From contig JALHQW010000043.1 of assembly GCA_022841745.1 (NCBI GenBank), positions 1-64,000 on the forward strand: a stretch of 64,000 nucleotides of DNA. Reading direction: 5' to 3'. This DNA is from Saprospiraceae bacterium. GTDB lineage: Bacteria; Bacteroidota; Bacteroidia; Chitinophagales; Saprospiraceae. Position numbers and translations under genes: made by a program. Shown piece by piece: positions 1 to 64,000 of this stretch. Every line of letters begins with the position of its first letter. Positions within the stretch are counted from its first letter, which is position 1. The notes below the pieces were generated by a model. The model saw only the letters and a program-made list of their open reading frames with translations, did no database searches and was not told where the DNA came from.

Positions 1-910
1 TCCGTTGTTTTGAGTTGCCATCGGGTATTGCTCGTTTTTTGTTTCGCAACTCAAACATCGCAAGATTCGATGGCTTTCTTTTTTCCGTCACTACAATCCG
101 TTATAGTCAGAAAAATTCAACTTAGTTTATAAATAGGAAGCCCAATTCAAATATTCAAGGTTTTCATGGAATATTAGGTGTGACGCTAATTGAACATTTC
201 AGCCTAAGAAAACATATAATTTGAGAACATCCTTCAATCCTATTACCAGCAATGAGACAGGCATAAGGTAAGATCATCAATTAACATCACGAATCACAAT
301 CCCACACACTTGTATGAAAAAGAATCCGCAACCCATTATTACCGATGAAGCCATTGCTTTTATTGTCTTTCTTTTTTGCTGTATTCTATCCTTCTTCCGT
401 CAGCCCGTGTTGGCCGACCTTGCCATTACGTTTTCAAACTGAAAAGTACCATTCCAACAACTGCAACAGGATTGACTATTTATAAATAGTTTATTTTATT
501 ATTTGATTTGCAAGACTTTAATAAATACTTGCAAATAGGTACTTCTATCGTTCCATCTCCTCGCTACTTTTGTTCCATGGATTGGCGGCCCGAATGGCCG
601 AGCATACTAAGCGCATCGAACGTCTCCGATTTCCCTCTATCATCATTTCAAACAGTGCCATTGAGCACCCAGACAAATGGTGGGAGACGATGCCTCACAA
701 CACAATTATCAAATTATCACAAGGATAAATGCCGCACGGCTGTCGCCTCTTCGGCAATGATTAAAGAGCAGTTTTTGGGATGGCCTCTCTCAGCATAGTT
801 CTGAGGGGGGCTCCTTTGTTTCTTTGGGGTGCGTTAATTTTTGGCAAACGCTTCGTTCCTCCTCCAATCTCCACCGTATTATTGCCGACATTCTCTTTTC
901 ACCTAGCAAA
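1..910. other. Gap with no convincing gene
   Basis: Open frames in this stretch show no recognisable domain, signal peptide or family feature. A TACTTTTG box at 565-572 resembles a Bacteroidota -7 element, but no gene follows it closely. The sequence is AT-rich over about 100-540. It may contain decayed coding sequence, or the end of something outside the window; I cannot tell which. Confidence 0.5.
314..442 (+). CDS. Possible 42-residue membrane peptide
   Basis: A short ATG frame with a charged, polar N-terminus (MKKNPQP) followed by a hydrophobic stretch, AFIVFLFCCILSFF, at about residues 14-27 that could be one membrane helix. No family is recognised, no promoter is evident and no neighbouring gene supports it. 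It could be chance. Confidence 0.2.
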   Translation: MKKNPQPIITDEAIAFIVFLFCCILSFFRQPVLADLAITFSN

Positions 911-1044
911 TCGCAACTGCTTAGCGGGGGCTGTTTTTGAGGAAGAATCCTTAGCTTTCTCCAATAAACAACTCAGAATTGCGCGAGGGGAATAAAAAAA
1001 TTCCATTTTTTCATTCCCCTCCTGCAACCTCCTAAACAGTTACG
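911..1044 (+). repeat. Inverted-end element, copy 1 of 3
   Basis: The left end (CGCAACTGCTTAGCGGGGG, then GTTTTTGAGGAA) and the right end (CCTGCAACCTCCTAAACAGT, then TACG) are related as inverted repeats. Both ends match those of elements at 29073-29152 and 54878-54956. The interior has a second palindromic part, GGGGAAT...ATTCCCC, at about 987-1021. The element ends 15 bp before the ATG of the barrel gene, so it may be part of its 5' leader. Confidence 0.6.
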
Positions 1045-1059
1045 CCTAATCTATTCATT

Positions 1060-1626
1060 ATGAAAATGCATTCATTGCTCATTCTAAGCTTGGTCGTTTC
1101 CTGTGGCCTAACCTCCTCCGTTTTCGCCCAATCGGACAGTGCGCCCAAACGGGAATTTGGCATTCAACTCAGCGGCATCAACTTCAATGGTTTCACTTCG
1201 TTCAATGGCATCTACAAAAAGCAGTTGAGCGAGAATAAATACCGCCGCATTTCAGCAAGCTTCGGCAACATACAGTTTGATGGCAAGGAAGGCAACGCCA
1301 ACTTCAGCCTGAGTGCCGGCATGTTCGTCGGAATAGAAAAAAGATCCTCAGTCGGCAAAAAAACGACCTTGTATAGGGCTCCTGGATTATCCTTCGGCCT
1401 GTCCTTTAGCAAATCATCTAGGATTGACCCGAATTGGAGCTTCACACCGGGTGTTTCTTGGATATTTGGCCTACAGCACGACTTCAATGAAAACTGGGCC
1501 ATCAACGTGGAAGGCGGTCCAGGAGCCTATATGAGCTTTCGTGGTTTTTCCGGTGCTCAAACTTCTTATACAATCGGTGGCCGTTTTTCAAGCAATGTGG
1601 CCCTGGCCATCATGTACAAGTTCTGA
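1060..1626 (+). CDS. Predicted outer-membrane beta-barrel protein
   Basis: The 188-residue product starts with a signal peptide ending in SSVFAQ, a typical signal-peptidase I site. It continues with alternating hydrophobic/aromatic strands (GIQLSGINFNGF, RISASFGNIQF, NVEGGPGAYMSF) and ends in ALAIMYKF, an aromatic C-terminus typical of barrels. The length fits a small 8-strand barrel. No specific family or ligand can be named. It stands alone, just downstream of an inverted-end element, and is followed by a stem-loop terminator. The start is supported by the complete signal peptide. Confidence 0.75.
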   Translation: MKMHSLLILSLVVSCGLTSSVFAQSDSAPKREFGIQLSGINFNGFTSFNGIYKKQLSENKYRRISASFGNIQFDGKEGNANFSLSAGMFVGIEKRSSVGKKTTLYRAPGLSFGLSFSKSSRIDPNWSFTPGVSWIFGLQHDFNENWAINVEGGPGAYMSFRGFSGAQTSYTIGGRFSSNVALAIMYKF

Positions 1627-1639
1627 ATATCGTATGCAG

Positions 1640-1678
1640 AATAGGTGCTGAGGGAAGTTCCGATAAAGCACCTATTTT
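1640..1678 (+). terminator. Stem-loop terminator after barrel gene
   Basis: A perfect 10-bp stem, AATAGGTGCT (1640-1649) and AGCACCTATT (1667-1676), with a 17-nt loop and a short T run. It starts 14 bp after the barrel gene's stop codon. Because folA converges on it from the other side, it may serve both strands. Confidence 0.65.
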
Positions 1679-1761
1679 GCGCGCTTGATATTGCGATTAA
1701 ACCAGCAGGTATAATACGATCCTTTGGCAGGGTGATGGGCGCTTTCGGCCTGCTGTACGCC

Positions 1762-2253
1762 TTATTGCCGCTCCAATATCCTGAACACATACCCGAACTC
1801 ATTTTTCTCATCGGCGGGATGGGCTTCCCGGCTCACTTCCCGCCATTCTTTTTCTTCCACCTTCGGGAAAAAAACATCTGCCTCTGGCTCAACATCCACC
1901 TCGGTCAGGTATAGCCGGTGAAGGCAGGGCCAGCTTTTGCGGTAAATTTCTCCCCCACCTATGATAAAGGCCTCCGATTCGCCATTCTCATCGGCAAAAG
2001 CAAGTGCCTCCTCTAGGGAGTGAACGACTGTGCAGCCCGTTGCCACAAAGAAGGGGTCACGTGTGATGACCACATTCGTGCGGTTCGGAAGGGGCCTCCC
2101 AATGGACTCGAAAGACTTCCGGCCCATTATGACGTGATGCCCCGTGGTCACTTTCTTGAAATACTTCAAATCAGATGGCAAATACCAAGGTATCTGGTTA
2201 TTGTGCCCAATGGCATGGTTGCGGGCTATGGCGACGATGGCGGAGATGGTCAT
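1762..2253 (-). CDS. folA: Dihydrofolate reductase
   Basis: Reduces dihydrofolate to tetrahydrofolate with NADPH, supplying one-carbon carriers for thymidylate, purine and methionine synthesis. At 163 residues it has the usual length. Visible features are the N-terminal SAIVAIARNHAIGHNNQIPW (substrate pocket and Met20-like loop), MGRKSFESIGRPLPNRTNVV (NADPH site), FIIGGGEIY (GG dinucleotide loop), and acidic E/D residues in the C-terminal sheet. It is downstream of the PBP2 gene on the same strand, separated from it by a tandem-word hairpin, so it may be co-transcribed with the elongation cluster. Confidence 0.96.
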   Translation of the reverse strand: MTISAIVAIARNHAIGHNNQIPWYLPSDLKYFKKVTTGHHVIMGRKSFESIGRPLPNRTNVVITRDPFFVATGCTVVHSLEEALAFADENGESEAFIIGGGEIYRKSWPCLHRLYLTEVDVEPEADVFFPKVEEKEWREVSREAHPADEKNEFGYVFRILERQ

Positions 2254-2260
2254 AGAGACT

Positions 2261-2333
2261 AGGAAATTGGAGATTGGGAAATTGGGAAATTGGAGGAGAT
2301 TGGTTTCTTAATTTCCAATTTCTTTATCTCCTA
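2261..2333. repeat. Tandem-word hairpin (GAAATTG type)
   Basis: The left arm consists of repeated GGAAATTGGAGATTGGGAAA units, the right arm of the complementary AATTTCCAATTTC type. It fills the whole gap between PBP2 and folA, both on the minus strand. The same word type occurs at 29721-29778. Confidence 0.8.
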
Positions 2334-2334
2334 A

Positions 2335-4305
2335 TTAATTCTCCCCCTCTTCCAGCACCTCTTCCACGGGTGCGTCCACGGGGGTATTGTCAACTTGTAT
2401 CGAATCTTGGGAGCCGGGCGACATGCTGACCACCAATTTCTTGGGTTTTGGCTCAATCAGGTTGGCTTCCAGCATTTGTTTTTCACGGTGCTTGCGGCTC
2501 TCGCTGATACTGCCCCGCAGGTATTTCTCCATCAAAAGCGTTGAAATGGGCGCAGCGAACTTGCCGCCGCCACCTGCATTTTCCACATATACAGCAATGG
2601 CAATCTTGGGGTCGTCCACTGGGCCGAAGCCGATGAAGGTGGAGTGGTCTTCACCATGCGGGTTTTGCACCGTGCCTGTTTTGCCCGCAACGGGTAGGTC
2701 AGGTATCTTGGAAGAGCCTGCCGTACCGTGCGCTATCACAGCGGCCATACCATCCACCACTGACGGAAAATAGTAGGAGCCTATGGGCACTTTTATCCGC
2801 TTCCGAAAAGGCTCACGTGGCGGCAATGTCTTGTCACCTTGTTTGAACGCCTTGACGAAGTGCGGAATATAATAATAGCCCCTGTTGGCGATAATGGCCG
2901 CTATGTTGGCCATCTGGATGGTGGTCAACTCGATTTCGCCCTGCCCAATGCCCACGGAGATGATGGTGGGAGAGCGCCAACCGCCCTTATCTTTTGGGTA
3001 CATTTTATTGTAGTACTTGGAGTCGGGCACTCGCCCGGGCTTTTCGCCGGGGAAGTCCACGCCGAGCTTCTGCCCGAAACCCAACTCGTGCAAGTAGTAG
3101 GCCATCGTGTCGAGGCCCTGCGCCGAATTGTAATAGCCGTAGTGGTCCACTATCTGCTTGAAGGTTCGGAAGAAGTAGCTGTTACACGACCATTGCAGCG
3201 CAATACTGATATTGGAGGGGTGCGCATGGCCACGGCACTTGCGCACGTCTCGCCCGCCATTCACGTAGTAGCCACCGCAGGGCCAACCCGTTTCGGCGGT
3301 GATGGCACCCATCTGCATCCCAATCAACCCGACGGATGCCTTGAAGGTGGAGCCGGGCGGGTACGAAGCCATAATGGCTCGATTGAAAAGCGGCTGTGAC
3401 TTGTCGGCGGCAAGTGCAGCATAGTTTCGGCCCCTGTTTTGGTCAATGACCATCAGGTTGGGGTTGTAAGTGGGCGAACTGAGGAAGGCCAAAATCTCGC
3501 CCGTCTTCGGCTCTATGGCCACTACTGCGCCTTTTTTGTTGACCATCAGCGACTCGGCGTAGGCTTGCAGTTCTACGTCAATAGTGGTGATTAGGTCAAG
3601 ACCGGACACTGGCAAGGTGTCCCGCTTGCCATTCTGGAAGCTGCCTACATCACGCCCAAGGTTGTCCTTTAGCACAAAACGAACGCCCTTCACGCCTTTA
3701 AGCTCCTCCTCGTATGCCAGCTCGATGCCGCTTTTTCCGATATAGTCGCCCATCACATACGTGCCTTCGGAGGCTTTGATGTCGGCATCGGTTACTTCCT
3801 GAATATAGCCGAGCATGTGCGCTGCATGATTCACCGGATAGCTTCGGATATTGCGCACCTGCGCAAAAAAGCCGGGGAACTCGTAAATGCTCTCCTGAAA
3901 GAGGGAAAAGGCTACGGGCGATATTTTATCCAAAAAAATAAAGGGCTTTACCCTACTGAAGCGCTTGTCCCGCTTGAAATCCTTGTTAAGCCGAAGTTTG
4001 AACTCCTCTTTGGTGATTCCAAGTAATTGGCAAAACTTGGTGGTGTCCATGCCTGGTTTTACTTGGTTATAGGTCACCATGAGGTCATAAACCGGAGCAT
4101 TGTTGATGAGCAGCTTGCCGTTGCGGTCGTAGATGAGGCCACGGGCGGGGTAGTGGGTCACCTTGCTCATGGCCACGGCATCGGCCCGCCCCCGAAAGCT
4201 GTCGCTCAGCACCTGCAATTGAAAGGCCCGGCCCGCTAAGAGCAGCCCTGCCAGCACGAAAACCAGCAGGAAAACAAATTGCCGTTCTTTGTTCAGTTCT
4301 TCCAT
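2335..4305 (-). CDS. mrdA: Penicillin-binding protein 2 (elongation transpeptidase)
   Basis: Cross-links lateral-wall peptidoglycan as the class B transpeptidase of the rod complex. The N-terminus has a cytoplasmic MEELNKERQF and one membrane helix (FVFLLVFVLAGLLLAG), then a dimerisation domain with ARGLIYDRNGKLL, and a transpeptidase domain with SxxK (GSTFKAS), SxN (SCN) and KTG (AGKTGTVQNP) motifs. At 656 residues the length is normal. The ATG at 4305 is preferred to an in-frame TTG three codons upstream. It follows mreB, mreC and mreD; rodA, the usual next gene, is absent and folA follows instead. Confidence 0.95.
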   Translation of the reverse strand: MEELNKERQFVFLLVFVLAGLLLAGRAFQLQVLSDSFRGRADAVAMSKVTHYPARGLIYDRNGKLLINNAPVYDLMVTYNQVKPGMDTTKFCQLLGITKEEFKLRLNKDFKRDKRFSRVKPFIFLDKISPVAFSLFQESIYEFPGFFAQVRNIRSYPVNHAAHMLGYIQEVTDADIKASEGTYVMGDYIGKSGIELAYEEELKGVKGVRFVLKDNLGRDVGSFQNGKRDTLPVSGLDLITTIDVELQAYAESLMVNKKGAVVAIEPKTGEILAFLSSPTYNPNLMVIDQNRGRNYAALAADKSQPLFNRAIMASYPPGSTFKASVGLIGMQMGAITAETGWPCGGYYVNGGRDVRKCRGHAHPSNISIALQWSCNSYFFRTFKQIVDHYGYYNSAQGLDTMAYYLHELGFGQKLGVDFPGEKPGRVPDSKYYNKMYPKDKGGWRSPTIISVGIGQGEIELTTIQMANIAAIIANRGYYYIPHFVKAFKQGDKTLPPREPFRKRIKVPIGSYYFPSVVDGMAAVIAHGTAGSSKIPDLPVAGKTGTVQNPHGEDHSTFIGFGPVDDPKIAIAVYVENAGGGGKFAAPISTLLMEKYLRGSISESRKHREKQMLEANLIEPKPKKLVVSMSPGSQDSIQVDNTPVDAPVEEVLEEGEN

Positions 4306-4312
4306 TCTCTGC

Positions 4313-4396
4313 AAGGAAAAAGTACAAAGGAAAAAGGAAAAAGAAGGGTAGTAAGTCCCACCACTTTTTACTTTATACTTTTTACTTTGTACTTCT
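4313..4396. repeat. Tandem-word hairpin (AAAGTAC/AAAGGAAA type)
   Basis: The left arm repeats GGAAAAAG and GTACAAAGG units; the right arm repeats CTTTTTACTTTATACTTTTT and CTTTGTACTT. It occupies the gap between mreD and PBP2 inside the elongation operon. The same word family occurs at 12727-12812 and 59835-59917. Confidence 0.8.
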
Positions 4397-4398
4397 AA

Positions 4399-4920
4399 TC
4401 ACTCCTTAGGATTCAACAACAGCTGGAATATCATGATAAACGCCATGCTGACAATAAAGCTGATAATGGTCTTTATCAAAATATTGGCGATGTAAACAAA
4501 AGTGAACGCTTCTACGGAATAGTAGAAAAATATATGTGCGAACAACAAGGTGGAAGCATACTGCGCAAACCAGCCTATGCCCATCATTTTCATGGTTGGG
4601 CTATAGGTCATGTTGTAGCCGCCCCTTGGTTCCAGCACCCTCAGGATAAATGAACGGATGAACCCTGTGAACACGGCAGCGCTGGCATGAACACCCAAGG
4701 TATCGTAAAGGAAATCAACGGTGATGCCAGCCACAAAACCGAGGAATATGACCAAGGTTCTTGGGGTACGCAAAGGCAACAGCAAGATGAAAAGCGGAAA
4801 AACGATGATATGCAGGTAGGGAAAGCTCTCCCAGCCCACACCGATGTTCTTGAAGACAAGGCCCTGCAACAGCACCAAGCTCACAAACCGTACAATATTG
4901 GAAAAAATGGTGTTATTCAT
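4399..4920 (-). CDS. mreD: Rod shape-determining protein MreD
   Basis: A small integral membrane protein of the elongation complex. The 173 residues include about five hydrophobic segments (for example FVSLVLLQGLVFKNIG, LHIIVFPLFILLLPL, LVIFLGFVAGITVDFLYDT and the C-terminal TIISFIVSMAFIMIFQLLL). The G-x-D-x-x-Y-D-T pattern after the third helix is usual for the family. Its start overlaps the end of mreC by 8 bp, indicating translational coupling. Confidence 0.88.
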   Translation of the reverse strand: MNNTIFSNIVRFVSLVLLQGLVFKNIGVGWESFPYLHIIVFPLFILLLPLRTPRTLVIFLGFVAGITVDFLYDTLGVHASAAVFTGFIRSFILRVLEPRGGYNMTYSPTMKMMGIGWFAQYASTLLFAHIFFYYSVEAFTFVYIANILIKTIISFIVSMAFIMIFQLLLNPKE

Positions 4921-5749
4921 CTTCGCTCTTCACGGATTCCTCCAATTGTTCCTGCTCCTGCTTGAAAATATTTCGCACGATATAGGCATGTTGGATATTG
5001 CTCAGCTTCGCAAATGACCTGACCTCAATGGTGAAGAAATTGCTGCCAGGGTCCATCCACAGCTTGTCAACAACGCCAATAGTGATGCCTGGCGGGAACA
5101 TCGTCGAATACCCGCTCGTCTCAATGGTATCTCCCTTGGTCACCGGGGCGTCCTTCGGGATGTTTTCCAAATTAAAAATATGGATATTGTCGCTTTTCCA
5201 GACCAGCGGGCCGAAGTAGTTCTTGTGCCTCACCCTGGCATTGATAATGGCCTGTCGGTGCAGGACGGACATAGCCACCGAATAGTTCTGGGACACCTTT
5301 CGGATGATGCCAACGACCCCATCGTCTGTAACTACACCCGTGTGTGGCCTTATGCCATCCTTTGCCCCTTTGTCAAATGTGATATAATTGTGGTGCTGGT
5401 TGATGGAATTGCGGATGACCTTAGCGTCAAGGAAAGTGTATTTCGGCTGGATGCTATCTGCCCAGGCCGTATCCAAGGGATTTTGCACGTTGATGCCCAG
5501 GTTGGCAAGGCGGTCGAGCAACAGTGAATTCTCCTTTGCCAACCGCTTGTTTTCGTCGTAAAGCTGGAAATACTGGTAGGTGGAAGTGCTCTTCTGTTGG
5601 AGCCAGCCCGTGAATTTGTTCACGGTATTCGTGTAGACCTTTTCCTGGTCGCCATTGTACCTCACCACCAACGAAAAACAGATGACTTCCAGCACGAGAA
5701 AGACGAGGAAGCCGCTCAGTTTTATTAGTAGCTGGACTAAGTTAAACAT
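4913..5749 (-). CDS. mreC: Rod shape-determining protein MreC
   Basis: A periplasmic scaffold that binds PBP2 and activates elongation. From the ATG at 5749 it has 278 residues: a membrane helix (LSGFLVFLVLEVICFSLVV), a coiled coil around FQLYDENKRLAKENSLLLDR, and the double beta-barrel domain with DDGVVGIIRKVSQNYSVAM and the typical GDTIETSGYSTMFPPGI. The open frame extends 15 codons further upstream, but that part (SPITNYQLPIT) is encoded by the tandem-word repeat and is probably not translated. It overlaps mreD by 8 bp. Confidence 0.93.
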   Translation of the reverse strand: MFNLVQLLIKLSGFLVFLVLEVICFSLVVRYNGDQEKVYTNTVNKFTGWLQQKSTSTYQYFQLYDENKRLAKENSLLLDRLANLGINVQNPLDTAWADSIQPKYTFLDAKVIRNSINQHHNYITFDKGAKDGIRPHTGVVTDDGVVGIIRKVSQNYSVAMSVLHRQAIINARVRHKNYFGPLVWKSDNIHIFNLENIPKDAPVTKGDTIETSGYSTMFPPGITIGVVDKLWMDPGSNFFTIEVRSFAKLSNIQHAYIVRNIFKQEQEQLEESVKSEDE

Positions 5750-5819
5750 GGTGATTGGTAACTGGTAATTGGTGATTGGTGACTGGGAAGCCAATCACCA
5801 GTCACCAATCACTAATCAC
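5750..5819. repeat. Tandem-word hairpin (CAATCAC/GATTGGT type)
   Basis: The left arm repeats the heptamer-like unit GTGATTGGTAACTGGTAATT; the right arm repeats CAATCACCAGTCACCAATCA; the loop is only a few bases. It fills the mreB-mreC gap and abuts the mreC start codon. A single arm of the same word lies at 10071-10107. Confidence 0.85.
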
Positions 5820-5821
5820 TA

Positions 5822-6853
5822 CTACACGCTTTTTCTATCAATCAGGAATGAAAAACGGTCGGTGTTTTTCAGTGCGATGCCCGTGCCCCGTACCACGGCA
5901 CGGAGTGGGTCTTCGGCAATGTGAACAGGCAACTTTGTCTTGGCACTGAGGCGCTTATCGAGGCCACGCAGTAAGGCACCGCCCCCTGTCAAGTATAAGC
6001 CCGTCTTGTAGATATCGGCAGCCAATTCAGGTGGCGTGCTTTCCAGTGCCTTCATCACGGCCTCCTCCACCTTGCTGATGGATTTGTCAATGGCCTGCGA
6101 TACCTCGTGGTAAGAAATGGTGATTTGCTTTGGAATACCCGTCATCAAGTCACGGCCATTCACGGCATAGTCTGGTGGTGGGTTAGTCAATTCATGCAGC
6201 GCAGAACCCACATTGATTTTTATCTGCTCAGCGGTACGCTCACCGATGAGGATGTTGTGCGCCCGTTTCATGTAGTCAATAATATCGGCGGTGAACTCGT
6301 CGCCCGCTGTGCGGATGGACTGGTCGCAGACGATGCCGGAAAGGGCGATTACCGCAATCTCCGTTGTGCCGCCCCCAATGTCAATGATAACGTTGCCAAT
6401 AGGCTCCTCCACCTCCAAGCCGATACCAAGGGCAGCGGCCATCGGTTCGTGGATGAGGTAAGTCTCTTTGGAATCAACGTGGTCAGCGGAGTCGAAAACG
6501 GCACGCTTCTCCACTTCGGTGATGCCGGAGGGGATACAGATGACCATTTTCAAGTGGGAAAAAAATCGGCGGCGGTTGCCGATCATGTTGATGAGTCCCT
6601 CAATCATGTTCTCCGCAGCCTGGAAGTCGGCGATAACGCCGTCCCGAAGTGGGCGCACGGTTTTTATGTTCTCGTGGGTCTTCTCGTGCATCTGCATCGC
6701 CTTGTTGCCCACGGCAATGGTTTCGCCCGTGCGCCTGTCAATGGCCACGATGGAAGGCTCGTCCACCACCACTTTGCCATCGCTCATGATGAGCGTATTG
6801 GCAGTACCAAGGTCAATGGCTAGTTCTTGAGTGAAAAAACTGAAGAGTTTCAT
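5822..6853 (-). CDS. mreB: Rod shape-determining protein MreB
   Basis: An actin-like cytoskeletal ATPase that directs lateral wall synthesis; first gene of the mreB-C-D-PBP2 cluster. The 343 residues show the actin-fold phosphate 1 motif (IDLGTANTLI), connect/phosphate 2 (NVIIDIGGGTTEIAVIA), and the adenosine motif (LYLTGGGALLRGLD). The N-terminal SFFTQELAIDLGTAN is the family's usual membrane-proximal start. No promoter matching the Bacteroidota consensus is clear in the 284-bp gap upstream. Confidence 0.97.
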   Translation of the reverse strand: MKLFSFFTQELAIDLGTANTLIMSDGKVVVDEPSIVAIDRRTGETIAVGNKAMQMHEKTHENIKTVRPLRDGVIADFQAAENMIEGLINMIGNRRRFFSHLKMVICIPSGITEVEKRAVFDSADHVDSKETYLIHEPMAAALGIGLEVEEPIGNVIIDIGGGTTEIAVIALSGIVCDQSIRTAGDEFTADIIDYMKRAHNILIGERTAEQIKINVGSALHELTNPPPDYAVNGRDLMTGIPKQITISYHEVSQAIDKSISKVEEAVMKALESTPPELAADIYKTGLYLTGGGALLRGLDKRLSAKTKLPVHIAEDPLRAVVRGTGIALKNTDRFSFLIDRKSV

Positions 6854-7082
6854 TAATAGCGTTTACCTCTTGTTTTGTTAAAATCGTAGCAAAAGCTGCC
6901 CTTGAAGCTGTTGGGATTTGGTCTTGATTTGAACGGAATATGCTGTGTTTGCTCGCAAACCAATTACACATCAAAACAGCGCTAAAAACCTGTGCCTTCA
7001 AATGACGGCACAAAAGAAAAGAAAATCCAATAATTATCGTAACTATTCGAGAAAACTAATTGATTTTCAATGCAAACCAAGC

Positions 7083-7135
7083 CAAGTTCCAGTATCCAGT
7101 ATCAAGCATCAAGTATCCAACATCCAGTGCCCCAG
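7083..7135. repeat. Single-arm tandem-word tract (ATCCAGT type)
   Basis: Repeats of TTCCAGTATCCAGTATCAAG and related units abut the M16 peptidase stop codon. No complementary arm is seen. The same word makes a full two-arm hairpin at 20457-20562. Confidence 0.6.
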
Positions 7136-7137
7136 CC

Positions 7138-8403
7138 TCACACCACCACCTCCCACATATCCTTCTTGCTAAAATACTTACGGGCCAGTTCCCTGACCTC
7201 TTCCGCAGTAATGCTTTTGATAGCTGCCGCCAGTTCCTCGAATGCTTTTAGCTCCAGCCCCTCGCTCACAAAGGTCTTCACCACTTCTGCAATGTTGAAA
7301 GGGCCGTCAAGGTTCGTTAGCAAGGTGCCTAATAGGTAATTTTTTACCATCGCCATTTCGTCGTCATCCACGAGGTCTTGCTGGAGTTTTTCCATTTCCA
7401 CGTAAATTTCCTGAATGGTCTTGTCCACAAACTCATTGCCAACCTCTGTGCCCACATAGAAATAGCCGCCGTGCAGCATGGCCTCGTGCGAGCTGTAAAT
7501 ATTGTAAGTATAGCCCTTTTCCTCCCGGATGTTTGTCATCAGGCGGGAGCCGAAATAGCCGCCAAGAATGGTGTTCAGCACGTACATTCCATTGTAATCG
7601 GGATGGTTGCGATTGAAGAGGTGGCAACCGATACGAACGGCTTTCTGCACGGTGTCGGGCATGGGCTCATGCAGCCTTTGTGGCTCATGGTTCACTGGCA
7701 GTCCGCCGACATGCCTCCTTTCGCCCTTGGCAATGGCTTGCCCAAGCTGCTCGTCCAACATTCGGCGCACAGCCTCGTTGGTTTTGCCGCTTAGGAAAAT
7801 CATGCAGTTGCCGCTCGTGTAGTTTTCCTTGAAATGGGTCACGAGGTCATCCCTCAATATTGCCTCATAAGTCTCTGCGTAGCTATTGAATCCATAAGGA
7901 TGGTCACTCCCAAAAAGCAGTTCGGTGAACTTTCGGTAGGCCACGAAATCGTTCTTGCTGAGGTCAACCTGCAGCCGCTGTTTGTTGCGCACCACGAAGG
8001 AGTCAAGCTCCTCTTGGGGAAAGGTCGGCTCCGAAACAATTTCCGTAACGAGGGGAAGCAACTTGTCGAAATGCTTGGTCAGCGTATGCAACTGCACCCC
8101 CGCCATGTCCATGCTGATGGGCATGGAGAGCGTTCCGCCGTAATAGTCAATGGTCTCTGCCAATTCTGCGCTGGTGTGCTGTTTCGTGCCTTCCCGCATC
8201 AGTGCTGCTGCGCAACGGGAGGCGAGCTTCTTCCGTTCGTAAGGCCGCCCGGCGTAAAACACCATGTCCAATTTCAGGATGTCTTGCGTGCCGAGGTTGG
8301 TTTCATAGACCGGGATTCCGTTCGCCAAATGCCATATTTCAGGCGGTGGCACCACGAGGTTCTTCACCTCCCGAATCCGGGGCATCTTTTTTCTGTTAGG
8401 CAT
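7138..8403 (-). CDS. M16-family peptidase-like protein, inactive subunit type
   Basis: A pitrilysin-fold protein of 421 residues with the two M16 lobes. The place where the zinc motif HxxEH should be reads RCAAALMREGT, so the catalytic histidines and glutamate are missing. The C-terminal lobe keeps the R/Y substrate-binding pattern (FGSRLMTNIREEKGYTYNIYS). Inactive M16 chains normally pair with an active one encoded next door; no active partner is seen here, so it must be elsewhere or absent. There is no signal peptide. The ATG at 8403 is preferred to an in-frame TTG two codons upstream. A possible -7 box (TATTTTTG on this strand) lies at 8456-8463. Confidence 0.85.
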   Translation of the reverse strand: MPNRKKMPRIREVKNLVVPPPEIWHLANGIPVYETNLGTQDILKLDMVFYAGRPYERKKLASRCAAALMREGTKQHTSAELAETIDYYGGTLSMPISMDMAGVQLHTLTKHFDKLLPLVTEIVSEPTFPQEELDSFVVRNKQRLQVDLSKNDFVAYRKFTELLFGSDHPYGFNSYAETYEAILRDDLVTHFKENYTSGNCMIFLSGKTNEAVRRMLDEQLGQAIAKGERRHVGGLPVNHEPQRLHEPMPDTVQKAVRIGCHLFNRNHPDYNGMYVLNTILGGYFGSRLMTNIREEKGYTYNIYSSHEAMLHGGYFYVGTEVGNEFVDKTIQEIYVEMEKLQQDLVDDDEMAMVKNYLLGTLLTNLDGPFNIAEVVKTFVSEGLELKAFEELAAAIKSITAEEVRELARKYFSKKDMWEVVV

Positions 8404-8488
8404 TTTCAAATAAGAATTGCAGCAAGGTTTTTCTGCCGGGCATTGTTAAGCTGGGCAAAAATAGGTTTCCTTGGCCACATCAGCCACA

Positions 8489-8527
8489 TAAAAAAAGAAC
8501 CCACCAAGACCGGGCGGTCTGGGCGGG
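8489..8527 (-). terminator. Rho-independent terminator of the TonB-hybrid gene
   Basis: On the minus strand a 13-bp GC-rich stem (CCCGCCCAGACCG and CGGTCTTGGTGGG, two-base loop, two G-T pairs) is followed by TTCTTTTTTTAT. It ends the transcript of the gene at 8680-10038 and insulates the M16 gene. Confidence 0.75.
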
Positions 8528-8679
8528 CCAGCGTTAGCGACATTGGTAAACAGGTGAGAAAAATTTTGACTTATGAAGTCAGCAACAAAATGATGGTGCA
8601 AAGGTGGCTGGCCAGTTTTAAGCGAGCGTGAACCCGATATTAAGTAAAGGTGAAAAATCTTATGCTAGGCGCATTGCCA

Positions 8680-10038
8680 TTATTCAAACACAAACCGGTA
8701 AGAGGCCGTTGTGCCAGCCGTGCCCTCCCAACGGGGCCCTTCCCGCAGCAGTCGAACGGCTTCGTCTTTGTAGGCTTGCGGGGCATCGCCCTTGGGGTTG
8801 AAGTCGGAGAGGCGGCCATCGGCTTGCAGCGTGAAACGCACCCTTACTACCTGTTTGGGGCGGGGTAGCTTGTCGGCCTCCGGATGGCGCAGGTTGTTGG
8901 ACACATATTGCTTGAACTGCTTGAAGCCGCCCACGGGCTGGAGCGACTCGTAGGGTGGCTGCTCGTCCGATGCTTGTCCGTAACCGGTTACCACTACTTC
9001 TGACAAGGAAGCCTCATTCTCCGCCAGCTCAACATCTATCTTATCGTTGCTGCCAAGTGTCACCCGCAGCGGATTATAGCCCGTAAAGCTGAATTCCAAG
9101 GCGGTGGCCCCTGCGGGCAAGGTCAGGCTGTAAGTACCGTCAACGTTGGTCACAGCTCCAGCGTTCGTCCCACTGGCCACCACGCTTGCACCAATGAGCG
9201 GTGAGCCGTTGCCGTCCGTCACCTGGCCTGTGATTTGGCGAGCTGCGTAGTTCTGCTTTTTGGATGCCTTGGCCAAATCTTCCTTGGCGGGGGCAGATGA
9301 TGGGGCCACTGCAACGTCCTTTGCCTTGTCATTGACTCCCGACTTGCCTTTTCCGGCGCTTTCTGGTTTGGCTTGGCTGATAGCCTCCGCTTTACGGCGT
9401 ACCTCCTCTTCCATCTTCATTTTTGCTTCCACCTTAGCGTTATTATGTCCCTCTTGGGCAAGTGCATCTTCATCAGCCACATCAGATTTAAGTTGCTCAT
9501 TTGCTTCCGCAATAGCCGAGGCAGGCGCATTGGCCGGCGGTGCCGATGGGACGGGCTTGTCATTTTCTCTCGAAGGTTTTTCTTCAAGTGTGTTTGTGTT
9601 GGGCTGACCATCAGGCAGGGCGCTTTCTTGCTCCGCAAGTTCGGGTTGGATTGAATCGGCCATTGCCGAAGTCGCCTCCGTCGCCATTGGTGGTTCCATT
9701 TGCACGGCATCGGCCACTACCGACTTGTCGCCACCGGCAAACTGCTGCACCACCAACCAAGCCACCACGACAACAGCCAAGGCCGCAGCCGCCCTCAGCA
9801 GGTAGAATCCGGTTCCCCGCTGCCGATGCGTCCGCTTTCGCAAGCCTGCCTTGAGTCGGGTCACATCCGCCGCATGGTCAGCCTCCGACAATGCCCGATA
9901 GCCTTCGATTGCTTCGGCCAAGAAGGGGTCGGACTGCGCAGCGGCATCAAGCTGGCGCTCGTCGTGCCGGTTGGCATCACCAGTTAGCCACCGCAGCAGC
10001 GGCGCTAGAAGGGACTTATTTCGCTTTTCGGATTCCAT
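8680..10038 (-). CDS. Anti-sigma-like / CarboxypepD / TonB C-terminal hybrid membrane protein
   Basis: This 452-residue protein has four parts. Residues 1-70 resemble the cytosolic segment of Bacteroidota anti-sigma or sigma-regulator proteins (LLRWLTGDANRHDERQLDA). A single membrane helix, LLRAAAALAVVVVAWLVV, lies at about 82-100. A long Ala/Lys/Glu-rich low-complexity linker follows. Then comes a carboxypeptidase-regulatory-like domain (ITGQVTDGNGSPLIGASVV...SEVVVTGYG) and a TonB C-terminal domain (RVRFTLQADGRLSDFNPKGD). It lies just downstream of the sigma-factor gene. A role as sigma regulator with periplasmic TonB-type contacts is inference. The linker is long and probably extended or disordered. 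Confidence 0.8.
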   Translation of the reverse strand: MESEKRNKSLLAPLLRWLTGDANRHDERQLDAAAQSDPFLAEAIEGYRALSEADHAADVTRLKAGLRKRTHRQRGTGFYLLRAAAALAVVVVAWLVVQQFAGGDKSVVADAVQMEPPMATEATSAMADSIQPELAEQESALPDGQPNTNTLEEKPSRENDKPVPSAPPANAPASAIAEANEQLKSDVADEDALAQEGHNNAKVEAKMKMEEEVRRKAEAISQAKPESAGKGKSGVNDKAKDVAVAPSSAPAKEDLAKASKKQNYAARQITGQVTDGNGSPLIGASVVASGTNAGAVTNVDGTYSLTLPAGATALEFSFTGYNPLRVTLGSNDKIDVELAENEASLSEVVVTGYGQASDEQPPYESLQPVGGFKQFKQYVSNNLRHPEADKLPRPKQVVRVRFTLQADGRLSDFNPKGDAPQAYKDEAVRLLREGPRWEGTAGTTASYRFVFE

Positions 10039-10070
10039 TTATTTTTTAGCGCAACTGGGGAATTGAACAG

Positions 10071-10107
10071 CCTATTCTCCAGTCACCAGTTACCAATCAC
10101 CAACCGC
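10071..10107. repeat. Single-arm tandem-word tract (CAATCAC type) entering a coding end
   Basis: CCAGTCACCAGTTACCAATC and related units lie between the sigma-factor gene and its neighbour. The tract reaches into the sigma-factor gene: its last residues (VGDW) and stop codon are encoded by the repeat units on the minus strand. Confidence 0.6.
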
Positions 10108-10695
10108 CCTCACCCCGTTCTTCTCCAAGCAGATGCGCAGGTTGCGCCTGCCATTCTGGATATTGGAACGAACGAGGCCAAGGGCTTCGCCGCTCATGTC
10201 GGCTATTTCCTTGTACGATTTGTCTTCATAATAAAACTGCTCCACGCAGTGCCGTTGCTGCACAGGCAGCTTTTCGATGCAATTTTTCAGGGCGGCCTGC
10301 TGTGGCTCAGCCTCCAGCACGTCCTCTGGATGCAAAATCCCGGAAGAATGCACAACCTCCGCCTGTGCGGCGGGCGTCATTTCATCGAAAGAAACGGTGT
10401 GGTTCTTTTTGCGGAGCTGCATGAGGCAGTGGTTCTTTGCCACAACGTGCAGCCACGGGCGGAACTGGCGGATTTCCTGCGTCCGCACCTTCTCCACGAG
10501 TGTTTCAAAAATGGCCATCACGGCATCCTCAGACTTGGATTTTTCCTTGAAAAATTTGAGGCAAACGCCATACACCAACTCCACGTACCGCTCGTACAGT
10601 GTGCCAAGTACCTCCAAATCGCCGGCCCGCTGGTATAATAGCACCAGTTCTTCGTCCGATTTTTCAGTGATGTTTCTCCTTAGGAATTTGAGCAT
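10090..10695 (-). CDS. RNA polymerase sigma-70 family (ECF-type) factor
   Basis: A 201-residue two-domain sigma factor. Region 2 (LYERYVELVYGVCLKFFKEK, then SEDAVMAIFETLV) should bind core polymerase and the -10 region. Region 4 (LPVQQRHCVEQFYYEDKSYK, then EIADMSG) is the helix-turn-helix for the -35 region. It is co-directional with the anti-sigma/TonB hybrid 51 bp downstream, the usual arrangement for a regulated ECF sigma. The target regulon is unknown. The C-terminal VGDW is encoded by repeat sequence and is likely not conserved. Confidence 0.9.
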   Translation of the reverse strand: MLKFLRRNITEKSDEELVLLYQRAGDLEVLGTLYERYVELVYGVCLKFFKEKSKSEDAVMAIFETLVEKVRTQEIRQFRPWLHVVAKNHCLMQLRKKNHTVSFDEMTPAAQAEVVHSSGILHPEDVLEAEPQQAALKNCIEKLPVQQRHCVEQFYYEDKSYKEIADMSGEALGLVRSNIQNGRRNLRICLEKNGVRAVGDW

Positions 10696-10923
10696 GATGG
10701 TTGTGTTGGCTGGGCGAAGATAAAGAGATTTACGATTTTGGGTTTAAGACTTATAGTTCGGCAATTCGCTGAAAATCAATCGCTTGCAACGATATTGGCC
10801 AACAACCTAATTTAATGGAACTCCACGACTGTCCTTTGTGAATGGTTTCCTTCTTGAAATACTAATGCACGAAATGGCCACACCAACTATTTTGCCTTGA
10901 CGATGTTTTTTTGCCTTGATGCC

Positions 10924-10952
10924 TTGGTGGGTAAACCACCTGTATATCTTTG
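10924..10952 (+). promoter_or_regulatory. Bacteroidota-type promoter of the first rhomboid gene
   Basis: A TTG at 10924-10926 is followed after an 18-bp spacer by TATCTTTG at 10945-10952, a full match to the TAnnTTTG -7 consensus. Transcription would start near 10958, about 30 bp before the ATG at 10988. This rules out the longer upstream start of that frame. Confidence 0.65.
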
Positions 10953-10987
10953 GCCTCTCAACCACTTTGTTTAATCAAAAAGAAAAA

Positions 10988-11665
10988 ATGGGCAACTTAT
11001 ATATCACCGACGTGGTGAAGCATTTGTTGATAATCAATATTTTGGTCTATCTGGGAACGCAACTGCTGGGTGAACCGGATACGGCGACCCAGCAAGCGCT
11101 GATAACTGGGGAACTGACGGACTTGGATGCTTGGGGTCGGTTGAAGTTTGCTGTTTTTTATCCCACCTCCGAGTTTTTCAGGCCATTCCAAGTCGTTACC
11201 TATATGTTCATGCACGGCAACTTGACGCATATTTTCTTCAATATGTATGCGCTCTACATGTTCGGGACGGCTGTGGAATCGGTATGGGGACCCAAGCGTT
11301 TCTTGTTTTATTACCTTTTCACGGGCTTTGGGGCACTTGCTTTGCAAATGATTGTCCAGACCATAGAGTTCAATAATGGCGCACCCGCTTGGGCAGAGAA
11401 CGTGCCCATGCTCGGCGCTTCCGGTGCAGTTTTTGGAATATTGGCGGCCTACGGGATGCAGTTCCCGAACAGCGTGGTCTCCTTGCTGTTTCCGCCCGTG
11501 AGCTTGAAGGCGAAATATTTTGTGCTCATCTATGCTGCCATCGAAGTCGGCTTGGGCCTCAGCCCGTTCCAAACCGGGGTGGCGCACTTCGCCCATGTAG
11601 GCGGGGCGCTGTTCGGCTTCCTGCTCATCTGGTACTGGCGGAAGCGGGGCGAGCGGTTGTACTAA
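10988..11665 (+). CDS. Rhomboid family intramembrane serine protease
   Basis: An integral membrane protease that cleaves transmembrane substrates. The 225 residues span six hydrophobic segments. Catalytic Ser is in GASGAVFGIL and His in HFAHVGGALFGFLL; the fold-specific HGNLTHIFFNMYALYMFG (HxxxN region) and the loop-1 WGPKRFLFYYL are present. The start at 10988 is chosen because the promoter overlaps the longer upstream frame. A second rhomboid follows, separated by a tandem-word hairpin. Confidence 0.92.
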   Translation: MGNLYITDVVKHLLIINILVYLGTQLLGEPDTATQQALITGELTDLDAWGRLKFAVFYPTSEFFRPFQVVTYMFMHGNLTHIFFNMYALYMFGTAVESVWGPKRFLFYYLFTGFGALALQMIVQTIEFNNGAPAWAENVPMLGASGAVFGILAAYGMQFPNSVVSLLFPPVSLKAKYFVLIYAAIEVGLGLSPFQTGVAHFAHVGGALFGFLLIWYWRKRGERLY

Positions 11666-11666
11666 T

Positions 11667-11750
11667 AGCTTCATTGTTACATGGCTTCATTGTTGCCCGC
11701 ATAACATGTTCCATGATGCCATGAAACAATGAAGCCATAAAACAATGAAA
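11667..11750. repeat. Tandem-word hairpin (CAATGAAA type), copy A
   Basis: The left arm (GCTTCATTGTTACATGGCTT) and right arm (ATGAAACAATGAAGCCATAA) are complementary tandem units. The central part, TTGCCCGCATAACATGTTCC, is nearly identical to the centre of the hairpin at 50936-51062, 39 kb away. It lies between the two rhomboid genes. Confidence 0.85.
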
Positions 11751-11778
11751 ACCCCTTATTTTTGCAAAAAACTCGAAT

Positions 11779-12720
11779 ATGTTCAGCTCAATTTGGGAAG
11801 ACATAAAAGCTCAGTTCAGCCACGGCAGCATGCTGACCCGCATCATTTGGGTCAACGTAGGGGGCTTTCTGTTGCTCCTGTTTTCCAAGCTGATATTGGG
11901 CGGGATGGACAGTGGTGCCGTTTATGAAACCTTCAAGCATTCGCTCATCATTGGGTCAGACTGGAAGCACAACCTGACGCACCCGTGGGTCTTCATCACG
12001 CACATGTTCCTGCACGAAGACCTCTGGCACTTGCTCTGGAACATGTTGGGCCTCTACTGGTTTGGCCGCATCGTCGGTGACTTGCTCGGCGACCGCCGGG
12101 TGCTGCCGATGTATCTGTTGAGTGGCTTAGCGGGTGGCTTGGTATATTTTGCAGTGGCAAATATTGGGGGCGGGGACCTTGGTTTCGGCTCCTATGCGCT
12201 CGGGGCTTCCGCTGCTTTCATGGGGCTTTTGTGCATAGCCGGGGCAACGGCACCCAACTACTTGATTCACCTTTTCATCCTTGGCGAGGTGCGGCTGAAA
12301 TTCATCGTCGGCTTCTTTATCGTCATGGACCTCGTCGCCATCTCCAACAACTTCAGCTCTGGAGGCAGCTTCGGCCACCTCGGCGGGGCGTTCATGGGTT
12401 TCCTCATTGCGCAGCAACTGGGTCACGGCAACGACTGGACGGCTCCTGTCAATCGGCTGTTGGATGGTATCACTTCGTTCTTTGGGAACCTTTTTTCCAA
12501 AAAACGGCCAAAGCCGACAACTGCCTACCGAAGCCCCGATTTGAAGAAACAACCCGCCGGTAGAACCGAGCGCCGGGCCAGCCGCCGCCCCACCGAAACA
12601 ACCGGTGATATGACATACCAAGAGCAATTGGACGCCATCCTTGACAAAATCAAGCTGACAGGCTACGAGAGCCTTTCGGCCGCAGAGAAGGAATTCCTCT
12701 TTAATGCAAGCAATAAGTAA
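11779..12720 (+). CDS. Rhomboid family protease with C-terminal cytosolic tail
   Basis: The 313-residue paralogue of the preceding gene. Rhomboid core: HEDLWHLLWNMLGLYWFG (HxxxN), catalytic GASAAFMGLL, and SFGHLGGAFMGFLIAQQ with the His. After the last helix comes a basic, proline-rich linker and a C-terminal helical tail (TYQEQLDAILDKIKLTGYES) that occurs on many Bacteroidota rhomboids. It is co-directional with the first rhomboid; the two probably form one transcription unit. Substrates are unknown. Confidence 0.92.
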   Translation: MFSSIWEDIKAQFSHGSMLTRIIWVNVGGFLLLLFSKLILGGMDSGAVYETFKHSLIIGSDWKHNLTHPWVFITHMFLHEDLWHLLWNMLGLYWFGRIVGDLLGDRRVLPMYLLSGLAGGLVYFAVANIGGGDLGFGSYALGASAAFMGLLCIAGATAPNYLIHLFILGEVRLKFIVGFFIVMDLVAISNNFSSGGSFGHLGGAFMGFLIAQQLGHGNDWTAPVNRLLDGITSFFGNLFSKKRPKPTTAYRSPDLKKQPAGRTERRASRRPTETTGDMTYQEQLDAILDKIKLTGYESLSAAEKEFLFNASNK

Positions 12721-12726
12721 GCATAA

Positions 12727-12812
12727 AAGGAAAGGGGCTTACCGTTGTTACTTCAGATTTTCAGGAAGGGCCACCCTACTTTTTCCTTTGTACTTCGTAC
12801 TTTTTCCTTTTA
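12727..12812. repeat. Tandem-word hairpin (AAAGGAAA/GTAC type)
   Basis: A short left arm, AAAGGAAAGG, pairs with a right arm built from CTTTTTCCTTTGTACTTCGT and ACTTTTTCCTTTT. It lies between the second rhomboid and the EEP-family gene and shares its word with 4313-4396 and 59835-59917. Confidence 0.65.
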
Positions 12813-12816
12813 ACAA

Positions 12817-13869
12817 TTGAAGCTGCTTAAAAACATACCTCGTTGGTCAAACCTTTTGCTGATACTGGTCACCCTGCTGGCTTATGCCGCACCTTTGGTA
12901 AATCCTGAAAAGCTGTGGCACTTAACTTTTCTTGGGTTGGCCTATCCGTTCCTATTGTTCGGAAACCTGTTTTTTGCCATTTTCTGGGGACTGCGCCGCA
13001 GCAAATATGCCCTGTTCTCTATCGGTTGCATCATCGCAGGGCTGGGGTATTTGGGCAGTTTTTTCAGTTTGAACCTTGCTGGAGGCATCCCTAAATCCAG
13101 CAAGAACTTCACGGTGCTGACCTATAATATTGCTTCGCTAAGTGGCTATGGCTGGAGCGATAAAGAGACGGATAAAAAGTTGAAAGCGGAATTCCTTGCC
13201 TTTAGTGGCAGCATTGAAATGCCTGACGTCTTCTGCGTACAGGAAGGCAAGGGCGAGCGGTTCATGGAACTGGTGCGGCAGACCTTCAACTACCAGCACA
13301 TCCACAAGTCGAAGAACACCATTATTTTTTCCAAATACCCCTTTGAGAACAAGGGCGAAGTGCCTTTTGAAAACACGACCAACTCCTGCGCCTGGGCCGA
13401 CTTAAAAACGCCCAACGGCACGATGCGGGTTTATGATGTACACCTCCAATCCAACAAACTCGGACAGACTGCCGACCGCATTGCCACCAAGGGAGATCTG
13501 CGGGAACGGGGCACCTGGCGTGACATCCGCTTCGTACTGAGCCGCTACCGCAACGCCGTTCGAATCCGAGCCAATCAGGCACAGGCAGTGGCAAGGCACA
13601 TGGCAAAAAGCCCCCACCCGGTCATACTGCTTGGCGACCTGAACGACCCGCCCGTGTCCTACGTCTATCGGTTGCTGTCAAAAAACATGCAGGACAGCTT
13701 CTGCGAAAAAGGGTTCGGCATCGGCTCTACGTTTGCTGGCAACCTGCCTTTCCTTCGCATAGATTATGTGCTGCCCGATTCCCACTTCAAGGTGCTGCGC
13801 CACCGGGTACTTGATTCCAAACTTTCCGACCACTACCCTGTGCAGGTGACGCTGCGCTGGGCAAAGTAG
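12817..13869 (+). CDS. Endonuclease/exonuclease/phosphatase (EEP) family membrane-anchored hydrolase
   Basis: The 350-residue protein begins with two to three membrane helices (SNLLLILVTLLAYAAPLV, LAYPFLLFGNLFFAIFWG, CIIAGLGYLGSFFSLN), followed by an EEP catalytic domain. Visible motifs are FTVLTYNIASL (metal-binding Asn), VQEG (Glu), VYDVHLQSNKLG (D-x-H), PVILLGDLNDPP (G-D-x-N), and RIDYVL...SDHYPV (D-H). The substrate could be a phosphodiester in nucleic acid or lipid; it cannot be assigned. The frame starts with TTG directly after the repeat; no ATG gives the complete first helix. Confidence 0.85.
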   Translation: MKLLKNIPRWSNLLLILVTLLAYAAPLVNPEKLWHLTFLGLAYPFLLFGNLFFAIFWGLRRSKYALFSIGCIIAGLGYLGSFFSLNLAGGIPKSSKNFTVLTYNIASLSGYGWSDKETDKKLKAEFLAFSGSIEMPDVFCVQEGKGERFMELVRQTFNYQHIHKSKNTIIFSKYPFENKGEVPFENTTNSCAWADLKTPNGTMRVYDVHLQSNKLGQTADRIATKGDLRERGTWRDIRFVLSRYRNAVRIRANQAQAVARHMAKSPHPVILLGDLNDPPVSYVYRLLSKNMQDSFCEKGFGIGSTFAGNLPFLRIDYVLPDSHFKVLRHRVLDSKLSDHYPVQVTLRWAK

Positions 13870-13885
13870 GCCCCTCCCATCGCTG

Positions 13886-13920
13886 AATGCAGGTATTTTC
13901 ATTGCATGGCTGCATTTTTT
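13886..13920 (+). terminator. Weak stem-loop terminator after the EEP gene
   Basis: A 7-bp stem, AATGCAG (13886-13892) and CTGCATT (13910-13916), with a 17-nt loop and a T run. It starts 16 bp after the stop codon. Confidence 0.5.
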
Positions 13921-14617
13921 CATGCTTTCTAAGGGCATTTTTAAAACATGGCAAAATTATTGTAATTGAAAGATACCATCTTTCGAGTATGTTGTCAATT
14001 GATTGAAAGATGCTGCCGACGACCTTTTTGCCGTCGGTTCTCATGAACAAAATTACACCCATGAACATTGCTACCTCCCACGTGTGGGGTATGTCGCTGG
14101 CATTCCACGCCCGCAAATACTCCTACGATTTTCAGCCTTGGTACACTTGGTTGAAACCCTTTTGCAAACCCCTCGTACAAACTCCCGTTTTCAACTACCA
14201 CAAGGAGGCTTTACTGATGGCTATAGACTTGCTTTTGGCAGTGGCGATGACCCGCCCTGCAGGAGGCCGGAAGCGGTTTGCCAATACCCCAACCGTTTGT
14301 TCAATGGGTTATAATCCTGTAAATGAAAAGCGCATTTACACTATTGTAAAAAATGAATTTGAAAGTAGCTTAGGCGTAAATGACTGCTAATCACGCCTTT
14401 TCAAAACAGGTAATTTATGAACTCTGTGACAAACCGAAAAAACCATTTGATTTTCGATTACTATTTTTTGTAAGACATTGAAAATCAAATAATTGCAATC
14501 GTCAAACCGTTTCCTCATGGATGCCTACCGTACCGTAATTGGTTGCGCCCACACGAGGAATATGTGCGATAAAGTCTTTTATCTTTAACCACTATTTTTC
14601 ACTAAAAACAGCTGGCT
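13921..14617. other. 700-bp gap without a supported gene
   Basis: Frames here, including one of 126 codons at 14010-14390, show no known motifs and an amino-acid content unlike the neighbours. Visible structures are a small hairpin GAAAGAT-ACC-ATCTTTC near 13968-13985 and an 11-bp inverted repeat ATTTGATTTTC (14445-14455) / GAAAATCAAAT (14480-14490). Near 14580 a TATCTTTA box could be the -7 element of the TPR gene that starts at 14618. Confidence 0.5.
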
Positions 14618-16027
14618 ATGGGGCAATCCAATACAAACGACCGTCAAGCCATTTTCAACCTGATTTTAAAATATGAAACCATGTCGGAGAAAAATCAGGT
14701 GAAATTTGCCAACCTTCAGTCCTACCACAACCTCGTGGACTACTACGAGCAGGAGTGCCTGCTCGATAGGGCACTGGAAGTAATTGACCATGCCATCGCT
14801 CAGGCTGGTTACCAGCCCAGTCTCTTCCTAAGGAAGGCAGAATTGCTGCTGGAAAAAAAGGAAACGCTCCAGGCACTTTCCCTGCTCGACCTTGTGGATG
14901 TGCAGTCGCCGGGGCTACTCCGCACTGCCACGCTGCGGGCCGAGGGCCTTACCATGATGGGGCTGCACCAACAGGGGCTTGCACTGTTGGATGGACTGCG
15001 GAACGTTGCCCATGGCAAAGACCTAAGCAAGGTCTATGTCTGTGAGGCACTGATTTACGACAACCTGCGGGACTTCGAGCACATGTTCTACGTGCTGAAG
15101 GCTGCACTTGCCGAAGATCCTTCCAACACCGAGGCCCTTTCGAGGATGTGGTACGTGGTGGAATATGCCCGCAAGCACGAAGAGAGCATTGAACTGCACA
15201 GCAGGATAGTGGACGAAGACCCTTACAATGCCCTCGCATGGTACAATATAGGTGCATCGCAGTCTTACCTCTGCAACTACGAAGAAGCCATCGAGGCTTA
15301 TGAGTATGCTTTTTTGGCAAAGGACGATTTTGAGTTCGCCTACCGGGAATGTGCCGAGGTCTGCTTGATGACTCGCAATTACCAGAAGGCACTTAGCTGC
15401 TACCAGGATGTGCTGGAGCGCTTTGAGCCAGATACGGACTTGTTCCTCAACATCGGTAAGTGCTATTCAGAAATGGGCAATTACGTGGTGGCCCGTGATT
15501 TCTTCCAGCAGGCGGTGGCCTTCGACCAATACAATGCCGAGGCCCATTTCCATATCGGGCGTTGCTTCGGTCGGCAAAAGGACTGGCAGCGTGCGGTGGT
15601 GGCTTTGCAAAAAGCCGTCAGGCTCGATGACCGAAACGAGGACTACCTCTCTGCCGTAGCCGAGGCGTACCAGAACACGGGCAACCTGGCAAAGGCACTG
15701 GATTTTTACAAAGAAGCCGCCGATGCAGCGCCAGAAATGCCCGAGCATTGGCTCAACCTTGCACTCTTCCTCATGCGCCAGCGTCGGTTCAATGAAGCAT
15801 TGGAGGTATTGGACGAAGCCGACGAGCATACCTATGGCCCTGAGATTCTCTACTGCCGCAGTGCTTGCCTCTTCCAGATGGGCAACAAATCGGAGGCACT
15901 TCACACCCTTGAAGAAGCCCTTTACGAAGATTTTGATGCCCACACCACGCTCTTCAAGCTGCTGCCGGTACTGGAAAAAGACAAGGAGGTGAAAGCGGTG
16001 ATTTCGATTTTCCAGCCAGAACCATGA
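14618..16027 (+). CDS. Tetratricopeptide repeat protein
   Basis: The 469-residue soluble protein consists almost entirely of about 12 TPR units. Clear ones are ALAWYNIGASQSYLCNYEEA, LFLNIGKCYSEMGNYVVARD, AEAHFHIGRCFGRQKDWQRA and PEHWLNLALFLMRQRRFNEA. There is no signal peptide, so it is probably a cytosolic scaffold or partner-binding protein. It has its own upstream leader of over 500 bp and is followed by a tandem-word hairpin and a strong terminator. No specific role can be inferred from the neighbours. Confidence 0.9.
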   Translation: MGQSNTNDRQAIFNLILKYETMSEKNQVKFANLQSYHNLVDYYEQECLLDRALEVIDHAIAQAGYQPSLFLRKAELLLEKKETLQALSLLDLVDVQSPGLLRTATLRAEGLTMMGLHQQGLALLDGLRNVAHGKDLSKVYVCEALIYDNLRDFEHMFYVLKAALAEDPSNTEALSRMWYVVEYARKHEESIELHSRIVDEDPYNALAWYNIGASQSYLCNYEEAIEAYEYAFLAKDDFEFAYRECAEVCLMTRNYQKALSCYQDVLERFEPDTDLFLNIGKCYSEMGNYVVARDFFQQAVAFDQYNAEAHFHIGRCFGRQKDWQRAVVALQKAVRLDDRNEDYLSAVAEAYQNTGNLAKALDFYKEAADAAPEMPEHWLNLALFLMRQRRFNEALEVLDEADEHTYGPEILYCRSACLFQMGNKSEALHTLEEALYEDFDAHTTLFKLLPVLEKDKEVKAVISIFQPEP

Positions 16028-16137
16028 AAGATAAGTTTCGAGCTACGAGTTTCGAACTACGAGTTATGAGCGGGTAAGCCTCAAGATGCCTTCGAAGCCA
16101 CCATTTCTAACAACTCGAAACTGGCAACTCGAAACTG
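16028..16137. repeat. Tandem-word hairpin (ACTCGAAACT type)
   Basis: The left arm repeats GTTTCGAGCTACGAGTTTCG units; the right arm repeats AACTCGAAACTGGCAACTCG. It lies immediately after the TPR gene. Confidence 0.7.
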
Positions 16138-16169
16138 AAAAAAATAACTTACTGCCTATCATATATTCA

Positions 16170-16250
16170 GCTTCCGGTAGAAAGGAAACGGAAGCGCCTC
16201 ACCCTCGGTGGAAGAACGATGTCTGAGCAATTGGGCATCGTTCTTTTTTT
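16170..16250 (+). terminator. Double stem-loop ending in a strong terminator
   Basis: First stem GCTTCCG (16170-16176) / CGGAAGC (16189-16195). Second stem AAGAACGATG (16212-16221) / CATCGTTCTT (16236-16245), followed by a T run to 16250. The second is a classical rho-independent terminator for the TPR transcript. The two hairpins together, about 110 bp after the TPR gene, could alternatively be the 3' part of a separate small RNA. Confidence 0.75.
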
Positions 16251-16349
16251 GCGCAGCACCTTAGCCATGTCCCCCGCTTGTGTTTGGAACATTTTTTGAA
16301 AGGGAAGTGCGATGGAAATCATCATCCCCGCCATTTTTCAAAAACAACT

Positions 16350-17153
16350 ATGAAAAAACGTAGCTTCCTGTTCCTTGCTGCCAGCCTGGCATTCTTCACC
16401 GCCTGCAACGAGGCTCCCAACAAAGTTATCAGTATCAACCCAGAAGAATTGACCACCGAAGATGAGGTTAAGATTGGGAAGGCATTTCAGTTGGCGCTGG
16501 AATCCAACGACGACGCTTTCAATATCCTTGACAAGTCGGAGTACCCTGAAGCTTATGCCTATGTGGAGCAGTTGTTCGACGCCATGCTGAACACCGCACC
16601 AGTGCAGCGCCGACTTGAGTTCAACTGGTCGGTGAAAATCATCCACGACGACGACGTACGCACGGCTTTTTTCTTGCCGGGCGGCCATTTTTATGTCTAT
16701 ACTGGTTTATTGAAATACCTTGACTCGGAAAGCGAACTGCTCGGAGTCATTGGCCACGAGATGTACTACGTGGACACCGACCTGCTCATCAACCGCATCA
16801 AGCAAGAATACGGTGGCGTCATGCTCGGTGACCTGCTACTGGAAAACACAGTGCCAGAGCTGCCCGATTATGCGGAGGAAGTGCCGCACCTGACGTTTAG
16901 CGAATCAAAAGTCGTGCTGGCCGATTCTTTTGCCGTTGAAATGATTTGCCCATTCCTGTACGAGCCATCGGGCATCAAAAAGATTTTGGAAAGGGCAAAG
17001 GAGGAGGAAGTGCCACCGCTTTGGTTGGAATCACGACAGGGCAAGTACGATACCCGCATCCAGCACCTGAGCGCAGAAGTCGCCAATTGCGGTCTGCCAG
17101 GCGTTACCAATGAGGAGAATTACGGGAGGTTTAAGGTGGAGTATTTGCCTTGA
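16350..17153 (+). CDS. M48-like lipoprotein with degenerate zinc motif
   Basis: A 267-residue predicted lipoprotein: MKKRSFLFLAASLAFFTAC with the lipobox cysteine at residue 19. The region FFLPGGHFYVYTGLLKYLDS followed by LLGVIGHEMYY is laid out as in M48 metalloproteases (PGGxxxVxTGLL, then HExxH), but the second histidine is replaced by tyrosine (HEMYY). The third ligand region is around FSESKVVLADSFAVEM. It is therefore either inactive or uses other ligands. The ATG at 16350 is chosen for the complete lipoprotein signal; the open frame extends 24 codons further upstream. Confidence 0.75.
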   Translation: MKKRSFLFLAASLAFFTACNEAPNKVISINPEELTTEDEVKIGKAFQLALESNDDAFNILDKSEYPEAYAYVEQLFDAMLNTAPVQRRLEFNWSVKIIHDDDVRTAFFLPGGHFYVYTGLLKYLDSESELLGVIGHEMYYVDTDLLINRIKQEYGGVMLGDLLLENTVPELPDYAEEVPHLTFSESKVVLADSFAVEMICPFLYEPSGIKKILERAKEEEVPPLWLESRQGKYDTRIQHLSAEVANCGLPGVTNEENYGRFKVEYLP

Positions 17154-17173
17154 CAATCATTTTCAACAAAATA

Positions 17174-17220
17174 AAAAGGGCTTTTGAGTGGGAATTAACC
17201 GCTCAAAAGCCCTTTTCTTT
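17174..17220. terminator. Bidirectional terminator
   Basis: A perfect 15-bp stem, AAAAGGGCTTTTGAG (17174-17188) and CTCAAAAGCCCTTTT (17202-17216), with T runs on both strands. It lies between the convergent M48-like gene and gcvT and should stop transcription from both sides. Confidence 0.9.
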
Positions 17221-17236
17221 TGCTCATTACATAAAA

Positions 17237-18343
17237 TCACCCCTTATAAAACGGCAGCTTCACCACCTTCGCCGCCAGCTTCTTCCCTCCTGCAACCACC
17301 TGAATATCAGTCCCTTCCTTCGCAAACGCAGTGGCCACATAGCCCATGCCGATGGGCTTGTCCAAAGAAGGTGATTGCGTACCAGAGGTCACTTTGCCGA
17401 TGACGTTGCCCTCCATGTCCTCAATGGGGTAATCGTGGCGGGGCACCCGGCGGTCGAGCACGTCGAAGGCGACGAGCTTGCGGCTCAGGCCTGCCTCTTT
17501 TTGCTGGCGCAAAAACCCGGCGTCGTTGAAATCGCCCTTGTTCAACTTGGTAATCCAGCCGAGGCCAGCCTCCAGTGGGGAGGTGGTATCGTCAATATCG
17601 TTGCCATAAAGCGCAAAGCCCATTTCGAGGCGGAGTGTGTCCCGTGCGCCAAGGCCGATTGGTTGAATTCCGAAATCTTTGCCTGCGGCAAAAACGGCAT
17701 CCCAAAGGCGCACCATGTCCTCATTTTTTACATAAATCTCAAAGCCACCTGAGCCAGTATAGCCTGTAGCGCTCACCAGCACGTTGTCAATGCCAGCGAA
17801 ACGGCCCTTGGCAAACGTGTAGTACTTCATGCCGTGCAGGTCAATATCAGTAAGGGATTGCAGTGCCTCGGCAGCCTTGGGGCCTTGCACGGCGAGCAGC
17901 CCCGTATCGTCGGAGATGTTTATCATGCGGGCCTCGTAGCTGTTGTGCTTCGAAATCCAGTCCCAGTCCTTGTCAACATTGCTGGCGTTCACCACGAGCA
18001 TGAAGGCTTGCTCACCCTCGGCGCACATGTCCTCTGGCAAGCGGTAAACGAGCAGGTCGTCCACGATGCCACCTTGGCCATTGGGCAGGCAGGAGTACTG
18101 CACCTCGCCTATGTCCAATTTGCTGGCATCGTTGGAGGTGACTTGCTGTACGAGGTCGAACGCCTGCTTTCCCCGCACGATGAACTCGCCCATGTGCGAT
18201 ACGTCAAATACGCCGACACCTTTGCGCACGCAATCGTGCTCCTCCCGGATGCCCGCATACGAGATGGGCATGTTATAGCCGGCAAACTCGGCCATTTTTG
18301 CCCCAAGGGCTATGTGTTTTTCCGTCAATGGTGTGGATTTCAT
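17237..18343 (-). CDS. gcvT: Glycine cleavage system T protein (aminomethyltransferase)
   Basis: Transfers the methylene group from aminomethyl-lipoyl H-protein to tetrahydrofolate, releasing ammonia. The 368 residues match the family length. Visible elements are [20 protein letters not shown] at the N-terminus, the folate-site region [30 protein letters not shown], and the C-terminal [18 protein letters not shown] plus [10 protein letters not shown]. The other glycine cleavage genes are not nearby. LipB at 44941 supplies the octanoyl group for lipoylated proteins such as the H protein. Confidence 0.96.
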
Positions 18344-18443
18344 AATTGTTTGATTGTTAAATGGTTAGATTGTTCTTGGATACTGGTTTCTGGATGCTGG
18401 ATACTTGGGGGATACCGTCAACCGTTGTCCGTAAACCGATTTA

Positions 18444-20456
18444 TCACTTCGGTTCCACGACAGTCATTTCCTCAATCACGTCGCCGATTTCGAGTTTGTG
18501 TACGATGTCCATGCCCTCGGCTACCTTGGCGAAGATGGTGTGTTTGCCATCCAAGTGCGGGGCAGGGCTATGGGTAATGAAGAACTGAGCAGACTCTGTG
18601 TTGTTGCCCGCAGAAGCCATGCCCACGTAGCCCTCCTGGTCGTAATGGAGGTAGGGCAGTTCCGAGCGGATAGCGTAGTTGGGGCCGCCGTAGCCATCGC
18701 CACGGGAGCAGCCGCCCTGTGCCACGAAGTTCGGTTCTACCCGGTGGAAGTTTTTGCCATTATAGTATTTGTCCTTTATCAGTTCCAGGAAGTTAGATAC
18801 CGTGCCCGGAGCCGAGTCCACCAGCAGGTCGAGGGTAATGACTCCCTTTTTGGTCTTGATGTTCACCCTGGAGCCGGGCTTCAGGTCCGCGATTAATTTC
18901 CAGTCAATCTTATGGCCAAACTTGGCCTTGGTCGGTGCGCTGTACTTCTGCCCTTTGAAATACTCAATCGTCTGCTTCAACTCGTTGTATGTCTCGATTT
19001 CTTGCGGCAGACGCAGCTTCTTCAAGGCATTTTCCAACACCACCACACTGTCAAACACCGACTTGAAATTAGCAGTGGAATCCCGCATGGCTATGGCTGC
19101 TTCGGCCACCATGCCAGGGTCACCCGTGCTGATGGCATCAACGAAACACTCGGCTAATTCTCGCCTTGCCGTAGCGCCGCCGCCAAAAAAACCGTTGAAA
19201 TTGCGCATGGAAGCGATGTTGGCAAGCGCCTTGACACTGGCCGTTCGCACGGCGATGAACTGTGACGGATAGCCCGCATCACGGATATAACGATAGTTCC
19301 AGCCGTAGTGCCCAAGTGCTTCCAATGCCGCTGCCTTTTCATACGGCGAGGCAGCATTCTCGAACTTGCGCTTGATTTCCCAGTTGAGGTATTTGCGGGT
19401 TTCTTCGAAGCCGTAGGGCAGGTGTTTGGAGGCGGCAGCGTACATGGCCATGGCCACTTCCCATTTTCGGCCGGGTTGCTTCGCAATTTCCCAATAGGTA
19501 CCGGCCTCTTCTGCCGTACCGTGTTTTAGGAAATAATCGGCGGCCACCCTTGCCACGGGTAGGCTGGGGTCGGAGAGGGCATTGTAGGCCGTTTTACTCC
19601 CAATTGCATAATCAAAATTGACAAGGGCCCGCAGGATATTGCACTTCACCCGATAGTCCCGCTCGATATTATACTGGTACAGTAGGGCATTGGCTGCTCG
19701 CTCGGTCTTGGTCTTGCCAAGGGCAATGGCCAGCACCATGCGCACCCGATAGTCCTCTTCTCTTGCCAGCGCTGGGGCGATGAGGCTGTCGCCATTGGTC
19801 AGGTCAATCTTTTTGGCACGGGAAAGGTAGTTGGCCCCAACCAGCCGCACATCGGTTGGGTACCTGGAATTGGTAGCAAAATCGAGCATCTTGGCTGTGC
19901 CTGTAGGCGACACCGAGTCCCGTAGGGCGAAGCGGTAGATGCCCCATGCCTGGCCCGTCAGCAGCGCCGTGTCCTTTAGGGTATAGGTTGTGATATTGGC
20001 CAAATTATCGAGCATGGCTTTATTGCCGCACTTCCCGATGGCCTCCATGATGGCAGCGTTCACGTTTTTGTAAACGCCTGCCGTGTCGCCCCGGTCGAAG
20101 CCCTCCAGCAGCAGCCGCTGCGCTTTTATGTTGCCGATTTGCCCCAAGGAATAGGCGGCTGCGATACGCACCTCTTCTTCGATGTCGTTGCGGAGCAAAC
20201 CGCCAAGGCTATCAATGGCCGTGCTGTCTTTAGTAGAAGCAAAGGCAATGGCGGCCATATAGCGCAGTGTGGCGTCCTTGCTCTTGAAATAGCGCAGGAG
20301 GCTGTCCGTCTGGCTGCGGTCTTTCAGGTCATGTACAGTCTGGTAGGTCGGGTTGGTATAGTCCAAATGCACGCCCATCGCCTTCTCCTCGGAGGGCGGT
20401 ACGCATTGCGTGAAAAAGCCGATTGCTAAGAATAGTAAGGGTAGATATTTGTTCAT
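18444..20456 (-). CDS. HEAT-repeat lipoprotein with C-terminal cyclophilin peptidyl-prolyl isomerase domain
   Basis: A 670-residue fusion. The N-terminus is a lipoprotein signal (LPLLFLAIGFFTQC). Residues about 40-480 are helical HEAT-like repeats (EVRIAAAYSLGQIGNIKAQR, DYRVRMVLAIALGKTKTERA, AVRTASVKALANIASM). Residues about 510-665 are a cyclophilin domain with KNFHRVEPNFVAQGG, the catalytic-site pattern FHR...FVAQGG, SAQFFITHSPAPHLDGKHTI and FAKV. It probably assists folding of envelope proteins outside the cytoplasmic membrane, using the repeats to bind clients (inference). It is co-directional with the NlpC-like gene. Confidence 0.9.
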   Translation of the reverse strand: MNKYLPLLFLAIGFFTQCVPPSEEKAMGVHLDYTNPTYQTVHDLKDRSQTDSLLRYFKSKDATLRYMAAIAFASTKDSTAIDSLGGLLRNDIEEEVRIAAAYSLGQIGNIKAQRLLLEGFDRGDTAGVYKNVNAAIMEAIGKCGNKAMLDNLANITTYTLKDTALLTGQAWGIYRFALRDSVSPTGTAKMLDFATNSRYPTDVRLVGANYLSRAKKIDLTNGDSLIAPALAREEDYRVRMVLAIALGKTKTERAANALLYQYNIERDYRVKCNILRALVNFDYAIGSKTAYNALSDPSLPVARVAADYFLKHGTAEEAGTYWEIAKQPGRKWEVAMAMYAAASKHLPYGFEETRKYLNWEIKRKFENAASPYEKAAALEALGHYGWNYRYIRDAGYPSQFIAVRTASVKALANIASMRNFNGFFGGGATARRELAECFVDAISTGDPGMVAEAAIAMRDSTANFKSVFDSVVVLENALKKLRLPQEIETYNELKQTIEYFKGQKYSAPTKAKFGHKIDWKLIADLKPGSRVNIKTKKGVITLDLLVDSAPGTVSNFLELIKDKYYNGKNFHRVEPNFVAQGGCSRGDGYGGPNYAIRSELPYLHYDQEGYVGMASAGNNTESAQFFITHSPAPHLDGKHTIFAKVAEGMDIVHKLEIGDVIEEMTVVEPK

Positions 20457-20562
20457 TGATGCTATTGATGCTGGATGCTGGATGCTGGATGCTGGATACT
20501 TGATGGGTGCCTGTTAAGCAGTATCTAGTATCCAGTATCAATAGTATCCAGCATCCAGTAAG
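20457..20562. repeat. Tandem-word hairpin (ATCCAGC/GATGCTG type)
   Basis: The left arm is GATGCTGGATGCTGGATGCT repeated; the right arm is TATCCAGCATCCAGT and TAGTATCCAGTATCAATAGT. It fills the gap between the NlpC-like and the HEAT-cyclophilin genes. Single arms of the same word occur near 7083 and 44905. Confidence 0.85.
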
Positions 20563-21351
20563 TCATGTTCCAATTACCGTCAGCTGTTCATTGTTCAGCC
20601 ATTTTTTCAGGAACGCCCGGTTGTTGGACAGTTCCACGATATAGTACCTGTCGAAGGCACAAAAAACAGGGGATTTGTTCGCTTGCTCTATGGTGACTAC
20701 CCGGGGCGAAAGGTAGCTCGAATGGGCGAAGAAAAGCGTTCCGTTTCGCTTTATCAGAAAGCCCACATGGCTCCTACCGAGGCCCACGAAGCAGATGCCA
20801 TTCCCAATGGCTTCCTCTATGTTGGCCAAGTTCTGGGCAGTGCTTTCCCCTGATATTTCAATCACCTCACTGCCAGCGGCCAACGACCTCGCTTCGTTTT
20901 CGGGCGTTTGCTGCGCCAATAATTGGTAGCGGTTCACGTTCACGCCGAGGTGCTGCAAGGTAGTCGAGACGAAATATCCGCAGGCCACCTGCCCCTCGCC
21001 CGGCACATTGGTATGCCCATTGAAGTCCCATTCGGTGCCGTACCAGTGCGGGATGATGCCGTTCAGCAGCAGCGCCTCAAAGGCCCTGCCCACTTCGCCA
21101 AAATTTTGCGAAGCAAGCTGTCGCCTTTTGCTTATTGCCTCCCGGCAAACTTCGGCATAATACCTTTCGTCGGGCACTTGCCTTATGTCAAATTCGGCCC
21201 AATTGACCGTATCGCTTTGTAGCAGGTTTTCCGCTTGCTTCGCAATGATTTTTGCATAAAAAGCAGGCTTCGTGCCACCGTATTTTTTCACCAAAACCAA
21301 GGCTGCAAGGCCAACCAAGAGCAGGTTCAAAAGGACAAAAGTTGTTCTCAT
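20563..21351 (-). CDS. NlpC/P60-like (papain-fold) envelope protein
   Basis: A 262-residue protein with an N-terminal membrane helix (TFVLLNLLLVGLAALVLV) and an exported domain. GEGQVACGYFVSTTLQHLG carries a likely catalytic cysteine at the start of a helix, and RSHVGFLIKRNG a likely catalytic histidine, the order expected for NlpC/P60-type cysteine hydrolases. The substrate would be peptidoglycan peptide or an amide (inference; I recognise the fold pattern, not a named subfamily). It lies between the PBP1A and HEAT-cyclophilin genes on the same strand. Confidence 0.6.
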   Translation of the reverse strand: MRTTFVLLNLLLVGLAALVLVKKYGGTKPAFYAKIIAKQAENLLQSDTVNWAEFDIRQVPDERYYAEVCREAISKRRQLASQNFGEVGRAFEALLLNGIIPHWYGTEWDFNGHTNVPGEGQVACGYFVSTTLQHLGVNVNRYQLLAQQTPENEARSLAAGSEVIEISGESTAQNLANIEEAIGNGICFVGLGRSHVGFLIKRNGTLFFAHSSYLSPRVVTIEQANKSPVFCAFDRYYIVELSNNRAFLKKWLNNEQLTVIGT

Positions 21352-21437
21352 GGAATCGTTTTTCCTAAGAACAGGGGCAGAGCAGGGTTTATTTTAAGGT
21401 AAAGGGAAACGATTAGGTCTTTTGCCCTCGTGATAGG

Positions 21438-21506
21438 ATTTAAGATAGACGATTTATGTAGTGCCGGGTAATCTGAAATCTTAAATCGTCTATCTTAAAT
21501 GTTAAA
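21438..21506. repeat. Long inverted repeat (GATTTAAGATAGACG type)
   Basis: GGATTTAAGATAGACGATTT pairs with TAAATCGTCTATCTTAAATG across a loop of about 25 nt. It lies directly downstream of the PBP1A stop codon. It resembles the other intergenic hairpins, though its arms are less obviously tandem. Confidence 0.75.
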
Positions 21507-21511
21507 TCAAA

Positions 21512-24043
21512 CTACCCTCCCCCAAACGGATCTTCATACACCTCCCCATTGTTACCCGGCGTTGTCGTTCCATCGCCTTCGTCATCGCCGCCGCCCGTTT
21601 CGTCATCACTGCCCCGGTTGTTGTAGTCGTTGCAATCGAGACCGATGCTGAGGTCGCCGCCAGGCCGCTGGAAACGGGCCTTGGCATCGTAGCCATTGGC
21701 ACGGGGGTCTTTCTCCAATCGGGAGATGAATTCTTTACAGAATGGCTTTGCCATGCGGCTGCCCTGCCCTTCTTCAAGGGAAGTGAACCGAATCCAGCGG
21801 TCTTCACCACCCACCCAAGTGCCCACCACGAGGCTGGGCGTGATGCCCATGAACCAGCCGTCAACATAGTTGTTCGTTGTTCCCGTTTTACCGCCGATTT
21901 CGCTTTTGATGTCGCCCATGCCAGAACGGGAAGCGTATTTGAGCATTTCCACCATCACGTAATTCGGTTCTTCTTGAAGGGCTTGGTTGTCCTGTTCGTC
22001 CTGCGAGTAGATGGTGCGGCCATTTTTATCCTCAATCCTGGTGATGTAAATGGGCTTGCTGTGGTAGCCGTTGTTGGCGAAGGTGGTGTAGGCACCCGTC
22101 ATGTCCATCACGCTCATGTCGGCAGCGCCGAGGCAGATGGAGGGCTGCTTTGGAATTTTCTTGGTGTCAACGCCCATGTTGTCGAGCAGTTCGATGACGG
22201 GTTCGGTGCTGCCCAATTGCTGCATCAGGAAAACAGAGACTGTGTTGACGGACAATTGCAGCGCCCTGCGGAGCTGCAACTTGCGGTAGCTGTACTTGCC
22301 CGTGGAGTTCTTCGGAGTCCAATCCTTGATAAGGTTGAAGTTGCCACTGCCAGCCGAAATGGTGCGTGGCACATCGTCCACTTCCAAGCAGGGCGAAACG
22401 CCCTGCAAGGCTATTGCGGTAGCATAAATAAATGGCTTAAATGTGGAACCTACTTGCCTGTTGGAGCGGGTATGGTCGTAGGAGAAATACTTGTGGTTAA
22501 TGCCGCCTACCCAAGCTTTCACATGGCCCGTTTTGGGGTCAACCGCCAGTGAACCAATCTGCATGAACATGTGGTGGTACTTCAACGAGTCGAGCGGGGA
22601 CATCACGGTATCCTTCTCCATCCTGTCGTTGTAGGCAAATACCGTCATCTTCACTTTTTTGTTGAAAACCTGCTCTACCTTTTTTTGCAGTGCCTGCCAT
22701 TTACGCTTTAGTTCATTCCATTGCTCTGTCTGCATGGCCTCCCGCTGGGGGCCGCTTAGGTCTTTGCCTTTGAGCATCTTCTCGATGTTCACATCGCCGA
22801 GTTTCAGGCCGCTTATTTGGGTTTCCATGTCGGCTTCCAACGATCCGATGGCCGCATCCCGCATGGCGATGTATCGGTCAGAGTAGCGCACCAATTGGGC
22901 AATTTTGCGTTTGCGGAAGGCCAGTTCCGCTTCAGTCGTTTCGGAATCCTTGTAATCCCAAGGCGATATTTTCTTGCGCTTGAACCATAAGTTCCAGAAC
23001 CGCTGCTGCACCTTGGCCATGTGCGCCTCCATCGCCCGTTCGGCGTTTTCTTGTATGACGGGGTCAATGGTCGTGTATATCTTCAGGCCGTCCTTCCAAA
23101 TATTGTAGGGTACGCCGTCAGCTTTTTTCTTGGTGTCCTTGTCGGGCAGAATCACGTTCATCAGCTCTTCGGCCAGCGAGGAGCGGAAGTAAGTGGCGAG
23201 GCCCTGTGTGTGGTTCTTTCGCTTGAAGCGGGTAAGGTCAACGGGCAGTGCTTTGAGTGAATCATACTCGGCCTGGGTAATCATGCCGTTCTTGCGCATC
23301 TGGTCGAGCACCACCGAGCGACGCTGCGTGGCCTTCTCAAGTTTTCTTTTCGGGTTGAACAGCGAGGGGTTCTTCAACATGCCCACCAACATGGCTGCCT
23401 CTTGGATATTGAGCGAGTCTTGGCTTTTGGCAAAATAGGTCTCCGCTGCTGACTTGATGCCGTGGCTGTCGTACAAAAAGTCGAACTTGTTGAGGTACAT
23501 CGCCATGATTTCCTCCTTGGTGTACTTGCGTTCCAAGCGAACGGCGATAATCCACTCCTTCAATTTCTGGATGAGCCGCTTCGAAAAATTGTCCGACTTC
23601 TTGCCCGTGAAAAGCAGTTTGGCCAACTGCTGCGTGAGGGTACTTGCACCGCCACTGCTCTTGTCCTGGAGGATAAAAGTCTTGGTGATAGCCCGACCCA
23701 ATGCCCGAAAGTCAATACCAGAGTGCTTGTAGTAGCGCTCGTCTTCGGTGGCCACGAGGGCCTGCTCCACGAAGGGAGAAATCTCGTCGAAAGTGACAGG
23801 CACCCTGTTTTCGATGAAAAAACGGCCCAGCACGGTGCCGTCGGCGGCTATGATTTCGGAGGCAAGCTCGCTGCGGGGGTTTTCCAGTTCCTCCGTATCA
23901 GGCAGGTCGGAAAAGGAGAGCAACAGCAGCGACACAAAGATGCCGCCAATGCTCAATGCCACGACACGCCACATCCAGCGGATGATGCGCTCGTAGATTT
24001 GCTGCCTTCTATCTCGTTCCCACTGCGGGATTTTGTCTGCCAT
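21512..24043 (-). CDS. Penicillin-binding protein 1A (bifunctional transglycosylase/transpeptidase)
   Basis: Polymerises glycan strands and cross-links peptides. The 843 residues from ATG 24043 contain a cytoplasmic tail, one membrane helix (VVALSIGGIFVSLLLLSF), a GT51 domain (EDERYYKHSGIDFRALGRA, GGASTLTQQLAKLLF, KEEIMAMYLNKF) and a transpeptidase domain (SxxK in GSTFKPFIY, SxN in LSVNTVSVF, KTGTTNNYVDGWFMG). The C-terminus is a Gly/Asp-rich disordered tail. The upstream 16 codons of the open frame are probably untranslated. A TAGTTTTG -7 box on this strand lies at 24089-24096. Confidence 0.94.
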   Translation of the reverse strand: MADKIPQWERDRRQQIYERIIRWMWRVVALSIGGIFVSLLLLSFSDLPDTEELENPRSELASEIIAADGTVLGRFFIENRVPVTFDEISPFVEQALVATEDERYYKHSGIDFRALGRAITKTFILQDKSSGGASTLTQQLAKLLFTGKKSDNFSKRLIQKLKEWIIAVRLERKYTKEEIMAMYLNKFDFLYDSHGIKSAAETYFAKSQDSLNIQEAAMLVGMLKNPSLFNPKRKLEKATQRRSVVLDQMRKNGMITQAEYDSLKALPVDLTRFKRKNHTQGLATYFRSSLAEELMNVILPDKDTKKKADGVPYNIWKDGLKIYTTIDPVIQENAERAMEAHMAKVQQRFWNLWFKRKKISPWDYKDSETTEAELAFRKRKIAQLVRYSDRYIAMRDAAIGSLEADMETQISGLKLGDVNIEKMLKGKDLSGPQREAMQTEQWNELKRKWQALQKKVEQVFNKKVKMTVFAYNDRMEKDTVMSPLDSLKYHHMFMQIGSLAVDPKTGHVKAWVGGINHKYFSYDHTRSNRQVGSTFKPFIYATAIALQGVSPCLEVDDVPRTISAGSGNFNLIKDWTPKNSTGKYSYRKLQLRRALQLSVNTVSVFLMQQLGSTEPVIELLDNMGVDTKKIPKQPSICLGAADMSVMDMTGAYTTFANNGYHSKPIYITRIEDKNGRTIYSQDEQDNQALQEEPNYVMVEMLKYASRSGMGDIKSEIGGKTGTTNNYVDGWFMGITPSLVVGTWVGGEDRWIRFTSLEEGQGSRMAKPFCKEFISRLEKDPRANGYDAKARFQRPGGDLSIGLDCNDYNNRGSDDETGGGDDEGDGTTTPGNNGEVYEDPFGGG

Positions 24044-24206
24044 TGTGAAGTATGTTTGCCAGCTGGTGTTCCTTCGCTGGTGGAGGCGCAAAACTACGAA
24101 ACGAAGTTGGGAGTTAGAAGCAATATGCCGCCAGTCGCCCAGCTTAACTTTTTTGCGATAAAACGCTTATGATTGTGCCTGTTTTCAACTAAAACGCCAT
24201 CAGCTT

Positions 24207-24659
24207 ATGCGAGCCGTCATACAAAGGGTATCGGAAGCCTCTGTCACCATTGAGGGGGAGGTCAAGTCAAAAATCGGCCTTGGCCTGCTCATCCTGCTCG
24301 GAATCGAGGACGCCGACGGGGACGAGGACATTGATTGGCTGACAAAAAAAATTGCACAGCTTCGCATTTTTGGGGATGAAAACGGGCTGATGAACCTCTC
24401 CGTCCAGGACGTTCAAGGGCAAATCATCGTGGTAAGCCAGTTCACCCTGCACGCCAGCACGAAGAAGGGCAACCGCCCCTCCTTCATCCGAGCTGCTAAG
24501 CCCGATGTGGCCATCCCTTTGTATGAAAAATTCGTGGCTGCCCTACGGGCAACATCGGGGCTGGACATTCAGACGGGCGAGTTCGGTGCCGATATGAAGG
24601 TAGCCCTGCTCAACGACGGGCCCGTGACGATTGTGATGGACACGAAGGTGAAAGAGTGA
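24207..24659 (+). CDS. dtd: D-aminoacyl-tRNA deacylase
   Basis: Hydrolyses D-amino acids mis-attached to tRNA. The 150 residues match the family. Diagnostic motifs are [17 protein letters not shown] at the start, [17 protein letters not shown] (SQxTL active-site motif) and the C-terminal [11 protein letters not shown] (NxGPVT). It is divergent from PBP1A and precedes an SDR gene on the same strand. Confidence 0.97.
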
Positions 24660-24717
24660 ACTGGTTTAAGCAATTGATCATCAAGTACTTATTTTTAAAA
24701 AAAACCTATTTCTATCC

Positions 24718-25416
24718 ATGAAAATCATCATCACGGGTGCCACCAAGGGCATTGGACGGGCCATCGCTGAAAAATTTGCCGCCGAGGGCTTTGACATAGC
24801 CGTTTGTGCCCGTTCAGAAGCAGATTTGGCAGCTTTCAAAACGGAATTTGAAGCGAAATACGGCGTGCAGGTACTGACCAAGTCCGCCGACATGAGCCAA
24901 AAAGCAGAGGTGTTGGCCTTCGCCGATTTTGTGAAGCAGCACTGGGGCGAGGTGGATTGCCTTGTGAACAACACGGGCGTCTTCCTCTCCGGTGAAATCA
25001 CCGCAGAACCGGATGGCCAGCTCGAAAGGCAGATTGAAACCAACCTGTACAGCGCCTACCACTTTACCCGTGCCATGCTCCCGGTCATGCTCGCCAAGGG
25101 CATCGGCCATATATTCAATATGTGCAGCATCGCCAGCCTGATTGCCTACCCTGGAGGCGGTTCCTATACCATTTCCAAATTTGCGCTGCTTGGCTTCTCC
25201 AAAGTGCTGCGGGAGGAACTGAAAACCAAGGGCATCAAGGTGACGTCCATCATGCCCGGTGCTACTTGGTCTGATAGTTGGGCGAGCGTGACCCTGCCCG
25301 AAAGCCGTTTGATGCAGGCCAGCGATATCGCCCTTGCTATGTGGAGTGCTTGGCAAATGGGGCCGTCAGCCGTAGTGGAGGAAATCGTGATTCGTCCGCA
25401 GTTGGGCGATTTATGA
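24718..25416 (+). CDS. Short-chain dehydrogenase/reductase
   Basis: A 232-residue Rossmann-fold oxidoreductase. GATKGIGRAIAEKFA is the NAD(P)-binding TGxxxGxG motif, VNNTGVF the structural NNAG-like motif, and SIASLIAYPGGGSYTISK carries the catalytic Ser, Tyr and Lys (YxxxK). Substrate unknown. It lies 58 bp after dtd. Confidence 0.92.
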   Translation: MKIIITGATKGIGRAIAEKFAAEGFDIAVCARSEADLAAFKTEFEAKYGVQVLTKSADMSQKAEVLAFADFVKQHWGEVDCLVNNTGVFLSGEITAEPDGQLERQIETNLYSAYHFTRAMLPVMLAKGIGHIFNMCSIASLIAYPGGGSYTISKFALLGFSKVLREELKTKGIKVTSIMPGATWSDSWASVTLPESRLMQASDIALAMWSAWQMGPSAVVEEIVIRPQLGDL

Positions 25417-25463
25417 ATTTATGGCATGGATTTGCCTCTTTTCAAATACATAAAATTGTCAAG

Positions 25464-26013
25464 GTGAAATACATAGCCACTTGTTTTTTCTTATTGCTTT
25501 TCCCCCTTTTTCTTGTTTCGCAGACGGAGGCCAGCACGAAAGTCCCACGGCTTGTCAAGAAGGCCATCGGCGAGTCGGGCTGCTATGCCTATTTCCCAGC
25601 GGGCATGGGCGATTTTGAACTGAGCAAATCGGAAGACGGAGCCGATGTTTACACGGGCGAGGTAGCCGTGGATGGGTTTCGGTTTGCTTGCATTGCCGTG
25701 AAATTCGTAGCCGTTCACGGAGTCAACCCCTGATGAAATGGAGGATTTGCTCATTGGTTACATGGCCTATTTGCATGAGCAATTTGGAATCACCGAGGCA
25801 GTAGGTGTGGGTAAGGGCCATACCCTGGAAAGTGCCCCTGGTGCCCGTGGCGTGATTGATTATTGGAAAGATGCCGACGGTGTCCAATACGCCGTGAAAG
25901 GTTGGGTGAACCAACAAGCCCTGGGTATTTTGATGGTTTATGGCCTAACCGAATACCCGCATTTTAATTTGCAGCAGTTATATTTGGATGGCTTCAGGTT
26001 CAACGATAACTGA
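25464..26013 (+). pseudogene. Frameshifted secreted protein of unknown function
   Basis: Two adjacent frames form one protein. The first (GTG at 25464) has a signal peptide (CFFLLLFPLFLVSQ) and ends at a TGA at 25731-25733. The second carries on as MEDLLIGYMAYLHEQFGI to GVIDYWKDADGVQYAVKGW and DGFRFNDN. Reading one base less around GTAGCCGTTCACGG joins ..KFVAV to TESTPDEMEDLL without a stop, giving about 183 residues. The lesion is either a real frameshift or a base error in the assembly. The function is not recognised. Confidence 0.75.
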
Positions 26014-26019
26014 ACTTGC

Positions 26020-27234
26020 TCACCAGCTCCTTACCTCGTGCGGATACCTAATCTGGTACTCCCTTTTCACCATGGTTATCATCATTTCCCGAAGTTGGTC
26101 AATATTGTCCCGATTGGCAGCGGAAATGAAAATGCCATCGTGCTCAAACTGGTTCTGGAGGTTAGACAATAGCTCCCGCTCGATGTCCTTCTTCGTGCCG
26201 GCGTCCAGCAGTGCATCGAAGTTTTTTTCCCTATAAATATCAATCTTGTTGTAAACCATCAGGGTAGGCTTGTTGCGTACGTCGAGTTCATCCAGCGTCT
26301 CATTTACAGCCTTGATATGCTCCTCAAAGCGAGGATGCCCCACGTCCACCACGTGCAATAGGATGTCGCTTTCCCGCACCTCGTCCAAAGTGGACTTGAA
26401 GCTTTCGACAAGGTGGTGCGGCAGTTTTCGGATAAAGCCCACAGTGTCGGACAGCAGAAAGGGCACGTTGTTGAAAACGACCTTGCGCACGGTTGTGTCA
26501 AGTGTGGCGAACAGTTTGTTTTCGGCAAAAACGTCCGATTTACTCAGCACGTTCATCAAGGTGCTCTTGCCCACGTTCGTATAGCCTACGAGCGATACCC
26601 GTATCATTTCGCCACGGGTTTTGCGCTGCGTAACGGCTTGGCGGTCAATCTTTTCGAGCTGTTTTTTCAGGATGGAAATTTTGTCACGGACGATGCGTCG
26701 GTCAGTTTCGATTTCCTTTTCGCCGGGGCCCCGCATCCCGATGCCACCCCGTTGGCGCTCCAAGTGCGTCCACAGGCCCCGGAGGCGGGGCAATAGGTAT
26801 TGCAATTGCGCCAGTTCCACTTGGGTTTTGGCTTGGGCGGTCTGTGCCCTACGAGCAAATATGTCGAGGATGAGTGAGCTGCGATCCACGATTTTCACCT
26901 TCAGTTCCGTCTCCAAAGCCGATACTTGCTTTCCGCTAAGGTCGTCGTCAAAGATGACCATATTCACTTCCTCGTGTGCATCAATGTACTTTTTGATTTC
27001 CTCCATCTTGCCGCTGCCGATGAAGGTGCGTGGGTGCGGGTTGGGCAGTCGCTGCGTGTAGCGTTTGACGCATTTTGCCCCAGCAGTAAGGGCCAAGAAC
27101 TCCAATTCGTTCAGGTACTCGTTCACCTGCTCGTCGGTTTGCGAGCCGTATATCACACCAACTAACAATGCATGTTCGGTTTCTTCCTTCAAGCCGCTTG
27201 CTTGCTTACTGCCTACGTTCCACTCTTTACTCAT
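26020..27234 (-). CDS. hflX: GTPase HflX
   Basis: A ribosome-associated GTPase that can split stalled or stressed ribosomes. The 404 residues have the N-terminal HflX domain with the glycine-rich linker (RGGIGMRGPGEKEIETDRR), a coiled-coil helix, and the G domain: GYTNVGKSTLMN (G1), DTVGFIRKLPHHLVESFKST (G3) and YNKIDI (G4, NKxD). It converges on the frameshifted gene with a 6-bp gap. Confidence 0.97.
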   Translation of the reverse strand: MSKEWNVGSKQASGLKEETEHALLVGVIYGSQTDEQVNEYLNELEFLALTAGAKCVKRYTQRLPNPHPRTFIGSGKMEEIKKYIDAHEEVNMVIFDDDLSGKQVSALETELKVKIVDRSSLILDIFARRAQTAQAKTQVELAQLQYLLPRLRGLWTHLERQRGGIGMRGPGEKEIETDRRIVRDKISILKKQLEKIDRQAVTQRKTRGEMIRVSLVGYTNVGKSTLMNVLSKSDVFAENKLFATLDTTVRKVVFNNVPFLLSDTVGFIRKLPHHLVESFKSTLDEVRESDILLHVVDVGHPRFEEHIKAVNETLDELDVRNKPTLMVYNKIDIYREKNFDALLDAGTKKDIERELLSNLQNQFEHDGIFISAANRDNIDQLREMMITMVKREYQIRYPHEVRSW

Positions 27235-27410
27235 AAGGATGATGGGCTAATGGCCTGTTTTTTTGGTTGAAAATAAAGGCAAGGTACAAATCGTACAATA
27301 TCAATAAGCTTTAGTTAGGGCCATTTTCCATTGGATAGGGTCTGAGCCGGAGCAATAAACAAATGAGGTGCTATAAAGATTCCGGAAAAAAAATAAGTTG
27401 CCCAGCGAAT

Positions 27411-27956
27411 TTACTCCTGAACGTCCCCTTTCTGGCTTTCGTACCTGCGGATGTATTCTTCCACGATGTCGCCAAGGATGTCCTTAAGGTAGGCTTTTTC
27501 CATGCGGGCGATGATTTTCAGCTTGTTGAGCTTTTCCTTGTCGAAAGTAACGGTAAGGCGACGGGTGCCGGTGATTTGGTCTTCCTCCACAGCTCCCCGC
27601 TCCACGGTGCGGCGGATGAGCATGTCCAAGCCGCCAAGGGGCTTGCGGCGGTGCGCTTGTTGGTGGAAGGGTTGGGCCTTTGTTGCAGCTGTTGCCGCTT
27701 CTCGCTCCTGTATCTGCTCCTCGAAGGACTCTTGCATGGCTTCATGCAACAGCGAGTCGAGGTCGGTAGTGAAGTTCTTGCGGTGGGAGGATTTGGCTGC
27801 GGCAGGCCGGCCTGCGCCGGGGCGCATCTCGTCAGGGTTGGCCCCTTCCAAAAAGGTAGTGCCCTGCCCGCTCTCCTTGTTGTGGTCAATGGAGAACAGG
27901 CTTTCGAGTCCGTCCGTGAATTTCTTTTTGCTCACAATAGTGAAATTAATTGTCAT
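27411..27956 (-). CDS. Ribbon-helix-helix-like partner of orphan ParA
   Basis: A 181-residue protein encoded downstream of parA on the same strand. The C-terminal part RRLTVTFDKEKLNKLKIIAR plus MEKAYLKDILGDIVEEYIRRY has the strand-helix-helix pattern of RHH DNA-binding proteins. The N-terminal two thirds is low-complexity and carries three similar short segments: KKKFTDGLESLF, RKNFTTDLDSLL and RKPLGGLDMLI. These resemble the N-terminal ParA-contacting motif of ParB (RGLDALL); that match is inference. The ATG at 27956 is preferred, because the five codons upstream (MTNDP) are encoded by the adjoining repeat. Confidence 0.7.
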   Translation of the reverse strand: MTINFTIVSKKKFTDGLESLFSIDHNKESGQGTTFLEGANPDEMRPGAGRPAAAKSSHRKNFTTDLDSLLHEAMQESFEEQIQEREAATAATKAQPFHQQAHRRKPLGGLDMLIRRTVERGAVEEDQITGTRRLTVTFDKEKLNKLKIIARMEKAYLKDILGDIVEEYIRRYESQKGDVQE

Positions 27957-28020
27957 TGGGTCGTTGGTCAATTCGCTCTAAAAAAGCTCAAACCCTGACT
28001 GATGACCAATGGCAAATGAC
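27957..28020. repeat. Tandem-word hairpin (CAATGAC type)
   Basis: Left arm ATTGGGTCGTTGGTCAATTC, right arm GATGACCAATGGCAAATGAC. It fills the gap between parA and its partner gene. The same word occurs at 45698-45763. Confidence 0.75.
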
Positions 28021-28025
28021 CTTTT

Positions 28026-28784
28026 CTATTTGCCCGCTTCGATTCTTTCCAATATTTCTTTGCACAGGTTCATATAGTCTTGTGCACCGATGCTGCTCCT
28101 GTTGTAGTTGAAAATGTCCTTCCGCTGCGAAGGCGCCTCTGCCAGAGAAACGTTGTCCCGGATGAGGGTATCGAACACTTTTTCGCCAAAATATTTTTTG
28201 ATGGTGTCCACCACGTCCCGGTTCAAAATCTTCCGGGCATCGTACATAGTGGCAATAACGCCTCCAATTTCGAGGTTTTTGTTCAAACGGAACTTCACTT
28301 TGTCAATTACCTGCTTGATTTTTGCCAAACCCTGCAAGGCGAGGAACTGCGTTTGCAACGGGATATAGACATAATCGCTGGCACCAAGTGCGTTCAAGGT
28401 GAGCAGGCCAAGCGAAGGCGGGCAGTCAATGATGATGAAGTCGTATTCGTCCCGGATGGGTTCAAACAGTTCTTTCAAGATGTATTCCCGACCTGCCTCA
28501 TTGATGAGTTCCATTTCGGCACCAGAAAGATCGAGGGTGGACATCACCACGTCCAGGTTCTCCCTGACGTTGTAGGGTTCCAGTTCTGATTCGCCACGGA
28601 GTGCCTCGTAAATCGTGTTGGTCTGCCGTGGTATGCCCAAGGAGAGCGTCAGGTTTGCTTGCGGATCCAGGTCAATGAGCAACACTTTTTTACCCAGTTC
28701 AACCAATCCTGCACCTATATTTATGGCGCTCGTTGTTTTGCCAACGCCACCTTTGTGATTCAATAGCGAGATGATTTTTCCCAT
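28026..28784 (-). CDS. parA: ParA-family ATPase
   Basis: The 252-residue P-loop ATPase of the ParA/Soj type: deviant Walker A KGGVGKTTSAINIGAGL with the signature lysine, LLIDLDPQANLT (Walker A'), and FIIIDCPPSLGLLTLNAL (Walker B). Such proteins position DNA or protein cargo on the nucleoid. The gene downstream is an RHH-like protein rather than ParB, so this is an orphan partition-type pair whose cargo is unknown. No parS-like site was identified. Confidence 0.95.
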   Translation of the reverse strand: MGKIISLLNHKGGVGKTTSAINIGAGLVELGKKVLLIDLDPQANLTLSLGIPRQTNTIYEALRGESELEPYNVRENLDVVMSTLDLSGAEMELINEAGREYILKELFEPIRDEYDFIIIDCPPSLGLLTLNALGASDYVYIPLQTQFLALQGLAKIKQVIDKVKFRLNKNLEIGGVIATMYDARKILNRDVVDTIKKYFGEKVFDTLIRDNVSLAEAPSQRKDIFNYNRSSIGAQDYMNLCKEILERIEAGK

Positions 28785-28838
28785 ATAGCTCGTTTAACCA
28801 GTTTGCTCCCCGCTTTGTATTTCTCTTGGGAAGCCGGG

Positions 28839-28864
28839 CAAAATTAGCTAAATTTTGCATCCAA
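28839..28864 (-). promoter_or_regulatory. Probable promoter of parA
   Basis: On the minus strand, TTG (28862-28864) followed after 15 bp by TAATTTTG (28839-28846), a full match to TAnnTTTG. It would start transcription about 50 bp before the parA ATG. Confidence 0.5.
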
Positions 28865-29072
28865 CCATGCCGTTTTTTCAACCTAACAAAGTTGGGTATT
28901 AATTGCTTCGCAATAAACGCTCATATTTTCCTGCCTTTTCAGCCTTTCATTCTCGTCCCATCGGAAAAACATGCGCGGCAATGGTTGCCGTTCGCATTGG
29001 AAATTTCACCTTTGCAAAAACCAAACCCCGCCTACACCGTTTAGAGTAGTTCGGGCTTGATTAAAAGCTCGC
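28865..29072. other. Remainder of the parA-ferritin divergent gap
   Basis: No gene is seen. The gap contains one TTGCTTCGCAA word at 28903-28913, outside any coding sequence, and then leads into the inverted-end element upstream of ferritin. Confidence 0.5.
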
Positions 29073-29152
29073 CGTAACTATTTAGCAGGGGGTGTTTTTG
29101 GGAAAAAATTACATTCTTCTTTCCCCCTCCCGCACCTTCCTAAGCAGTTAGG
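29073..29152 (+). repeat. Inverted-end element, copy 2 of 3
   Basis: Left end CCGTAACTATTTAGCAGGGG followed by GTGTTTTTGGGAAAAAA; right end CCCCCTCCCGCACCTTCCTA followed by AGCAGTTAGG. Both ends match the copies at 911-1044 and 54878-54956, in the same orientation. It ends 38 bp before the ferritin ATG. Confidence 0.65.
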
Positions 29153-29190
29153 TTCATCCTATAACACAACATCGAAAAACAAAGAATATC

Positions 29191-29718
29191 ATGATTTCAA
29201 AGAAAATGGAGGAAGCCCTCAATCAACAAATCGAGTTTGAAGGCTATGCCTCGTTCCTCTACCTCAGCATGGCCACTTGGTGCGACAGCCAGGGCCTAAA
29301 AGGCTGCACGGATTTCCTAAAGCGCCAATCTGAAGAAGAGCGGATGCACATGCTCAAGATTTTTGAGTACCTCTCCGACGTGGACGGCTTTGCGCTCACG
29401 CCCGGCATCAAGGAACCGCCACGCAAATGGGAAAAAGTGCAGGAAGTATTCAAGCAGGTCTATGAGCACGAGCAGAAGGTAACGGCCAGCATCAACAAGC
29501 TCATCACCCTTGCCAACAAAGAGAACGACTACGCCACACAGCACTTCCTTCAGTGGTACGTCAATGAGCAGCGGGAAGAAGAAGCCCTCATGCGCACCGT
29601 GCTCGACCGCATCCGGCTCATTGGCGAAGGCCCACAAAGCCTCTATTTCATAGACAAGGAAATGGACGCCCTCAACCAAGCCGCCGTTGCCGCCGAGGCC
29701 GCAGGTGGGGAGGCATAA
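29191..29718 (+). CDS. ftnA: Ferritin (non-haem)
   Basis: An iron-storage protein forming a 24-mer shell with ferroxidase centres. The 175 residues form the four-helix bundle: MISKKMEEALNQQIEFEGYA with the first Glu ligand, KRQSEEERMHMLKIFEYLSD (ExxH motif), EHEQKVTASINKL and FLQWYVNEQREEEALMRTVL. A Fur repressor is encoded at 58062 but no Fur box could be confirmed upstream; the inverted-end element occupies the leader instead. Confidence 0.96.
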   Translation: MISKKMEEALNQQIEFEGYASFLYLSMATWCDSQGLKGCTDFLKRQSEEERMHMLKIFEYLSDVDGFALTPGIKEPPRKWEKVQEVFKQVYEHEQKVTASINKLITLANKENDYATQHFLQWYVNEQREEEALMRTVLDRIRLIGEGPQSLYFIDKEMDALNQAAVAAEAAGGEA

Positions 29719-29720
29719 AT

Positions 29721-29778
29721 TAGAAATTGGGAAATTGAGAAATTACGAGACTCATTGAATTTCTCAATTTCCCACTCC
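29721..29778. repeat. Tandem-word hairpin (GAAATTG type)
   Basis: Left arm TTAGAAATTGGGAAATTGAG, right arm TTGAATTTCTCAATTTCCCA. It fills the gap between ferritin and the next gene and uses the same word as 2261-2333. Confidence 0.8.
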
Positions 29779-29787
29779 CCCGTTGCT

Positions 29788-30384
29788 ATGACCAATATCT
29801 GGGATTTTTTCAAGGATTTTTTCAAGGAAGCGGAGGAAAGCTCCCCTTCCAAGCCCATTTTCAATGAAATATTGGCACGCAGTGAGCAAGAAAAAGCAGC
29901 CTTCGAAAACTGGAAAGGCAGCCTCCCTTGCCGTCGGTTTTTCGACCTGCTTGCTGCGCAATACGCCATTTACCAGTCCAACCCGGCAGGCATTGACCCA
30001 GCTGTCACTTTCCTTCAATCGGATTCCTCCAAGGGCTTTGCACTCCACTTTGACCGCCTCGACTTCAACAGGCAGGATGCCTCTCATTTCTTTGATTTGC
30101 TAAAGGAAAAAATGCTCGCTGTGTCCTATCGCCCCGAACTCTCCAATGTGCGTTCCTGGTCAGAAAAAGATTGGGTGCAGACCGTAGAACGGCATTATTT
30201 GAAACCCAAGAAGAGCTGGGAGGAAGGCAAGGTGATTGACCAATTGTTTGGCAATATCACCATTGAACTCACCCTGCGAAACGACCGACCCCAACTGATT
30301 ACCTTCCGTGCTACGGGCTACTCCGACCGCCTCTATGCCCAAGCCCTCGGCTTCCACGATCTAATGCAAGCTATCCAAGCCTAA
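29788..30384 (+). CDS. Conserved-looking soluble protein of unknown function
   Basis: 198 residues from the ATG at 29788; the open frame continues 11 codons upstream into the repeat. No signal peptide and no recognised domain. The N-terminal half is acidic and helical (WDFFKDFFKEAEES). The C-terminal half has a beta-rich region with ELTLRNDRPQLITFRATGYS. It sits between ferritin and lgt, all on the plus strand, but neither neighbour gives a functional clue. Confidence 0.6.
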   Translation: MTNIWDFFKDFFKEAEESSPSKPIFNEILARSEQEKAAFENWKGSLPCRRFFDLLAAQYAIYQSNPAGIDPAVTFLQSDSSKGFALHFDRLDFNRQDASHFFDLLKEKMLAVSYRPELSNVRSWSEKDWVQTVERHYLKPKKSWEEGKVIDQLFGNITIELTLRNDRPQLITFRATGYSDRLYAQALGFHDLMQAIQA

Positions 30385-30388
30385 GTTT

Positions 30389-30415
30389 TTGTTCCAAAAA
30401 AGCCAACTATCTTTG
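30389..30415 (+). promoter_or_regulatory. Bacteroidota-type promoter of lgt
   Basis: TTG at 30389-30391, a 16-bp spacer, and TATCTTTG at 30408-30415. Transcription would start near 30421, so the tandem-word hairpin at 30425-30488 would be the first thing transcribed in the lgt leader. Confidence 0.6.
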
Positions 30416-30424
30416 CCACGAGCA

Positions 30425-30488
30425 GGCTATTTATTTAGCAATCGGCTATTGGACTCGGCCAATAACCAATAGCTAAATACAAATAGCC
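30425..30488. repeat. Tandem-word hairpin (CAATAGC type)
   Basis: Left arm GGCTATTTATTTAGCAATCG and GCTATTGG; right arm CCAATAACCAATAGCTAAAT and ACAAATAGCC; a six-base loop. It lies in the lgt leader, just after the predicted transcription start. Confidence 0.85.
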
Positions 30489-30504
30489 AATTAAACAAGC
30501 ACTG

Positions 30505-31659
30505 ATGTACCCGGACCTTTCCTACCTCTTCCACGACCTCTTCGGCACGCAGCCAGATAACTGGACCTCCATCTTCAAAACCTTCGGGGTCTTGCTCGTG
30601 GTGTCCATCCTTGCGGCAGCGCTTTTCTTTTACCTCGAACTCAAGCGCAAGGCGCAAGAGGGCATCTACCAAGCTACCAATGTGAAGACCTTAGAAGGCG
30701 AACCTGCCACGCCTTGGGATATTGCTTCCAATGCCATTTTCGGCTTTCTGATAGGCTTCAAGTTCGTTTATATTTTCCAGCATTTCGCCGATTTCCAAAA
30801 AGATGCCGCCGATGTACTGCTCTCCATGAAAGGCAACTGGCTGGCTGGCATAGCGGGTGCTGCCTTGTTCGGTGCCATGCGTTGGTGGGAGCGGAAGAAG
30901 CAAGCTTTGCCCAAGCCCAAAGAGGTCATCACACAGGTCTATCCGCACGACCGAATCGGTGACCTGACCATTATTGCTGCCATCACGGGTATTCTTGGAG
31001 CTAAGGTTTTTGCCATCCTCGAAGAGCCTTCCGGTTTTTTTGAAGACCCCATTGGCACCTTTTTCTCGGGCAGTGGCTTGGCCATTTACGGCGGGCTGAT
31101 TGGCGGCTACCTCGGCGTCACTTGGTACATGCGCAAGCACAAGATACCGTTCTGGCCGACTGCCGATGCTGTGGCACCGGCACTCATCATTTCCTATGGT
31201 ATGGGTCGCATCGGCTGCCAGCTTTCAGGCGATGGCGACTGGGGCATTGATGCTGCTGCGCAACCAAGCTGGTGGTTTTTGCCCGATTGGTTCTGGGCCT
31301 ACGACTACCCGCACAACGTGAACAAGGCGGGCATCCCCATTGAGGGCTGCAATTGGCTGCACTGTACCCGGTTGGCCAACCCAGTTTACCCAACGCCATT
31401 GTATGAAGTGATTGCCTCGTTTGCCATTGGCGGCTTCCTTTGGGCCATCCGCAAGCGGGTGAAAGTACCGGGCATGATTTTTTTCATCTACCTGATCCTC
31501 AATGGCTTCGAGCGGTTTTGGATTGAAAAAATCAGGGTGAACGAGGTCTATGAGTCGCTGCCCTTCCAACCCACCCAGGCCGAAATTATCGCCGTGATTT
31601 TGTTCTTCATCGGCATTGCTGGCGCAATTTGGCGGAAGCGAACTTATGCTAATGTGTGA
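30505..31659 (+). CDS. lgt: Prolipoprotein diacylglyceryl transferase
   Basis: Transfers diacylglycerol from phosphatidylglycerol to the lipobox cysteine of prelipoproteins. The 384 residues make it longer than the proteobacterial enzyme, as usual in Bacteroidota. About seven membrane segments are visible. The signature region reads SYGMGRIGCQLSGDGDWG, in place of GRxGNFxNxE, and PTPLYEVIASFAIGGFLWAI is the C-terminal conserved part. Several lipoproteins in this window would be its substrates (16350, 18444, 44039, 55101). Confidence 0.93.
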   Translation: MYPDLSYLFHDLFGTQPDNWTSIFKTFGVLLVVSILAAALFFYLELKRKAQEGIYQATNVKTLEGEPATPWDIASNAIFGFLIGFKFVYIFQHFADFQKDAADVLLSMKGNWLAGIAGAALFGAMRWWERKKQALPKPKEVITQVYPHDRIGDLTIIAAITGILGAKVFAILEEPSGFFEDPIGTFFSGSGLAIYGGLIGGYLGVTWYMRKHKIPFWPTADAVAPALIISYGMGRIGCQLSGDGDWGIDAAAQPSWWFLPDWFWAYDYPHNVNKAGIPIEGCNWLHCTRLANPVYPTPLYEVIASFAIGGFLWAIRKRVKVPGMIFFIYLILNGFERFWIEKIRVNEVYESLPFQPTQAEIIAVILFFIGIAGAIWRKRTYANV

Positions 31660-31696
31660 TGCAATCGTAAATTCAAAATCGTAAACCTACTCGCCT

Positions 31697-32494
31697 ATGC
31701 CGACTTCCACCGTCCAGAACCTGCAAGCCAAGCTCGATGCCTTTGCCCGCCTGCTCCAAATCATGGACGACCTGCGGGAAAAATGCCCTTGGGACCGCAA
31801 GCAAACCTTCCAGACCCTGCGCAACCTGACCATTGAGGAAACCTACGAACTGGCCGACGCCATCCTCGACGACGACCTCAAGGGCATCAAGGAAGAAATC
31901 GGCGACATCATGCTCCACATGGTTTTCTATGCAAAAATTGCGGAGGAAAAACAGTCCTGGGACATGGCCGACGCCCTCCATGCCATCAGCGACAAGCTGA
32001 TGCAGCGCCACCCGCACGTCTATGGCAACACCCAAGTGGCAGATGAAGAGGAAGTGAAGCGCAACTGGGAAAAACTCAAATTGCAAAGCGGCAAGAAATC
32101 GCTCTTGGAAGGCGTACCCACCTCCCTACCCGCCCTCGTGAAGGCCTGGCGGATGCAGCAGAAAACCGCCCAAGTCGGCTTTGAATGGGAAACGACGGAG
32201 CAGGTTTGGGACAAGGTACAAGAGGAAATAGGCGAGCTGCGGGAGGCAGTGGAAGGCGATTTTTCGCAAGAAAAAAAGGAGGAAGAGTTCGGCGACGTGA
32301 TGTTCGCCCTTGTCAACTACGCCCGCTTCCTGCACATAGAACCAGAAACGGCGCTGGAACGGGTGAACCGCAAGTTCAAGGCCCGGTTCGAGTACATAGA
32401 GGCGAATGCGCCCAAGCCGCTGGAGGAAATGACGCTGGGGGAAATGGACAGGTTATGGGATGAGGCGAAGGTGAAGTTGGCCTCAAAGGGGTAA
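31697..32494 (+). CDS. mazG: Nucleoside triphosphate pyrophosphohydrolase MazG
   Basis: Hydrolyses NTPs to NMP and pyrophosphate and limits aberrant nucleotides. The 265 residues contain two MazG helical domains. The first shows REKCPWDRKQTFQTLRNLTI, then EETYELADAI and the metal-binding KEEIGDIMLHMVFYA. The second shows KVQEEIGELREAVEGD and EEEFGDVMFALVNYARFL. It is 37 bp after lgt. Confidence 0.95.
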   Translation: MPTSTVQNLQAKLDAFARLLQIMDDLREKCPWDRKQTFQTLRNLTIEETYELADAILDDDLKGIKEEIGDIMLHMVFYAKIAEEKQSWDMADALHAISDKLMQRHPHVYGNTQVADEEEVKRNWEKLKLQSGKKSLLEGVPTSLPALVKAWRMQQKTAQVGFEWETTEQVWDKVQEEIGELREAVEGDFSQEKKEEEFGDVMFALVNYARFLHIEPETALERVNRKFKARFEYIEANAPKPLEEMTLGEMDRLWDEAKVKLASKG

Positions 32495-32513
32495 ACAGTT
32501 TGACAGTTGACAG

Positions 32514-32544
32514 TTGGCAATCAAGGTCTGAACACTTATATTTG
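32514..32544 (+). promoter_or_regulatory. Bacteroidota-type promoter of the small-protein/HNH pair
   Basis: TTG at 32514-32516, a 20-bp spacer, and TATATTTG at 32537-32544, a full -7 consensus match, 18 bp before the ATG of the small gene. The -33 element lies within a CAGTTGACAGTTGGC tandem tract. Confidence 0.55.
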
Positions 32545-32562
32545 TCGTAAAATCAATTGCTT

Positions 32563-32799
32563 ATGGCCGTAACTGAAGTCTTCGATGATGTGGCTGGGAT
32601 GCTTGCCCAAATGGATCCTGCAAAAATCGTAGCCTTAAAAGCCCCAAAAACGATGGCCAAGAGAGTGGAAGTTTTAGTTGATAAAAAAAAGGAAGGTGTC
32701 ATTTCAATCGAAGAAGCCACTGAATTGGAACGCTATCTTGCGTTGGATTTACTAATCAATCTTGCTAAGGCACGTGCCCACAGACTCCTTGCCGCATGA
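32563..32799 (+). CDS. Small protein of unknown function paired with HNH nuclease
   Basis: A 78-residue acidic/helical protein without signal peptide. The C-terminal half (ISIEEATELERYLALDLLIN, LAKARAHRLLAA) suggests a long amphipathic helix. Its stop codon overlaps the start of the HNH gene (ATGA at 32796-32799), so the two are translationally coupled. That arrangement recalls small partner or antitoxin-like proteins of nucleases, but no family can be named. Confidence 0.7.
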   Translation: MAVTEVFDDVAGMLAQMDPAKIVALKAPKTMAKRVEVLVDKKKEGVISIEEATELERYLALDLLINLAKARAHRLLAA

Positions 32800-33206
32800 G
32801 TCGCCAACTTTCTATATCACTTCGTAATTTGGTGGCAAAGAGGGCTGAATACCGATGCGAGTATTGCCGTTTGCACGAAAGCGACTCTTTCCTGCCGTTT
32901 GAAATTGACCACATTATCAGCCTTAAACATGGAGGTGGGAACGAACTGGAAAACCTTGCCTATTGCTGCCCGCATTGCAATCAATACAAAGGCACAGATT
33001 TAACAACATTTCTTTCAAGCTACATTGATATTCAGGCAACCTTTAACCCAAGGCTCGACAAATGGGAGGCTAATTTTAAAGGTGAGGAAGGTGAGATTTT
33101 GGCCAAAACAAGAACGGCTGCGGCTACCATTAAGCTTCTAAGATTCAATGAACCTGACAGGTTGATTTTAAGAAAGCTGCTTTTTGAAATTGGACGATAT
33201 CCCTAA
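32796..33206 (+). CDS. HNH endonuclease
   Basis: A 136-residue protein with a complete HNH/zinc module: CEYCRLHE (CxxC), IDHIISLKHGGGNELENLAY (D-H, H, N) and CCPHCNQYKGTD (CxxCN-x-x-K). No extra DNA-recognition domain is present beyond about 40 flanking residues on each side. It is coupled to the small upstream gene and its 3' end overlaps the convergent YpdA-like gene by 39 bp. Confidence 0.88.
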   Translation: MSRQLSISLRNLVAKRAEYRCEYCRLHESDSFLPFEIDHIISLKHGGGNELENLAYCCPHCNQYKGTDLTTFLSSYIDIQATFNPRLDKWEANFKGEEGEILAKTRTAAATIKLLRFNEPDRLILRKLLFEIGRYP

Positions 33207-34178
33207 CTTTGAAACAATTACCTCCCCATGATGCCTCGTATTCTCTATGAACAACTTGCTCGTATCCAGCCCCGCCTGCGCCACGCCCGCCAAGTAAACG
33301 CCCGGCAGGTTTGATTCAAAAGTTTCGGGATTCATCACGGGGGTGCGCTGCTCGTCGGCGTTGAATTTGATGCCCAATTTTTCCAAAAAAACAAAGTCTG
33401 GCTGGTAGCCCGTCATGGCCAATACGAAGTCGTTTTCGAGCGTGACTTCGCCTGCTGGCGTGGTAAGCACAACCTGCTGCGGTCGGATTTCCTTCACCGT
33501 AGAGTTGAAAAAAGCCCGGATGCTGCCCTCTTTGATGCGGTTCTCGATATTGGGCCGAATCCAGTATTTCACTTTTTCGTAAATGCCGCCCTCCCGGATG
33601 CACATCGTCACTTCAGCACCCTTGTAGTAAGTTTCCAAGGCCACATCGCAGGCGGAGTTGGCGGCACCGACCACCAGTACCCGCTGCCCAACATAAGGGT
33701 GTGCCTCATCGTAGAAATGCTTCACCTTCGGCAAATCCTCGCCTGGCACGTCCATCATGCGGGGGATGTCGTAGAAGCCCGTGGCGATGGCCACATGGCG
33801 GGCAGGGTAGTTACCTTTCGTGGTTTTTACTTCGTAAATGCCCTCTGTATTGCGCTCCATGCCCAGCACGGGTTCGTAGAGTTTGACCTTCAATTGATGG
33901 CTTTCGAGCAGCCGTCGGTAATACTCTAATGCCTCCCGCCGGGTTGGCTTGTCCAGGTGGGAGATGAAGGGCACCCCGCCTATTTCGAGGTTGAGGGAGG
34001 TGGAAAAGAAGGTCATATTGGCAGGAAACCGGAAGATGGAGTTCACCAGCACGCCTTTTTCGATGACGAGGTAACTGAGCCGGGCCTTCTCAGCCTCGAT
34101 GGCAATGGCAAGCCCCGTGGGGCCCCCTCCGATGATGATGAGGTCGAGGGGAGTGGGAAGGCTTGGCAGGTCTTGCAT
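33168..34178 (-). CDS. YpdA-like FAD/NAD(P)-dependent thiol-disulfide reductase
   Basis: A 336-residue flavoprotein of the bacillithiol-disulfide reductase-like family. LDLIIIGGGPTGLAIAIEA is the FAD-binding GxGxxG; RVLVVGAANSACDVALETY is the NAD(P)-binding motif; DFVLAMTGYQPDF and the C-terminal GVYLAGVAQAGLDTSKLFIE complete the family pattern. The thiol substrate is not determined. The ATG at 34178 is preferred to an upstream TTG. It follows the barrel gene with a 14-bp gap, and its 3' end overlaps the convergent HNH gene. Confidence 0.88.
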   Translation of the reverse strand: MQDLPSLPTPLDLIIIGGGPTGLAIAIEAEKARLSYLVIEKGVLVNSIFRFPANMTFFSTSLNLEIGGVPFISHLDKPTRREALEYYRRLLESHQLKVKLYEPVLGMERNTEGIYEVKTTKGNYPARHVAIATGFYDIPRMMDVPGEDLPKVKHFYDEAHPYVGQRVLVVGAANSACDVALETYYKGAEVTMCIREGGIYEKVKYWIRPNIENRIKEGSIRAFFNSTVKEIRPQQVVLTTPAGEVTLENDFVLAMTGYQPDFVFLEKLGIKFNADEQRTPVMNPETFESNLPGVYLAGVAQAGLDTSKLFIENTRHHGEVIVSKLGISSNFKKQLS

Positions 34179-34192
34179 ATTGCGGAGCAAAA

Positions 34193-35074
34193 TCAGAATG
34201 AAAACCCGACGGAGGCTTGGATGGAGACGTTGCGGTCATCGTCATCCCGCTCGATGAATGCGTTGTTTTCACCCAAAGCAGACAGTGACACGTCGGCCTT
34301 TGAATTGGTGACGTCACGCAAGCCGTAATTGATGCGCCCAGAGACGTAAAGGGTTCTGCTCAGGTAAAACGAGATGCCCCCAACAAGCCCGTAGTCAAAG
34401 CCACGGTAAAGTCTTTCCCTGTCTTCCAAGAAATCGTAATACGCCCCGGCGGTCTGTGGGTAAGGGACGTTTTCGTTCTTGATTTTGATGGTGGAGGCGG
34501 GGTCGCCGAACCTTCTTTCACCCGGCTCATTGGAGATAAAATTGAAATCAAGTTCGTGGTTAATTGTGTTGGGATCGGTAGGTGCCTCATTCTCATCCTT
34601 TAGCTCGCTCATTTGGATATTCCCAAACCCAGTGGAGGTGACCATGATGCCGGCACTAATACCGCCATAAATCTCAATCTTGCTGACGGGTTTTACATAA
34701 AACAGAATGGGCAAATCTATATAGGAGTTGTTGATGTTCAACTCTTGCGTACGAAACCCGGTGGTGCGCACGATTTCATTGTCGGTTGTCAGGAAGTTGT
34801 AATAGGAATCGCCCTTGAAGCTGCGCCTTGAGCCTTTCTGACTGTACATCAGCTCGCCCCGCAGCCCCATCAAGTCGGTCATCTCCCAAGCGAAGGTAGC
34901 GCCGAAATGGAATCCAACATTACGGTCAAACGTCTCGGAAACATTGTCGCCCTCTTCGGCATCGCCTTTGAATTGGTTAAAGTTGAGGCCGGTCTTGAAA
35001 CCAAAACTGAAGTCTTGGGCGCTGGCAAAACTGGCGAATGTGAGGATAGAACATAGCAATAAAAGTCGGGACAT
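34193..35074 (-). CDS. PorT-like outer-membrane beta-barrel protein
   Basis: 293 residues from the ATG at 35074, with a signal peptide LLLLCSILTFASFASAQ. The mature part shows alternating strands typical of Bacteroidota outer-membrane barrels (FSFGFKTGLNFNQFKG, YIDLPILFYVKPVSKIEIYG, YVSGRINYGLRDV) and the C-terminal VSIQASVGFSF with the final aromatic residue. The open frame runs 56 codons further upstream without features. It is co-directional with, and 14 bp upstream of, the YpdA-like gene. Confidence 0.88.
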   Translation of the reverse strand: MSRLLLLCSILTFASFASAQDFSFGFKTGLNFNQFKGDAEEGDNVSETFDRNVGFHFGATFAWEMTDLMGLRGELMYSQKGSRRSFKGDSYYNFLTTDNEIVRTTGFRTQELNINNSYIDLPILFYVKPVSKIEIYGGISAGIMVTSTGFGNIQMSELKDENEAPTDPNTINHELDFNFISNEPGERRFGDPASTIKIKNENVPYPQTAGAYYDFLEDRERLYRGFDYGLVGGISFYLSRTLYVSGRINYGLRDVTNSKADVSLSALGENNAFIERDDDDRNVSIQASVGFSF

Positions 35075-35401
35075 TGGTACAAGATTTTGGTTGAAATGAT
35101 TTTGCGCCGCAAGATAGTGGATTTGGGATTTTGGGTGGTCAAGGTATGAAACAATCATCCTGCCCTCGGCAAAAAAGGAGGCTCTCCGTCTGATTTGCGT
35201 TGTACAGCTACCCTTATTTTTTCGATGCCCCAAAACTGGCAAGGGCTTATCTTTGCGCCTCGTTTTTCAAAAGTTCAAATCTGCAGGATAAAGGCGGGGC
35301 AATCTTATATCGTATTTCTCAATTCTTAAATCAAGCGTCCACGATACGAGAAAGTAAAACCCCAAACCATCCAGCAGCCTTTGGCAAAAAAAAGATTCAA
35401 A
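35075..35401. other. Divergent gap between barrel gene and asd
   Basis: No gene is seen. A TATCTTTG box at 35248-35255 on the plus strand is a likely -7 element for asd, giving a leader of about 140 nt. No matching -33 TTG at the expected distance is obvious. Confidence 0.45.
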
Positions 35402-36403
35402 ATGAAAGTTGCAGTTGTTGGGGCCACCGGACTGGTTGGCACGGTCATGTTGGAAGTGTTGCAGGAGCGCAAGTTCCCGGTAACGGAGTTTTTGCCCGTT
35501 GCCTCCGAGCGTTCTGTGGGCAAGCCCATCAATTTTAACGGCAAGGAGTACGCCATCGTGAGCATGGAGGCGGCCATCGCAGCCCGTCCCGATGTGGCCA
35601 TCTTCTCGGCTGGCGGTAGCATCTCGAAGGAGTGGGCACCCAAGTTCGCCGAGGTCGGTACCACGGTCATTGACAACTCCTCGGCCTGGCGCATGGACCC
35701 CACCAAGAAGCTGGTGGTGCCGGAAGTGAACGCCCACGTGCTCTCGCCGGAGGACAAAATCATTGCCAATCCGAACTGCTCCACCATCCAAATGGTGGTG
35801 GCGCTGGAGCCACTGCACAAGGCGTTCAATATCCAACGCATCGTCGTGAGCACCTACCAGAGCATCACGGGCACTGGCGTAAAGGCCGTGAAACAGTACC
35901 AATTGGAGCAAAAAGGCTTCGAGCCAGCTCCTGAGGAAATGGCCTACAAGTACCAAATCTTCGAGAACGTGCTGCCGCATATTGACGTTTTCACCGAAAA
36001 CGGCTACACCAAGGAGGAGATGAAAATGGTGAACGAGACCAAGAAAATCATGGGCGACGACAGCATCAAAGTCACCGCTACCACCGTGCGGGTACCCGTG
36101 CTCGGTGGCCACTCCGAATCGGTGAACGTGGAGTTCACCCAGCCCTACGAACTGGCCGACGTGCGCCACCTGCTCGAAACAGCGCCCGGTGTCATCGTCG
36201 TGGATGACGTGGACAATTTCCAGTACCCGATGCCGCTCTTCTCCCGCCACAAGGATGAGGTCTTCGTGGGCCGCATTCGTCGGGACGAGAGCATCGCCAA
36301 TGGCCTCAACCTCTGGATTGTGGCCGACAACCTCCGCAAGGGCGCTGCTACCAATGCCGTGCAGATTGCGGAGTATTTGGCTGCAAAGGGCTGGATTGGT
36401 TGA
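35402..36403 (+). CDS. asd: Aspartate-semialdehyde dehydrogenase
   Basis: Reduces aspartyl phosphate to aspartate semialdehyde, the branch point to lysine/diaminopimelate, threonine and methionine. 333 residues from the ATG at 35402: VAVVGATGLVGTVMLEVL (NADP site), NPNCSTIQMVVAL with the catalytic Cys, and RVPVLGGHSESVNVEF with the catalytic His. The length is normal. It stands alone and ends at a strong terminator. Confidence 0.97.
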   Translation: MKVAVVGATGLVGTVMLEVLQERKFPVTEFLPVASERSVGKPINFNGKEYAIVSMEAAIAARPDVAIFSAGGSISKEWAPKFAEVGTTVIDNSSAWRMDPTKKLVVPEVNAHVLSPEDKIIANPNCSTIQMVVALEPLHKAFNIQRIVVSTYQSITGTGVKAVKQYQLEQKGFEPAPEEMAYKYQIFENVLPHIDVFTENGYTKEEMKMVNETKKIMGDDSIKVTATTVRVPVLGGHSESVNVEFTQPYELADVRHLLETAPGVIVVDDVDNFQYPMPLFSRHKDEVFVGRIRRDESIANGLNLWIVADNLRKGAATNAVQIAEYLAAKGWIG

Positions 36404-36464
36404 TTAAAAGTATCAGCGGTTTGGGTTGGCAATAATTTCCCCCAACCCAGCACATCGAAAAATA

Positions 36465-36508
36465 CGGGGCTTTGGTGGTGCATACCACCGAAGCCCCGCT
36501 TCTTTTTT
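36465..36508 (+). terminator. Rho-independent terminator after asd
   Basis: A 15-bp stem, CGGGGCTTTGGTGGT (36465-36479) and ACCACCGAAGCCCCG (36484-36498), with a four-base loop, followed by CT and a T run. Confidence 0.9.
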
Positions 36509-36573
36509 GGTAGGCTTGGAAGTTTTGTAGTTATTTTGCCGAAGGCCAGCGAACAACCCACGGCCTCCTGACC

Positions 36574-37509
36574 ATGAAGTTCCCGCACCCAATTCCCATC
36601 CTCGACATCGCCCGCAAAACTGGGGCCACCATAATTGGCGATGATTCGCTGTCGGCTACTGGCATCAACGAAATTCACAAAGTACAGCCCGGTGACATCA
36701 CCTTTGTGGACAACCGCAAGTATTTCCGCAAAGCACTCGATTCGGCGGCAAGTTTTGTTTTTTTGAATGAAACGGTGGATTGCCCGCCGGGCAAGGTGCT
36801 GTTGCGCTGCGAAAATCCATTTGAGGCGTACGACTCCATCGTGCGGGAGTACCGACCGTTCAGGCCATTGAGCGCCAGCATCAGCGAGAGCGCCAACATC
36901 CATCCATCCAGCGTCATCGAGCCGGGCGTGGTTATCGGCCACCATGTGATGATTGGCCGCAACTGCTATATCCAAGCCAATGCCTATATCGGCGACTATA
37001 CTCTAATCGGCCACCATGTGAACATACAGGCTGGGGCCATCATCGGCACGGACGCTTTTTATTTTCAAAAAAATGCGGATGGCTTCAAAAAATGGCGCTC
37101 TGGCGGTCGGGTCATCATCGAAGACCAAGTGGAAATTGGCGCAGGCTGCACCATCAACAAGGGCGTTTCGGGCGATACGGTCATTGGCGAGGGCAGTAAA
37201 TTAGACTGCCAAGTGCATGTGGGCCACGGGGCGGTCATCGGGAAGCGGTGCCTGCTGGCGGGCCAAGTAGGGGTTGGCGGCAAAGCCATCCTCGAAGATG
37301 GGGTGATACTCTACGGACAGGTGGGCGTGGCCGCACGGGTACGCATCGGTGCAAGTGCAGTGGTGAGCGCAAAATCCGGCGTGTCGAAAGACTTGGAGGG
37401 CGGCAAGGCTTATTTTGGCATACCCGCCGAGGAAATCAGGGTGCGGCAACGGGAATTGGCTGCCTTGCGGAAATTGCCCGATTTGTTGAAAAAATTGGAC
37501 GAGGAATAG
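36574..37509 (+). CDS. LpxD-like UDP-3-O-acylglucosamine N-acyltransferase
   Basis: A 311-residue left-handed beta-helix acyltransferase of the lipid A pathway. The N-terminal domain shows DITFVDNRKYFRKAL, typical of LpxD. The central and C-terminal parts are hexapeptide repeats (PGVVIGHHVMIGRNCYIQAN, VNIQAGAIIGTDAFYFQ, CQVHVGHGAVIGKRCLLAG) with the catalytic His region. Bacteroidota often encode more than one LpxD-like protein, so this may be a paralogue rather than the main LpxD. Convergent with tlpA, with a 3-bp gap. Confidence 0.85.
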   Translation: MKFPHPIPILDIARKTGATIIGDDSLSATGINEIHKVQPGDITFVDNRKYFRKALDSAASFVFLNETVDCPPGKVLLRCENPFEAYDSIVREYRPFRPLSASISESANIHPSSVIEPGVVIGHHVMIGRNCYIQANAYIGDYTLIGHHVNIQAGAIIGTDAFYFQKNADGFKKWRSGGRVIIEDQVEIGAGCTINKGVSGDTVIGEGSKLDCQVHVGHGAVIGKRCLLAGQVGVGGKAILEDGVILYGQVGVAARVRIGASAVVSAKSGVSKDLEGGKAYFGIPAEEIRVRQRELAALRKLPDLLKKLDEE

Positions 37510-37512
37510 CAC

Positions 37513-38058
37513 TTATTGAGCCTTTTCCGCCAAGTATTTGTCAACCTCCTCCAGCGGCATGTCCACCGCTATTATTTTCCTTTCCGGGCTAATCAAGAAC
37601 TTGGTGGGCAGTTGCTTCACCCCATATTCATTGGCGATGGGCGAGTCGAAGAACCTGAAATTGCTGACGGGGTCAATAGCATGATAAGGCCAGTTAAGCC
37701 CCAACCGTTCGATGGCCGATACCCAACGCTGCCTATCCTTTTCAATGGCCACGCTCACAATGGCAAACCCCTCGGCATCCTTGAACTTGGCCGTTCCGAA
37801 TTTTTCCTGCAAGGCAATCAGGCCAGGCGCATTGGCGATGCAGGGGCCACACCAACTCCCCCAAAAGTCGAGGAGAACGTACTTACCCTTCAAGTCGGAG
37901 AGCTTGAAGCCAAAATTGGTGGGTGAAACGGCCACGAAATCTGGCGCTTTTGCGCCGTCGTCCACATTGGGTTTCATGTAGAACTGCTTCGCAACGGTGA
38001 ACAGGCCGGCGGCCACGACGAAGACAATCAGGAAATTGATTGGGTTCCATTTTTTCAT
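37513..38058 (-). CDS. TlpA-like thioredoxin-family disulfide reductase
   Basis: A 181-residue membrane-anchored protein: the N-terminal helix (FLIVFVVAAGLFTVA) places the thioredoxin domain outside the cytoplasm. The active site is DFWGSWCGPCIANAPG (WCGPC). KQLPTKFLISPERKII contains the cis-proline before the last strands. It probably reduces disulfides of envelope proteins or supports cytochrome c maturation (inference). Confidence 0.9.
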   Translation of the reverse strand: MKKWNPINFLIVFVVAAGLFTVAKQFYMKPNVDDGAKAPDFVAVSPTNFGFKLSDLKGKYVLLDFWGSWCGPCIANAPGLIALQEKFGTAKFKDAEGFAIVSVAIEKDRQRWVSAIERLGLNWPYHAIDPVSNFRFFDSPIANEYGVKQLPTKFLISPERKIIAVDMPLEEVDKYLAEKAQ

Positions 38059-38138
38059 GGAGCAAATATAGAAGAAGGTTTTTGTGGTTTCAGGTTTCAG
38101 GTTTCAGGCAGGTTTTGAAAATACAAAAATTCAATGGC

Positions 38139-38690
38139 TCAAAGCGACGAGACCACTTGTGTGAACCAATAAAGCGGAGCCAGCACCTTGTCGCCCGTTT
38201 GTGTATCGCATTTGTAGAAATCGAAATAAAGTGGGAGGTTTTTGCCGAGGCGGCCCAGCAGTTTTTCCAACCTTTCGCCAGCAAGAACCGGGTTTTGTTC
38301 GAGGTAGGCATTGCGCCAGCAATAGAATGCCTCGTCGTGCAGTTCGATGATGTCGAGCAAACTGGCGTCGCCGATATGTGCTTCCATGAACTCCCTTGCC
38401 ATCAGCCCGTGGTGCTTCACCCGGCGGCCCAGCTCGAATTCCCGGAACTTAAACGTGTCGTGCACAAAGGCGATGAGGCGCAGTTGTTGCCGTTCTTCCA
38501 GCGACTTTGCTTGGCGCTCCACATTTTCAAGTACGTCCCGTACGTGGTAGCCGACCTTGCCTTCGGGGTGGCCAAAGCGGGGTTTGCCCCAGTTCAGGCC
38601 CTCCTGAAACAAGGGGTTTTCCAGCAGCCTCGCCTCCAGTTCGGTCTCTGGCCGGAGTATTTCATGAAAATCGGGATGGTTGTTAAGCAT
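38139..38690 (-). CDS. HD-domain protein
   Basis: The 183-residue soluble protein has a histidine/aspartate pattern of the HD phosphohydrolase superfamily: HPEGKVGYHVRDVLENVE, LIAFVHDTFKF (HD doublet), VKHHGLMAREFM and IIELHDEAFYCW. The metal ligands look complete, so it is probably an active phosphohydrolase on a nucleotide-type substrate (inference). The ATG at 38690 is preferred to a TTG five codons upstream. Between it and tlpA is a short TTTCAGG tandem tract (about 38083-38110). Confidence 0.75.
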   Translation of the reverse strand: MLNNHPDFHEILRPETELEARLLENPLFQEGLNWGKPRFGHPEGKVGYHVRDVLENVERQAKSLEERQQLRLIAFVHDTFKFREFELGRRVKHHGLMAREFMEAHIGDASLLDIIELHDEAFYCWRNAYLEQNPVLAGERLEKLLGRLGKNLPLYFDFYKCDTQTGDKVLAPLYWFTQVVSSL

Positions 38691-38986
38691 GTTGGCAGTG
38701 CCCAATCGGGCAGTCTTCGGGGCGCAAAAAAAGGAAACTTGGCGTGAAAGTCTGCATTTGGTAGCGCATTTTGAAAGTAGGGAGCCGCTATTTCTTGGCT
38801 GACAGGATGAAAAACCTTTCCACAGTAGCGAAAGGCAGATTTTTTGGCTACACTTCGTGGCTGTTAATTTGTCGTTAAAGCAGTTTTGTCAAATAACCGT
38901 CCATTAGGGCAGACGTTTATTTTCGCGTTATGCAACCAGACACCTTATAGGTGGTACTTTGTGAAACAATCAATAACAATTCAACC

Positions 38987-40162
38987 ATGAAGCAGGTATT
39001 TCAATTCGTAATTGCCGGAATGATTGGCGGGATTATCACGCTCGGTGGTTATTTCGCCTTCCAGGGTGGCCAGCCATTGGCAACTGCCAACCAAGCATCT
39101 TTTGCCAAACAGGTAAACAACGTCAACGTGCCCCCTACGGCAAACGTTCCCTTTGACTTCACGCAGGCCGCATCCATTGCCACGCCAGCGGTGGTACACA
39201 TCTCCGCCAAGGAGAGCGAGAAAAAAGCCCGAGAGAACCGCCAGCGGCAAAACCAGTCCTTTCCCAATTTCTTCGACGACGACTCCTTCCTCCGCAGCCC
39301 CTTTTTTAATTTCAACCAACCCAAGCAGGGCATGGGGTCAGGCGTGATTTACACGCAGGATGGTTATATCATCACCAACAACCACGTCGTGGAGTTCGCC
39401 GACGAGGTAGAGGTCACGACTGTTGACAACAAGACCTATTCTGCCAAAATAGTCGGTACCTACCCTGACGGCGACCTTGCGGTGCTGAAGATTGATGCGA
39501 AAAACCTGCCAACGCTGCGCATTGCCAATTCCGAAGAGGCCAAGATTGGCGAATGGGTGCTCGCCGTAGGCAACCCGTTGGAACTGAACTCCACCGTAAC
39601 GGCAGGCATTATCAGCGCCAAGGGACGTGATATCAACATCATCAAGGGCAAGGCGCCTATCGAGTCATTTATACAGACCGACGCCGCCGTGAACCCCGGC
39701 AACAGTGGTGGTGCGCTTGTGGATGCCAATGGGCGGCTTTTGGGCATCAACACCGCCATTGCCACCCAAACGGGCTTCTTCGAGGGCTATTCTTTCGCCA
39801 TTCCCATCAACCTAGCCATTGGCATCGTTGACGACATCATCGAAAACGGCTCCTACCAGCGGGGCTTCCTCGGCATCAACATCGCCGATTTGGACAATGT
39901 TGCTGCAGATGAACTGGGCTTGAACATTTCGCAGGGCGTCCTTGTTGAAAGTGTGGTGGACGGCGGTGCTGCGCAATATGCTGGTGTGCTTCCCAACGAC
40001 GTTATCGTACAGGCCAACGGCAAAAACGTGAAATCTTCGGCTGATTTGCTGGAGGTGGTCGGCGGCTCCAAGGCTGGGCAAACAGTAGCGTTGGTGGTGA
40101 ACCGCAGCGGTAAACAGGAAAATATAAGCGTTCTGCTGAAAGCCCAAGATGCCAATAAATAA
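38987..40162 (+). CDS. HtrA/Deg-type trypsin-like serine protease
   Basis: An envelope quality-control protease. 391 residues from the ATG at 38987: an N-terminal membrane anchor (FVIAGMIGGIITLGGYFAF), a protease domain with His in NNHVVEFADEVEV, Asp in GDLAVLKID and Ser in NPGNSGGALV, and one PDZ domain (GVLVESVVDGGAAQYAGVLP to LVVNRSG). The long Gln/Phe-rich insert NQSFPNFFDDDSFLRSPFF near residues 85-105 matches the LA-loop position. It ends at a terminator. Confidence 0.95.
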   Translation: MKQVFQFVIAGMIGGIITLGGYFAFQGGQPLATANQASFAKQVNNVNVPPTANVPFDFTQAASIATPAVVHISAKESEKKARENRQRQNQSFPNFFDDDSFLRSPFFNFNQPKQGMGSGVIYTQDGYIITNNHVVEFADEVEVTTVDNKTYSAKIVGTYPDGDLAVLKIDAKNLPTLRIANSEEAKIGEWVLAVGNPLELNSTVTAGIISAKGRDINIIKGKAPIESFIQTDAAVNPGNSGGALVDANGRLLGINTAIATQTGFFEGYSFAIPINLAIGIVDDIIENGSYQRGFLGINIADLDNVAADELGLNISQGVLVESVVDGGAAQYAGVLPNDVIVQANGKNVKSSADLLEVVGGSKAGQTVALVVNRSGKQENISVLLKAQDANK

Positions 40163-40284
40163 AGGGGTTTTGGCTGATTTTAAGAGTTTATTAACAATCG
40201 CTTGGGCAACAATTCAACATCCCAGACGGTTATTAGAAGCATAAAAAGACTTGTTTAAAGTTGGTTTTTCGTTTTGTTTTGATG

Positions 40285-40319
40285 CGTCTGTCTTGATTTT
40301 CGAGGCAGACGTTTTTTTT
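40285..40319 (+). terminator. Rho-independent terminator after htrA
   Basis: Stem CGTCTGTC (40285-40292) / GGCAGACG (40304-40311), one G-T pair, followed by an eight-base T run. It separates htrA from the convergent two-gene island. Confidence 0.85.
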
Positions 40320-40323
40320 GCCG

Positions 40324-40947
40324 TTACTCCACCGATTTCCCAAACCAAGATTTCATCTTGTCAATGAGCTTCAAAAAAGCGGGGTCTTCACATTTTAAAA
40401 AAGAGACATTTTTGGCGATGTTTTTATAAATGGAGGCGGAACGGGGCTTTTTGGTTTTCCTCAAAACGGCTTCCAAGGCTTCTTTCGGGCGTGTCGGTTT
40501 TGATGCCTTTTCATTTCGCCACCCATTTTCTTCTAGCCATGCGTATAGTGCCTTGCTCTCGTTCCAGTTCAGTTCTTTGGACATACTGACAGAATTGACC
40601 CAAACCCAGTTTTCGATTTCAGGGTTGGTCACAATTGCCGCTATATTTTCAACAGACCAACCATTACCTGACAAGGCATTTTCAACAATTGATTCTATCG
40701 CTTCTCTTGTCAAGTCTTCTTTTCCAGATCCCTCTTTATCGAAAACTATCAATGCATGGTGGTATTGTGTAGCAAAAGGACGTAAAAAGTCAACACTCTC
40801 ATTCAAACAGCCAGGGTCTCTGTTGATGTGTCTTCGGATATCAAAACTAAACGGGCTGGTTCCATAAACATGTTCCAGACGTGGAAGTAAGCCCCGTAGA
40901 ACGTTTTCTGTGTCCAAATCTGCAACGAGAATGATGAGGTCTTTCAT
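40324..40947 (-). CDS. TOPRIM-like protein paired with AAA ATPase (putative defence effector)
   Basis: A 207-residue protein whose start overlaps the ATPase stop (ATGA at 40944-40947). It begins KDLIILVADLDTENVLRGLL, where TOPRIM/OLD-type nucleases carry an acidic motif; later come HHALIVFDKEGSGKED (D-x-E) and IVTNPEIENWVW, an order seen in DUF4276/RloB/PARIS AriB-type partners. The canonical first glutamate is replaced by D/T-E, so a match to a named family is not certain. Together with its AAA partner it resembles two-gene abortive-infection systems (PARIS, AbiL, RloAB). Function as a nuclease effector is inference. The region is visibly AT-richer than both flanks, suggesting transfer. Confidence 0.6.
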   Translation of the reverse strand: MKDLIILVADLDTENVLRGLLPRLEHVYGTSPFSFDIRRHINRDPGCLNESVDFLRPFATQYHHALIVFDKEGSGKEDLTREAIESIVENALSGNGWSVENIAAIVTNPEIENWVWVNSVSMSKELNWNESKALYAWLEENGWRNEKASKPTRPKEALEAVLRKTKKPRSASIYKNIAKNVSFLKCEDPAFLKLIDKMKSWFGKSVE

Positions 40948-42218
40948 GATAGGACGCCTGCAGCAAATAAGACACTGAGATTAGTTTCGCCCTTCCAGTT
41001 TTTCAACATCGGATGTTCATTACCTTTCACAATATCTGTAACACCCTCGTCTGTTTTAGCAAAGCAAAGCACGTCTTCTAATTCAACCAAACTTAAAATT
41101 ACTGGAGAATGGGAAGCAAGTAAAATTTGGGCATTATATACCGATGACAATGATTGGAAAACAGTTTCCATAGCCTCTGGGTGTATACCATTTTCAGGTT
41201 CTTCAATCAAATACACTCCTTCAAAATCAGGGAGATATGCAGGTAGCGTTAACGCCAGTAATCTCAATGTTCCATCAGAAACCAGCCAACTTGGAACTTC
41301 AATTCCATTGTTATACAGGATTTTAAGATAACGATGTTTATCATCTGGACGCTCAACTGTAATTACTTCTTTTATATCAGGTAATGCCGTACGGATATGA
41401 TCAGTCCAACTGTGGTATGCACTTAAATCTCTTTTCTTAAAATCATCAATGACCCAAGGTAGGTTTGAACCGTCAGGCTTAAATTTTTTGCTTTGCCCTG
41501 GTGGGCTTGCCTTACGGATGTCCAAACTGTTAAGAATAAACATCTGAACCCCATCATTTAACAAATTCTTTAGCCACGAGGAAAATGGAAATTTTGTAAT
41601 ATCAGCTGGCAGATTGCCTAAGGCAGACTTCTTTATCCCTAGCTTGAAAGAGGGTATCCACCCTCCACCTGTATCTTTTCTATTTTCGGGATAAAAATTG
41701 TCATTTCCTCCTTCTTGTTTCTTGATTATCTGTTTGTAGAAGGTTGAGTTGTATTTTTGGTTAATAATTTTGTGTCCTTCATTCTTGAACTCTGGGAATT
41801 CAAGTCTTAATATACCATTTAAGCTCTTACGTGAATGCCCATCATCCAACAATATTACGCGCTCTTCATGGATGGCGTGCTCCTGAGTGTCATTTGTCAA
41901 GCCTAATCGCACCTCGTATCGAATCCTGTCAAACTTGCTTTCTGGCAACAAGTTTTTCTGCTCCTTTGGTATCTCCAACTCAATCGCCAATTCAATATCC
42001 CCACCCTTACTCCCAAAGGTCAAATCCATATAATTCTGTGTCCGCTGGTTGATGGCATAATCTACCCCATTTCCCACCAAATCGGCAATAAAACTGACCA
42101 CGTCCAAGAACGTCGTCTTGCCGGTGGCATTTGCCCCCACCAGCACATGAAAATCGGCCAAAGGCTGTGAAATGTACTTTAGGCTCCTATAATTCTTTGC
42201 TTCAATCAGTCGTATCAT
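40944..42218 (-). CDS. AAA (AAA_21/OLD-like) ATPase, putative defence sensor
   Basis: A 424-residue SMC/RecF-like ATPase. RLIEAKNYRSLKYI opens the domain; VGANATGKTTFLDVV is Walker A; LVSDGTLRLLALTLPAYL is the signature (SxGxxR-like) region; VYLIEEPENGIHPEAM is Walker B; LLASHSPVILSLVE is the H-loop. The middle part (about residues 80-260) is a lineage-specific insert without recognised domain. The gene is coupled to the TOPRIM-like gene. It follows paaI by 36 bp on the same strand and may be transcribed with it; no separate promoter is evident. Confidence 0.85.
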   Translation of the reverse strand: MIRLIEAKNYRSLKYISQPLADFHVLVGANATGKTTFLDVVSFIADLVGNGVDYAINQRTQNYMDLTFGSKGGDIELAIELEIPKEQKNLLPESKFDRIRYEVRLGLTNDTQEHAIHEERVILLDDGHSRKSLNGILRLEFPEFKNEGHKIINQKYNSTFYKQIIKKQEGGNDNFYPENRKDTGGGWIPSFKLGIKKSALGNLPADITKFPFSSWLKNLLNDGVQMFILNSLDIRKASPPGQSKKFKPDGSNLPWVIDDFKKRDLSAYHSWTDHIRTALPDIKEVITVERPDDKHRYLKILYNNGIEVPSWLVSDGTLRLLALTLPAYLPDFEGVYLIEEPENGIHPEAMETVFQSLSSVYNAQILLASHSPVILSLVELEDVLCFAKTDEGVTDIVKGNEHPMLKNWKGETNLSVLFAAGVLS

Positions 42219-42254
42219 GCTGTAAAAATACTAGTAACTCTTACAATTCCGGCA

Positions 42255-42683
42255 TCAAACTTCCCATTCTTTACTTGTTCTATAAACAGTCCCCTTGAAC
42301 AACGCCACCACCTTCCCTTCTTGGTTCGTCACCGTCACCCGGTAATTGGCAATCTTGTTGGACAAGTGCTCCTCCTCGGCCACCGCCGTCAGTACATCGC
42401 CAGGATGCGTGGGCAGCGTGTGCGAGATGGACGTTTCGATGGAAACCGACTTGCGGCCATGCGAATTGCTGGCAAAGGCAAAAGCGCTGTCGGCAAACGA
42501 AAACGTGATGCCTCCATGCGCAATGCCGAATCCGTTGCACATTTCCGACCGCACGGTCATGCGCAACACGGAGCGACCCGGTGCATCCTCCACCCGCTCG
42601 ATGCCGAGCCATTGGCTGAACGGGTCATTGTTGTACATGGCATCCACGACCCTCGTGGCGAAGCTTTTTTCCTTATTCTCCAT
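42255..42683 (-). CDS. paaI: PaaI-type hotdog thioesterase
   Basis: Hydrolyses acyl-CoA intermediates, in the classical case of phenylacetate catabolism. 142 residues from the ATG at 42683: CNGFGIAHGGITFSFADSAF (HGG motif and the helix carrying the catalytic Asp), AFASNSHG, and HLSNKIANYRVTVTNQEGK. The frame overlaps the end of the 3-hydroxyacyl-CoA dehydrogenase gene by 11 bp, so the two are co-translated. Confidence 0.9.
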   Translation of the reverse strand: MENKEKSFATRVVDAMYNNDPFSQWLGIERVEDAPGRSVLRMTVRSEMCNGFGIAHGGITFSFADSAFAFASNSHGRKSVSIETSISHTLPTHPGDVLTAVAEEEHLSNKIANYRVTVTNQEGKVVALFKGTVYRTSKEWEV

Positions 42684-43836
42684 AAAAAGTCTGGTGCGAT
42701 TTGGCCATTTTGCGCAGCAACGGGCTACAACGGTAACGGTCTTCGAGGTATTCGGCATGAAGGGCATCCAGCATGTGGACGCAGTTTTCAATACCAATCT
42801 CATCGGCCCAGCGCAAAAGGCCCTTGGGGTAGTTTACACCCTTGGTCATGGCCAAGTCAATATCGTCACGGCTGGCAATGCGCATATAGAGTGCATCTGC
42901 TGCCTCATTGATGAGCATCATCAGGATTCGGGCAAAGATGACCCTGCCCAGTTCCTCATCCTGCTTCGCAACGGGGTTTTGCGCCCCTTCCGCATAGTCG
43001 TAATAGCCCCGCCCCGTCTTCCGGCCGAGCCAGCCCGCTTCACTAAGGCGTTTTTGGGTGAACGAGGGCTTGTAGCGGGGGTCATAGAAGAACGACTGGA
43101 AAACCGTCTCTGTCACCGTGTAGTTTATGTCGTTGCCAATGAAGTCCATCAGCGTGAACGGCCCCATGCGGAAGCCGCCAAGCGCCGTCATGGCCCAGTC
43201 AATGGTAGCGATGTCGGCAATTCCCTCTTCGAGGATGCGCAGCGCCTCGCCGTAGTAAGGCCGGGCCACCCGGTTCACGATGAAGCCGGGCGTGTCCTTG
43301 GCCATCACCACCAATTTTCCCCAGCTTTCAATCAGTAGTTTTGCCTGCTTCGCAATACCAGGGGCGGTCTGCACAGCAGGTATCACCTCCACCAACTGCA
43401 TCAGGGTAGCAGGATTGAAAAAATGGATACCCAGCACCCGCCCTGGCTGCTGGCAGGCACTTGCAATAGCCGCCACGGATAGCGACGAGGTATTGGTTGC
43501 CAAGATGCAATCGGCAGCGACGATGCTTTCCAATTCCTTGAACACCGATTTTTTGACGGCCAAATCCTCGACGATGGCCTCGATGACCAGCCCCGTTTCG
43601 CCGAAGGCGGCCAATTCATTCACGAAATAGGTGCGCCCGAAAATGGCCTTGGCCGTGGCGTCGTCCAGTTTGCCCTTTTCGGCCAATTTGTTGAGACTGC
43701 CCAACAAGTTAGCCTGTGCCCGCTCCAAGGCCGTTTGGTTGCTGTCGAAGACAAAGACCTCGTGGCCAGCCGTGGCCGCCACCTGTGCTATGCCAGCTCC
43801 CATGGAGCCAGCACCGATGATGCCGATTTTATACAT
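42673..43836 (-). CDS. 3-hydroxyacyl-CoA dehydrogenase (PaaH/HbdA type)
   Basis: Oxidises 3-hydroxyacyl-CoA with NAD. 387 residues: GIIGAGSMGAGIAQVAATAG (NAD site), LATNTSSLSVAAIA, GIHFFNPATLMQLVEVI with the catalytic His, KDTPGFIVNRVARPY, and a C-terminal domain with GFRMGPFTLMDFIG. There is an additional C-terminal segment of about 100 residues, as in long PaaH forms. Coupling to PaaI suggests a role in phenylacetate or related fatty-acid oxidation; other paa genes are not in the window. Confidence 0.92.
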   Translation of the reverse strand: MYKIGIIGAGSMGAGIAQVAATAGHEVFVFDSNQTALERAQANLLGSLNKLAEKGKLDDATAKAIFGRTYFVNELAAFGETGLVIEAIVEDLAVKKSVFKELESIVAADCILATNTSSLSVAAIASACQQPGRVLGIHFFNPATLMQLVEVIPAVQTAPGIAKQAKLLIESWGKLVVMAKDTPGFIVNRVARPYYGEALRILEEGIADIATIDWAMTALGGFRMGPFTLMDFIGNDINYTVTETVFQSFFYDPRYKPSFTQKRLSEAGWLGRKTGRGYYDYAEGAQNPVAKQDEELGRVIFARILMMLINEAADALYMRIASRDDIDLAMTKGVNYPKGLLRWADEIGIENCVHMLDALHAEYLEDRYRCSPLLRKMAKSHQTFYGE

Positions 43837-44038
43837 AAGTCGAATTATGGGTCAAATCTAAGTCAAAACGGGCTTGCAGCGCAGATAGGGCATGGATAAA
43901 CATACGGGATGCCCTTTCTCCAATTATCTTTGTTTGAAAATAAGCTGCTTGACCCCTGGCAATTGGAAGGCAGCATTACGGAGCAGCCAACAAAAGGATG
44001 GCTCGCACGGTTTTCATCAAAACATAAATCATCTCACC

Positions 44039-44776
44039 ATGAAAAATCACTTGTTCCTTGCCACGCTGGTCTTCGTGCTGGCCGCATTCCTTGGTTGCAA
44101 AAACGAGCCCGGCAAACATAGCCAGGCTGGCCTCATACCCCGTGGCGACACCATGCGGATTGACCGCTTCGAAAACGAAGTGAAAGCCTACGAGGCCGCC
44201 GACCAAGCCCAAATGCCAGCTAAAGGGGGTATCGTTTTCGTGGGCAGTTCCAGCATCCGGCTTTGGACGACCGTTGCGCAGGATTTTGCGCCGCTACCCG
44301 TCATTGGCCGGGGCATCGGCGGCAGCACCACGCCAGAAATCAACCACTATGCCAAGCGGCTGGTCTATAATTACGAACCGAGCGTCATCGTCTATTATTG
44401 CGGCGAAAACGACATCGCCGACGACACCCCGCCACAAGTGGCTTTCCAGAACTTCAAAAAATACATCGGCGAAACGGAAAAGAACCTGCCCAACGCCACG
44501 GTCATTTTCATCTCGGCCAAGCCCTCGCCCAGCCGCTGGCACCTTTGGAAGAACGTGCAGCAGTTCAATGGAATGGTGGAACAATTTGCCAACAGCCGCC
44601 CAACCAAGCTGCGCTATGTTGACATCAGCAAGGAACTCTTGGGGGCCAACGGAGCGCCTGACCCTGCCCTTTTTGCCGAAGACAAGCTGCACCTGAACGC
44701 CAGCGGCTACGCCAAATGGACGGCGGTGCTAAAGCCGGTGGTGATGGAGGTTTATAACGCTAAGACGGTGAAATGA
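44039..44776 (+). CDS. SGNH/GDSL-family lipoprotein
   Basis: A 245-residue predicted lipoprotein (LFLATLVFVLAAFLGC, lipobox LGC). The SGNH blocks are present: GIVFVGSSSIRLW (nucleophile Ser), GRGIGGSTTPEINHY (block II Gly), YYCGENDIADDTP (G-x-N-D, Asn) and DKLHLNASGYAKW (DxxH, Asp/His). The substrate is an ester of unknown type, outside the cytoplasm. The open frame continues 49 codons upstream, but that stretch has no signal and lies over a TATCTTTG promoter box at 43925-43932. Confidence 0.88.
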   Translation: MKNHLFLATLVFVLAAFLGCKNEPGKHSQAGLIPRGDTMRIDRFENEVKAYEAADQAQMPAKGGIVFVGSSSIRLWTTVAQDFAPLPVIGRGIGGSTTPEINHYAKRLVYNYEPSVIVYYCGENDIADDTPPQVAFQNFKKYIGETEKNLPNATVIFISAKPSPSRWHLWKNVQQFNGMVEQFANSRPTKLRYVDISKELLGANGAPDPALFAEDKLHLNASGYAKWTAVLKPVVMEVYNAKTVK

Positions 44777-44940
44777 CACCTTTTTGCTTGGCTGAAATAG
44801 GGCTTTGATTTTTCATCCATTTGTCTATCTTCGCATCGCTTTTTGAAAAACGGGCATCCGGTCTTCAATAAAGGCCCCGAAAAGAGCATGGTTGCGGGCT
44901 GCCATCCAGCATCAAGCATCCAGTACCCGGGCATCCAGCA

Positions 44941-45657
44941 ATGCAAAAGGTCATTTACAAGGATTTGGGACGCATCCCCTACCGGGAGGCTTGGGACTTG
45001 CAGCAGGGGCTGCACAACGAAGCCATCCAAAGGAAGCGGGAGAACAGGGAGCGAAAGGAGCGGGGCGAGGCATTGTTGCCCATCAGCCACCACTTGCTGT
45101 TCTGCGAGCACCCCCCTGTGATGACGCTGGGCCGCAGCGGCTTGGAGGAGCACTTGCTGCTCGACGAGGCGGGCCTTCAGGCAAAAGGCATCGAGTTCTT
45201 TAAAATCAACCGGGGCGGCGACATCACGTACCACGGGCCGGGGCAAATCGTGGGTTACCCGATTTTTGACCTCGACGAGTTTTTCACGGATGTCCACCGC
45301 TACGTGCGCTGCCTGGAAGAGGCCGTCATCCGTACCCTTGCCGAATATGGCATCACGGATGCCTACCGCATCAAGGAGTACACAGGAGTCTGGCTGCCGC
45401 AAAAGGGGTGGCTGCCCAAACGGAAAATTTGCGCCATCGGCGTACATCTCAGCCGTTGGGTGACGATGCACGGGTTCGCTTTCAACGTGAACACCGACCT
45501 CGGCTACTTCCGCCACATCGTGCCTTGCGGCATCAACGACAAAGACAAAGACGTCACGTCCCTGGCGAATGAGTTGGGGCACACTATGGACGAGCACGAG
45601 GTCAAGGAAAAACTGCGCCAACACCTTGCCGAGCTTTTCGGCTTTGAATTTGCGTAG
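44941..45657 (+). CDS. lipB: Lipoyl(octanoyl) transferase
   Basis: Transfers octanoate from acyl-carrier protein to lipoyl domains such as glycine cleavage H protein and 2-oxoacid dehydrogenases. 238 residues: GGDITYHGPGQIVGYPIFDL (HGPGQ), RKICAIGVHLSRWVTMHGFA (catalytic Lys) and IVPCGINDKDKDVTSLANEL with the catalytic Cys. The single-arm ATCCAGC tract near 44905 lies in its leader. Confidence 0.97.
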   Translation: MQKVIYKDLGRIPYREAWDLQQGLHNEAIQRKRENRERKERGEALLPISHHLLFCEHPPVMTLGRSGLEEHLLLDEAGLQAKGIEFFKINRGGDITYHGPGQIVGYPIFDLDEFFTDVHRYVRCLEEAVIRTLAEYGITDAYRIKEYTGVWLPQKGWLPKRKICAIGVHLSRWVTMHGFAFNVNTDLGYFRHIVPCGINDKDKDVTSLANELGHTMDEHEVKEKLRQHLAELFGFEFA

Positions 45658-45697
45658 CCATTGTTTTCCTATTTCTTCAAATGCCGATGGTCAAAAA

Positions 45698-45763
45698 TTG
45701 CCATTGGTCATTGGTCATTGTGGTCGTTTTACCCTCAATGACCAATGACTTTGATGACCAATG
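45698..45763. repeat. Tandem-word hairpin (CAATGAC/TTGGTCA type)
   Basis: Left arm TGCCATTGGTCATTGGTCAT; right arm CTCAATGACCAATGACTTTG and ATGACCAATGAC. The unit is the heptamer TTGGTCA. Lies between lipB and the next gene on the same strand. Confidence 0.85.
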
Positions 45764-45794
45764 ACATAAGCGGCACAACCAGGATTTATGGCCC

Positions 45795-46205
45795 ATGAAA
45801 AAGGATATTCCAGAATACAAAGTGGAAGAACTGGCCATCGCTATTTTACCAAGGGTTGAGGACGGCATCCAAGACGACGAAATGTGGGATGTTTATCTGG
45901 TAAACCTCAAGGCGGACAGCATCGAAAACGTGTTGATAAACTCCCGTGGCTACGGCGAGATTGACGGCGAGCAGATGAAAACGACCGTCCTACGCCATTT
46001 CTTCAACGAGGTAGGCCCGCACCAGGCCCACCTGATAGAGCCTATCCAGACCAAGCTGTTCGACATTGCCAACGAGTACTGGGTCAGCTTTACCTACGAC
46101 GGCTATATGTACGACAAGCGCTACGTGTTCGTGCGGGGCAGCATTTCAGTGGACAATTTCACCACCATCCCTTTTTTGGAGCGGAAGGGGGTGATGATAA
46201 GATGA
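45795..46205 (+). CDS. Small soluble protein of unknown function
   Basis: 136 residues, no signal peptide. Regular alternation of charged and aromatic residues suggests a compact alpha/beta fold (MWDVYLVNLKADSIENVLIN, YWVSFTYDGYMYDKRYVFV). No catalytic motif is visible and no family is recognised. It lies between lipB and the thioesterase gene on the same strand, separated from each by tandem-word tracts. Confidence 0.7.
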   Translation: MKKDIPEYKVEELAIAILPRVEDGIQDDEMWDVYLVNLKADSIENVLINSRGYGEIDGEQMKTTVLRHFFNEVGPHQAHLIEPIQTKLFDIANEYWVSFTYDGYMYDKRYVFVRGSISVDNFTTIPFLERKGVMIR

Positions 46206-46251
46206 GATAGTTGGCCATTAGCTATTGGCTGTTGGCTATTGAAGCGTAAAT

Positions 46252-46788
46252 ATGAAACCAAAAAAAGTAAGCGAATCCGTGGCGACCATGACGGAGATGG
46301 TGATGCCCAACGACACCAACCCGCTGCACAACCTCATGGGCGGCAACCTCATGCGTTGGATGGACGTGGTGGCGAGCATTTCCGCAGGCAAGCATTGCGA
46401 AGCACATGTGGTAACTGCCAGCGTTGACCATGTCTCCTTCCACAAGCCCATCGCACTCGGCGATATTGTCACCCTGAATGCCAGTGTGACGAGGGCGTTC
46501 AACACCTCCGTGGAAATCTTCGTGGAGGTCTTCGCCGCCGACATCAAGGGTGGCAACCCACGCAAGTGCAACCACGCCTATTTCACCTTCGTGGCCCTGG
46601 AAGACGAGACCCGCAAGCCCAGGCCGGTGCCAGAGGTCATCCCACTCACCAGTGAAGAAGAAAAACTATACGAAAGTGCAGCACGACGCAGGGAGGTGCG
46701 CATGATATTGAGCGGCCGTATGAAGCCTGAAGAGGCGTCAGAACTTAGGGCGTTGTTCCAGAGCTTCGTGCCGAACAGCGGTAGTTGA
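46252..46788 (+). CDS. Acyl-CoA thioesterase (hotdog, YciA/BACH type)
   Basis: 178 residues with a single hotdog domain. MPNDTNPLHNLMGGNLMRWM is the N-terminal pattern carrying the catalytic Asn/Asp; HVVTASVDHVSFHKPIALGD is the central helix-to-sheet region; FNTSVEIFVEVFAADI follows. The C-terminal about 50 residues are a charged helical tail. The chain length of its acyl-CoA substrate is unknown. Confidence 0.88.
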   Translation: MKPKKVSESVATMTEMVMPNDTNPLHNLMGGNLMRWMDVVASISAGKHCEAHVVTASVDHVSFHKPIALGDIVTLNASVTRAFNTSVEIFVEVFAADIKGGNPRKCNHAYFTFVALEDETRKPRPVPEVIPLTSEEEKLYESAARRREVRMILSGRMKPEEASELRALFQSFVPNSGS

Positions 46789-46803
46789 GGCCCAAATATG
46801 CGC

Positions 46804-46932
46804 TTACATGCTCCTATACATCAGGAACAGCAGCAGTAAGAGTATCAGTACAGCGATGCCTACTGTCGTGAAGAATTTCTTGTTGTCCCTTTTGTCCAAT
46901 GAATCGTTGCGTTTTCTGCTCTTGGTTGACAT
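46804..46932 (-). CDS. 42-residue single-pass membrane protein
   Basis: The minus strand reads M-STKSRKRNDSLDKRDNKK, then FFTTVGIAVLILLLLLFLM and YRSM, stop. The very basic N-terminus followed by one 19-residue hydrophobic helix predicts a cytoplasmic-in membrane microprotein. Its end lies 15 bp after the convergent thioesterase gene. Composition and topology make it credible, but no homologue can be named without a search. Confidence 0.55.
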   Translation of the reverse strand: MSTKSRKRNDSLDKRDNKKFFTTVGIAVLILLLLLFLMYRSM

Positions 46933-47040
46933 ATCTTTTTCGTTTGTGGTTGGTTAGTGTGTTGAAATCATGCGCTAAGCAACGCCGAAATTAGCGGTTC
47001 GGTGAAAAAATACAAGCGATTCAAGGTGATTTTTTCCAGA

Positions 47041-47084
47041 AAAAGCAAAGCCCCGGTGAAGTTGCGCCGGGGCTTTGCTTTTTT
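47041..47084. terminator. Bidirectional terminator
   Basis: A near-perfect stem AAAAGCAAAGCCCCGG (47041-47056) / CCGGGGCTTTGCTTTT (47067-47082), with T runs on both strands. It lies just downstream of the broken SRPBCC gene on the minus strand. Confidence 0.9.
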
Positions 47085-47101
47085 CCGTAAACTCCAAAGG
47101 C

Positions 47102-48136
47102 TTATTTCTTCGCCTCCACAAAATAATAGACCCTTGTCAGCAACTTAGCCGGGTCTTTCTCCACTTCGGGGTCGGTCACATATTCTTCAAGCACGGGGGC
47201 AATTTCCTTCAATCCCTTTTCTTTCACATAAGCGCCCAAGGTTTCGTGGGCGGCCATCATGCCTTCGTAGGGGCCATAATAATCCACCACGAGGGCACGG
47301 TTGGCAGGCACCTCAAACACCTTCAAATTGGGGTCACCAGCAACGGCAGTGCCTGGCGTGATGGGCATGGCCACGGCCATGTCAGTTTTCTTATTGGCCT
47401 CGTCCCAAGTGTAGTAAACGCTCGTGGGAGGGCCAGCGGCCTGCATCTTTATCTTGCCCATCATGCCAATGATTTTGGTGATGCGCTCGGAGAAGAAGGC
47501 TGGTTTAAGCGCTTCTTCAATGCTCGTTTGCACCCTAATGCCGAGGTAAGTCGCTCCTTTGAAATCCAATTCCTGCACTTTCAAGGTGCTAGCAGTGGGT
47601 GTGGTGGCAGCCTGCGCTTCGGCCATTTCCTTGAGGTCGGCGAGGCCAGTATCGAACATCTTGTTCATGGCGCCGCTCATGAAAAGTGCCCCCATCAGGT
47701 TGGTTGGCCAACCCATATGGAAGGACATGCCCCAATAAGTTTTGGTAGCGCCGTTCTCCCCATCTTCCAGCCTGAACCAGCCTTCGCTGTCACCCTGTCC
47801 CTCAAATTCCAACTTCGTTTTAACGGAAGTGGAAGGGGTGGACTCAATGATGGTCTGCTTGCCATTGCCGGAGCCTTCCGAAGTCCAGGAACTGACCTGG
47901 CCTATACCGGAAGTCACTTCATTATAAGTGTTCTTGATGGTTGGGTCTTCTTTCTTCCAAGGCCCCTAGGTCTCTTGGGTTTTCAGGTCATTGACGATGC
48001 TGAATACCACCTCCTTAGAGGCGTTGATATCAATGTTCCGCTCGTAATCAAAATGCTTGGGCATGAAGGCGGCTGCTACCAATGCCAAGCCGATGATGCC
48101 TAAAAGGCCAAACAGGATTTTTTTCAAGATTCCCAT
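47102..48136 (-). pseudogene. SRPBCC/GyrI-like membrane-anchored protein interrupted by an amber codon
   Basis: From the ATG at 48136 the frame reads a membrane helix (ILFGLLGIIGLALVAAAFM) and NIDINASKEVVFSIVNDLK, typical of SRPBCC polyketide-cyclase-like proteins. It then meets TAG at 47966-47968 in the context QET-stop-GPWKKEDPT, where the family has a tryptophan (TGG). Reading continues in the same frame for 287 codons through TYWGMSFHMGWPTNLMG to a GyrI-like ligand-binding C-terminal domain (ALVVDYYGPYEGMMAAHETL). The total is 344 codons. A single G-to-A change, or a sequencing error, explains the interruption. An internal GTG at 47917 could restart translation. Confidence 0.8.
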
Positions 48137-48324
48137 GACAAAAAATTTTAGTTGGTGAAAATTTTTGTTTTAAAAACGTGAAGTTAAATTATTTTTAAAA
48201 ACAAAAAGTGTTTTATGTTATTTTTTCGACTTTGCTTCAAAAAAATAATACAGGCAGGAATACTGCAAAGGAAGGCAAAAGCATCCTTTTCCATATTTAA
48301 CACCCCTGTTTTTTCAGAAGGATT

Positions 48325-48332
48325 TACTTTTG
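48325..48332 (+). promoter_or_regulatory. Possible -7 element of the arginine decarboxylase gene
   Basis: TACTTTTG matches TAnnTTTG exactly. No -33 TTG at the right distance is obvious. The element is followed directly by the palindrome cluster at 48340-48405 in the leader of the gene. Confidence 0.4.
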
Positions 48333-48339
48333 CCCGCCC

Positions 48340-48405
48340 GTAACACGGACTGACAGTCCGTGCGCTAATGTTTGCCATGCAACACGGACTGGCAGCCCGT
48401 GTTAC
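48340..48405. repeat. Nested palindromes (CACGGACTG type)
   Basis: CACGGACTG-A-CAGTCCGTG is a perfect palindrome with a one-base centre. The near-copy CACGGACTG-G-CAGCCCGTG follows 21 bp later. The outer ends GTAACACGG and CCCGTGTTAC also pair, so the transcript can form either two small hairpins or one long one. It lies in the leader of the arginine decarboxylase gene, 14 bp before the ATG. Confidence 0.85.
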
Positions 48406-48418
48406 AAACCTTTGTGAA

Positions 48419-49822
48419 ATGATTAAGAACCGCTATTTCGACTTGATTGACCAGACCTTCTACTTCCCTCAGGAGGGCTTCGACATCGAAGATGGCAACC
48501 TCGTTTTCAACGGCGTACCGCTGATGTATTTGATTAAAAAATACGGCACGCCCCTCAAGTTGACCTACCTGCCCAAGATTGGCACACAGATAAAACGGGC
48601 TCGCAACCTTTTCACAAAGGCCATGAAGACCAGCGGCTATCGGGGCAAGTACAATTATTGCTACTGCACCAAAAGTTCCCACTTCAGTTATGTGGTGAAG
48701 GAGGTGATGAAGCACGACGTGGAGATAGAGACCTCCAGCTCTTTTGACATTGACCTCATCCGCCGCTTGTTCGAGGAGGAGTTCATTGACAAACAGACCA
48801 TCATCGTCAACAATGGCTTCAAGACCCGTGAGTACGCCGAGAAGATTTCGAGCCTCATCAATGAGGGCTTCGAGAACGTCATACCCGTACTAGACAACAA
48901 GGAGGAACTTACTTTCTTCGAGGAAATGGTGAAGGGGACGTGCAACCTCGGCCTACGGGTAGCCACGGACGAGGAGCCCAACTTCGAGTTCTATACCAGC
49001 CGCCTCGGACTGCGGGCTTCCGAAATCATCAGCTTTTACAAAGACCGCATCGAGAAAAACCCCAAGTTCAATCTCACCATGCTCCACTTCTTCGTGGACA
49101 CGGGCATCAAGGACACCATTTACTATTGGGGCGAGCTGAAAAAGGCCGTGAAGATGTACTGTGAGCTGAAAAAGGTCTGCCCTACGCTCACAGCCCTGAA
49201 CATCGGCGGGGGCATGCCAATACGCAACTCGCTCGGCTCAGAGTTCGACTATACATACATGGTGCGTGAAATCGTGAACCTCATCCTCAATGCCTGCCAA
49301 GAAGAGGAAATCGAAGAGCCGGACATCTTCACCGAGTTCGGCAAATACACCGTGGGGGAGAGCGGCGCCATCATTTACTCGATACTTGGCCAAAAGCGCC
49401 AGAACGACGCCGAGCTTTGGTACATGATTGACAACTCGCTCATCACCACCATCCCCGACGCCTGGGGCATTGGCGAGCGTTTCATCCTTTTGCCCGTGAA
49501 CAAATGGTTCAACGAGGTACACCGGGTGAACGTCGGCGGCATATCCTGCGACAACTCCGACTACTACAATTCCGAGATACACGACACAAGGGTCTATCTG
49601 CCCGTTATTGACGACAACAGCAAGGAACCGCTCTACATCGGCTTCTTCCATACCGGTGCCTACCAAGATTCGCTCAGCGGCTATGGCGGCATCAAGCACT
49701 GTCTCATCCCGTCGCCGAAGCACATACTTATCTATAAGGATTCAAAAGGGAATATCGTGGATAAGCTCTACAAGGAGGAGCAGAAACCGGAGGATATGCT
49801 AAGGATATTGGGGTATATTTAG
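48419..49822 (+). CDS. speA: Arginine decarboxylase (PLP, fold III)
   Basis: Decarboxylates arginine to agmatine, the first step of the ADC polyamine route. 467 residues from the ATG at 48419. The N-terminal alanine-racemase-like barrel carries the PLP lysine in YCYCTKSSHFSYV. NIGGGMPIRNSLGSEFDYTY is the PLP-phosphate glycine motif, and the C-terminal sheet has GFFHTGAYQDSLSGYGGIKH. The shorter start is chosen because the 17 upstream codons lie in the palindrome cluster. Confidence 0.88.
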   Translation: MIKNRYFDLIDQTFYFPQEGFDIEDGNLVFNGVPLMYLIKKYGTPLKLTYLPKIGTQIKRARNLFTKAMKTSGYRGKYNYCYCTKSSHFSYVVKEVMKHDVEIETSSSFDIDLIRRLFEEEFIDKQTIIVNNGFKTREYAEKISSLINEGFENVIPVLDNKEELTFFEEMVKGTCNLGLRVATDEEPNFEFYTSRLGLRASEIISFYKDRIEKNPKFNLTMLHFFVDTGIKDTIYYWGELKKAVKMYCELKKVCPTLTALNIGGGMPIRNSLGSEFDYTYMVREIVNLILNACQEEEIEEPDIFTEFGKYTVGESGAIIYSILGQKRQNDAELWYMIDNSLITTIPDAWGIGERFILLPVNKWFNEVHRVNVGGISCDNSDYYNSEIHDTRVYLPVIDDNSKEPLYIGFFHTGAYQDSLSGYGGIKHCLIPSPKHILIYKDSKGNIVDKLYKEEQKPEDMLRILGYI

Positions 49823-49938
49823 GATTTCGGAATAGGTTCCCTACGGGAATGACAAATGCAGATTTCGGATTCAGATGAATAGTCGAGCCAATCCGAAATC
49901 CACATTTGTCATTCCCGTAGGGAACCTAATCCGCAATC
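49822..49938. repeat. Long inverted repeat with CCCGTAGGGAACC core
   Basis: Left arm GATTTCGGAATAGGTTCCCT followed by ACGGGAATGACAAATG; right arm AATCCGAAATCCACATTTGT followed by CATTCCCGTAGGGAACCTAA. The arms are over 40 bp and largely complementary. It lies between the convergent speA and epimerase genes. A single copy of the right arm recurs at 58718-58766. Confidence 0.85.
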
Positions 49939-50935
49939 ATTTAAGCCACCCCTTCTCCCGATACCAAGCCAACGTCTCTTCCAGCCCCTCCTCCAAATCG
50001 TACTGCGGCTGGAAGTTCAGGTCTTCCCTCAGCGGCTCGATGTCGCATTTCCAGTTGAGGCTTTCGAGGATGCGCACTTTTTCGAGGTTGAGCGCCGGGT
50101 AGCGGCCTGATGCCTTGCCCACCTGTTCCAGCAGCCAAGCCACACCACGCACGAGCGTCACGGGCAGGTGCAGGCGCAGGGTCTTTTTGTTCAGCAGTTG
50201 CTTCGCAATGCGGCCCAGGTCCCATTGGGCATAGTAACGACCATCGGAGATGAAATAGCCCTTGCGATGAACGTCGGCATGGGTGGTGGCGTCCAGCACT
50301 GCCCGAACGAGATCCCTCACATAGACAAAGGCGAGGTGCTGCCGCTGGAAGCCGATATAGCCCTCGAAGTGGTTGTTTATCATCTTGAAAAACGTGAGGA
50401 AGTCACGGTCACGGGGGCCATACACCCCGGTCGGGCGGATAACGACGTAGGGGAATTCGGGATGGGTGGCCAGGTAGCGCTCCGAAGCAAGCTTGGCCTC
50501 GCCATAGGTATTGATGGGGCGCTGTGGGTCTTCTTCTTTCAGGAAGTCGGTGAGGTCCTTGCTGGCAACAGGCCCGTAACTGGCCGCCGAACTGATGTAA
50601 GTGAACTTTTCGGGCATTTCGCCGGAGGCGAGGATTGCGTCCACGAAGTTCTTGGTGTAGTCAAAATTAACCCGCATATAGTCCGAGAGCTTGGGCGCTG
50701 CCACCACCCCGGCGTTGTGGATGATGTAGTCGAACTGCTTGCGCTTCATGAGGTTGGCCATCTGGCCCATGTCCTCATAGTTCAGTTCCACGAAGTTGAT
50801 GCGCTCATCCTGCAGGAACTCCCGGCTGCTCGACTTGCGCACGCCAGCGTACACGTCGAGTTCACGCCGCAGTGCCTCGTCCACGAGGTGGCTGCCGACA
50901 AAGCCCGATGCTCCGGTGATGAGAATCTTTTTCAT
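49937..50935 (-). CDS. NAD-dependent epimerase/dehydratase
   Basis: A 332-residue extended SDR. KILITGASGFVGSHLVDEAL is the NAD-binding GxxGxxG; SAASYGPV and YGEAKLASERYL carry the catalytic Ser/Tyr-xxx-Lys arrangement (here Y-x-x-x-K, TYGEAK). VIRPTGVYGPRDRDF is typical of sugar-nucleotide or sterol-type members. The substrate cannot be assigned. It is flanked by a long inverted repeat on its 3' side and a CAATGAAA hairpin on its 5' side. Confidence 0.9.
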   Translation of the reverse strand: MKKILITGASGFVGSHLVDEALRRELDVYAGVRKSSSREFLQDERINFVELNYEDMGQMANLMKRKQFDYIIHNAGVVAAPKLSDYMRVNFDYTKNFVDAILASGEMPEKFTYISSAASYGPVASKDLTDFLKEEDPQRPINTYGEAKLASERYLATHPEFPYVVIRPTGVYGPRDRDFLTFFKMINNHFEGYIGFQRQHLAFVYVRDLVRAVLDATTHADVHRKGYFISDGRYYAQWDLGRIAKQLLNKKTLRLHLPVTLVRGVAWLLEQVGKASGRYPALNLEKVRILESLNWKCDIEPLREDLNFQPQYDLEEGLEETLAWYREKGWLK

Positions 50936-51062
50936 TGTTGGATTGCTTCATGGTTTCATTGCTTCATGGTTTCATTGTTTCATTGTTTCATTGTTGCCCG
51001 CATGACATGTGCCGTGACAATGAAACAATGAAACAATGAAACCATGAAGCAATGAAACCATG
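50936..51062. repeat. Tandem-word hairpin (CAATGAAA type), copy B
   Basis: Left arm GGATTGCTTCATGGTTTCAT and repeated TTTCATTG units; right arm repeated CAATGAAACAATGAAACAAT and ACCATGAAGCAATGAAACCA. Its centre TTGCCCGCATGACATGTGCC is nearly identical to that of 11667-11750. It is the longest of the set and fills the gap between the GNAT and epimerase genes. Confidence 0.9.
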
Positions 51063-51063
51063 A

Positions 51064-52173
51064 CTACAAGTTCTTGATAAAGCACCTCCTCCGCTTGTGC
51101 TGCCGAGGGTTATAGTCCTTCCAAATGGCCTGCACATGGATATTGGTCTCCAACTCTGGGTTGGTCTCTACTTTCTTGATGCCGAATTTCTGATAATTTT
51201 TTAGAATTTTCTCAAAAATCATGATGTGGACGCCCTTTCGCTGGTATTCCTTGTCAATGGCAATGAGGTAGAAATCGGCCCGGTCGTTCTTGCGCATGGA
51301 ACTGAGGATGTGGAGAAACCCAAATGGGAACAGCTTACCTTTTGCTTTTTGGACGGCCTTGGACAGCGAGGGCATCGTTAAGCCAAAGGCAATGACGTCG
51401 TTTTGTTTGTCCAAAATGACGGACACGAAATCAGTTTTGATAAAGGTGAAATATTGTTCCGTATAAAACTTGATTTGTGCATCTGTCAACGTCACCGTGC
51501 CATAAAGGTCGTGGTAGGCTTTGTTAATGAGGCCAAAAATCTTTGGTGCGTACGGCTTGAGTTGCGAGCGGCTGCCTTCCAGGTGACGCAGTTCGAAGCG
51601 CTCGGCCACCTTCTTCGAAAACTCGGCCATGCGGAGCGGTATCTCTGTAGGCACATCAATCTCGAACTCCACCCAGTCGGTGCTTTTCCCGTAGCCGTTT
51701 GCTTCTAAATGCGTCAGGTAATAAGGGTGGTTGTACATGGTGGCGAATGTGCCAAGTTCATCGAAGCCTTCGATGAGCATCCCTTCCCGGTCAAGGTCGG
51801 TGAAGCCGAGCGGCCCGTGTATTTGGGTCATGCCCTTCTGCCGTGCCCAGCCTTCCACTGTTTTAAACAGCAGGGTGGACACCTCCCTATCGTCAACGAA
51901 CTCTATCCAACCGAAGCGGGCTAGCCTCTTGCCCGTTTTTTCGTTCTCGGCCTTGCTCAGTATGCCAGCGATTCGCCCAACGATTTTGCCGTTTTTTTTG
52001 GCCACCCAATAGCACTTGTCGCAATACTCGAAAGCCGGGTTTTTGCGCAGCGTCACCATATCGTCATGGATGAGCGGCGGCACCCAATTGGGGTTGTCCC
52101 TGTACAGCTCGAACGGAAATTTGATGAAGTCCAGCACTTCGCTCCGACTGGACGCCTCGTGGATGGTTACCAT
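51064..52173 (-). CDS. GNAT-superfamily N-acetyltransferase-like protein
   Basis: 369 residues. The N-terminal part (FELYRDNPNWVPPLIHDDMV, GKIVGRIAGILS) and GPLGFTDLDREGMLIEGFDE are typical of a Bacteroidota family of large double-GNAT-fold proteins. ADFYLIAIDKEYQRKGVHIM carries the acetyl-CoA-binding pattern. The acceptor is unknown. It lies between the epimerase and the KtrA/KtrB genes on the same strand. Confidence 0.8.
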   Translation of the reverse strand: MVTIHEASSRSEVLDFIKFPFELYRDNPNWVPPLIHDDMVTLRKNPAFEYCDKCYWVAKKNGKIVGRIAGILSKAENEKTGKRLARFGWIEFVDDREVSTLLFKTVEGWARQKGMTQIHGPLGFTDLDREGMLIEGFDELGTFATMYNHPYYLTHLEANGYGKSTDWVEFEIDVPTEIPLRMAEFSKKVAERFELRHLEGSRSQLKPYAPKIFGLINKAYHDLYGTVTLTDAQIKFYTEQYFTFIKTDFVSVILDKQNDVIAFGLTMPSLSKAVQKAKGKLFPFGFLHILSSMRKNDRADFYLIAIDKEYQRKGVHIMIFEKILKNYQKFGIKKVETNPELETNIHVQAIWKDYNPRQHKRRRCFIKNL

Positions 52174-52256
52174 TTATTCAATTATTGATGTCGGTTGGCT
52201 CGATGGCTATTGCGGGAGCAAAAGAACGTCATTTTATTTTGCTGCGCAAATGGGGC

Positions 52257-52940
52257 CTACCCGTTCAGGAACCGGTCCAAATCTTCTTTCCTTGAGAATA
52301 CGACCAGCAAGTCGCCTTCTTGCAGTATCGTGTCGGGTGCCACTACGCCGATGGCATCCTTTACCTCACGGGTGACGCCGAGGATGTTCTTGCGCTTCTT
52401 CTTTCGGATGATGGTGATGATGTTCATGTTGAACTGTTGGCGGAACTCGGTCTGCGCCACCGTCTTGCCGATGAGGTCTTCCGGTAGGTTGATTTCATAA
52501 ATGGAGTATTTCTCCGAAATCTCGAACGAGTCAATGATCTGGTGCAGTTCCAAGCGTTTAGCAAGGCGGTAGGCGGCCTCCTCCTCTGGGTGGATGATTT
52601 CGTCCACGCCCATCGCTTCCAGCACACTGTGGTGCAGCACGGTGATGGCCCGGCTGATGAGGCGCTTGGGGTTGTGCTGCTTCATCAGTGCCGTGGTGAG
52701 GATGGAACTGCCCTCGTCCTCGCCGATGGCCACGATGATGACGTCGGACTGCTCAACGGGCAGGTTCTTGATGGCCTCCGGGTTGGTGGAGTCCAGGGCA
52801 ACCGTGAAGGTGAGCCGCTCCTTCACGGCGTCTATTTTCTCGCTACGCTTGTCCACGCCTATGACCTCGTGGCCCATTTCCGTGAGCTTGATGGCGAGCG
52901 ATGCGCCAAAATTGCCGAGGCCGATGATGATGAATTTCAT
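52257..52940 (-). CDS. ktrA: Potassium uptake regulator KtrA/TrkA
   Basis: The cytosolic RCK subunit that gates KtrB in response to nucleotides. 227 residues: FIIIGLGNFGASLAIKLTEM (NAD/ATP-binding GxGxxG), then VIVAIGEDEGSSILTTALMK, and a TrkA-C domain with LPEDLIGKTVAQTEF and TILQEGDLLVVFSRKEDL. It is directly downstream of ktrB, separated by a tandem-word hairpin. Confidence 0.95.
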   Translation of the reverse strand: MKFIIIGLGNFGASLAIKLTEMGHEVIGVDKRSEKIDAVKERLTFTVALDSTNPEAIKNLPVEQSDVIIVAIGEDEGSSILTTALMKQHNPKRLISRAITVLHHSVLEAMGVDEIIHPEEEAAYRLAKRLELHQIIDSFEISEKYSIYEINLPEDLIGKTVAQTEFRQQFNMNIITIIRKKKRKNILGVTREVKDAIGVVAPDTILQEGDLLVVFSRKEDLDRFLNG

Positions 52941-52941
52941 G

Positions 52942-53068
52942 TTGTTGATTGTTGGATTGTTTTATTGTTAGAATTGTTTGGGGCCTTGTTGTTGCATTTC
53001 AGCCTCATAAATCATGATTGACCTGTACGGCCAACAATCAAACAATTCAGCAATTAAACAATCATCCA
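52942..53068. repeat. Tandem-word hairpin (ACAATCAA type)
   Basis: Left arm GTTGATTGTTGGATTGTTTT and ATTGTTAGAATTG; right arm CCAACAATCAAACAATTCAG and CAATTAAACAATCATCCAAT. It separates ktrB from ktrA. Confidence 0.85.
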
Positions 53069-53069
53069 A

Positions 53070-54857
53070 TTACGTAATAATCACATTTTCTACCGGATAC
53101 CGATAGTGTTTTGCGTCCAGTGCTTTCTTCAAAAAGCCGAGCAGAATAGTGTACATGCCCACCCTTCCGACGAACATGGTCAGCGAGATGATGGCCTTGC
53201 TGGCGGTGGTAAGTTGGGCAGTAATCCCAAGCGAAAGCCCCACGGTGCCGAAAGCAGAAAACACCTCGAAAACGATTTTATCAAGTGCAATTTCGGGGTT
53301 GTAGTAACCTACGGCCATGGTCGAAAAGCCCAAGGCTATCAATGAGAGCGCAATCACGATAAATGCCCGCAGCAGCGACTCGTTGGCCACTTCCCGCATG
53401 GCAAACTCCACGTGGTCACGCCCACGGGCGATGTTGAAGATGCCCATGGTGGCCACGGCAAATGTGCTGGTCTTGATGCCGCCACCCGTTGAACCCGGCG
53501 AAGCGCCTATCCACATGAACAGCAGCGTTATCAGCATACCTTCACGGGTAAGCGTGGCCATGTCAATATTGTTGAAGCCCGCCGTGCGGGGCGTCACGCT
53601 CAGGAAAAACGCCACCAACCATTTGCCAACGCCGTCGTGCTCTTTCAGCGATGAATTGTATTCGGTGATGTAAAACAGGCCAGTTCCAACTACTAACAGA
53701 ATGGCCGTTGTGCGCAGCACGATGCGGCTGTTGAAGTTGATGACCCAAGGCACGTGCTTGTAGGGGTCGCCCATGAACCACTGCCGAAAGCGGGTGAACA
53801 TGCGCTCCCGCACGTAGTCCACGATGTTGAAGGAGATGAAAAATCCAAGTCCGCCAAAGATGATAAGCAGCGCAATGATGGTATGGAAGACATGGTTGTG
53901 CATCAGGATGGGGTCGGCAAGTCCCTGTAACTTCAATTGGAAACCCGCATTGTTAAAAGCCGAAACAGCGTGGAAAAACGCAAAGTACAATTGCTCGCCA
54001 ATGTCAAAGCCAAAATCTCTTGGGCTGAGGCTGACAAAGAGCAGCAACATGCCCACCAACTCCACGCCGATGGTGAATGAGACTACCTTCACAATGGTCG
54101 AGAATACGTTCTTCAACTGGTCGGCCCCGGTGAAGTCCTTATAAATCAATTGGTTCTTGAAAGAGGCTTCACCCCTAAAGAACAGGCCGAAAAAACTAGT
54201 GAAGGTCATCACACCCAGGCCGCCCAACGATACCAAGACTAGAATCACATTTTGCCCAAACCGGGTAAAATATGTGCCAGTGTCCACTACTCCCAAGCCC
54301 GTCACGCATACAGCGCTGGTACTGGTGAAAATGGCGTCAATAAAAGAGAATTTACCCGAAACAGTGGATATGGGGAGCATCAGGGCAAAAGCGCCAAACA
54401 CGATTAGTATCAGGAAGCTGAAAATGAAGAGCAGGGCCGGGTTGACCTGTATCCGTTCCAATTGCAGGCTCCGGGTGGAAATCTCCACCATGAAAATAAC
54501 GAAGATAGCCAACTGTAGGAACCCCTTCGTCGCCAAGGACTCGAACAGCCCTAAATCGGTTTGCGACAGCAGTAGCACCCCCAAGAACAAAAGCTCCATC
54601 ATCGCCAACCACTTTTCCCGCTTCCGCTTTAACAGGAAGAAGTTCAAGTATGCCCGGAAGCAGAACAGCAAGAAAAAGAACACCACTGTAAACCTATAAA
54701 TACCCTCGAAGGCGTCGCTCCAAGAGGGCTTCAACTGGCCTACATCAGCAAAAATGGCCAAAAAGCCAAGCATAGCAAAGCCAAATACCAAGTTGTCAAT
54801 GACTTGCTGAAACTTGAGCAGGGATTTCTTGCCGGTGAAAAAGCTGCGGATTGGCAC
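53070..54857 (-). CDS. ktrB: Potassium transporter KtrB/TrkH
   Basis: The K+ channel-like subunit. 595 residues, longer than the enteric TrkH, with an extra N-terminal membrane region of about 130 residues. The four P-loops are visible: SAVCVTGLGVVDTGTYF, HAVSAFNNAGFQL, SVTPRTAGFNNIDM and SAFGTVGLSLGI. It starts with GTG (MPIRSFFTGKK). An inverted-end element lies 21 bp upstream. Confidence 0.95.
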   Translation of the reverse strand: MPIRSFFTGKKSLLKFQQVIDNLVFGFAMLGFLAIFADVGQLKPSWSDAFEGIYRFTVVFFFLLFCFRAYLNFFLLKRKREKWLAMMELLFLGVLLLSQTDLGLFESLATKGFLQLAIFVIFMVEISTRSLQLERIQVNPALLFIFSFLILIVFGAFALMLPISTVSGKFSFIDAIFTSTSAVCVTGLGVVDTGTYFTRFGQNVILVLVSLGGLGVMTFTSFFGLFFRGEASFKNQLIYKDFTGADQLKNVFSTIVKVVSFTIGVELVGMLLLFVSLSPRDFGFDIGEQLYFAFFHAVSAFNNAGFQLKLQGLADPILMHNHVFHTIIALLIIFGGLGFFISFNIVDYVRERMFTRFRQWFMGDPYKHVPWVINFNSRIVLRTTAILLVVGTGLFYITEYNSSLKEHDGVGKWLVAFFLSVTPRTAGFNNIDMATLTREGMLITLLFMWIGASPGSTGGGIKTSTFAVATMGIFNIARGRDHVEFAMREVANESLLRAFIVIALSLIALGFSTMAVGYYNPEIALDKIVFEVFSAFGTVGLSLGITAQLTTASKAIISLTMFVGRVGMYTILLGFLKKALDAKHYRYPVENVIIT

Positions 54858-54877
54858 TTATTTTTTCTATAAAAAAT

Positions 54878-54956
54878 CGTAACTACTTAGGAGGGTGTGG
54901 GATGTTTTTGGAAAAAAACTGAAAATTTTTACCCAGTTCCCCTGCCAACCAGTTAC
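54878..54956 (+). repeat. Inverted-end element, copy 3 of 3
   Basis: Left end TCGTAACTACTTAGGAGGGT followed by GTGGGATGTTTTTGGAAAAA; right end CCCAGTTCCCCTGCCAACCA followed by GTTAC. Same orientation as the copies at 911 and 29073. It lies upstream of ktrB (minus strand); on the plus strand it is followed after 5 bp only by a 28-codon frame (54962-55048) that I do not call a gene. Confidence 0.6.
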
Positions 54957-55100
54957 AAAATATGAAAATCACTCATACCGAAGGTGTTGCCAAGGGCACG
55001 AATGGTTTGGATTTTGACGGAAACAGTTCAAAAACGGGTCAAATCTAAAATGGCGCAGGGAGTTTTACCCAAAAAAATGCACATGGTTTCAAAGAGCCGC

Positions 55101-56129
55101 TCAGTTCTCCGCCATTTCTTTGGCTACGCTGTAGGGTATGCCGCAGCCATTGACCTCTTTGCCGTTGATAGTCAGCTTTACGCTCAGTTTATACCTGCGC
55201 TCCGACATGCCGTCACCACAGGGCAAACTGTCCACGGCAATGCGGATATTATCGCCGCTCTCTTGGTTGATGCCCGTATAAATTAAGGTCTTCTTCTCGG
55301 CAACAGGTGGCTGGTAGGCAAAAAACTTTGTGCCTTCATCGTCCATGCCACGGTACTCGATGACGCCCTCCGCTTCTGATACCTGCGCTCCCCAGAAAGG
55401 CTCGGTGCCAAGCGCCCAGAAATCATACGGAATACAGGTGTTCCGGAAGTTCTTGGCCTCGGCCTCCAGCACTTCCGATACGACGAGGAAACCCTCCTTG
55501 CCTTCGGGCAATTCCAAGCCGCCGTAGTAAGGGACCACGAAGCCCTTCAGTCTTACCACGATGGGTTGGTTTGGGTAGGGGAACTTCAACAGGCGGCGGT
55601 AGTGTTGTCCCAATTGCCCAGCCGTTTCGTCCACCACGAGGTAGCGAGCCGCCGGCTCTGCACAGTTTCGGAAGCTGCTGTTTTTGTCATCGAAAATATA
55701 GAGGCCGCTCATCTCGGCAGGTGCCTGCGAGGGCATGAGCGCCATGAAGGTCATGGGTGATTCGTTTTTCAAGGAGGCGCTGCTTGTCCGCTCTAAGCTT
55801 GCCCACACCCTTTGCTTCTCTTCCGATGAAAGCGGGCTTACCTTTTGGGAAAAAAGCTCGTCACCAAGTTTAGCCAGTAGCGACTGCATCACCAAGCCAT
55901 GCCCCTCAATGGCGTTACTGTCCGGCCCTGTGCTGAATTTAAGCACTTCACTGAGCGAGGCATCGTCGCCTTTCAGCGCCTTGTCGAGGTGGCCCGTGTA
56001 GTCAAAACCCCGTTGGTCGGCCAATTGGCGAAGGCCAGCTTCAACGGTGATTCCACCCACTTCGACAGGCCCGCCGGTGGAGCAGGCTGCCAATAGTAGC
56101 ATTGCGAGCAGGAGTGATAAAATTCGCAT
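55101..56129 (-). CDS. Lipoprotein with COG3650-like C-terminal domain
   Basis: A 342-residue predicted lipoprotein (LLLAMLLLAACSTGG, lipobox AAC). The C-terminal part FWALGTEPFWGAQVSEAEGV, CGDGMSERRYKLSVKLTING and NGCGIPY matches the GTEPFW...CxDGMS...GC pattern of COG3650-type domains of unknown function. The N-terminal 200 residues are not recognised. It is upstream of ktrB on the same strand and downstream of purA, but without an obvious functional link. Confidence 0.75.
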   Translation of the reverse strand: MRILSLLLAMLLLAACSTGGPVEVGGITVEAGLRQLADQRGFDYTGHLDKALKGDDASLSEVLKFSTGPDSNAIEGHGLVMQSLLAKLGDELFSQKVSPLSSEEKQRVWASLERTSSASLKNESPMTFMALMPSQAPAEMSGLYIFDDKNSSFRNCAEPAARYLVVDETAGQLGQHYRRLLKFPYPNQPIVVRLKGFVVPYYGGLELPEGKEGFLVVSEVLEAEAKNFRNTCIPYDFWALGTEPFWGAQVSEAEGVIEYRGMDDEGTKFFAYQPPVAEKKTLIYTGINQESGDNIRIAVDSLPCGDGMSERRYKLSVKLTINGKEVNGCGIPYSVAKEMAEN

Positions 56130-56156
56130 GTTGGGAAGGTTTTCCTTAATTATTTC

Positions 56157-57449
56157 TCACCATGGCAACTCCATCGGCACAGGCTTCAAAATCAGGCTGT
56201 CCCGCTCCGGCCCCGTGGACACCATCGTAATGGACACGTCCAAGTAGCGTTCCAGTACATCAAGGTAGGCTTGGGCTTCCTTCGGCAAATCGTCGAAGTC
56301 CTTGGCGGCATCCAACTGCTGCATCCAGCCTCCGAAGTCCTCGTAAATAGGCTCGATATCGGCACCGCAAAGGTCGAATGGCAATTGGTCGGTTTTTTGG
56401 CCGTTGTAGCGATAATGCGTGGCGGCCTTTATCTGCTTGAACTTGTTCAGCACGTCAATCTTCGTGATGGCCAATTGCGTGACGCCGTTGAGCATGATGG
56501 TGTATTTGAGCTGAGGCAGGTCAATCCAGCCGCAGCGCCTTGGCCGCCCGGTGGTGCTACCGAATTCGGCGCCCTCAGTGCGTAGGAAGTCGCCCGTTTC
56601 ATCCAATAGCTCGGTGGGGAAGGGCCCGCCGCCGACCCTTGTGCAATAGGCCTTTGTGATGCCGATGACCTGGCCCACCCGTTGAGGAGCAACCCCAAGG
56701 CCACTGCACACGCCTGCCGTCACGGTATTTGACGAAGTCACGTAAGGATAGGTGCCAAAATCAATATCGAGCATGGAACCTTGTGCGCCTTCGGCAAGTA
56801 TGCGCTTGCCTTCCTTCAGTTGCTGGTTGATGAAATACTCGCCGTCCACGAGCACCAGGGAGCGCAGGGTGTTCAGAGCGGCGAACCATTTTTGCTCCTC
56901 GCCTTCGAGGTCGAACTCCACCTTAGGCAATGCCTGTAACAAGCCCAAGTGCTTGTTTTTCAATGCATTGTAACGCTCCATGAAATCGGGCAGCAGCGTA
57001 TCGCCTACCCGCAGGCCGTTGCGCCCGGTCTTGTCCATGTAGGTCGGCCCGATGCCTTTGAGGGTGGAGCCGATTTTCTCCTTGCCTTTGGCGGCCTCAT
57101 TAGCGGCGTCCAAGAGGCGATGGGTCGGCAGGATGAGGTGCGCCTTTTTGGCCACCAAGAGTCTGCTGCGGTACTCCACCTCGGCAGTGTCGAGGTTGGC
57201 CAGTTCCTTTTCGAGGGTGATGGGGTCAATCACCACGCCATTTCCGATGAGGTTGACCAACTCCTGCCGGAAAATGCCGCTCGGCACGGTGTGCAGGACG
57301 AACTTTTTGCCATCGAATTTGAGCGTGTGGCCGGCGTTTGGGCCGCCTTGGAAGCGAGCCACCACGTCGTACTGTGTCGCCAAATAATCAACAATCTTTC
57401 CCTTGCCCTCGTCGCCCCATTGTAGGCCGAGGATTACGTCTATTGTCAT
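56157..57449 (-). CDS. purA: Adenylosuccinate synthetase
   Basis: Joins IMP and aspartate with GTP to adenylosuccinate, the first step to AMP. 430 residues: LGLQWGDEGKGKIVDYLATQ (GTP-binding/catalytic Asp), GPNAGHTL, QGSMLDIDFGTYPYVTSSNT and GGPFPTELLDETG. It is the last gene of a fur-vapB-vapC-purA run, starting 9 bp after vapC. Confidence 0.98.
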   Translation of the reverse strand: MTIDVILGLQWGDEGKGKIVDYLATQYDVVARFQGGPNAGHTLKFDGKKFVLHTVPSGIFRQELVNLIGNGVVIDPITLEKELANLDTAEVEYRSRLLVAKKAHLILPTHRLLDAANEAAKGKEKIGSTLKGIGPTYMDKTGRNGLRVGDTLLPDFMERYNALKNKHLGLLQALPKVEFDLEGEEQKWFAALNTLRSLVLVDGEYFINQQLKEGKRILAEGAQGSMLDIDFGTYPYVTSSNTVTAGVCSGLGVAPQRVGQVIGITKAYCTRVGGGPFPTELLDETGDFLRTEGAEFGSTTGRPRRCGWIDLPQLKYTIMLNGVTQLAITKIDVLNKFKQIKAATHYRYNGQKTDQLPFDLCGADIEPIYEDFGGWMQQLDAAKDFDDLPKEAQAYLDVLERYLDVSITMVSTGPERDSLILKPVPMELPW

Positions 57450-57458
57450 GTTTTCGTT

Positions 57459-57839
57459 TTAACGAGTAACCAAAGTGAGGTTAGCTATTTTTTTAAAATG
57501 TTTTTCGTTTAAAGTTGCCAAGGATAAACCTTTTTGACGAGCAGTTACAGCTATGGCCATGTCCTCGAAACCAAGATTTTCACTTTTTGCTTTCATTTCT
57601 TTCCTTATCAACACAGTTTCCATAGCAGCCGCATCATCAAAAGGTATGGCAGGGATACGCTCAAACAACTTTTGCCAAAACCCATCCTGCTGGGCATTGC
57701 TGCCCACTAAAATTTCGTATTTGGTGATGGTGGATATGCAAAATGCAGTGTGTGTTTCGGCGAGTCTATAGAAAAAGGTCTCGTCCTTTTTCAGCTTTCT
57801 AAAATACTCAATGAGCACTGAAGTATCAATTAGCAGCAT
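57459..57839 (-). CDS. vapC: PIN-domain ribonuclease, VapC-like toxin
   Basis: A 126-residue PIN domain: LLIDTSVLIEYF (first Asp), TKYEILVG (Glu), PFDDAAAMETVLI (Asp) and LGFEDMAIAVTARQ (Asp). These are the acidic residues of VapC-type toxins that cleave RNA. Its start overlaps the antitoxin gene by 14 bp. The codon and base composition are AT-richer than fur and purA. Confidence 0.9.
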   Translation of the reverse strand: MLLIDTSVLIEYFRKLKKDETFFYRLAETHTAFCISTITKYEILVGSNAQQDGFWQKLFERIPAIPFDDAAAMETVLIRKEMKAKSENLGFEDMAIAVTARQKGLSLATLNEKHFKKIANLTLVTR

Positions 57840-58065
57840 CTTTTCCGATTTGGTTCACTTCAGATTGCGCATCCAGAAACGCTTTGTATTCCTCGTCGCT
57901 CCAAGTGGGCCCACTTAGCAGTAGCTTTTGAAGGTTGGTAGGCTCCTTCTCCTGCTGGTCAATGTCCTGCATGACCGCTTTTACTAGTCGCTTTTTTTCC
58001 CGAAGGGGCAACTGACTAATAAACGCAAGCAATTGCTCGAATTTTAAGTCCACGCTCAGTCTCAT
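57826..58065 (-). CDS. Antitoxin of the VapC-like toxin
   Basis: A 79-residue partner immediately upstream of the toxin. The N-terminal half (MRLSVDLKFEQLLAFISQLP, then REKKRLVKAVMQDI) could form the dimerising part; the C-terminal TWSDEEYKAFLDAQSEVNQI resembles the toxin-wrapping tail of such antitoxins. Its ATG overlaps the stop of fur (ATGA, 58062-58065). Confidence 0.78.
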   Translation of the reverse strand: MRLSVDLKFEQLLAFISQLPLREKKRLVKAVMQDIDQQEKEPTNLQKLLLSGPTWSDEEYKAFLDAQSEVNQIGKDAAN

Positions 58066-58544
58066 GATTCGCTTATTTTTTGAGCCGTCCGCTCACAGGC
58101 CCCATTGCACTCCCCATACAGGTTCAGCGCATGGTAGTTGACCTTGAACTTGAGCAGTTCGCCCATCATGTCCTTGATTTGCTGGATGCGGGGGTCGCAG
58201 AACTCGAACACCCTGCCACAGTTCTCGCAGATGAGGTGGTCGTGCTGCTTATAGCCGTAGGATTTCTCGTAGAGTGCGAGGTTCTTGCCGAACTGGTGCC
58301 GCTTCACGAGGTCGCAGGTCACGAGCAGGTCGAGGGTATTGTAAACCGTGGCCCGGCTCACCCGGTAGCTCTGGTTTTTCATGTGGATATAGAGCGCCTC
58401 GGCGTCGAAGTGGTCGCTGCGGCGGTAAATCTCTTCCAAAATAGCAAAGCGCTCCGGCGTCTTGCGGAAGGCATTTTGTTCGAGGTGGCCAGCGAACAGG
58501 CGCTTTACTTCCTCGATGATAGCTTCTTCATTTCTCACACCCAT
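58062..58544 (-). CDS. fur: Fur-family metal-dependent repressor
   Basis: 160 residues: a winged-helix N-terminus (RKTPERFAILEEIYRRSDHF) and the metal-sensing part HFDAEALYIHM and HDHLICENCGRVFEF (HxH and CxxC). The C-terminal GECNGACERTAQ contains another Cys pair. Target genes are unknown; ferritin in this window is a plausible one, but no operator was seen. A TACCTTTG box (minus strand, 58570-58577) fits the -7 consensus. Fur next to purA is common in Bacteroidota (as I recall); here a toxin-antitoxin pair lies between them. Confidence 0.93.
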   Translation of the reverse strand: MGVRNEEAIIEEVKRLFAGHLEQNAFRKTPERFAILEEIYRRSDHFDAEALYIHMKNQSYRVSRATVYNTLDLLVTCDLVKRHQFGKNLALYEKSYGYKQHDHLICENCGRVFEFCDPRIQQIKDMMGELLKFKVNYHALNLYGECNGACERTAQKISES

Positions 58545-58717
58545 GTTGGGGATTTATGAAATTAAAGAGCAAAGGTAGTGAAATTGCTATTGGCCGTTGG
58601 CTTTTGACCATTGGCTTTTTTATTGGCGAAAAATGTCCAATTTCGCACGTGCAAGAAGCCCCGAAAAATAATTGGGGGTGGTTTCAGGACACCCGATTGG
58701 CGCCGAAGCATGTACCC

Positions 58718-58766
58718 AATCCGAAATCCGCATTTGTTATTCCCGTAGGGAACCTAATCAGAAATC
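58718..58766. repeat. Single copy of the CCCGTAGGGAACC repeat arm
   Basis: AATCCGAAATCCGCATTTGT followed by TATTCCCGTAGGGAACCTAA is almost identical to 49893-49935. Here only one arm is present. It ends a few bases before the rnpA ATG and would otherwise extend that frame upstream (NPKSAFVIPVGNLIRN). Confidence 0.75.
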
Positions 58767-58771
58767 CAATT

Positions 58772-59227
58772 ATGCCAGATTTCACCTTCAAAAAAGCAGA
58801 GCGACTTAAAAGCCTGAAAGTCATCGGCGGCCTGTTTAAGGATGGGCAGTCGTTCGGTGTCTATCCGTTGCGGTTGTTCTGGTCGGCCCAGCCAATGCCG
58901 GAGGGTGGCGCACCCGTGCAGTTCACGGTCAGCGTGCCGAAGAAGAACTACAAATCGGCGGTGGCCCGCAACCGCATCAAACGGAAGGTGCGGGAGGCAT
59001 GGCGGCTGAACAAACACCGCCTCTACCGTCGCCTTGAGGGCAGCCAGCAGCAGTACGCCTGCATGGTGCTCTACACAGGCAAGGAAGACCTGCCTTCGGA
59101 GCAGATTGACAAGGCGATGCAGACGATGATACATTTGTTTTATAAGAAGAATATTGCGACCTCACCCCCGGCCCCGCTCCAACGAGAAGAGGGGGCAAGC
59201 CCCGGTATTACCCCCCTCTCCTCTTAG
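58772..59227 (+). CDS. rnpA: Ribonuclease P protein component
   Basis: Protein subunit that assists the RNase P RNA in 5' tRNA maturation. 151 residues: MPDFTFKKAERLKSLKVI, then GAPVQFTVSVPKKNYKSAVA and RNRIKRKVREAWRLNKH, the RNR signature. The C-terminus runs into a repeat: residues from about 130 (TSPPAPLQREEGASPGITPL) are encoded by repeat sequence and form a tail foreign to the family. rpmH (ribosomal protein L34), often next to rnpA, is not in the window. Confidence 0.95.
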   Translation: MPDFTFKKAERLKSLKVIGGLFKDGQSFGVYPLRLFWSAQPMPEGGAPVQFTVSVPKKNYKSAVARNRIKRKVREAWRLNKHRLYRRLEGSQQQYACMVLYTGKEDLPSEQIDKAMQTMIHLFYKKNIATSPPAPLQREEGASPGITPLSS

Positions 59228-59275
59228 AGCCTGTCCCGCATAGCGGGAAGCGGGGTCGGGGGTGAGGCCGAACAA
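59157..59275. repeat. GC-rich inverted repeat overlapping the rnpA 3' end
   Basis: Outer arms CCTCACCCCCGGCCCCGCTC and GAAGCGGGGTCGGGGGTGAG are nearly complementary; the inner part AACGAGAAGAGGGGGC pairs with CCCCCCTCTCCTCTTA. It contributes the last 22 codons and the stop of rnpA. Confidence 0.8.
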
Positions 59276-59320
59276 CCATTATGCAGCGAATGACCTATTT
59301 TCCTGAAATTGATTTTTACT

Positions 59321-59836
59321 ATGCAAAAAGCGATACTAACACTGGCTTTCACCTTGTTGACCTCGTTGGCCTTCGGCCAAAAATACCTCCAGCTCGAACG
59401 CCTGCACAGCACCAAGACGAAGAAATACCAGCCCGGCGACGAAATCACCTTTCGCCTCAACAACGGCCAGTGGTACACCCGTGTCATTGACGATATCCAC
59501 TACGAGCGGCAGTTCCTCTACTTCGCCAATGGCGGCCATGTGGATTTGGACAGCATCGTGGCCTTCCGCAGCTATACGCCCGCCAAGTGGTCGAGGCCAT
59601 TGGGCAACCAGATGATTAATTTCTCTGCGGTTTGGCTGCTCTATACCTTTGTTGACCAGGCCGTGGCTGGCGACGGCTTCGATACTGGTGTGTTGCTCAC
59701 AGTGCCCGTCACCAGTTCAGGCTTGGGCTTTGCCTTGAAAAAACTCTTCAAGCACCGTACCTACCGCATCCATCGCAACCGGGAAGGGGAAGTGACCAAG
59801 TGGCGGCTGCGGGCGCTGGATTTGACGGTTAATTAA
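59321..59836 (+). CDS. Secreted protein of unknown function
   Basis: 171 residues from the ATG at 59321 with a signal peptide (AILTLAFTLLTSLAFGQ). The mature domain contains a KYQPGDEITFRLNNGQWYTR module, a small beta-rich segment like those that set or describe surface properties, then a hydrophobic patch (INFSAVWLLYTFVDQAV) and a basic C-terminal part. No family is recognised with confidence. Position after rnpA is probably unrelated. Confidence 0.7.
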   Translation: MQKAILTLAFTLLTSLAFGQKYLQLERLHSTKTKKYQPGDEITFRLNNGQWYTRVIDDIHYERQFLYFANGGHVDLDSIVAFRSYTPAKWSRPLGNQMINFSAVWLLYTFVDQAVAGDGFDTGVLLTVPVTSSGLGFALKKLFKHRTYRIHRNREGEVTKWRLRALDLTVN

Positions 59837-59917
59837 AAGGAAAAAGTAGAAAGTACAAAGGAAAAAGTGGGGTAGCACGCCTCGCTTTTTACCTCTAACT
59901 TTGTATTCTTTACTTGC
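59835..59917. repeat. Tandem-word hairpin (AAAGTAC/AAAGGAAA type)
   Basis: Left arm AAAAGGAAAAAGTAGAAAGT; right arm CTTTTTACCTCTAACTTTGT and ATTCTTTACTT. The same word family as 4313-4396 and 12727-12812. Lies between the secreted protein and the nucleotidyltransferase-like gene. Confidence 0.7.
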
Positions 59918-59924
59918 CAAACCA

Positions 59925-60572
59925 ATGACCGTAGCCGAAATATTCAACTACCAAGGCTTTTCAGAAGCTGAAATCGAGCGGGCCGAAAACCGCCGTGCCT
60001 TGCAGCGCACACCCACAGAGCAGCTTCGGTTTTTAACGGATTTGATTGAGCTTTCGGCATCGCTTCGCAATATACAAGGTACAACCAACCCTCCCACCAT
60101 GACCAATCTATATAAGGCTGTCAACGATTTTTTCCAAAAACTCAACGAGCACAGGGTTCAGTACTTGCTCATTGGCGGCTTCGCCGTCAATGCCTATGGC
60201 CATGCCCGCAACACGGGCGACCTCGACCTTTGGGTAAACGACACCCCCGAAAACCGCCAAGCACTCGGCAAAGCCTGCGCTGCAGCGGGCGTTGCCGGAG
60301 GCGAACTCCTTGTTGACATGCAGTGGGCACCTGGCTGGACGGGCTTCCACCTGCCCAATGGCTTCAAGGTGGAAATCATGGGGTATTTGAAGTCGTTTAC
60401 AAAAGAGGACTTCCCTACCTGTTTTGCAAAAGCAAAAAAAATCAGCCTTGAGGGCGTAGAAGTGCCGCTCATCCATCTCGCCGATTTATTGAAGGAAAAG
60501 GAAGCCACCGCCCGCCCAAAAGACTTGGAGGATGTGGAGCAGTTGAGGAAGATTGATAAGGAGCGGAACTAA
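59925..60572 (+). CDS. Nucleotidyltransferase-like protein with extra N-terminal segment
   Basis: 215 residues from the ATG at 59925. The core YLLIGGFAVNAYGHARNTGD plus DLDLWV is the polymerase-beta superfamily GG...DxD motif, and EVPLIHLADLLKEKEATARP resembles the C-terminal helix of AbiEii/MNT-type proteins. The first about 58 residues (SEAEIERAENRRALQRTPTE region) look like a separate small domain or a fused partner; an in-frame ATG at 60099 begins the core domain. The substrate may be NTP plus protein or RNA; a toxin-antitoxin type role is possible but unproven. Confidence 0.75.
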   Translation: MTVAEIFNYQGFSEAEIERAENRRALQRTPTEQLRFLTDLIELSASLRNIQGTTNPPTMTNLYKAVNDFFQKLNEHRVQYLLIGGFAVNAYGHARNTGDLDLWVNDTPENRQALGKACAAAGVAGGELLVDMQWAPGWTGFHLPNGFKVEIMGYLKSFTKEDFPTCFAKAKKISLEGVEVPLIHLADLLKEKEATARPKDLEDVEQLRKIDKERN

Positions 60573-60695
60573 CCCCCCATTTTCACCTCGTTTTTCTCGA
60601 AAACTTACCCCATTTTTGCCCCCCATTTCAGGCTTTGCAATTTCCGCTTGCCTCCAATCCGCAATCGTAAATCCGCAATCCGCAATCCAAACGCT

Positions 60696-62372
60696 ATGGC
60701 AGACAACAAAATCATCTTTTCCATGTCGGGCGTCTCCAAGACGTTCCCGCCCCAAAAGCAGGTGCTCAAGAACATCTGGCTTTCCTTTTTCTATGGTGCA
60801 AAAATCGGCGTGCTCGGCCTCAACGGCAGCGGCAAGTCCACCCTGCTGAAAATCATCGCCGGCCTCGACCAGAACTACCAAGGCAAAATCGAATTCGAGA
60901 AACAGTACAAAATCGGCTACCTGCCGCAGGAACCCGAGCTCGACGAGACGAAGACCGTCCGTGAAATCGTGGAAGAGGGCGTCGGCGAGTTGATGAAGTA
61001 CATGAAGGAATACAACGAGGTGAACAACAAATTCGCCGAGCCGATGAGCGACGACGAGATGAACAAGCTCATCGAGCGCCAAGGCGAACTGATGGACATC
61101 CTCGAAAGCAACAACGCCTGGGAACTCGACCACAAGCTCGACCGGGCCATGGACGCCCTGCGCTGCCCGCCCGACGATGCCCAAGTGAAAGTCCTCTCCG
61201 GTGGCGAGCGCCGCCGGGTCGCACTGGCCCGACTCCTGCTCTCCGAGCCGGACATCCTCCTGCTGGACGAGCCAACCAACCACCTCGACGCTGAGAGCAT
61301 TGACTGGTTGGAGCAGTTCCTGCAACAGTTCCCCGGCACGGTCATCGCCGTGACGCACGACCGCTACTTCCTCGACAACGTGGCGGGCTGGATTCTCGAA
61401 CTCGACCGTGGCGAGGGCATCCCGTGGGAGGGCAACTACTCAAGCTGGTTGGAGCAAAAGGCCAAGCGTTTGGAACAAGAGGCTAAGGCCGACGACAAGC
61501 GGAAAAAAACCTTGGAGCGGGAATTAGAGTGGATTCGACTTAGCCCAAAAGCCCGCCAAGCCAAGGGCAAGGCCCGTTTGAACGCCTACGACAAGATGGC
61601 TGGCGAAGAGACCAAGGAAAAAGAAGCAAAACTGGAGCTCACCATCCCGCCCGGCCCACGTCTGGGTGAAGTGGTGATAGAAGTGGCGGGCCTGAACAAA
61701 GCCTTCAACAACCGGGTACTGTTCGAAAACTTCACGTTTTCCGTTCCGAAAAACTCCATCGTGGGCATCATCGGCCCGAACGGGGTGGGCAAGACGACCC
61801 TGTTCCGCATGATTATGGGCCAAGAGAAGCCGGACAGCGGCAGCATCACGCTCGGCGACACGGTGAAGGTGAGCTATGTTGACCAAAGCCACGCCGCCAT
61901 TGACCCAGAGAAATCGGTCTATGAAGTGGTGAGCGGCGGCCTCGATATTTTGAAGGTCGGAAGCTATGAAATGAACGCCCGTGCCTATATCGGCCGCTTC
62001 AATTTCACGGGCAACGACCAGCAGAAAAAATCAGGTGTGCTTTCCGGTGGGGAGCGCAACCGCCTCCACTTGGCCATGACGCTGAAGGACGGCGGCAACG
62101 TGCTCCTCCTCGACGAGCCGACCAACGATATTGACATCAATACCCTGCGGGCGCTCGAAGATGCGCTCGACGCCTTCGCTGGCTGCGTCATGGTCATCAG
62201 CCACGACCGCTGGTTCATTGACCGCTTGGCCACGCACATCCTTAGCTTCGAGGACGAGGGCGAAGTGGTGTTCTTCGAGGGCAATTACCAAGACTATGAG
62301 GCCGCCAAAAAGGCCAAGTTGGGCGACGTGACGCCCCATAGGCCAAGGTTCAAGAATTTGTTGAAGAGTTGA
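60696..62372 (+). CDS. ettA: ABC-F ATPase, energy-dependent translational throttle EttA
   Basis: Binds the ribosomal E site and couples early elongation to ATP level. 558 residues from the ATG at 60696: two ABC domains with Walker A GLNGSGKSTLLKI and GPNGVGKTTLFRM, signatures VLSGGERRRVAL and LSGGERNRLHL, and Walker B ILLLDEPTNHLD and VLLLDEPTNDID. The linker and length match EttA rather than other ABC-F types. A CAATCCG tandem tract lies immediately upstream. Confidence 0.95.
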   Translation: MADNKIIFSMSGVSKTFPPQKQVLKNIWLSFFYGAKIGVLGLNGSGKSTLLKIIAGLDQNYQGKIEFEKQYKIGYLPQEPELDETKTVREIVEEGVGELMKYMKEYNEVNNKFAEPMSDDEMNKLIERQGELMDILESNNAWELDHKLDRAMDALRCPPDDAQVKVLSGGERRRVALARLLLSEPDILLLDEPTNHLDAESIDWLEQFLQQFPGTVIAVTHDRYFLDNVAGWILELDRGEGIPWEGNYSSWLEQKAKRLEQEAKADDKRKKTLERELEWIRLSPKARQAKGKARLNAYDKMAGEETKEKEAKLELTIPPGPRLGEVVIEVAGLNKAFNNRVLFENFTFSVPKNSIVGIIGPNGVGKTTLFRMIMGQEKPDSGSITLGDTVKVSYVDQSHAAIDPEKSVYEVVSGGLDILKVGSYEMNARAYIGRFNFTGNDQQKKSGVLSGGERNRLHLAMTLKDGGNVLLLDEPTNDIDINTLRALEDALDAFAGCVMVISHDRWFIDRLATHILSFEDEGEVVFFEGNYQDYEAAKKAKLGDVTPHRPRFKNLLKS

Positions 62373-62393
62373 TAATCAACAACTTGGGTAAAA

Positions 62394-62435
62394 AGAGAAA
62401 AGGGTTTTCGGCAGCTGCCGAAAACCCTTTTCTCT
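62394..62435. terminator. Bidirectional terminator with perfect palindrome
   Basis: The 42-bp palindrome AGAGAAAAGGGTTTTCGGCA-G / C-TGCCGAAAACCCTTTTCTCT is exact, with T-rich flanks on both strands. It separates the convergent ettA and acyl-CoA ligase genes. Confidence 0.92.
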
Positions 62436-62440
62436 TTAAA

Positions 62441-64000
62441 TCATCCCTGCTCCTCCCGCAATTTCCTTCGCAAAATCTTACCCACATTCGTCTTGGGCAG
62501 TTCTTTGCGAAACTCCACGGACTTCGGCACTTTATAGCCCGTCAGCCCGCCCCGGCAGTGTTCTATCATTTCCTTTTCGGTGAGCGAGTCGTCTTTTTTC
62601 ACCACAAACAACTTCACCACCTCGCCCGATTTCTCGTCCGGCACACCGATGGCGGCGCACTCCAACACCTTAGGATGCTCGACGGCCACGTCCTCGATTT
62701 CATTGGGATAGACGTTGAAGCCGGAAACGAGAATCATGTCCTTCTTCCGGTCCACGATTTGGAAAAAGCCATCGGGGTGCATCAGGCCGATGTCGCCCGT
62801 GCAGAGCCAGCCGTCCTTGATGGTCTGTGCGGTGGCATCGGGGCGGTTGTAGTAGCCCTTCATTACCTGAGGGCCTTTGATTTGTATTTCGCCCGTTTCG
62901 CCTTGCGGCAATGGGTTCCCGGCTTCGTCCACGATGCGCATATCGGTGCTGGAGACGGGCAGGCCAATACAGCCCGGTCTGCCGGAGCCGTCCATGGGGT
63001 TCACACTGGCCACTGGCGATGACTCCGTCATACCGAAGCCTTCTATCAGGGGCGACCCCGTCACTTTGCGCCATTTTTCGGCAACGGCTCGCTGCACCGC
63101 CATGCCGCCGCCAAGGCCAAACTTAAGCTCGCTAAAGTCGAGCGAGGCAAAGTCGGGGTGGTTGAGCAGGGCGTTGAACAGGGTATTGACGCCTGTCATA
63201 AGGGTGATTTTGTAGTTCTTGAACTCCTTCATCACCGAGGGAAGGTCACGGGCATTGACCACGAGCACCGTGAGCGACCCCATGCTGAACAGTGCCAAAC
63301 AGTTGACCGAAAAAGCGAAGATATGGTACAGCGGCAGTGGCGACAGCCCCACAAATTCCTCCGCTTTGAAGGCTGGGCCCAGCCACACCTTGATTTGTAT
63401 CATGTTCGCCACCAAGTTGCGGTTGGTGAGCATGGCACCCTTGGCCACGCCCGTAGTGCCGCCCGTGTATTGCAGCGCAACCACGTCGTCGGGATGTTGG
63501 GGGAAGGGCTTGATGGTGAAACGCTTGCCCTGCTCCAAGGCATAGGAAAAGGTGACCGTGTTTGGCAGGTTGTAGTTTGGCACCATGCGCTTGATATAGC
63601 GTATGGCGAAGTTGACCAAGATGCCCTTAAAGCCGAGCATCTCGCCAATGCTGGTTATGATGACGGTCTTGATTTGCGTGTCGGGCAGCACCTCTTGCAG
63701 GTTGGCTGCGAAGTTCTCACAGATGACGATGGCCTTTACGCCTGAGTCGGTGAATTGGTGGCGCATCTCTCTTGGGGTATAAAGCGGATTGGTGTTCACG
63801 ATGACCAATCCAGCCCGAAGACAACCGAACAGGGCAATGGGATACTGCAACAGGTTAGGCATCATCAGCGCCACCTTGTCGCCCGGCTCCAGGCCCCGTG
63901 AGTGCAGGTAGGCCCCGAACTGCGTTGAGTACTTGTCCACTTGGGCATAGGTGATTTCCTTACCCATGCAAGAGAAGGCTTTATTGTTGGGAAACTTTTT
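62441..64000 (-). CDS. fadD: Long-chain fatty acid--CoA ligase (5' end outside window)
   Basis: Activates fatty acids to acyl-CoA via acyl-AMP. Visible motifs are LQYTGGTTGVAKGAMLTNRN (AMP-binding), GFGMTESSPVAS, GWLCTGDIGLMHPDGFFQIV, DRKKDMI and the C-terminal LPKTNVGKILRRKLRE with the catalytic lysine. An ATG exists at 63967, but the frame stays open to the window edge and reads KKFPNNKAFSCMGKEITYA, which matches the family's N-terminal pattern. The true start therefore lies beyond 64000. The thioesterases and 3-hydroxyacyl-CoA dehydrogenase in the window act on related substrates. Confidence 0.93.
   Translation of the reverse strand, partial: KKFPNNKAFSCMGKEITYAQVDKYSTQFGAYLHSRGLEPGDKVALMMPNLLQYPIALFGCLRAGLVIVNTNPLYTPREMRHQFTDSGVKAIVICENFAANLQEVLPDTQIKTVIITSIGEMLGFKGILVNFAIRYIKRMVPNYNLPNTVTFSYALEQGKRFTIKPFPQHPDDVVALQYTGGTTGVAKGAMLTNRNLVANMIQIKVWLGPAFKAEEFVGLSPLPLYHIFAFSVNCLALFSMGSLTVLVVNARDLPSVMKEFKNYKITLMTGVNTLFNALLNHPDFASLDFSELKFGLGGGMAVQRAVAEKWRKVTGSPLIEGFGMTESSPVASVNPMDGSGRPGCIGLPVSSTDMRIVDEAGNPLPQGETGEIQIKGPQVMKGYYNRPDATAQTIKDGWLCTGDIGLMHPDGFFQIVDRKKDMILVSGFNVYPNEIEDVAVEHPKVLECAAIGVPDEKSGEVVKLFVVKKDDSLTEKEMIEHCRGGLTGYKVPKSVEFRKELPKTNVGKILRRKLREEQG

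Follow-up and report, generated by a model that had tools for sequence, protein, structure and literature searches.

Word-hairpins and lone tracts in the window

The window, a stretch of 64,000 nucleotides analysed as a whole, holds many inverted repeats whose arms are built of short tandem words (word-hairpins), together with single tandem tracts. A preliminary description had listed sixteen such inverted repeats, and related words were found at 16/16 of these loci when the sequence was read. Inverted-repeat and tandem scores of 15 loci were compared with 300 dinucleotide shuffles of each gap; locus 27957 was scored separately against 300 mononucleotide shuffles. A word-hairpin of GGAAATTG words (2255-2330; arms 2255-2281 and 2304-2330; 2/300 shuffles; tandem period 8, 0/300) fills the gap that separates a dihydrofolate reductase-like gene from mrdA (PBP2). 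The gap before mrdA carries AAAGGAAA/AAAGTAC words (4313-4394; 0/300), where congeners have GTGAGAG-type words or no words, and the mreB-mreC gap carries TGGTRAY words (5751-5819; 0/300; also folded). Further word-hairpins consist of TTCATTG words (11670-11749; 0/300), GAGTTTCGA words with a spacer of 59 nt (16034-16136; 1/300), GGATGCT words (20458-20548; 0/300), ATTTAAGATAGACG arms (21438-21500; 0/300), GGGAAATTGAG words (29728-29774; 0/300), CTATTGG words (30432-30479; 0/300) and CATTGGT words (45707-45749; 0/300). The longest, with perfect arms of 47 nt, is made of GTTTCATT words (50948-51063; 0/300); by eye, its spacer resembles the spacer GCCCGCATAACATG of the hairpin at 11670-11749. ATTGTT words (52945-53057; 0/300) are the same in genomes G007 and G010 and similar in G005 and G008. 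The convergent gap at 49823-49938 holds a 49-nt inverted repeat (0/300) with CGGATTT words, among which one additional dispersed sequence is found in each of the two arms, at mirrored sites. The arms consist mostly of this dispersed sequence, and G005, G008 and G010 have the CGGATTT words at this site without the insert.

Single tracts comprise TGGATAC-type words, C-rich on the + strand, upstream of mreB (7088-7128), in a gap that is wordless in G001 and G005 and where G008 and G009 have different words, of GGTTTTTG type; CCAGTCA words (10079-10102); adjoining tracts of ATTGTTAG and then TGGATAC words (18344-18405); (GGTTTCA)3 (38086-38108); ATCCAGC words shortly ahead of an ATG (44904-44940; read in the sequence); TTGGCTA words (46211-46241); a GCTTTTGACCATTG unit in a divergent gap (58586-58619); and CAATCCG words (60655-60688).

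The inverted-repeat score was reached by at most 2/300 shuffles at 13/15 loci, so that thirteen of the sixteen proposed inverted repeats clearly beat shuffled sequence, but three are weak: those with AAAGGAAA/CTTTTTCCTTTGTAC words at 12724-12812 (locus 12727; 16/300, tandem 2/300), with CATTGGTCA words at 27950-28015 (locus 27957; 28/300 mononucleotide shuffles) and with AAAGGAAA/AAAGTA words at 59844-59915 (locus 59835; 14/300, tandem 0/300). Likewise, arms described as tandem runs of one word were borne out at 13/15 loci (tandem score reached by at most 3/300), but tandem scores were unexceptional at 30425 (26/300) and 49822 (27/300). Our gene calls agree that fifteen loci lie in co-directional gaps and one (49822) in a convergent gap.

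Periodicity and position across the genome

A sample of 1.664 Mb out of the 8.43-Mb Saprospiraceae genome contained 85 word-hairpins; tandem tracts between genes numbered 133, with dozens of different words. A period of 7 or 8 was found in 129/133 tracts (79 with period 7, 50 with period 8), which upholds 7 and 8, but not 9, from the 7-9 bp unit first proposed. Among 323 gap hairpins, 85 had arms periodic at 7 or 8, whereas the control periods (5, 6, 9 and 10) gave 4. In 864 kb, a tract score of at least 16 was reached in 48/486 gaps and, after one shuffle per gap, in 0/486. The period rule is looser outside the genome itself, because at 80 mreB loci of the wider group 40/55 intergenic tracts had period 7-8 and 12 had period 9 or 10.

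At near-matched thresholds, density was about 228 word-hairpins per Mb of intergenic and 3.6 per Mb of coding sequence, and gene ends adjoin the elements at a median distance of 6 nt. The earlier observation is largely real and genome-wide, though confirmed in part, and the elements form one family in style. Most lie between genes, but five word-hairpins lie inside predicted ORFs, some of them in frame. By gap type, word-hairpins were found in 61/618 co-directional, 17/132 convergent and 5/156 divergent gaps (Fisher tests against divergent gaps, p=0.006 and p=0.003, respectively). They are depleted in divergent gaps, though they occur there; their absence from such gaps was true of the window but false in the genome sample. 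The divergent deficit of tracts was not significant (13/169, p=0.13).

Polarity of the arms

The 5' arm was G-rich in 71/84 unbalanced hairpins (p=8e-11) and keto-rich in 68 compared with 16. With one hairpin per arm family, G-first exceeded the opposite order by 22 to 6 (p=0.004). The 13 C-first hairpins include the CAGTCC and AAATCAT families. At the listed loci, G exceeded C in the 5' arm in 14/15, with 11667 balanced, and the exact GGTGATT two-arm pattern had eight G-first matches in the whole genome and none in the opposite order. Hairpins inside ORFs were G-first in 4/5. Lone tracts obey the corresponding rule, the G-rich strand being the antisense one ahead of ORFs and the sense one downstream of stops (tracts 40/45; arms 57/68). 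An excess of T over A in the 5' arm was weak (47 vs 29 hairpins, p=0.05; per family 15 vs 10, p=0.42). Non-word hairpins were also G-first (119 vs 51), without a T excess (81 vs 107), so the G-first rule is not special to word-hairpins.

Turnover of words among congeners

Swapping of words between sister species was borne out. In the mreB-mreC gap the site is kept, and congeners hold hairpins with AATGATG, CAGTTGG and other words; a hairpin of score at least 15 was present in 9/24 loci examined and was G-first in 9/9. Presence of an element at orthologous gaps is correlated (18/42 vs 8/50, p=0.0055), which could mean function, and words were shared in only 7 of the 18 orthologous pairs with an element in both gaps.

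A loop of an outer-membrane receptor contains in-frame word arms in G000, G001, G005 and G006, with words that differ between congeners and, in G005, between the two arms of one site. The loop is short and wordless in four more distant congeners; since the receptor tree is unrooted, the words were probably, rather than certainly, gained and not lost. The spacer of the G001 loop resembles, by eye, the wordless loop of G012. In another comparison, the spacer of G008 matched that of G010 when one was reverse-complemented (score 7.0, compared with -1.5 forward); this was one of three pairs compared, was first seen by eye and was equalled by the best of 2000 shuffles. Spacer inversion is an expected outcome of template switching (PMC8604942).

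Shared arms and the question of mobility

At least 16 nt of arm is held in common with another hairpin in 67/85 cases. Of the 104 pairs with shared arms, 14 have a spacer 8-mer in common and 90 have none. REP/REPIN elements are intergenic hairpins scattered over a genome, which share arms while their spacers vary and whose fixed family sequence is linked to a transposase gene. The word-hairpins are alike in arms and spacers. One reading makes them a non-autonomous, MITE- or REPIN-like mobile family, in which a transposase would copy the single-stranded hairpin as a unit and the words would then drift. Shared arms, the few shared spacers and in-frame word-hairpins at a site that is wordless in other congeners would suit such a family, and the genome has nine Y1-transposase matches (PF01797). 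However, none of these nine loci (about 3.3 kb each) holds a period 7-8 tract of score at least 12 (two weak ones score 11 and 11.5), and a link to a Y1 transposase gene, as in REP/REPIN, was not found here. Most arm-sharing pairs lack a common spacer 8-mer, dozens of words are hard to square with one sequence-specific enzyme, and the G005 receptor loop has two words at one site. Searches for a mobilising enzyme and for an insertion boundary with target duplication found neither. A mobile family is a doubtful explanation; the suggestion of selfish tandem-hairpin DNA fits better than an RNA role, but no mobilising enzyme was found for it.

Elements of RNA or of DNA

Intercistronic stabilisers, processing hairpins or attenuation hairpins selected as RNA have several points in their favour: closeness to gene ends, correlated presence at orthologous gaps, depletion in divergent gaps, and mreB-mreC RNA hairpins predicted to be very stable, at -38 to -76 kcal/mol, in the genome and six congeners. 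Against them, a T-run follows only 1/97 word-hairpin sides, compared with 39/231 for other hairpins, which also sustains the early distinction from T-run terminators. Stem mismatches in the coding direction were 53 G.U vs 68 A.C, compared with 78 vs 49 in other hairpins (Fisher p=0.007), so word-hairpin stems show no G.U preference. The near absence of T-runs and the lack of this preference speak against both a terminator and an RNA structure under selection. Moreover, words and stem lengths turn over, convergent gaps hold hairpins as often as co-directional ones, three Phaeodactylibacter loci have gaps of 41-49 nt without word-hairpins, and in-frame hairpins in proteins keep the polarity (4/5). 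Rfam models gave no match at gathering score in the 64-kb window. The proposed mRNA-stability or intercistronic role is not supported by these data, and we consider selected RNA elements unlikely.

Head-to-head joined G-rich ends are analogous to interstitial telomeric fusions. By that analogy, G-rich repeats might be added at both 3' ends of a break and then joined head to head, as the G-rich strand running 5' to 3' from each flank to the centre (also in lone tracts and in some gaps with different words on their two sides) would allow; but the two arms can agree exactly even in an irregular order of words (47 nt perfect), which independent additions would not give, the likeness of the G001 spacer to the G012 loop speaks against it, and no templating enzyme was identified in the genome (RVT_1 has one match only), making such repair scars highly improbable.

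A proposed origin by slippage and snap-back

We favour, at a probability of about 0.5, the reading that the elements are non-adaptive DNA palindromes that grow by slippage, are homogenised by snap-back and are copied between loci, with no selected RNA function. It draws on the period of 7 or 8, the G-first polarity, word turnover, in-frame receptor-loop arms, scarce T-runs, absent G.U preference, the mirror insert, spacer inversion and shared arms. Here, function and copying agent are what we infer. Replication slippage would first lengthen a tract in steps of 7 or 8 nt. The new strand may then snap back, one arm templating the other, which would make the arms complementary and allow the spacer to invert. 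The 47-nt perfect arms, the mirror insert at 49823-49938 and the one inverted spacer pair are possible footprints of this step. If snap-back tolerated a G.T but not an A.C mismatch, correction to the 5' base would drive A-T to G-C and C-G to T-A, and G-rich 5' arms would arise on both strands of the DNA, regardless of which genes adjoin. The same direction of correction was proposed for intrastrand template switching in RNA genes (Monttinen and Loytynoja). The pattern of arm sequences shared between loci is plain, whereas the mechanism of this copying lies outside the model; a limited word set recurs, and a site already occupied may come to carry another word, the arms apparently changing one by one. 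Selection would merely filter the tolerated sites, which are spacers, less often divergent ones, and rarely loops or linkers of proteins in frame.

Several observations count against this origin. The predicted T-over-A excess is weak, non-word hairpins are also G-first and 13 word-hairpins are C-first; the same arms at many loci need inter-locus copying, which no proposed step explains; presence at orthologous gaps is correlated, the period is looser outside the genome, and target duplication was not seen. A more far-reaching version, which we put forward tentatively and with the odds against it, is that G-first polarity is a fossil of G.T-tolerant snap-back, an engine of mutation, active in some bacteria, that would go on overwriting spacers with 7-8-nt words homogenised at the site, carry words between loci and sometimes write new in-frame peptides into protein loops and linkers, without transposase or selected function.

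Relation to known repeats and significance

Heterocystous cyanobacteria have the STRR (short tandemly repeated repetitive) heptamers, which are described as tandem and as comprising several words per genome, as here. The nearest kin are the GGGAATC and GGGGAYT heptamers of Xanthomonas and Nostoc, which have the same polarity. The GGGAATC and GGGGA(C/T)T repeats of Xanthomonas and Nostoc PCC 7120 are tandem and mostly intergenic; their G-rich strand is antisense ahead of starts and sense downstream of stops, and they are rare between divergent genes (Rehm et al. 2015, PMC4692102). Two Xanthomonas have 70 and 75 inverted pairs in convergent order, and Nostoc has few; repeats usually lie at the same gene pairs when two species are compared, with lengths and sequences that vary; intragenic repeats were reported, G-quadruplexes were proposed, and a function was not found (Rehm et al. 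2015). Tandem heptamers, intergenic enrichment and the G-strand rule recur here, so the analogy with heptamer repeats holds in polarity and placement. The shared location and polarity might suggest G-quadruplexes here too, but four GGG runs occur in only 11/129 tracts and fewer than four GG runs in 52/129, and words such as GTTTCATT contain no GG; quadruplexes are largely refuted by sequence for most words, and as a general explanation they are very hard to credit. In contrast to the one word type of those heptamers, many words are found here, with period 8 besides 7 and mostly without GGG runs; exchange of words at an orthologous site, and in-frame hairpins against wordless relatives, are not among the features of Rehm et al. 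(2015) that were compared.

TAACTGA direct repeats occur in Beggiatoaceae, cyanobacteria and a few Bacteroidetes, with 169 sets in the main genome, one of them indirect, and related heptamers rare (MacGregor 2015, PMC4679880). Like these intergenic arrays, the tracts lie near start codons and have strain-specific histories, and CAGTTAG-type words resemble the reverse complement of TAACTGA. No perfect TAACTGA pair occurs in 1.664 Mb, and a TAACTGA-type word dominates 1/129 tracts (C8:70907-70945, imperfect). Rickettsia palindromic elements form several families, are about 150 bp long and carry a conserved peptide ORF; like the word-hairpins, they lie both in frame in proteins and between genes; tandem words are not mentioned in the account of them consulted (PMC10969869).

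Altogether, the word-hairpins belong to a known kind of heptamer repeat, as a variant marked by many words, word exchange and in-frame hairpins. Heptamer repeats of the same polarity in unrelated bacteria (Xanthomonas, Nostoc) have been discussed as quadruplexes, with no function found. Because the polarity also holds for non-quadruplex words and for hairpins inside proteins, explanations by quadruplexes or by gene ends are weakened as general ones, and the pattern points to DNA copying. Where sister species differ in their words at a single site, they form a natural series for the direct reading of slippage, template switching and copying between loci, and the in-frame cases suggest one way in which new protein segments could arise.

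A genome-wide family of word-hairpins

The genome containing the window comprises 8,428,107 bases in 178 contigs, the window being contig 43; its MreB is 97-99% identical to the MreB of seven MAGs that carry the labels Saprospiraceae, Saprospirales or Bacteroidota, and another thirteen genomes from its genus (congeners) formed the comparison set. Genes were called with our own simple finder rather than a standard annotator. The preliminary description listed sixteen intergenic inverted repeats with arms made of tandem 7-9-nt words (word-hairpins). Fifteen were tested, and the inverted repeats at 13 of these were reached by at most 2 of 300 dinucleotide shuffles of the gap; those at 12727 and 59835 are weak, as is the sixteenth, 27957, in a separate test. 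The gap types described for the sixteen (15 co-directional, 1 convergent) were correct, and shuffle tests together with genome sample counts bear out a real, genome-wide family. Across the window and pieces of five contigs (864 kb), tandem word runs (tracts) scoring at least 16 occur in 48 of 486 gaps, and in 0 of 486 after one shuffle per gap. A sample of 1.664 Mb with 1079 predicted genes (score at least 14, periods 4-12 allowed) yielded 133 intergenic tracts with a gene on both sides, low-complexity tracts excluded. Period 7 accounts for 79 of them, period 8 for 50 and period 10 for 4, with no other period present. Among 323 hairpins in gaps of 25 to 900 nt, arms were periodic at 7 or 8 in 85 and non-periodic in 206, and the control periods 5, 6, 9 and 10 together accounted for 4. 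By extrapolation from the sample, the whole genome would hold about 430 word-hairpins.

Tracts lie close to genes, the median distance to the nearest gene end being 6 nt. Word-hairpins were found in 61 of the 618 gaps between co-directional genes, in 17 of the 132 between convergent genes and in 5 of the 156 between divergent genes; tracts occupy 13 of 169 divergent gaps, a deficit that is not significant at the tract level. With near-matched thresholds, each Mb of intergenic DNA holds about 228 word-hairpins and each Mb of coding DNA 3.6.

Neither Rfam nor tRNA searches gave a hit in the window. A scan of 80 mreB loci, whose gene finder had been trained on the genome of the window and places genes only roughly beyond the genus, gave 55 intergenic tracts, 40 of them with period 7-8, in 24 of the loci; all 15 of these 40 that were usable for polarity were G-inward. 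The exact GGTGATT hairpin matched 1 of 296 genomes of the phylum, this genome itself, in a sample without other members of the genus, so that this count does not map its distribution.

RNA element or DNA-level origin

A role as mRNA-stability or intercistronic elements had been suggested, and the mreB-mreC hairpins of this genome and six congeners are predicted to form highly stable RNA structures (-38 to -76 kcal/mol). In co-directional gaps read in the coding direction, word-hairpin stems hold 53 G.U against 68 A.C mismatches, compared with 78 G.U against 49 A.C in other hairpins (Fisher p=0.007 for the difference), giving no sign of RNA-level selection. Intrinsic terminators are ruled out by T-runs, which follow 1 of 97 word-hairpin sides and 39 of 231 sides of other hairpins. 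Because G.U pairs are not in excess and T-runs are scarce, the RNA-function reading is not borne out and a DNA-level origin of word-hairpins is favoured; the RNA hairpins may still have effects. A 23-nt perfect inverted repeat that is terminator-like and not word-built lies between convergent genes at 62392-62437 of the window.

Polarity

The G-rich arm is the 5' arm (G-first) in 71 of 84 unbalanced hairpins, and in 22 of the 23 scoring at least 25. Since a hairpin reads identically on either strand, this polarity is independent of gene or replication direction. Across the whole genome, GGTGATTGGTGATT followed by a spacer and its complement matches 8 times at no fewer than five loci, and the opposite order 0 times. 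Single-arm runs (lone tracts) obey the polarity relative to the adjoining gene in 40 of 45 cases, 16 of 19 at stops and 24 of 26 at starts, with 5 of 50 set aside as far from both genes or about equally near both. Plain 5'UTR composition could cover the start side alone: tract-free gaps are richer in C than in G before starts (0.233 vs 0.153) and balanced after stops (0.201 vs 0.213). Non-word hairpins are also G-first (119 vs 51), which counts against a special status of word-hairpin polarity. Stem pairs of word-hairpins are G-C 739 times and C-G 236 times, and T-A 717 times and A-T 570 times; the T-A excess is weak when counted by hairpin (47 vs 29, p=0.05) and not significant with one hairpin per family (15 vs 10).

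Word-hairpins inside proteins

Five word-hairpins lie entirely within predicted ORFs, and four of them are G-first. Two fall in the same hybrid histidine kinase, one in the HisKA stretch and one between the receiver and HTH domains, and the others in a TonB-plug outer-membrane receptor, in a C-terminal extension of a KdsC-type phosphatase and, C-first and of the CAGTCC family, in a repeat protein. Gene ends, stop codons and transcription boundaries are therefore not required. The receptor loop was compared across 11 genomes, this one included. It is short and wordless in G002, G011, G004 and G012, whose proteins are 72-75% identical to that of this genome; it carries GGATTTC words in both arms in G006, GGGATGA words in G000 and G001, CAGTTGG in its left and CAATCCG in its right arm in G005, words at the right only in G008, and word-like or degenerate sequence in G013 and G003. 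On this unrooted tree, the loop would have gained words rather than lost them. The long HisKA insertion of the kinase recurs in similar form in G010 and is shorter in G008; the other 11 of these closest homologues, compared as such and not as proven orthologues, are short at that place. A gene of this genome at 137446-141027 of contig C6 carries a long (GSPQS)n linker together with several CAGTCC-type inserts in frame.

Word exchange at fixed sites

In the window, the genes for MreB, MreC, MreD (assigned by position) and PBP2 occupy 2335-6853. The mreB-mreC gap holds TGGTRAY in the window, and in congeners AATGATG, CAGTTGG, GATGGCT, GGTTAAAT, further words or no hairpin. Hairpins scoring at least 15 within 170 nt after mreB were present at 9 of 24 loci examined, all 9 G-first. 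Over 92 orthologous pairs across 28 gaps (up to 800 nt), an element is present in the relative in 18 of the 42 pairs with one in the window and in 8 of the 50 pairs without, and words are shared in 7 of the 18 pairs in which both sides hold one. Among the congener gaps read, which cover the stretch from about 16028 to 20562 only in part, words are retained at some sites, as with ATTGTT at 52945 and, judged by eye, with CGGATTT at 49823. The latter hairpin (49823-49938) bears the extra dispersed sequence CATTTGTCATTCCCGTAGGGAACCT at mirror positions of both arms, which recurs once, slightly altered, in a single CAATCCG tract at about 58700-58770 of the window, a similar composite with one arm.

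Proposed mechanism and candidate movers

Inverted-repeat template switching is described as homogenising arms and inverting spacers (Abraham and Hazkani-Covo, PMC8604942). Intrastrand switching is reported to settle mismatches in favour of the 5' base, which could raise the share of G-C and U-A pairs if direction and strand are conserved (Monttinen and Loytynoja, PMC8794818). In the mechanism proposed here, slippage-grown DNA palindromes homogenised by snap-back template switching, snap-back would be permitted by G.T and not by A.C mismatches, with the drive then equal from both strands. If this premise is true, strand conservation would be unnecessary and polarity gene-independent, since G.T-only snap-back works from either strand. 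The mreB-mreC spacers of congeners G008 and G010 match in reverse complement (one of three pairs compared, spotted by eye before the test). Unit-to-unit changes within tracts are transitions in 46% of cases against 33% expected from composition, an excess that is not decisive because ordinary mutation favours transitions too.

At least 16 nt of arm is held in common with another hairpin in 67 of 85 hairpins, and the copying agent lies outside the proposed mechanism. A common loop core as the mobile unit was rejected, a motif search of the 85 spacers giving no universal core; GGCAC/GTGCC reaches a modest count, 14 of the 85 where 3.6 would be expected and the best 5-mer after shuffling reaches 13, with motif likelihoods above those of shuffles. 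Transposase neighbourhoods in this genome gave no lead to a mover, nor did its reverse transcriptases (a single RVT_1 hit). Three arrays of GCATAGCATA-type pentamers with 47-nt spacing adjoin a Y1-transposase hit at locus L198 (contig C51, near 18232).

Other palindromes were also seen. The dispersed GTAACACGGACTG.CAGTCCGTGTTAC, not word-built, lies at 48340-48405 of the window, near 73850 on contig C2 and near 44879 and 117969 on contig C3. Seven ACGTTTACTAAACTTCAAAAGTTTAGTAAACGT hairpins with related spacers, one partly N, are set 116-129 nt apart at C2:56122-56834 and on (locus L003), and a long palindrome shares the core GTCATCGCCGAAGGCGACCTGCGAC between C2:2676 and C3:2600.

Relation to known repeats

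The same rule of location and polarity has been reported from two Xanthomonas (GGGAATC) and from Nostoc PCC 7120 (GGGGAYT), in a paper that considers quadruplexes for these repeats and finds no function (PMC4692102). The other near case is that of the TAACTGA repeats known from Beggiatoaceae, from cyanobacteria and from five Bacteroidetes (PMC4679880); a TAACTGA-type word is present once among the tracts of the genome sample. A search by title and start of abstract, with most subscription journals outside its reach, found no description of hairpin-forming multi-word heptamers in Bacteroidota. What is new and useful here is the polarity within coding sequence, the polarity in words without quadruplex potential, and the exchange of words at fixed sites.
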